Assembly (NCBI GenBank): GCA_003520455.1 | Contig: DOUV01000773.1 | Location: 1-14,976, forward strand | Length of the DNA stretch: 14,976 bases | Reading direction: 5' to 3' | Origin: Chloroflexota bacterium | GTDB lineage: Bacteria; Chloroflexota; Anaerolineae; Ardenticatenales; Ardenticatenaceae | Shown: piece by piece, positions 1-14,976 of the stretch | Numbering within the stretch: position 1 is the stretch's first letter | Layout of the letters: each line of letters starts with the position of its first letter | The notes under the pieces: model-generated | What the model was told of the DNA's origin: nothing | Databases searched by the model: none | The model's input: only the letters and a program-made list of their open reading frames with translations | Translations under genes and position numbers: made by a program

Positions 1-879
1 GGCCTGATCCAGGATACGGGTGATGGCCTGCGCCACCTCACCTCCCGTCGCGCCCGGCCGCAAGCGGCCTTCGGCCTGGGTCAGGGCGGCAGCACACAGA
101 TCAAACGCGCGTTGAATCTCGACGGAGGGGCGCCCCAGGGAAAAGACGCGGATAGTCTGCGTCCAGAAGCCCCCCGGCCCGGCCGGTTCGATCGAGAAAC
201 GCACGAGGTCGCCCGGCTGCAACGCCCGCGCCGCCGGCACAGCCGCGGGCGCTCGCGCCCCTGTGCTTCCGAGGAGAAAGAAATGCTCGGCTCCCTCGGA
301 GAAGAGCTCGGCTGCGGCGCGAGCAAACAGCGCGTTTTCGGGTGAATCTGTCTGAAGCGTCGCAGGTAGTGCCGACAGGGCGGCATCGGCCAGCACTACC
401 GATCGTCGCATCTGGTCAATCTCGTCCGATGTCTTCACCGCGCGCATCAGACGAAAGGGAGCGCTGACGGATACGAAACGCATTCCCGGCGGGGCACCCG
501 CGTCGTGGAGGTTGAGTGCGCCGGGCAAATCCTCAAATCCCGCGAGGCCAACCGTCACCTTCCCGGCTGCCATCTCCTTGATTGTCTCCAGGGCGCTGGC
601 CGCCAGATGAGGAACGGCTTTGATCGTGGTTGTCCAGGCGGTGGTCTCAGCCCAGTTCTTTTGAAACGATCCTGAGGGGACCAGCAGAACCGGATCGCCA
701 TCCGGCCCCAGCAGCGCCAGACTGACACCAAACACGGTGGCGTAACCGGTGAGGAAGCGCACGTTGCCCTGGCTCGCGATGGAATCGGTTGAGCCCACAA
801 CCAGGACGTCGAGCTGCTGTTCCGCCATAAAGCGGCGGGCCCGCGCGATTCGAGATGCTTTGGTTTGATCTGGTGCCAT
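1..879 (-). CDS. M24/creatinase-fold protein, divergent active site (partial, C-terminus off the left edge)
   Basis: An open frame of 293 codons runs from ATG at 879 to the left edge without a stop. It translates as an N-terminal creatinase domain (residues about 8-150, with NVRFLTGY at 39-46 and the linker MRAVKTSDEID at 145-155), followed by the start of the pita-bread M24 fold (about 155 on). The SD GGAGGTGA sits just upstream of the ATG. Xaa-Pro peptidases of this family hydrolyse Xaa-Pro bonds with two metals; creatinase and relatives use the fold without metals. Here the usual His of the P-H-A motif reads Ala212, the first Asp after GDLV reads Ser229 and the second Asp reads Gln241, so a non-metal or altered hydrolase is more likely than a true aminopeptidase. 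The later His and Glu ligands lie outside the window. It is downstream of, and co-oriented with, the two regulators. Family is secure; substrate is unknown. Confidence 0.87.
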   Translation of the reverse strand, partial: MAPDQTKASRIARARRFMAEQQLDVLVVGSTDSIASQGNVRFLTGYATVFGVSLALLGPDGDPVLLVPSGSFQKNWAETTAWTTTIKAVPHLAASALETIKEMAAGKVTVGLAGFEDLPGALNLHDAGAPPGMRFVSVSAPFRLMRAVKTSDEIDQMRRSVVLADAALSALPATLQTDSPENALFARAAAELFSEGAEHFFLLGSTGARAPAAVPAARALQPGDLVRFSIEPAGPGGFWTQTIRVFSLGRPSVEIQRAFDLCAAALTQAEGRLRPGATGGEVAQAITRILDQA

Positions 880-988
880 CCCGGGTCACCTCCGCGGACG
901 CTGTACGGACTCGCATGAGGAACAAGGTCGCTGAGGGCCATACGCCCACCAGCTTTCAAGCTGCCGCTTGATACCAGACCCTGGCGGC

Positions 989-1717
989 TCAGCCCGCGCG
1001 CGGTAGCGCGTCGCTCTCGTGCGGCAACTCTCCCCAGGCCTGGTCGAGATGGGCCTGCATCGCTGCCCGGGCCCCGGCGGCGTTGCCGGCTTTGATCTGC
1101 TCGAGAAGCAGGCGGTGAAACGTTTGGGCCCGCTCACCCGCCCCAGGATTCTGCACAAACCGCAGCCGGGCTTCTTGAAGAAGATCGATGACCGGGTAAA
1201 TCACGAGGAGGAACAGGTTGTTGCCTGTTGCATCGGCCAGAGTGGAGTGAAAGTCGAGATCGGCCTGGATGTATGCGGTCGGATCGTTCAGGGCCGCATC
1301 CATGCGCGCAACGGCTTCCTCGAGCTTCGCAATATGCTCGGGTCTGGCGTGCAGGGCAGCAAGTGCGGCAATCGGTGGCTCTACCGCCTCGCGCAACTGA
1401 TGAAGATGCCGAATGGACTGGTCACTACGCTCGGCCGAGATTTTGAGGGGGACCGCCAGGACATCGGCGGCGACTTCGGCGATAAAGGTGCCGATCCCCG
1501 GTTTCACGACAATGATTCCCCAGGCTTCCAGAAGTTTGAGAGCCTCGCGGAGCGCCGTCCGGCTGACTCCCAGTAACTCTCCAAGCTCATCCAGGGGTGG
1601 TAGCCGGCTGCCAACGCGAAGCTGGCGGCTGCTCACGAGGTCGAGAATCTGCCGCGCAATCTGATCGGGTAAATTCCTTCCGGTTCGCACCGGTGCGTAA
1701 ATCAACTCTTCTGCCAC
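989..1717 (-). CDS. GntR-family transcriptional regulator, FadR/FCD subfamily
   Basis: This 242-residue DNA-binding regulator has an N-terminal winged helix-turn-helix (residues about 16-79, including LGVSRTALREALKLLEAWG) and a C-terminal all-helical FCD ligand domain (about 100-228). The FCD metal site is visible as Asp153, His157, His201 and His223. FCD regulators usually bind small carboxylates such as sugar acids or lactate and repress neighbouring catabolic genes, which fits the sugar-acid dehydratases across the control region. I chose the GTG at 1717 because GGAG lies 8 bases upstream and the homologous region begins there; the frame stays open further upstream, but that extension runs into the iclR gene and lacks family character. 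The gap to iclR is 121 bases, and a TNGTNNNACNA site lies just upstream of the start, suggesting self-control. The ligand is not known. Confidence 0.93.
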   Translation of the reverse strand: MAEELIYAPVRTGRNLPDQIARQILDLVSSRQLRVGSRLPPLDELGELLGVSRTALREALKLLEAWGIIVVKPGIGTFIAEVAADVLAVPLKISAERSDQSIRHLHQLREAVEPPIAALAALHARPEHIAKLEEAVARMDAALNDPTAYIQADLDFHSTLADATGNNLFLLVIYPVIDLLQEARLRFVQNPGAGERAQTFHRLLLEQIKAGNAAGARAAMQAHLDQAWGELPHESDALPRAG

Positions 1718-1732
1718 GTGATTATCTCCGGA

Positions 1733-1743
1733 TAGTAATACAA
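1733..1743. promoter_or_regulatory. Candidate GntR/FCD operator upstream of the GntR gene
   Basis: TAGTAATACAA matches the FadR/FCD-type consensus TNGTNNNACNA at every fixed position. It ends 16 bases upstream of the GTG start of the GntR gene, close to its ribosome binding site, so a bound regulator could block its own expression. A second perfect match lies in the divergent control region at 2699-2709. The motif is short and degenerate, so the assignment is inference. Confidence 0.45.
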
Positions 1744-1838
1744 GTCGTAGGAGTGCAACGGAGGTAACAGTCCCTGCACGATGCCGAGCGCGAAAACTCC
1801 TTTCACAGGACGAAATCAGGAGCGGGCTCGCAGCCACG

Positions 1839-2621
1839 TCAACGCAAGTTGGCGTGGTTTGGGTGGTATCCCAGGCGCAGGGAGATTTCAGTCGCGGTCT
1901 GTTTGATGGCGTCTGCCATCTCTTGCTCCAGCGCCGGTCCGATTCGGCTGTCCGGCGCCGACAGGCTGACGGCGGCGACGACTCGCCCGCGCTGATCAAA
2001 AATAGGGGCGCCGATGCAACAAGCGCCCTCCTCGTTTTCGCCCCGATCCACCGAGAAGCCGCGCGCGCGTGTTTCGATGAGGTCACGTTTGAGTGCCTCC
2101 ATTGTGGTAAGCGTGCGCAAGGTCCGTGGGATCAACGTGGGCGGGAGGTGCGCTGCCCAGTGCTCCTCAGGGAGAAAAGCCAGAAGCGCCTTGCCCAGGG
2201 CAGTGGAATAGAGAGGGTCGCGGCCACCCAACGCCGCCAACATTCTTAACGAGTGCCGGCTCTCGACGATCTCCAGGTACACCACCTCGTGCCCGGCCAG
2301 AATCCCCAGATTGACCGTTTCGTTGAACCGATCGCGCAGCGCCTCCATATGAGAGACCGCAGCAGCACGAGTATCAATCTGTTCCCGAGTGGCCTGCCCT
2401 AATTCCCACAGGCGGAGACCGGGCTGGTAGAGGTCCCGTTCCGGATCGTGGGCGACAAGGCCGCAGACCTGGAGAGTGTAGAGATAGCGAAACACAGTTG
2501 TCTTGGGCAGGCCGACCCGCCGGCAGATCTCGCTCAGCCGGAGAGGCTGATCTGCCTCTGCCAGACAAAGAAGCACCTGAATTGCCTTGTAGACCGGCTT
2601 CACGGTGTAGTTGTTCGACAT
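1839..2621 (-). CDS. IclR-family transcriptional regulator
   Basis: A 260-residue protein with the standard IclR layout: an N-terminal winged helix-turn-helix (residues about 8-65, with LRLSEICRRVGLPKTTVFRYL) and a C-terminal GAF-like effector domain (about 80-250, with STALGKALLAFLP and RGFSVDRGENEEGACCIGAPI, the usual effector-pocket segments). IclR proteins repress or activate catabolic operons in response to small organic acids. The ATG at 2621 is preferred over the longer frame up to 2810: AGAAGG lies 9 bases upstream, the family alignment starts just after it, and the extension would cover the promoter region. It is the first gene of the leftward unit and is divergent from the catabolic operon, the classical position for its regulator. 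With the GntR gene behind it, two regulators of different families appear to guard one operon. Confidence 0.94.
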   Translation of the reverse strand: MSNNYTVKPVYKAIQVLLCLAEADQPLRLSEICRRVGLPKTTVFRYLYTLQVCGLVAHDPERDLYQPGLRLWELGQATREQIDTRAAAVSHMEALRDRFNETVNLGILAGHEVVYLEIVESRHSLRMLAALGGRDPLYSTALGKALLAFLPEEHWAAHLPPTLIPRTLRTLTTMEALKRDLIETRARGFSVDRGENEEGACCIGAPIFDQRGRVVAAVSLSAPDSRIGPALEQEMADAIKQTATEISLRLGYHPNHANLR

Positions 2622-2647
2622 TCCGGGAAACCTTCTGATACCCGATT

Positions 2648-2668
2648 TTGTTTCATCAAGCGAAACAA
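2648..2668. promoter_or_regulatory. Inverted repeat in the iclR leader, candidate IclR operator
   Basis: TTGTTTC at 2648-2654 and GAAACAA at 2662-2668 are perfect 7-base inverted arms around a 7-base spacer, 27-47 bases upstream of the iclR ATG. IclR-family proteins commonly bind palindromes upstream of their own gene. GTTTC/GAAAC half-sites occur in operators of some members such as KdgR, though there in the opposite orientation. Assignment to this IclR protein is inference from position. Confidence 0.4.
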
Positions 2669-2696
2669 GAGTCCCTTGACAAGAAACAGAAAGCCT

Positions 2697-2711
2697 TGTA
2701 GTGTGACTACA
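2697..2711. promoter_or_regulatory. Palindrome matching the GntR/FCD operator consensus
   Basis: TGTAGT at 2697-2702 and ACTACA at 2706-2711 are perfect arms around GTG. The inner 11 bases, TAGTGTGACTA, match the GntR/FCD consensus TNGTNNNACNA exactly and symmetrically. The site lies 30 bases before the -35 box of the rightward promoter and inside the leader of the leftward one. It is the stronger of the two such sites here and a likely target of the GntR-family gene at 989-1717. Confidence 0.55.
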
Positions 2712-2741
2712 TCCACCTCTTTCGTTGGCCAAGAGAGAGCG

Positions 2742-2770
2742 TTGACAGAACCGGGCAGTCGGCGTATACT
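2742..2770 (+). promoter_or_regulatory. Consensus sigma-70-type promoter for the rightward catabolic operon
   Basis: TTGACA at 2742-2747 is a perfect -35 box. A 17-base spacer leads to TATACT at 2765-2770, five of six matches to the -10 consensus. The predicted start is near 2777. It points toward the aminotransferase at 3380 and implies a leader of about 600 bases. Two 14-bp palindromes follow directly, so strong repression would be expected to hold this near-perfect promoter in check. Confidence 0.62.
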
Positions 2771-2784
2771 GGTAAGCAGAAGAG

Positions 2785-2812
2785 GTATGAAGTCTTACGT
2801 ATGAATTCATAC
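2785..2812. promoter_or_regulatory. Two abutting 14-bp palindromes, candidate tandem operator
   Basis: GTATGAATTCATAC at 2799-2812 is a perfect 14-base palindrome. GTATGAAGTCTTAC at 2785-2798 is the same word with two changes and touches it without a gap. The centres are 14 bases apart. The pair begins about 8 bases past the predicted rightward start and its right copy overlaps the -10 box of the leftward promoter, so one bound repressor could close both directions. The word differs from both the GntR-like and the IclR-like candidate sites nearby; which regulator binds it is unknown. Confidence 0.6.
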
Positions 2813-2838
2813 TACACTGGCCGACGGCCTTTTGTCAA
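2809..2838 (-). promoter_or_regulatory. Leftward promoter for iclR-gntR, facing the rightward promoter
   Basis: On the minus strand TTGACA lies at 2838-2833, an 18-base spacer follows, and TAGTAT at 2814-2809 is a four-of-six -10 box. The predicted start, near 2802, is to the right of the predicted rightward start near 2777, so the two transcripts would overlap for about 25 bases. The -10 box lies mainly within the right-hand 14-bp palindrome. The leader to the iclR start would be about 180 bases. Confidence 0.45.
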
Positions 2839-3379
2839 CTGCAACTCGAGAAGCAATACGCCGGACGTCCCGACGCCGGGAGGCCGGCGCCTCAATTACC
2901 TGTTGGGTCGTTGCCCGCATCGCATCCTCATCACTTGATTTGACAATCGGCCCATCGAACGTGGGGGCTGGAATACGCGCCAGTCCGGCGCCGGAGGCGC
3001 GTGGTTTCGGAGACTTCTGAACGCTTCCGGGACTTCCGAAGTCTGGCGCCTTGACCGGCGCTCTCGCATGCTCGTTCGTAACGATCGTCTGTTTTCAGGG
3101 CGTATCTCACTTTCTGTATAAGAGGTGCGTAAGCGCCATTTATACAGAAATATGAACACATCATCTCTGTTATTCCGGTTCCCCGTCGCCAGGGTCGATC
3201 GTTAGCCAGCCGGTTCGATCCTTCTGGCGGCTCATCGCAAGCCCCTTCAATGCGGTCCTTAGAAATCGTAGAGCGAGACAGTATCTCCCCGTCGAGACCT
3301 CTGTCACACTTGCCGCCGAAACCATCGTGAATCCATCCACCCCACTGGGGTGCTCACGCGCTTCTGAAAGGAGCCCGAA
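2839..3379 (+). other. Long non-coding leader of the rightward operon
   Basis: About 540 bases between the promoter cluster and the aminotransferase show no convincing gene on either strand; the short frames present are arginine- and serine-rich with no family character or good ribosome binding site. Visible structure includes the palindrome CCGGCGCCGG (2985-2994), a 13-base palindrome GACTTCCGAAGTC (3031-3043) whose right arm can alternatively pair with AGACTTC at 3011-3017, and the large hairpin at 3111-3150. The competing pairings could mean a regulated leader RNA or an undescribed small RNA; decayed mobile DNA is the alternative. Confidence 0.4.
3111..3150 (+). other. 40-base hairpin with GUAA tetraloop in the operon leader
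   Basis: TTTCTGTATAA (3111-3121) pairs perfectly with TTATACAGAAA (3140-3150). Inside this, a G-U pair (3122/3139) and one A-A mismatch (3123/3138) lead to a second helix, GGUGC (3124-3128) with GCGCC (3133-3137), closed by GUAA (3129-3132), a GNRA-type tetraloop. There is no U-run after it on either strand, so it does not look like an intrinsic terminator. It could be a leader-RNA element or the remnant of a small inverted-repeat element. Confidence 0.6.
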
Positions 3380-4792
3380 TTGTCGACAGCCGAGGCGCGC
3401 ACGCGAGTTGCCGCGCTCCAACAGGAAGCAGAGTGCTATCTTCCCGGGGGCGTCTCAGCTGGCGGGCGCTTTAACCCATCCCTGGGCCACTCGCTGTACC
3501 TCGCGCGTGCGGAGGGTGCCTGGATCTACGACCTCGACGGAAAAGCGTACATCGATTTCAACCTCTCCCACGGTGCCACATTTCTGGGACACAACCACCC
3601 GGCGATCCGGCAGGCCATCCAACGGGCGCTGGAGGTTGGCATCATCGCCGGATATGAAACCGAGGAGACCACCCGGCTTGCCCGGACCATCGTAGAGATC
3701 ATCCCCTGCGCCGAAATGGTGCGATTGGCCAACTCTGGGACGGAGGGGACAATGCTCGCGATCCGTCTGGCGCGCGCCTCCACCGGGAAGAAGAAGATTC
3801 TAAAGTTCTGGGGGCACTTTCACGGCTTGCACGACTACGTGATGTACAACGCCCATTCGCCTCTCGTCCCCCTGGCAGCGGGCGGCGCCGTGCCTCTCCA
3901 CCGCGAGTCGGCCGGGATCCCGGATGAGCTGGATTCACTCGTCGTTGTTGTTCCCTGGAGGGATGAGACGGCGCTTGAAGCAGTCCTTGCGGCCGAGGCG
4001 AACGAGATCGCGGCCATCATCATGGAGCCGATCAATTACAATTCCGGCTGCATCGTCGCCGACCGGCCTTACATGCAGTTCGTCCGAGATATTGCCGACA
4101 GGTACGGCATCGTGCTGATCTACGATGAGGTGCTGTCGGCGTTCCGAACCGGGGTGGCCTGCGCGCAGGGCTATTACGGCGTCACGCCCGACCTGTGCGT
4201 GATCAGCAAGGCTCTGGCGAATGGGATGCCGATTGCCGTGGTTGCCGGGCGGGCCGACCTGCTTCGCCAGGCGATGCCTGTTGGGAATGTCACCCACAGC
4301 GGCACCTATTGCGGGAATCTCCTCTCAGTGGTGGCGGCCAACGCCGTGCTGCACGAGATCCGGCAGGAAGGCTTTTATGACCGCATCGGCGCTGTGGCGG
4401 ATACGCTCTACCGAGAGTTGGCAGCCCTCTTCGAGCGCTACGGCATCCCGGCGCGGGTGCAAGGGCTCGGGGCGCGGTTCGGTCTCTTCTTCGGGTTCAC
4501 GGGCGAGGTCCAGACCTTCGCGGATACGTTGCAGCACGACGGCGCTCTGGCGGCAGAATTTTTGCAGGCCGCCGCGCGGCGCGGCGTCTATTTTCACAGC
4601 TACGGCAATCTGGCGACGGGACACCACGGCTTCTCCGCCGCCCATACTCCCGTGGTGATTGACGACGCATTGAATCGGATCGAGAGTGCGCTTGGTGACA
4701 TGCGGTCTGGTGTGGGCGCGGTGAGCTCGCCCTTCCCCAACTCGCCGCGTCAGAGGGCAATCGAAGAAGGAGGAAGTCAATGGCCTGAATGA
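3380..4792 (+). CDS. Class III aminotransferase, glutamate-1-semialdehyde 2,1-aminomutase-like
   Basis: A 470-residue PLP enzyme of fold type I. The cofactor phosphate site NSGTE is at 118-122, the ring-stacking region GHFHG at 145-149, the pyridine-nitrogen Asp at 249 (YDEVLSAFR), and the Schiff-base Lys at 277 (SKALANG). The opening YLPGGVSAGGRFNP is typical of the GSA-aminomutase branch. Members include HemL and many catabolic omega- or beta-aminotransferases; the setting in a catabolic operon without haem genes argues against HemL. The start is TTG at 3380, set by the strong SD GAAAGGAG six bases upstream. It is the first gene of the rightward unit, so amine removal or transfer is probably central to the pathway. 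The last 30 residues, rich in Ser, Pro and Arg, extend beyond the usual family end. The substrate cannot be read from sequence. Confidence 0.93.
   Translation: MSTAEARTRVAALQQEAECYLPGGVSAGGRFNPSLGHSLYLARAEGAWIYDLDGKAYIDFNLSHGATFLGHNHPAIRQAIQRALEVGIIAGYETEETTRLARTIVEIIPCAEMVRLANSGTEGTMLAIRLARASTGKKKILKFWGHFHGLHDYVMYNAHSPLVPLAAGGAVPLHRESAGIPDELDSLVVVVPWRDETALEAVLAAEANEIAAIIMEPINYNSGCIVADRPYMQFVRDIADRYGIVLIYDEVLSAFRTGVACAQGYYGVTPDLCVISKALANGMPIAVVAGRADLLRQAMPVGNVTHSGTYCGNLLSVVAANAVLHEIRQEGFYDRIGAVADTLYRELAALFERYGIPARVQGLGARFGLFFGFTGEVQTFADTLQHDGALAAEFLQAAARRGVYFHSYGNLATGHHGFSAAHTPVVIDDALNRIESALGDMRSGVGAVSSPFPNSPRQRAIEEGGSQWPE
4767..4788 (+). other. Strong ribosome binding site followed by a two-codon ORF
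   Basis: AAGGAGG at 4767-4773 stands six bases before ATG at 4780, an ideal initiation site, but the frame reads Met-Ala-stop. A second ATG four bases later reads Met-Thr-Gly-Val-stop. The element overlaps the last codons of the aminotransferase gene. It may be a minimal upstream ORF, or the remaining start region of a gene lost before the binding-protein gene. Confidence 0.4.
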
Positions 4793-4869
4793 CAGGGGTT
4801 TGATCTGGAGATTGAAGACGACTTCGAGCAGCCGTCCACTCTATCGGAACTGCCTAAAGGAGGATGAAG

Positions 4870-6558
4870 GTGGTGCAACGGCGAAACCTGCTGGCTATTA
4901 GTGTGCTCCTGCTTCTCACCGCGCTCTTGATCGTGGCCTGCAACACGGCTCAACCGCAAACGGTGGAGAAGGTTGTCGAACGGACGGTGGTCGTCGAGAA
5001 ACAGGTCACCGCGGTGGTCGAGAAAGAGGTCACGACCGTCGTCGAGAAAGAAGTCGCTGTTGTGGTCACGGCGACGCCGGAACCGACCGAGGCACCGCCG
5101 TCCGAGCCGGTGCCAGGTGGGACGCTGCGCGTCGGCATGATCCAAGATATCCCCGACTTTGACGCCTACAGCCGCAACTTCTTCTACTGGCCCATCGCCC
5201 GCAATATCTACGACACCCTGATTCGCTACGACCATTCTCTGAATCCCCAGCCGCAACTCGCCGAGTCGTGGGAGATTGCCGACGATGGCCTCTCGATCAC
5301 CCTGCACCTGCGCGAGGGCGTCAAGTTCCACGATGGCAGTGATTTCACCTCGGCAGCCGTTGCGGCGAACCTGGAACGCGCGACCGATGCGGCCCGGGGT
5401 GTGCACCAGTATAACGCCAACCGCAACGTCGAATCTTGGGAGACACCGGACGACTATACTGTCGTCATCAAGTACAGTAAGCCGACTCCCGCCGGCCTGA
5501 TGCTGGATGCATTGGATCAGTTACCGATCATCTCCCCGGAGACCCTCGACACGGAAACATTGAAAACCAAGGCCATCGGCACCGGCCCGTTCATGGTGGC
5601 CGAGAAAGTCCCCGGGGACCACGTCACGCTCAAGCGATTCGATGGCTACTGGAAAGAGGGGCTGCCCTATCTGGATGAGATCATCCTCAAGCCCTTCACC
5701 GATCCAGACGCGATGGTGCTTGCGCTTGAGGCCGGCACCCTCGACTTTATCCAGGACACCCCCTACAAGGACGTCAGGCGGTTGGAGAACAGTCTTGTCG
5801 TCAATCGCGGACAAGCAGGAGCGCTCTATTACAACCTCTACCTGAACGTCTACAAGGAGCCGTTTACCAACAAGCTGGTGCGTCAGGCGATCCAGTACGC
5901 CCTCGACCGGGAGACCATTGTGGGCCAGGCCCTCTTCGGCGTCGGCGAGGTGAAGTGGACCGCGTGGCCGGAGTACTCCGTCGCGTGGGATGACAAGTGG
6001 AAGAACTATTACCCGTATGACCTTGAGAAGGCCAAAGCATTGATCACTGAGGCAGGCTATCCCGACGGCTTCGAGACTGCCATCACTGTTCTCGCCGGCA
6101 ACCCGGACATGGTGGCCATTGCCGAGATCCTCCAGGCGGACCTGCTCACTATCGGCGTCAAGACCCAGATTCTCGTGCTGGATACGGGGACCTACTACGA
6201 CTGGCACCTCAGTGGAAATTACCCCGGCATCCACATCAGCTTTGGTGCCAATTCTAACAAGTACCCGGCCGCCCAGTTCACCGGGAGCCACTACCGGGTC
6301 GAGAACAACGTGCTCCTGAAGCCCGACGGGTTCTGGCCGGAAGCCTATGTCGAGAACGTCAAGCTGGGTGAAGAGACCCTTGACCCCGAGGAGCAGCATC
6401 AGGCCTACGTGGCCGCCACAGAGGCGATGCTCGACGAGTCCTGGGTCATCGAGTACTCCTGGAAATTCCTGGTCTTTACCCATCACCCCTATGTGCAGGG
6501 GTTCGACTACACCGTAGAAAGTATGCCACTGTTCGAAGCGGTCTGGCTCGCCAAGTAG
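4870..6558 (+). CDS. ABC transporter substrate-binding lipoprotein, family 5 (Dpp/Opp/nickel type)
   Basis: A membrane-anchored extracytoplasmic solute receptor of 562 residues. It has a lipoprotein signal with basic QRR, a leucine-rich core and lipobox IVAC (Cys24 with this start), then a repetitive VEK-V linker (about residues 32-66), then a complete SBP_bac_5 domain (PGGTLRVG near 78, FHDGSDFTSAAVAANLERA, TGPFMV, and VRQAIQYALDRETIV in the second lobe). Family members bind peptides, metals, opines or oligosaccharides and deliver them to DppB/DppC permeases, present downstream at 7823 and 8815. Start choice: AAAGGAGG abuts the ATG at 4864 with no spacing, whereas GTG at 4870 has six bases and GTG at 4873 nine, so a GTG is the better start. 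The ligand is unknown; a sugar-acid or amino conjugate is inferred from context. Confidence 0.95.
   Translation: MVQRRNLLAISVLLLLTALLIVACNTAQPQTVEKVVERTVVVEKQVTAVVEKEVTTVVEKEVAVVVTATPEPTEAPPSEPVPGGTLRVGMIQDIPDFDAYSRNFFYWPIARNIYDTLIRYDHSLNPQPQLAESWEIADDGLSITLHLREGVKFHDGSDFTSAAVAANLERATDAARGVHQYNANRNVESWETPDDYTVVIKYSKPTPAGLMLDALDQLPIISPETLDTETLKTKAIGTGPFMVAEKVPGDHVTLKRFDGYWKEGLPYLDEIILKPFTDPDAMVLALEAGTLDFIQDTPYKDVRRLENSLVVNRGQAGALYYNLYLNVYKEPFTNKLVRQAIQYALDRETIVGQALFGVGEVKWTAWPEYSVAWDDKWKNYYPYDLEKAKALITEAGYPDGFETAITVLAGNPDMVAIAEILQADLLTIGVKTQILVLDTGTYYDWHLSGNYPGIHISFGANSNKYPAAQFTGSHYRVENNVLLKPDGFWPEAYVENVKLGEETLDPEEQHQAYVAATEAMLDESWVIEYSWKFLVFTHHPYVQGFDYTVESMPLFEAVWLAK
4963..5067 (+). repeat. 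In-gene repeat encoding the VEK-V linker of the binding lipoprotein
   Basis: Four imperfect 8-10-codon units beginning VEK follow one another directly after the lipidated cysteine (VEKVVERTVV, VEKQVTAV, VEKEVTTV, VEKEVAVVV). The alternating Val and Glu/Lys pattern suggests an extended or coiled spacer that lifts the binding domain off the membrane. I know such linkers mainly from Chloroflexota lipoproteins, which is the main taxonomic clue here. Confidence 0.75.
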
Positions 6559-6634
6559 ACGCAACTCCAGGAGCCTGCGCGTCGGGGTGGCGCGGTGATA
6601 GCCACCCTGACGGCTCTGCTCAGGAACATCGGTC

Positions 6635-6681
6635 TTGCCGTCCGGTGGCCGGAGGTGAAGCCGCCGGCCACCGGACGGCAA
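6635..6681 (+). promoter_or_regulatory. Perfect 18-bp hairpin between binding-protein and dioxygenase genes
   Basis: Bases 6635-6652 and 6664-6681 are perfect 18-base inverted arms around an 11-base loop; the stem is mostly G and C. No U-run follows on either strand, so a classical intrinsic terminator is unlikely. Its place, just after the binding-protein gene, is where transporter operons often carry a hairpin that protects the upstream message or reduces read-through, so that receptor is made in excess over permease. The remainder of the 252-base gap holds a weak G/C stem at 6744-6759 and no gene. Confidence 0.65.
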
Positions 6682-6810
6682 ACAAGGACATCACGTGGGG
6701 AGCGGGGGGAGTCCTCGCACCCCCACGGCCAGGACGACTTGACCGCCCCCCTGGGGGCGCCGGATCATGGGCAAGTTCCGCCTCGTGGAGATGGAGAGAG
6801 GAGGATCCGA

Positions 6811-7785
6811 GTGAACGTCTTGCGGGGGAGCGATTTGCTCCAGTTCGAGGAATTAGGATACGTCGTGGTAGAGGGGATCTTCGACCCTGAGGAGGACTTT
6901 CAACCGGTAGTCGAAGAGTATGAAGAGTTGCTGGATACTCTCGCGACGCGCTGGGTGGATGAGGGCTCCCTCTCGTCCTCCTACCGTGGCCTGCCTTTCG
7001 AAGAGCGACTGCTCCGCATCCTCGCTGAGTCTGGCCCGGCGTACTCCCCGCAATACCTGGACATCTCGTTGCCCCAGGCCGAGATCACCGAAGAGACGCC
7101 CATGCACCACGGTCCCGCCGTCTTCAACTTGCTGCGCACCCCGCGCTTGTTGGACGCCGTGGAGGATTTGATCGGCCCGGAGATCTTCAGCAATCCGGTC
7201 CAGCATGTGAGGATCAAGCCGCCCGAGCACTTGATCCCCTCGGACAAGCGGCACCCACTCTCGACCAGAACACAGTGGCACCAGGATCTCGGCGTCATCG
7301 ACCCCGAGGCCGACGGCGCGAACATCCTCACCGTCTGGCTTCCATTGACGGAGGCGACCGTCGAGAACGGCTGCCTGGTGGTAGAGCCGCGGAGCCACAA
7401 GGGTGAGTTGGTCGCACACTGCACTCTCGACGAGTACAAAGGGCTATTTGGGATTCCGGAGCGCTACCTTGGTCCTGAACAGGTCCCGCTCCCGATGAAG
7501 CCTGGTGATGTCCTCTTCATGCACAAGAAAACCAAGCACGCCTCGCTGCCGAACGTGAGCGACGCGATTCGCTGGAGCTTTGACCTGCGATATCAGCCGA
7601 TTGGGGAGCCGACCGGCCGCCCGTGGTTCCCGGGCTTCGTCGCGCGCAGCCGCGCCCATCCCGAATGGGAACTTACCGACCCGGCCGCATGGGCGCAGCG
7701 GTGGCGCGACGCTCGCACCGCGCTGGCCTCCTCGCAGAATCCGAAGTTCAACCGCTGGAAAGAGGACGATCCTCGTTGCGCTTGA
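6811..7785 (+). CDS. PhyH-family Fe(II)/2-oxoglutarate-dependent dioxygenase
   Basis: A 324-residue cytosolic jelly-roll oxygenase. The iron-binding facial triad is visible as His157 and Asp159 (WHQDLG) and His243 (KTKHASLPN), with Arg254 (IRWSFDLRY) placed to hold 2-oxoglutarate. The segments WLPLTEATVENGCLVVEPRSHKG and PGDVLFMHKKTKHASLPN are typical of the phytanoyl-CoA dioxygenase family, whose bacterial members hydroxylate varied small substrates, including phosphonates, ectoine and secondary metabolites. GTG at 6811 is chosen because AGAGGAGG precedes it by about seven bases; the frame is open back to 6595, but that stretch is low-complexity and covers the 18-bp hairpin. It sits between receptor and permease genes, so it probably acts early on the imported compound. 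Its exact substrate cannot be predicted. Confidence 0.92.
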   Translation: MNVLRGSDLLQFEELGYVVVEGIFDPEEDFQPVVEEYEELLDTLATRWVDEGSLSSSYRGLPFEERLLRILAESGPAYSPQYLDISLPQAEITEETPMHHGPAVFNLLRTPRLLDAVEDLIGPEIFSNPVQHVRIKPPEHLIPSDKRHPLSTRTQWHQDLGVIDPEADGANILTVWLPLTEATVENGCLVVEPRSHKGELVAHCTLDEYKGLFGIPERYLGPEQVPLPMKPGDVLFMHKKTKHASLPNVSDAIRWSFDLRYQPIGEPTGRPWFPGFVARSRAHPEWELTDPAAWAQRWRDARTALASSQNPKFNRWKEDDPRCA

Positions 7786-7822
7786 GGCGCCGAGACTGGA
7801 AGCGTGAGAGCAAGGTGACGCT

Positions 7823-8767
7823 GTGAGTCAATACATCCTGCGCCGCATTCTGCAGGCGATCCCTGTTCTGTTTTTCGTCTCCATTGCCGTCTTCCTGATG
7901 ATTCGCCTGATCCCTGGCGACCCTGCCCATGCCATCCTGGGAGATCAGGCACTCCCCGATCAGGTGAAATTGCTGAATCGGCAAATGGGATTGGATCAGC
8001 CGCTACACATCCAATACATTGGGTGGCTGGGGAGGGCGGTGCGCGGCGACTTTGGTGAGTCGTTGATCAACGACTTCGAAGTGATGAGGATGATTCGTTT
8101 GAAGGCGCCGGCCAGCATTGAGCTGGCGCTTGCAAGCGTGCTGGTCGCTCTGGTGATCGCCGTGCCAACGGGAACGATCTCGGCCTTTCGCCCCCGATCC
8201 TGGCTCTCGAGCGCCATCTCGTTCTTCAACGCGGTTTTCTATGCCGTGCCGACCTTCTGGCTGGCGATCCTGCTTGGGATTCTCTTCGGTCTCAAGCTGG
8301 GATGGCTCCCGCCATCCGGCCACGTTCCCCTGACCGAAGACCCGGCGCGGTTCTTTCGCTTTCTCATCCTTCCGGCGCTGACTCTTGGCGTCTGGCTCTC
8401 CACCGTGCTAAGTCGCTTCCTGCGCACGGCCCTCCTGGAAGTCTTGAACCAGGATTACATCCGCACCGCGCGGGCGAAGGGATTGTATGAACGCGTGATA
8501 ATCTTCAGGCACGCGCTGCCAAACGCGATGATCTCGATGGTGACCGTGCTCGGGTTGCTCCTCGCGAGCCTCTTGGGCGGCGCGGTCGTCACGGAGGCTG
8601 TCTTCGACTGGCCGGGCCTTGGCCGTACGCTCCTTGATGCGATCCTGAAACGAGATTACACGATGGTGCAGGGCATCGTGCTGCTGATCGCGTTCTTCTT
8701 TGTCATGGTGAACCTTCTCACTGACATCCTCTACGCGTTTCTCGACCCTCGAATCCACTACCAGTAG
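7823..8767 (+). CDS. DppB/OppB-like ABC transporter permease
   Basis: A 314-residue inner-membrane permease with an N-terminal hydrophobic segment (IPVLFFVSIAVFLMIRLIPGDPA, within residues 10-40) characteristic of DppB/OppB, about six predicted membrane segments, and the EAA coupling loop (DYIRTARAKGLYERVIIFRHALPNA, about residues 209-235) that docks the ATPase. It forms the translocation pore with the DppC-like subunit encoded 47 bases downstream. The start is GTG at 7823, preceded by AAGGTGA. It lies 37 bases after the dioxygenase gene. Family members carry peptides, nickel or glycosides, so the subunit alone does not define the cargo. Confidence 0.95.
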   Translation: MSQYILRRILQAIPVLFFVSIAVFLMIRLIPGDPAHAILGDQALPDQVKLLNRQMGLDQPLHIQYIGWLGRAVRGDFGESLINDFEVMRMIRLKAPASIELALASVLVALVIAVPTGTISAFRPRSWLSSAISFFNAVFYAVPTFWLAILLGILFGLKLGWLPPSGHVPLTEDPARFFRFLILPALTLGVWLSTVLSRFLRTALLEVLNQDYIRTARAKGLYERVIIFRHALPNAMISMVTVLGLLLASLLGGAVVTEAVFDWPGLGRTLLDAILKRDYTMVQGIVLLIAFFFVMVNLLTDILYAFLDPRIHYQ

Positions 8768-8778
8768 AGATAGTTCGT

Positions 8779-8802
8779 GCGAGCAGTGCGATTGCGAGCA
8801 GT
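8779..8802 (+). repeat. 9-base direct repeat in the gap between the two permease genes
   Basis: GCGAGCAGT occurs at 8779-8787 and again at 8794-8802, a 15-base period, within the 47-base gap just before the ribosome binding site AAGGAT of the second permease. It may be chance or a small local duplication; no function is evident. Confidence 0.3.
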
Positions 8803-8814
8803 AAGGATCCGCCA

Positions 8815-9711
8815 ATGACCTCAATAACCGGCCGAGTGACTCCCTTTCCCAGCTACGCCGGCCTCCGCGAAAGTAGCCTGCTGCTGCGAACGGTTGCGCA
8901 GATCACCCGCAACCGGCTGGCGACGGCGTCCTTCGGCTTCGTGCTGCTGCTGGTTCTTGTGGCGCTCCTCGCCCCGGTGATAACACCCTACGACCCGCTC
9001 GCGCTCGATAAGAAGGCCAACCTCCAGGCGCCGTCGTTTGACCATCCACTCGGAACGGACCAGCGCGGCCGAGATATTTTCAGCCGGTTGATTTACGCCT
9101 CGCGTATCTCTCTCAGTGTCGGGATAGTTGCCGTGTTGCTCTCGACCGTCGTGGGGGTACCGGTTGGCCTGATGGCCGGCTACTTCCGTGGAACGACCGA
9201 TACGATTCTCATGCGGATTCTGGATGCGCTGCTGGCCTTTCCGCCCATTCTCCTTGCCATGGCAATCGTGACCATCATTGGGCCAGGCTCCACGAATGCA
9301 ATGGTCGCCGTGGCCGTGACGGGTATCCCGACCTTCGCGCGGCTGGCGCGCGCCAGCACGCTCTCGCAAGTCGAGCTCGACTACGTTACGGCGGCGCGCG
9401 CGATCGGCGCCGGCCCGTGGCGCATCATCTTCCGTTCGATCCTACCCAACGCGTTCGCGCCGGTCCTGGTCCAGATGTCGCTGGCTGTCGCCTACGCCAT
9501 CCTGCTGGAAGCCGCGCTCAGCTTCTTTGGCCTGGGGACGCAGCCGCCGACTCCGTCCTGGGGTGCAATGTTGAGCGAGGCGCGCGGCTACCTCCACCTT
9601 GCGCCGTGGTACGCGATTGCACCTGGTGTGATCATCACTCTGCTCGTTCTGGCCCTCAATACCTTCACCGACGGGCTGCGCGACGCGCTTGATCCCTCCC
9701 ACCAACATTGA
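8815..9711 (+). CDS. DppC/OppC-like ABC transporter permease
   Basis: A 298-residue inner-membrane permease, partner of the DppB-like subunit. It shows the N-terminal extension and first membrane segment typical of DppC (LATASFGFVLLLVLVALLAP near 40-60), the HPLGTDQRGRDIFSRLIYASRISL periplasmic motif, and the EAA loop DYVTAARAIGAGPWRIIFRSILPN (about 189-212), ending with DGLRDALDP, a usual family close. ATG at 8815 has AAGGAT upstream. Normal systems need one or two ATPases of the DppD/DppF type; neither is found downstream in this window, where enzymes begin after 16 bases. The ATPases may be beyond the right edge or shared with another system. Confidence 0.95.
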   Translation: MTSITGRVTPFPSYAGLRESSLLLRTVAQITRNRLATASFGFVLLLVLVALLAPVITPYDPLALDKKANLQAPSFDHPLGTDQRGRDIFSRLIYASRISLSVGIVAVLLSTVVGVPVGLMAGYFRGTTDTILMRILDALLAFPPILLAMAIVTIIGPGSTNAMVAVAVTGIPTFARLARASTLSQVELDYVTAARAIGAGPWRIIFRSILPNAFAPVLVQMSLAVAYAILLEAALSFFGLGTQPPTPSWGAMLSEARGYLHLAPWYAIAPGVIITLLVLALNTFTDGLRDALDPSHQH

Positions 9712-9727
9712 GGTTGTGACCAGGTTC

Positions 9728-10864
9728 ATGAAAATCTCGGGCATCAACGTTTTTACAGTTCAGGCCAGATGGCGCAACTGGGTCTTTGTTCAAGTAGAAA
9801 CCGACGAGGGCGTGACGGGCATTGGCGAGTCCACCCTCGAAGGCAAGGCCGCGACTGTTGAGGGCGCGATTCTTGACTTGAAGATGGACCTGCTCGGTGA
9901 GAATCCGCAGGACGTGGAGCGACTGTGGCAGAAAGTGTTCTACCACGCGGCGTGGCACGGCTCGGCGCTCTACTCCGCCTGGAGCGGCATCGAGATGGCC
10001 CTGTGGGACATCAAGGGGAAAGTGCTGGGGACCCCGGTCTACAATCTTCTGGGTGGGCGGTGTCGGGATACGGTTCGTCTGTACGCCAACCTCTGGTACG
10101 TGGGCGCCGAGACGCCGGACGAGTACGCGGAGAAAGCGCGCGCGATTGTGGGGCGCGGCTTCACGGCGCTCAAGTGGGAAGCTTTTGGTGCCGGCTATGC
10201 CGGGGTCGAGGCAGCGACGATCCGGCGAACGGTCGAGCGCGTGCGCGCCGTGCGGGACGTCGTCGGCGAAGACGTGGACATTATGATTGACGTCGGCGGC
10301 CGGTTTGTCCCTGAAGCGGCGATCAAGCTTGGCCGGGCTCTGGAACAGTTTGCGCCGTTCTGGTATGAAGAGCCGGTCCACTGGAGCGGAATGGATGCGC
10401 TGGCGAAAGTGGCTGGGAAAGTGAATGTGCCGATCGCGACCGGCGAGAAGCTCTTCACCAAGTTTGGCTTCAAGCAATTGTTGGAACGCCAGATCGCCGG
10501 CGTCATCCAGCCCGACCTCTGCCACGCCGGTGGCATTCTGGAGGTAAAGAAGATCGCCGCGATGGCCGAGGCGAACTACGTGATGGTGGCACCCCACAAT
10601 CCGAACGGCCCGGTCTCGACGGCGGCCTGCCTGCAACTGGCTGCCTGTGTCCCCAATTTCCTGATCCTCGAGTATCACGTGGACGACGTCGCCTGGCGGG
10701 ATGAGATCGTGACCCCTGCCGAGCAGGTCGAGGACGGCCACCTGGCAATTCCCACCGCCCCGGGCCTGGGCATCGAATTCAACGCCGAAGCGGCCGCCGC
10801 TCATCCCTACGAACCTGTTCGGCTCGGCGACATCTTCCCGGGCCTCTCCCCCTTCTGTCTCTGA
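9728..10864 (+). CDS. Enolase-superfamily (MR/MLE) enzyme, D-galactonate-dehydratase-like
   Basis: A 378-residue sugar-acid dehydratase or epimerase candidate with capping domain (1-120) and TIM barrel (130-350). Metal ligands are Asp188 (MIDVGG), the Glu pair 214-215 (YEEP) and Glu240 (TGEK); the His-Asp dyad is His290 (APHNPNGP) with Asp263 (QPDLCHAGG). These abstract the proton next to the carboxylate. By recalled comparison with E. coli DgoD, the second catalytic His (DFHG) is Gly190 here, so true galactonate dehydratase activity is doubtful. ATG at 9728 begins the family-typical MKI; its ribosome binding site is weak, consistent with coupling to the permease gene that ends 16 bases before. 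It is the first of three successive sugar-acid dehydratase-type genes. Confidence 0.9.
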   Translation: MKISGINVFTVQARWRNWVFVQVETDEGVTGIGESTLEGKAATVEGAILDLKMDLLGENPQDVERLWQKVFYHAAWHGSALYSAWSGIEMALWDIKGKVLGTPVYNLLGGRCRDTVRLYANLWYVGAETPDEYAEKARAIVGRGFTALKWEAFGAGYAGVEAATIRRTVERVRAVRDVVGEDVDIMIDVGGRFVPEAAIKLGRALEQFAPFWYEEPVHWSGMDALAKVAGKVNVPIATGEKLFTKFGFKQLLERQIAGVIQPDLCHAGGILEVKKIAAMAEANYVMVAPHNPNGPVSTAACLQLAACVPNFLILEYHVDDVAWRDEIVTPAEQVEDGHLAIPTAPGLGIEFNAEAAAAHPYEPVRLGDIFPGLSPFCL

Positions 10865-10893
10865 TGCACGACGAAGAAGGAAGGAGGTCCTCA

Positions 10894-11892
10894 GTGAAAC
10901 TTCCGATGCGGCTCGGCTTGGGCCAATTCAGCGACATCACCGGCGAGCGGCTGACCTTCATCCGCCAACTCGGTGTCGTCGACGTACTGCTGAACACCCC
11001 CACCCTGCCCGGTGAAACCTATTGGGAGTACGAGGATCTGCTCGGCCTGCGAACGCGCATTGAGGACGCCGGGCTCCGGCTGGCCGCGATCGAGAATGTC
11101 CCGCTGTCGTTCTACGACAAGGCGATGTTGGGCCTGCCCGGCCGCGACGAGCAGATCCGGCACATGATGACTACGATCCGCAACCTGGGCCGGGCCGGCA
11201 TCCCGATCCTTGGCTACCATTGGATGCCGAACGGCGTCTGGCGGACGGGGGTGAGTTCGACCGGGCCGGGAGGCGCCCGCGTCTCCAGTTTCGATCTCGA
11301 AGCGGCCCGCAGCGCGCCGCTGACCCACGGTCGTGAGTTTGCTCTTGAAGAGATGTGGGATGCCTACGCGTATTTCATGAGTGCGGTTCTCGGCGCGGCC
11401 CAGGAAGCGGGCGTCAGGTTGGCGCTGCATCCCGACGATCCGCCGGTCGAATCCCTCGGCGGTATCCCCCGCCTGTTTCGGAACTTCGCCGGCTTCCAAC
11501 GGGCGATGGAATTGGCCGACAGTCCCATGCACGGCCTGGATTTCTGCGTGGGGTCCTGGTCGGCGATGGAAACCGACGTGCTTGGTGCGCTCCGCTCCTT
11601 TGGCGAGCGCGGGAAGATCGTCTACGTGCATTTCCGCGACGTTCAGGGGGTCGTGCCACGATTCCAGGAATGCTTCCTCAATCAGGGCAACTGCGACATG
11701 CTGGCCGTCATGAGGACGCTGAAAGAGGTCGGATTCAGCGGCTTCGTGATCCCAGACCACGTGCCCTATCTGATCGAAGACAGACCGTGGAGAGATCAGG
11801 ACGGCACTTCGAACGCCGGGGGATACCTTGGACGGGCGCACGCGATCGGGTACATGAGCGCCCTGCTCGATGTCGTCAATTCGCTCGATTGA
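10894..11892 (+). CDS. UxuA-like mannonate dehydratase (xylose-isomerase-like TIM barrel)
   Basis: A 332-residue enzyme resembling UxuA, which dehydrates D-mannonate to 2-keto-3-deoxygluconate using a divalent metal. Conserved pieces are LALHPDDPP (His179), VYVHFRDVQG (His246), DHVP (Asp288, His289) and a C-terminal GRAHAIGYMSALL. It is shorter than E. coli UxuA (394 residues), mainly at the ends and in loops, as in other short UxuA-like proteins. An ATG at 10864 overlaps the previous stop, but AAGGAGGT stands five bases before GTG at 10894, so the GTG is the better start. Placed between two enolase-superfamily dehydratases, it suggests that hexonate or uronate-derived acids pass through this pathway. 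True mannonate specificity is likely but unproven. Confidence 0.9.
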   Translation: MKLPMRLGLGQFSDITGERLTFIRQLGVVDVLLNTPTLPGETYWEYEDLLGLRTRIEDAGLRLAAIENVPLSFYDKAMLGLPGRDEQIRHMMTTIRNLGRAGIPILGYHWMPNGVWRTGVSSTGPGGARVSSFDLEAARSAPLTHGREFALEEMWDAYAYFMSAVLGAAQEAGVRLALHPDDPPVESLGGIPRLFRNFAGFQRAMELADSPMHGLDFCVGSWSAMETDVLGALRSFGERGKIVYVHFRDVQGVVPRFQECFLNQGNCDMLAVMRTLKEVGFSGFVIPDHVPYLIEDRPWRDQDGTSNAGGYLGRAHAIGYMSALLDVVNSLD

Positions 11893-11914
11893 TATTTTGA
11901 CAAGGAGAAGCTGG

Positions 11915-13123
11915 ATGAAGATCGTCGACGTCAAAGCAACACCCGTGTACGTGGAAATGGAGGCACCCCTCCTGTGGAGTATGGGGGTCGAGCCGGGAAC
12001 GACACGAACGGTGATTCAACTCTACACCGACGACGGCATCGTCGGAATCGGCGAGACCTATGGCGGCGCGTCCACGGCCCGGCGGATCGAGGAATCGCGT
12101 CCCTTCTTTATCGGCATGGATCCGTTTGAGATTCAAACGGTGATTCAGCGGTTTGAGGTCTTCCGAATGACCTCGGAACAGATGGCCCGTGCCGCCGAGA
12201 TGAAGTATGTGGGCGCCGGCATCGAGATGGCCATCTGGGATATCATCGGGAAGGCGTTGAACAAGCCGCTCTATAAACTGTGGGGTGGCGCCGGCGATAC
12301 CTTCGTTCCCTTTGTGGCCTACGTCTTCTATCGCTACGAGAAGAACGGCATCGGCGGCGAGTCGACCGCGCAGGACATCGCGCGCCGCTATGGTGAGCTG
12401 GTCGAGAAGTACGGTTTTGATGGCGTGAAGCTGAAAGGCGGTGTCTTCCCGCCCGACGAGGAACTGGCGGCGGTGAAGGCCCTGCGTGAGACGTTCGGCG
12501 ATCAGATCAAGTTCCTGCGCTTCGATCCTAACCAGGCCTGGACCGTCGAGACGTCGGTCCGCTCCATTAACAAGATGGAGCAGTACGACCTCGAATACGT
12601 CGAAGACCCGACCTGGGATATTCAGGGCATGGCCCTGGTCCGCGAGGACGTGCGCGTGCCCCTCGCCACCAACCAGGCCGTCATCAGCTTCCCGCAAATT
12701 GCGCCCGCGGTGCGGATGCGCGCCATTGACGTGCTGATGGTTGACCTCTACTTCTGGGGCGGCGTTTCTCAGGCCAAGAAGGTGGCGGCGATCTGCGAGA
12801 CGTTCAACATCGGCTTGGCGATGCATAGCGACCGCGAACTCGGCATCGGCACGGCGGCGGGGCTGCATTTCTGGGCGTCGACCCCCACCATCTCCCATTA
12901 CTACGACTCGCACTATCACGACCAGGTGGGCGACGTCATCACCGAGCCGTTCGTCTTTCGTGACGGCGGCCTGCGGGTGCCCGAGGGACCGGGGTTGGGG
13001 GTCGAACTGGACGAGGAGCGCTTGAAATACCACCACCGCCTGTACGAGGAGCGCGGCGACGACGTCGAGTTCTTCGACCCGGTCCGCCGGCCCGGGTGGA
13101 CGCCGCACCTGCCGCTCTGGTGA
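11915..13123 (+). CDS. Enolase-superfamily sugar-acid dehydratase, glucarate-dehydratase-like
   Basis: A 402-residue dehydratase of the glucarate-dehydratase branch. The catalytic set known from E. coli GudD is present: the KxK pair Lys172/Lys174 (VKLKGG), metal ligands Asp204 (DPNQAW), Glu230 (VEDP) and Asn253 (ATNQ), and the Asp277/His304 dyad (VDLYFWGG, AMHSDRE). The use of Asn as third ligand is the signature that separates this branch from mandelate racemase. Glucarate dehydratase yields 5-keto-4-deoxyglucarate. ATG at 11915 follows AAGGAGAAG and begins the usual MKI. It differs from the neighbour at 9728 in ligands and base residues, so the two are not recent duplicates and probably act on different diastereomers or different steps. 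Substrate may be an aldarate other than glucarate. Confidence 0.93.
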   Translation: MKIVDVKATPVYVEMEAPLLWSMGVEPGTTRTVIQLYTDDGIVGIGETYGGASTARRIEESRPFFIGMDPFEIQTVIQRFEVFRMTSEQMARAAEMKYVGAGIEMAIWDIIGKALNKPLYKLWGGAGDTFVPFVAYVFYRYEKNGIGGESTAQDIARRYGELVEKYGFDGVKLKGGVFPPDEELAAVKALRETFGDQIKFLRFDPNQAWTVETSVRSINKMEQYDLEYVEDPTWDIQGMALVREDVRVPLATNQAVISFPQIAPAVRMRAIDVLMVDLYFWGGVSQAKKVAAICETFNIGLAMHSDRELGIGTAAGLHFWASTPTISHYYDSHYHDQVGDVITEPFVFRDGGLRVPEGPGLGVELDEERLKYHHRLYEERGDDVEFFDPVRRPGWTPHLPLW

Positions 13124-13178
13124 TCCTGCCTCGATCGGTCCCCGGCGCAACGACCGAGACGAAACGGAATGTGCGAGA

Positions 13179-14036
13179 ATGAAGCAACTCACGACGTTGG
13201 CGCGCCCCTTCATCGTCTGTGTCCTCACCGATCGGACGGTGGATGCGGCGATTGCCACGATGCGGCTGGCGCTGTACGAGGGCGCTGACGCCTACGAGGT
13301 GAACCTGCCGGCGCTCGGCGCGGCCGGTGCCCAGGCCCTTCGGCGTCTCTTCAGCGCGGTCGACCGCCCGATCTATACGAGCTGCCGGCGGGCCGGCTTT
13401 ATGACCGTCTACGGATTCGAACGGCGCGAGCTGCCGGCCTGGAGCGATGAAGAGCGCATGCAGCAGCAACTCGATGCGTTGTCGCTCGGCTCGGTCGCCA
13501 TTGATATGGAGATGGATACCTTCGATCCGCATCCGGCGCCGCCGCTCGGCACACCGGACGCGGAGGGATGTGGCCGCGCGACCGGCGAGCCGGCGGAACT
13601 GACCCGCGATCCGGCCGCACTCGAGCGGCAACGGGCCATCATCGCTGATGCTCACGCGGCCGGTGGGGAGGTGATTCTCTCCTGCCATACCGGCCGGCCG
13701 CAGAGCCGGGATGGCCTGATGCGTATCGCCGGCCTGGCGGCAGAGCGTGGCGCCGATCTGGTCAAAATCGTCTCGCCCTGCCCGCGGCTGGAGGATCTCC
13801 TGGCGCTCATCGAGGCCACGGCGCGTCTCGCAGAGCGCCTCCCTCTTCCCTTTATCCTGGTTGGCGCCGGGGAGAATGGGACCCTGAGCCGCACAATCGG
13901 GATGGCCCTCGGCTCGGCGTGGGCGCTGGGGCAGCAGACGTTGACGCCGGGCGGCTTCCACCCCCAGCCGCTGGTCGCCCATCTGCGCGAGATTCGGCGC
14001 CTGGTGCCGTGGCGCTACCACGCCGAGGCCGGGTGA
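13179..14036 (+). CDS. Type I 3-dehydroquinate-dehydratase-like Schiff-base TIM barrel
   Basis: A 285-residue class I aldolase-fold protein. Features of type I dehydroquinase are present: Asp109/Glu111 (IDMEMD), catalytic His170 (SCHTGRP), Schiff-base Lys196 (ADLVKIVS) and Arg238 with the distinctive ending GENGTLSRTIGMALGS. It is longer than AroD (about 250), with an insertion around residues 115-145, and the early substrate-binding E-x-R is E-V-N here. AroD dehydrates 3-dehydroquinate through a lysine imine. In this operon of sugar-acid dehydratases, without other shikimate genes, a catabolic role on a dehydroquinate-like or keto-deoxy acid is more likely. ATG at 13179 has only a weak GGA upstream. 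The gap to the MlrC gene is 10 bases, implying co-translation. Fold secure, reaction inferred. Confidence 0.82.
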   Translation: MKQLTTLARPFIVCVLTDRTVDAAIATMRLALYEGADAYEVNLPALGAAGAQALRRLFSAVDRPIYTSCRRAGFMTVYGFERRELPAWSDEERMQQQLDALSLGSVAIDMEMDTFDPHPAPPLGTPDAEGCGRATGEPAELTRDPAALERQRAIIADAHAAGGEVILSCHTGRPQSRDGLMRIAGLAAERGADLVKIVSPCPRLEDLLALIEATARLAERLPLPFILVGAGENGTLSRTIGMALGSAWALGQQTLTPGGFHPQPLVAHLREIRRLVPWRYHAEAG

Positions 14037-14046
14037 GGAGGGCACC

Positions 14047-14976
14047 GTGCGTGTCGTGATCGGAGAGTTCAAGCAGGAAAGCAACACGTTCGCCACCGTT
14101 CCAACCACCCTGCAACATTTCCGGGACTTTCACCTGTGGTACGGCGAGAGCATGACCGCCAATCTGAAGGACACCAACTCGGAGGTCGCCGGTTTCATCG
14201 ACGTCTGCGCTGAGATGGGCTACACCCTGCTGCCCACGCTGGCGGCCTTTGCCGTCTCCGGCGCCCCGGTCACCACCGAGACCTACGAGACGCTGCGCGA
14301 CGAGTTGCTCGCCCGCTTGTCCGCGGCGCGGCCCTTCGACGCGGTTCTCCTCGCCCTCCACGGAGCGATGGTCGCGGCGCACGAAGCTGACCCCGACGGC
14401 GCGACGCTCGAGGCGGTGCGCTCCCTGATCGGCCCGGACGTCCCGCTCGTCGTGACGATGGACCTGCACGCCAATCTCACCCGCCGCTGCGTCGAGCAGG
14501 CCGATGCCATCGTGGGCTTCAAGACCTGCCCGCACGTTGACCAGCGCGAGACCGGCCGGCGCGCGGCACGCATCCTTTCGCGCTGGTTGCGTGGCGAGGT
14601 GCGGCCGGCGAAGGCGTTCGTCAAGGTGCCGATGGTGACGCCCGCGTCCACGCAGATCCATTCCCAGGAGGGGCCGTTCAAGCGGTTGATGGATGCGACG
14701 GTTGCGATGGAGGCCGCGGGCGCCCTCTCGGCCAGCGTCTTCAGCGTGCAGCCCTGGCTGGATATCCCAGAGATGGGCTACGCGACCGTCGCCGTCACTG
14801 ACAACGATCCGGAATTGGCTGGCCATCTTGCCTGCCGCCTCGCCAATCAGGCCTGGGCTGAGCGCCACGTGCTCATGGACGTCGACCTCGTGCCCGTGGA
14901 CGAGGCCGTCCGACGGGCCCTGGCGCACCCAACGGGGCCGGTCGTCCTGAGCGATCTGGCCGACGGCACCGGCGCC
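14047..14976 (+). CDS. MlrC/M81-family metallopeptidase-like protein (partial, C-terminus off the right edge)
   Basis: An open frame from GTG at 14047 gives 310 residues up to the window edge; the family is usually about 490-510 residues, so roughly 60 percent is seen. Family motifs are FKQESNTF (8-15), LHGAMV (104-109), TMDLHAN (137-143, Asp139 and His141 as likely metal ligands) and KTCPHVD (159-165, His163). MlrC of microcystin degraders cleaves the linear tetrapeptide product; most homologues are uncharacterised amidohydrolases beside transporters and catabolic genes. GAGGAGGG lies a few bases before the GTG, and the previous gene ends 10 bases upstream. With the peptide-type importer and the M24-like gene, it points to an amide or peptide-like bond in the substrate. 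Confidence 0.92.
   Translation, partial: MRVVIGEFKQESNTFATVPTTLQHFRDFHLWYGESMTANLKDTNSEVAGFIDVCAEMGYTLLPTLAAFAVSGAPVTTETYETLRDELLARLSAARPFDAVLLALHGAMVAAHEADPDGATLEAVRSLIGPDVPLVVTMDLHANLTRRCVEQADAIVGFKTCPHVDQRETGRRAARILSRWLRGEVRPAKAFVKVPMVTPASTQIHSQEGPFKRLMDATVAMEAAGALSASVFSVQPWLDIPEMGYATVAVTDNDPELAGHLACRLANQAWAERHVLMDVDLVPVDEAVRRALAHPTGPVVLSDLADGTGA

Follow-up and report, generated by a model that had tools for sequence, protein, structure and literature searches.

We analysed a 14,976-nt stretch of DNA from a Chloroflexota bacterium (GCA_003520455.1, contig DOUV01000773.1, positions 1-14,976, forward strand), hereafter the window. Thirteen genes could be assigned to families using Pfam and NCBIfam models, and both terminal genes (M24 at position 1 and M81/MlrC at position 14976) are incomplete. 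The gene families named in a preliminary description of this DNA stand, while details of the M24 protein, the galactonate dehydratase, the AroD-like protein and the importer had to be corrected as described below. The genes and features are:

1-879, minus strand: M24 protein (creatinase/prolidase fold; PF01321 and PF00557), truncated at the window edge
989-1780 (start approximate), minus strand: GntR-family regulator with FCD domain (PF00392 and PF07729)
1839-2621, minus strand: IclR-family regulator (Pfam/NCBIfam; ATG at 2621 checked)
2697-2711, no strand: inverted repeat TGTAGT-GTG-ACTACA, putatively operator-like (sequence)
2742-2838, no strand: divergent promoter-like sites around a palindrome (sequence motif scoring)
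3380-4792, plus strand: class III (GSAM-like) aminotransferase (PF00202; PLP Lys277)
4864-6558, plus strand: family-5 solute-binding lipoprotein of a peptide-type importer (PF00496)
6811-7785, plus strand: PhyH Fe/2-oxoglutarate oxygenase (PF05721; HxD...H and Arg)
7823-8767, plus strand: DppB-type permease (Pfam/NCBIfam)
8815-9711, plus strand: DppC-type permease (Pfam/NCBIfam)
9728-10864, plus strand: MR-type enolase, galactonate-dehydratase-like (GalD-like), without the DgoD His185 (Pfam/NCBIfam, alignment)
10864-11892, plus strand: short UxuA-like protein of the mannonate dehydratase family (PF03786; alignment)
11915-13123, plus strand: GlucD-like MR-type enolase (Pfam/NCBIfam, alignment)
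13179-14036, plus strand: Schiff-base barrel resembling type I dehydroquinase but of its own family (Pfam/NCBIfam, alignment; Lys196, His170, Arg238)
14047-14976, plus strand: M81/MlrC-family metallo-amidohydrolase, N-terminal catalytic part (PF07364), truncated at the window edge

The ten genes on the plus strand are closely packed, with gaps of at most 253 bp as judged from the list of open reading frames with checked starts, which is consistent with one transcription unit. The IclR and GntR regulators would control this operon. For the IclR protein, the nearest NCBIfam models are BhcR and KdgR, both below cut-off. Promoter-like sites are found on the plus strand at 2742-2770 (11/12) and on the minus strand at 2838-2809 (10/12), and a 14-bp palindrome lies within this divergent region at 2799-2812. 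The region holds four such sites against a mean of 2.7 in shuffled sequence, i.e., a number near chance.

One link in our data is real, that between the M81/MlrC protein and the aminotransferase. To our knowledge, MlrC is the sole M81 protein with a known activity. The family itself is widespread, as M81 proteins at E <= 1e-30 occur in 65 of 320 Chloroflexota genomes. The available text of a study on MlrC gives E39, D167, H169 and H191 as zinc ligands, with one passage printing H196 (PMC9982164). An alignment to 7ylq places the same four residues in the window protein, whose visible N-terminal part scored 144.4 bits against the microcystinase MlrC model NF041767 (cut-off 999). In the aminotransferase, Lys277 aligns with the PLP lysine of E. 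coli HemL (Lys265), and the protein fails the NCBIfam HemL model TIGR00713 (358.5 vs. 527.3 bits). When relatives of the aminotransferase were searched in 317 Chloroflexota genomes, an M81/MlrC gene was located within 3 kb of 14 of the best 30, compared to 1 of the 120 lower-ranked matches listed (Fisher 1e-10, uncorrected for relatedness); the other 16 of the best 30 had no MlrC within this distance. MlrC was present in all 30 genomes of these closest relatives, compared to 65/320 overall. The window aminotransferase belongs to a clade of 15 sequences (support 97/94), eight of which are MlrC-linked counting the window and seven of which are not, and it groups with three MlrC-linked sequences (support 91/88).

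Moreover, M81 and aminotransferase form a single open frame in four genomes (1015, 977, 974 and 1044 aa). Three of these fusions were confirmed with Pfam, the fourth by BLAST only and with masked bases. All three domains are present in 12 of 19 database matches (the query's own entry counted), and our literature search returned no description of the fusion. Long flanks were seen for only a few aminotransferase/M81 pairs. Peptide importer genes lie beside the pair in two loci and an IclR gene in one (L296, L268 and L269), the latter sitting between aminotransferase and MlrC in L269. A further locus (G196) carries a creatininase and an Amidohydro_3 protein between the two genes. The preliminary description had proposed a substrate with an amide and an amine part, and this proposal gains support from an aminotransferase clade that adjoins or is fused with M81 in many relatives, a few of which also have additional amide hydrolases or peptide-importer genes alongside.

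The peptide-type importer is borne out by the binding protein and the DppB/DppC permeases, but an ATPase subunit is absent from the window genes and may lie past the window ends. The binding protein matched YliB best among PDB sequences (190.7 bits), followed by AgaA (PDB 6hlx; 180 bits), and other family-5 proteins (peptide, heme, dipeptide, nickel) with at most 148 bits; these matches do not tell the ligand. YliB is the glutathione receptor GsiB, and AgaA binds the opine agropinic acid.

At the opposite end of the window, the M24 protein had been labelled amidohydrolase-like. Two Asp metal ligands of M24 metallopeptidases fall in its visible part, the remaining ligands past the window edge. 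The second Asp is replaced by Gln in all three alignments (PDB 5cdl, the M24 protein of locus L107, E. coli PepQ), the first by Ser in two (PDB 5cdl, L107) and by Glu in one (PepQ). The protein has thus lost at least one visible Asp ligand and probably both, which leaves the label unsupported.

Three sugar-acid dehydratases had been counted as well. Their families hold, but the GalD-like enzyme lacks the DgoD His185, and the GlucD-like and UxuA-like proteins stay below their cut-offs. The GalD-like enolase passes the NCBIfam galactonate dehydratase model NF010624 (342.7 vs. 311 bits) and keeps Asp183, Glu209, Glu235, Asp258 and His285 in an alignment to E. coli DgoD; its Gly191 occupies the position of His185, a catalytic residue of DgoD. 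The GlucD-like protein reaches 148.8 bits against glucarate dehydratase TIGR03247 (cut-off 828.7). Alignment to GudD shows K172, K174, D204, E230, N253, D277 and H304 to be kept, which make up the KxK motif, the Asp/Glu/Asn metal ligands and the His-Asp dyad, and two other positions to be changed (E266 to I, N341 to D). The UxuA-like protein, with 342 aa compared to 394 in E. coli UxuA, fails NF003027 (158.6 vs. 191 bits) and TIGR00695 (106.7 vs. 199.55 bits). In the PhyH protein, H186, D188, H272 and R283 (numbered in the 353-aa reading from 6724) are invariant in 60/60 aligned rows. PhyH neighbourhoods are not clearly enriched in enolases (10/59 vs. 6/40 controls); peptide-importer genes are found in 7/59 vs. 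2/40.

The lysine-dependent AroD-like barrel of the preliminary description does carry the Schiff-base lysine but belongs to a separate family of lysine enzymes and not to AroD. It shares ~14-22% identity with AroD, a Foldseek TM of about 0.7 to PDB AroD, and fails the NCBIfam AroD model (46.4 vs. 139.3 bits). K196, H170 and R238 correspond to AroD Lys170 (Schiff base), His143 and Arg213 and are invariant in 19 aligned family members. Arg48 of AroD is replaced by N42, and neither the EGG motif nor its Glu86 is present. Two alignments disagree on the equivalents of Arg82 and Ser232; both align Gln236 with Gln263, across gaps. The family has an extra insert and an invariant CRR motif. Because AroD motifs are missing, the public name of this family, 'type I 3-dehydroquinate dehydratase', is probably a misannotation. 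An Ardenticatenaceae MAG encodes a protein identical to that of the window. Several loci, one of them haloarchaeal, have related genes close to MlrC or enolase-type genes; in Halobellus they adjoin a dgoD-annotated enolase, and in L001 the order on a single strand is aminotransferase, AroD-like, DyP peroxidase, MlrC.

Taken together, we lean, with modest confidence, towards a regulated catabolic operon whose conserved heart is the pair of amide hydrolase and aminotransferase, served by the peptide-type importer, with sugar-acid-type steps added locally. A small compound with an amide or peptide linkage would enter through the SBP5/DppBC importer. Judging from its family, the zinc enzyme M81 (MlrC-type) would then hydrolyze the amide, and the GSAM-like aminotransferase would remove or move the amino group of the product to yield an oxo acid. 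In this host, the module would be combined with polyhydroxy-acid enzymes, i.e., the GlucD-like dehydratase, the GalD-like and UxuA-like proteins and the PhyH oxygenase, and the AroD-like enzyme could dehydrate or cleave a 2-oxo-3-deoxy-type intermediate through its lysine. We infer this order of steps and the type of substrate. A sugar-acid part of the substrate has weaker support than the amide and amine part: the GlucD-like enzyme keeps its catalytic residues, and its second-best relative (L108) has a peptide importer as well as a PfkB kinase and a KDPG-type aldolase for neighbours.

A quite credible alternative, to which we give less weight, is a patchwork scavenging island, in which co-transcribed genes serve several unrelated substrates (a peptide/amide branch and at least one sugar-acid branch), as expected in Chloroflexota lineages expanding enolase and oxygenase paralogs. 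Neighbourhoods of relatives were collected around three anchors (PhyH, GlucD-like, AroD-like), and none of the 85 held two of them together (0/59, 0/20 and 0/6); the complete combination was found in none of the neighbourhoods examined. The parts thus recombine freely, and on these neighbourhoods the combination is not a conserved pathway. Of 400 genomes, 60 hold PhyH relatives (E <= 1e-20), many of them more than one, and the available text on SAR202 reports 4 to 75 enolase paralogs in group I members (PMC6946804). Against such an island stand the close packing with two regulators, the recurrence of AroD-like genes near enolases and MlrC, and an Arthrobacter relative of the aminotransferase near an RspA-type enolase. 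Dehydratases and amidohydrolases are not always apart, a separation the preliminary description would have counted against itself: MlrC lies beside enolase-type genes in three loci (L002, L243, L244) and within about 10 kb of one in L003.

We consider it improbable that the window is an ordinary aldonate, uronate or aldarate operon, in which the binding protein imports an oligosaccharide or sugar acid and M81 and aminotransferase are side activities. Three dehydratase-type genes, the KdgR-like IclR and GntR regulators, the catalytic residues kept in the GlucD-like enzyme and locus L107, where a sugar-type ABC binding protein accompanies the GlucD-like gene, would fit. However, the window holds no kinase and no classical or KDPG-type aldolase, the GalD-like enzyme misses its catalytic His, and M81 and aminotransferase are the conserved link in relatives. 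Least probable is catabolism of an opine- or Amadori-like conjugate, with the receptor importing a sugar-amino-acid conjugate: AgaA ranks second among the matches but behind YliB and followed by other family-5 proteins, a literature search on AgaA and agropinic acid gave nothing relevant, and we know of no opine-specific family among the 13 genes.

Building on the amide hydrolase-aminotransferase operon, we tentatively suggest, as a rather unlikely extension, an undescribed Chloroflexota route in which M81 and a GSAM-like aminotransferase, at times fused into a bifunctional protein, would open amide-linked amino compounds (e.g., beta-amino-acid amides), and in which hosts like this one would couple the route to sugar-acid dehydratases and a new dehydroquinase-fold Schiff-base lyase and thereby use conjugated sugar-amine acids. 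The earlier proposal of a single substrate of glycosyl-peptide or nucleoside-antibiotic-like type is speculation. For the M81 family, its neighbourhood and fusion with one aminotransferase clade suggest a concrete order of reactions that can be tested. As most parts of the cluster are exchangeable, it also cautions against inferring a pathway from a single neighbourhood.

Among known systems, dgo, uxu and gud operons share the enzyme superfamilies and the GlucD-like catalytic residues with the window, but differ from it in kinase and KDPG-type aldolase, in its peptide-type importer, the missing His185 and the two sub-threshold dehydratase-type proteins. Type I AroD shares the fold and the active-site Lys, His and Arg, whereas the window protein has Asn for Arg48, lacks EGG and carries the insert and CRR. 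MR-type enolases annotated as galactonate dehydratase are likewise found in the Chloroflexota group SAR202, where, in the available text, D-galactonate dehydratase makes up 52.9% of enolase annotations; that text describes paralog families and uses none of the terms phytanoyl, peptidase and neighborhood (PMC6946804). The microcystin mlr pathway of Sphingopyxis/Sphingomonas shares the M81 zinc enzyme with four identical ligands. It differs in that the window's 13 genes include no MlrA- or MlrB-like family, its importer is of the ABC type, and the aminotransferase is adjacent or fused in the window's relatives. In Sphingopyxis YF1, according to the accessible part of the report, Adda from microcystin is converted to phenylacetic acid via an aminotransferase and beta oxidase (PMC10819031). 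In the reading we prefer, the proposed module would operate as the MlrC-then-aminotransferase part of the microcystin pathway does.

The thirteen genes of the window all belong to known families. Three lie on the minus strand and ten on the plus strand, where they overlap or are spaced by at most 253 bp:

minus strand: M24 protein (cut)
minus strand: GntR/FCD protein
minus strand: IclR protein
plus strand: GSAM-like class III aminotransferase
plus strand: family-5 binding lipoprotein (SBP5)
plus strand: PhyH protein
plus strand: DppB-type permease
plus strand: DppC-type permease
plus strand: GalD-like enolase
plus strand: short UxuA-like protein
plus strand: GlucD-like enolase
plus strand: type I dehydroquinase-like (AroD-like) protein
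plus strand: M81/MlrC protein (cut)

The ~760-bp intergenic region between the IclR and aminotransferase genes carries inverted repeats at window positions 2697-2711, 2785-2812 and 3111-3150. Among its repeats is TGTAGT-GTG-ACTACA, which we take to be GntR-operator-like. The repeats also include a 14-bp palindrome with divergent promoter-like sites on either side of it, and a hairpin of 18 nt inside the long leader. A promoter and terminator scan gave a result near chance. Searches of the window for RNA families and tRNAs came up empty, and an RNA element or tRNA was dropped as a reading.

The preliminary description had seen in the window a possible pathway for a conjugated compound with amide, amine and sugar-acid parts. 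To follow the combination through other genomes, we employed the 13 window proteins as tblastn queries (E <= 1e-9) against 59 PhyH, 20 GlucD-like and 6 AroD-like neighbourhoods and 40 control stretches from hit-bearing contigs. The neighbourhoods, 4 to 21 kb long, represent top-ranked matches only, with more than one per genome for PhyH in some genomes. The tallies exclude locus L003, which nearly duplicates L002, as well as the six loci from Clostridia (L006-L011), in none of which another window gene turned up. As a conserved pathway the whole combination did not hold, since PhyH, GlucD-like and AroD-like genes occurred together in 0/59, 0/20 and 0/6 neighbourhoods of the respective anchors at this threshold. 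Importer genes were found near 7 of 59 PhyH genes (controls, 2/40) and 2 of 20 GlucD-like genes, the GalD-like gene near 10 of 59 PhyH genes (controls, 6/40), and MlrC near 2 of 6 AroD-like genes (controls, 1/40). The UxuA-like gene appeared in one of the 59 PhyH loci and in no GlucD-like or AroD-like neighbourhood or control stretch. M24 was absent from all neighbourhoods and controls by tblastn at E <= 1e-9, though Pfam does show it near the GlucD-like gene of one locus (L107) and the aminotransferase of another (L298). The window is therefore one arrangement of exchangeable parts. A serious rival to a single route is that these parts are co-transcribed scavenging genes serving several unrelated substrates.

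The locus of the second-best GlucD-like relative (L108) holds SBP5, DppB and DppC, a PfkB kinase and a KDPG-type aldolase, together with an Ldh_2 dehydrogenase and a ureidoglycolate-lyase-type protein. This company supports the view that, in a different lineage, a peptide-type importer feeds the dehydration of sugar acids. Two D-glutamate-cyclase-like proteins are also encoded there, the second at 13406-14446, and the stretch L108:1281-10929 is apparently another cluster of the amide and sugar-acid kind.

The neighbourhood link between M81 and the aminotransferase is real. The searches covered 320 genomes for MlrC and 317 for the aminotransferase, drawn as separate samples from Chloroflexota, here meaning the phylum of the Thermomicrobiales MAG G001, with up to seven MlrC and up to five aminotransferase candidates scored per genome. 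MlrC lay within 3 kb of the aminotransferase in 14 of the 30 closest relatives (40-53% identity) versus 1 of the 120 further matches listed (Fisher 1e-10, kinship ignored), and that single match is a fusion. The remaining 16 close relatives had no MlrC within this distance. All 30 genomes of the closest relatives contain MlrC, compared with 65 of 320 overall; among the listed matches from MlrC-holding genomes only, the link stands at 14/30 versus 1/34 (Fisher 4e-5, again with kinship ignored). An aminotransferase tree of 31 rows requires no fewer than six changes in the link, be they gains or losses. The window protein clusters with three MlrC-linked rows (support 91/88) inside a clade of 15 rows (97/94), of which eight, the window included, are linked and seven are not.

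Moreover, M81 and the aminotransferase form a single open frame in four genomes (L292-L295), of 1015, 977, 974 and 1044 aa. Pfam assigned M81, MlrC_C and Aminotran_3 in all three frames tested, while the fourth, which contains masked bases, was assigned by BLAST only. A protein search with the fusion, scoring the best 7,991 candidates by shared words, returned 19 matches. Twelve of these combine the three domains (61-100% identity), a count that takes in the entry of the query itself. A wider fusion family (protein entries P0068-P0079) is seen in environmental protein collections. A single sequence with an odd linker, P0081, carries a class IV aminotransferase at the N-terminal side of M81 and could reflect read-through between two adjacent genes. 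Among the papers listed for MlrC and M81, also in Chloroflexi, with subscription papers mostly outside this coverage, no title or abstract opening refers to an M81-aminotransferase fusion or operon; those listed for AgaA and agropinic acid yielded nothing relevant. The enolase expansion in Chloroflexota is already published, as judged from the available part of PMC6946804.

The company of the pair varies between loci, most of which were viewed with 1.5-kb flanks only. One order reads Lar_N protein, aminotransferase, MlrC, SBP5, DppB, second MlrC and SDR (L296). Other orders are SBP5, aminotransferase and an MlrC match split over two frames (L268); aminotransferase, IclR and MlrC (L269); and, twice in one genome, aminotransferase, creatininase, Amidohydro_3 and MlrC (L233, L270). 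A DUF4147/MOFRL (glycerate-kinase-type) gene stands beside the pair in L265 and L266, with Pfam for MOFRL on L265 only, and no importer was seen beside it in L297 and L298. Two loci from two genomes, both lacking a close aminotransferase (L242:1-2964, L246:952-3913), have an AAT-type acyltransferase (Pfam for L242 only), a beta-keto acid cleavage enzyme and MlrC next to one another, an arrangement suggestive of beta-amino/beta-keto acid chemistry in the surroundings of M81. Outside Chloroflexota, M81 is found with ABC importers and with M20 or amidase genes on a Sinorhizobium fredii plasmid, where the importer is named as dipeptide type, and on one of Halorussus; in Microvirga it accompanies ornithine cyclodeaminase and an FAD oxidoreductase. 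No aminotransferase is annotated beside any of the three. Aminotransferase relatives lie near RspA, gluconokinase and a sugar importer in Arthrobacter, near hydantoinase A and B, class IV aminotransferase and SDR genes in Rhizobium, and near ABC importer, SDR and transketolase genes in Phaeobacter, with no M81 annotated in these stretches.

The active sites were compared by alignment, with E. coli enzymes as the reference for catalytic roles in the GlucD-like protein, the GalD-like protein and the aminotransferase. In the GlucD-like protein, the KxK motif, the His-Asp dyad and the principal ligand positions are intact, and changes are seen at two others. The GalD-like protein retains its metal ligands as well as the pair His285-Asp258, with Gly in place of His185; a plain galactonate dehydratase was thus dropped, although the protein scores 342.7 bits against the NCBI cut-off of 311. 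The aminotransferase retains the PLP lysine and scores under the HemL cut-offs. The HxD...H motif and Arg of PhyH are conserved in 60 of 60 aligned rows. The M24 protein has Gln at the second Asp metal ligand in all of three alignments, with Ser (two alignments) or Glu (one) at the first, and a working metallopeptidase was dropped. All four MlrC zinc ligands given in the available part of PMC9982164 are conserved in the window M81 by alignment.

The AroD-like protein has 67 database relatives, with identities down to 45%, which, where the source names them, go under 'hypothetical protein' or a variant of the dehydroquinase name. It is 100% identical to an entry labelled Ardenticatenaceae bacterium MAG, and the window host thus probably belongs to this Chloroflexota lineage. 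Across 19 aligned members there is no variation at Lys196, His170, Arg238, Glu40 and Glu111 or in a Cys-Arg-Arg motif, and the AlphaFold model of the window protein (pLDDT 93.5) matches PDB type I dehydroquinases with a TM of about 0.7 at 14-22% identity. Compared with eight shorter AroD-type proteins of the same phylum, it is without their EGG-type motif, and Asn takes the place of Arg48, for which reason a plain AroD was dropped. Judging from the invariant residues, the fold match and these two differences, it is best seen as a putative Schiff-base enzyme of dehydroquinase fold that would act on another substrate. A class-wide spread was likewise dropped: the family proper is rare, with 7 of 400 genomes in the phylum of G001 (E < 1e-40) and 1 of 158 in its class (E <= 1e-25). 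Another 23 in the phylum are weak, partial matches (E <= 0.001), and the aligned ones resemble AroD proper.

Among 11 GTDB loci, MlrC lies within 10 kb of the AroD-like gene in three (L001 and the near-duplicates L002 and L003) and the GalD-like enolase within that distance in three (L002, L003, L004). The Thermomicrobiales locus L001 carries aminotransferase, AroD-like, DyP peroxidase and MlrC genes in that order on one strand. Two of three haloarchaeal plasmids with AroD-like matches were examined. On that of Halobellus limi (L299:6338-12639), a pair of AroD-like genes, separated by an SDR gene, comes after two MaoC genes and an enolase annotated as dgoD; both AroD-like genes are probably misnamed as 'type I 3-dehydroquinate dehydratase'. 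The Natrinema stretch combines one AroD-like gene with amidase, D-aminoacylase and dipeptide epimerase. A distant Mesorhizobium relative (28%) lies between fumarylacetoacetate-hydrolase-family and D-lactate dehydrogenase genes, with no MlrC or enolase annotated in the stretch. A further distant branch (26-31% identity) occurs in rumen and gut Clostridia (L006, L007, L009), having Gln in place of the Chloroflexota invariant Glu111 and keeping Lys, His and Arg.

Family knowledge and the fusion suggest an order in which the substrate would be imported, its amide hydrolysed by M81 and the product then transaminated. A beta-amino acid may be the substrate in the window host. Processing of a polyhydroxy-acid part, possibly of the same molecule, is the role proposed for the dehydratases, PhyH and the AroD-like enzyme. 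Microcystin degradation proper was dropped, as no MlrA/MlrB-like family is among the 13 window genes. The proposed order of hydrolysis and transamination resembles the mlr route of microcystin breakdown, which involves Adda, a beta-amino acid. In Sphingopyxis YF1, according to the available part of PMC10819031, an aminotransferase and a beta oxidase convert Adda to phenylacetic acid.
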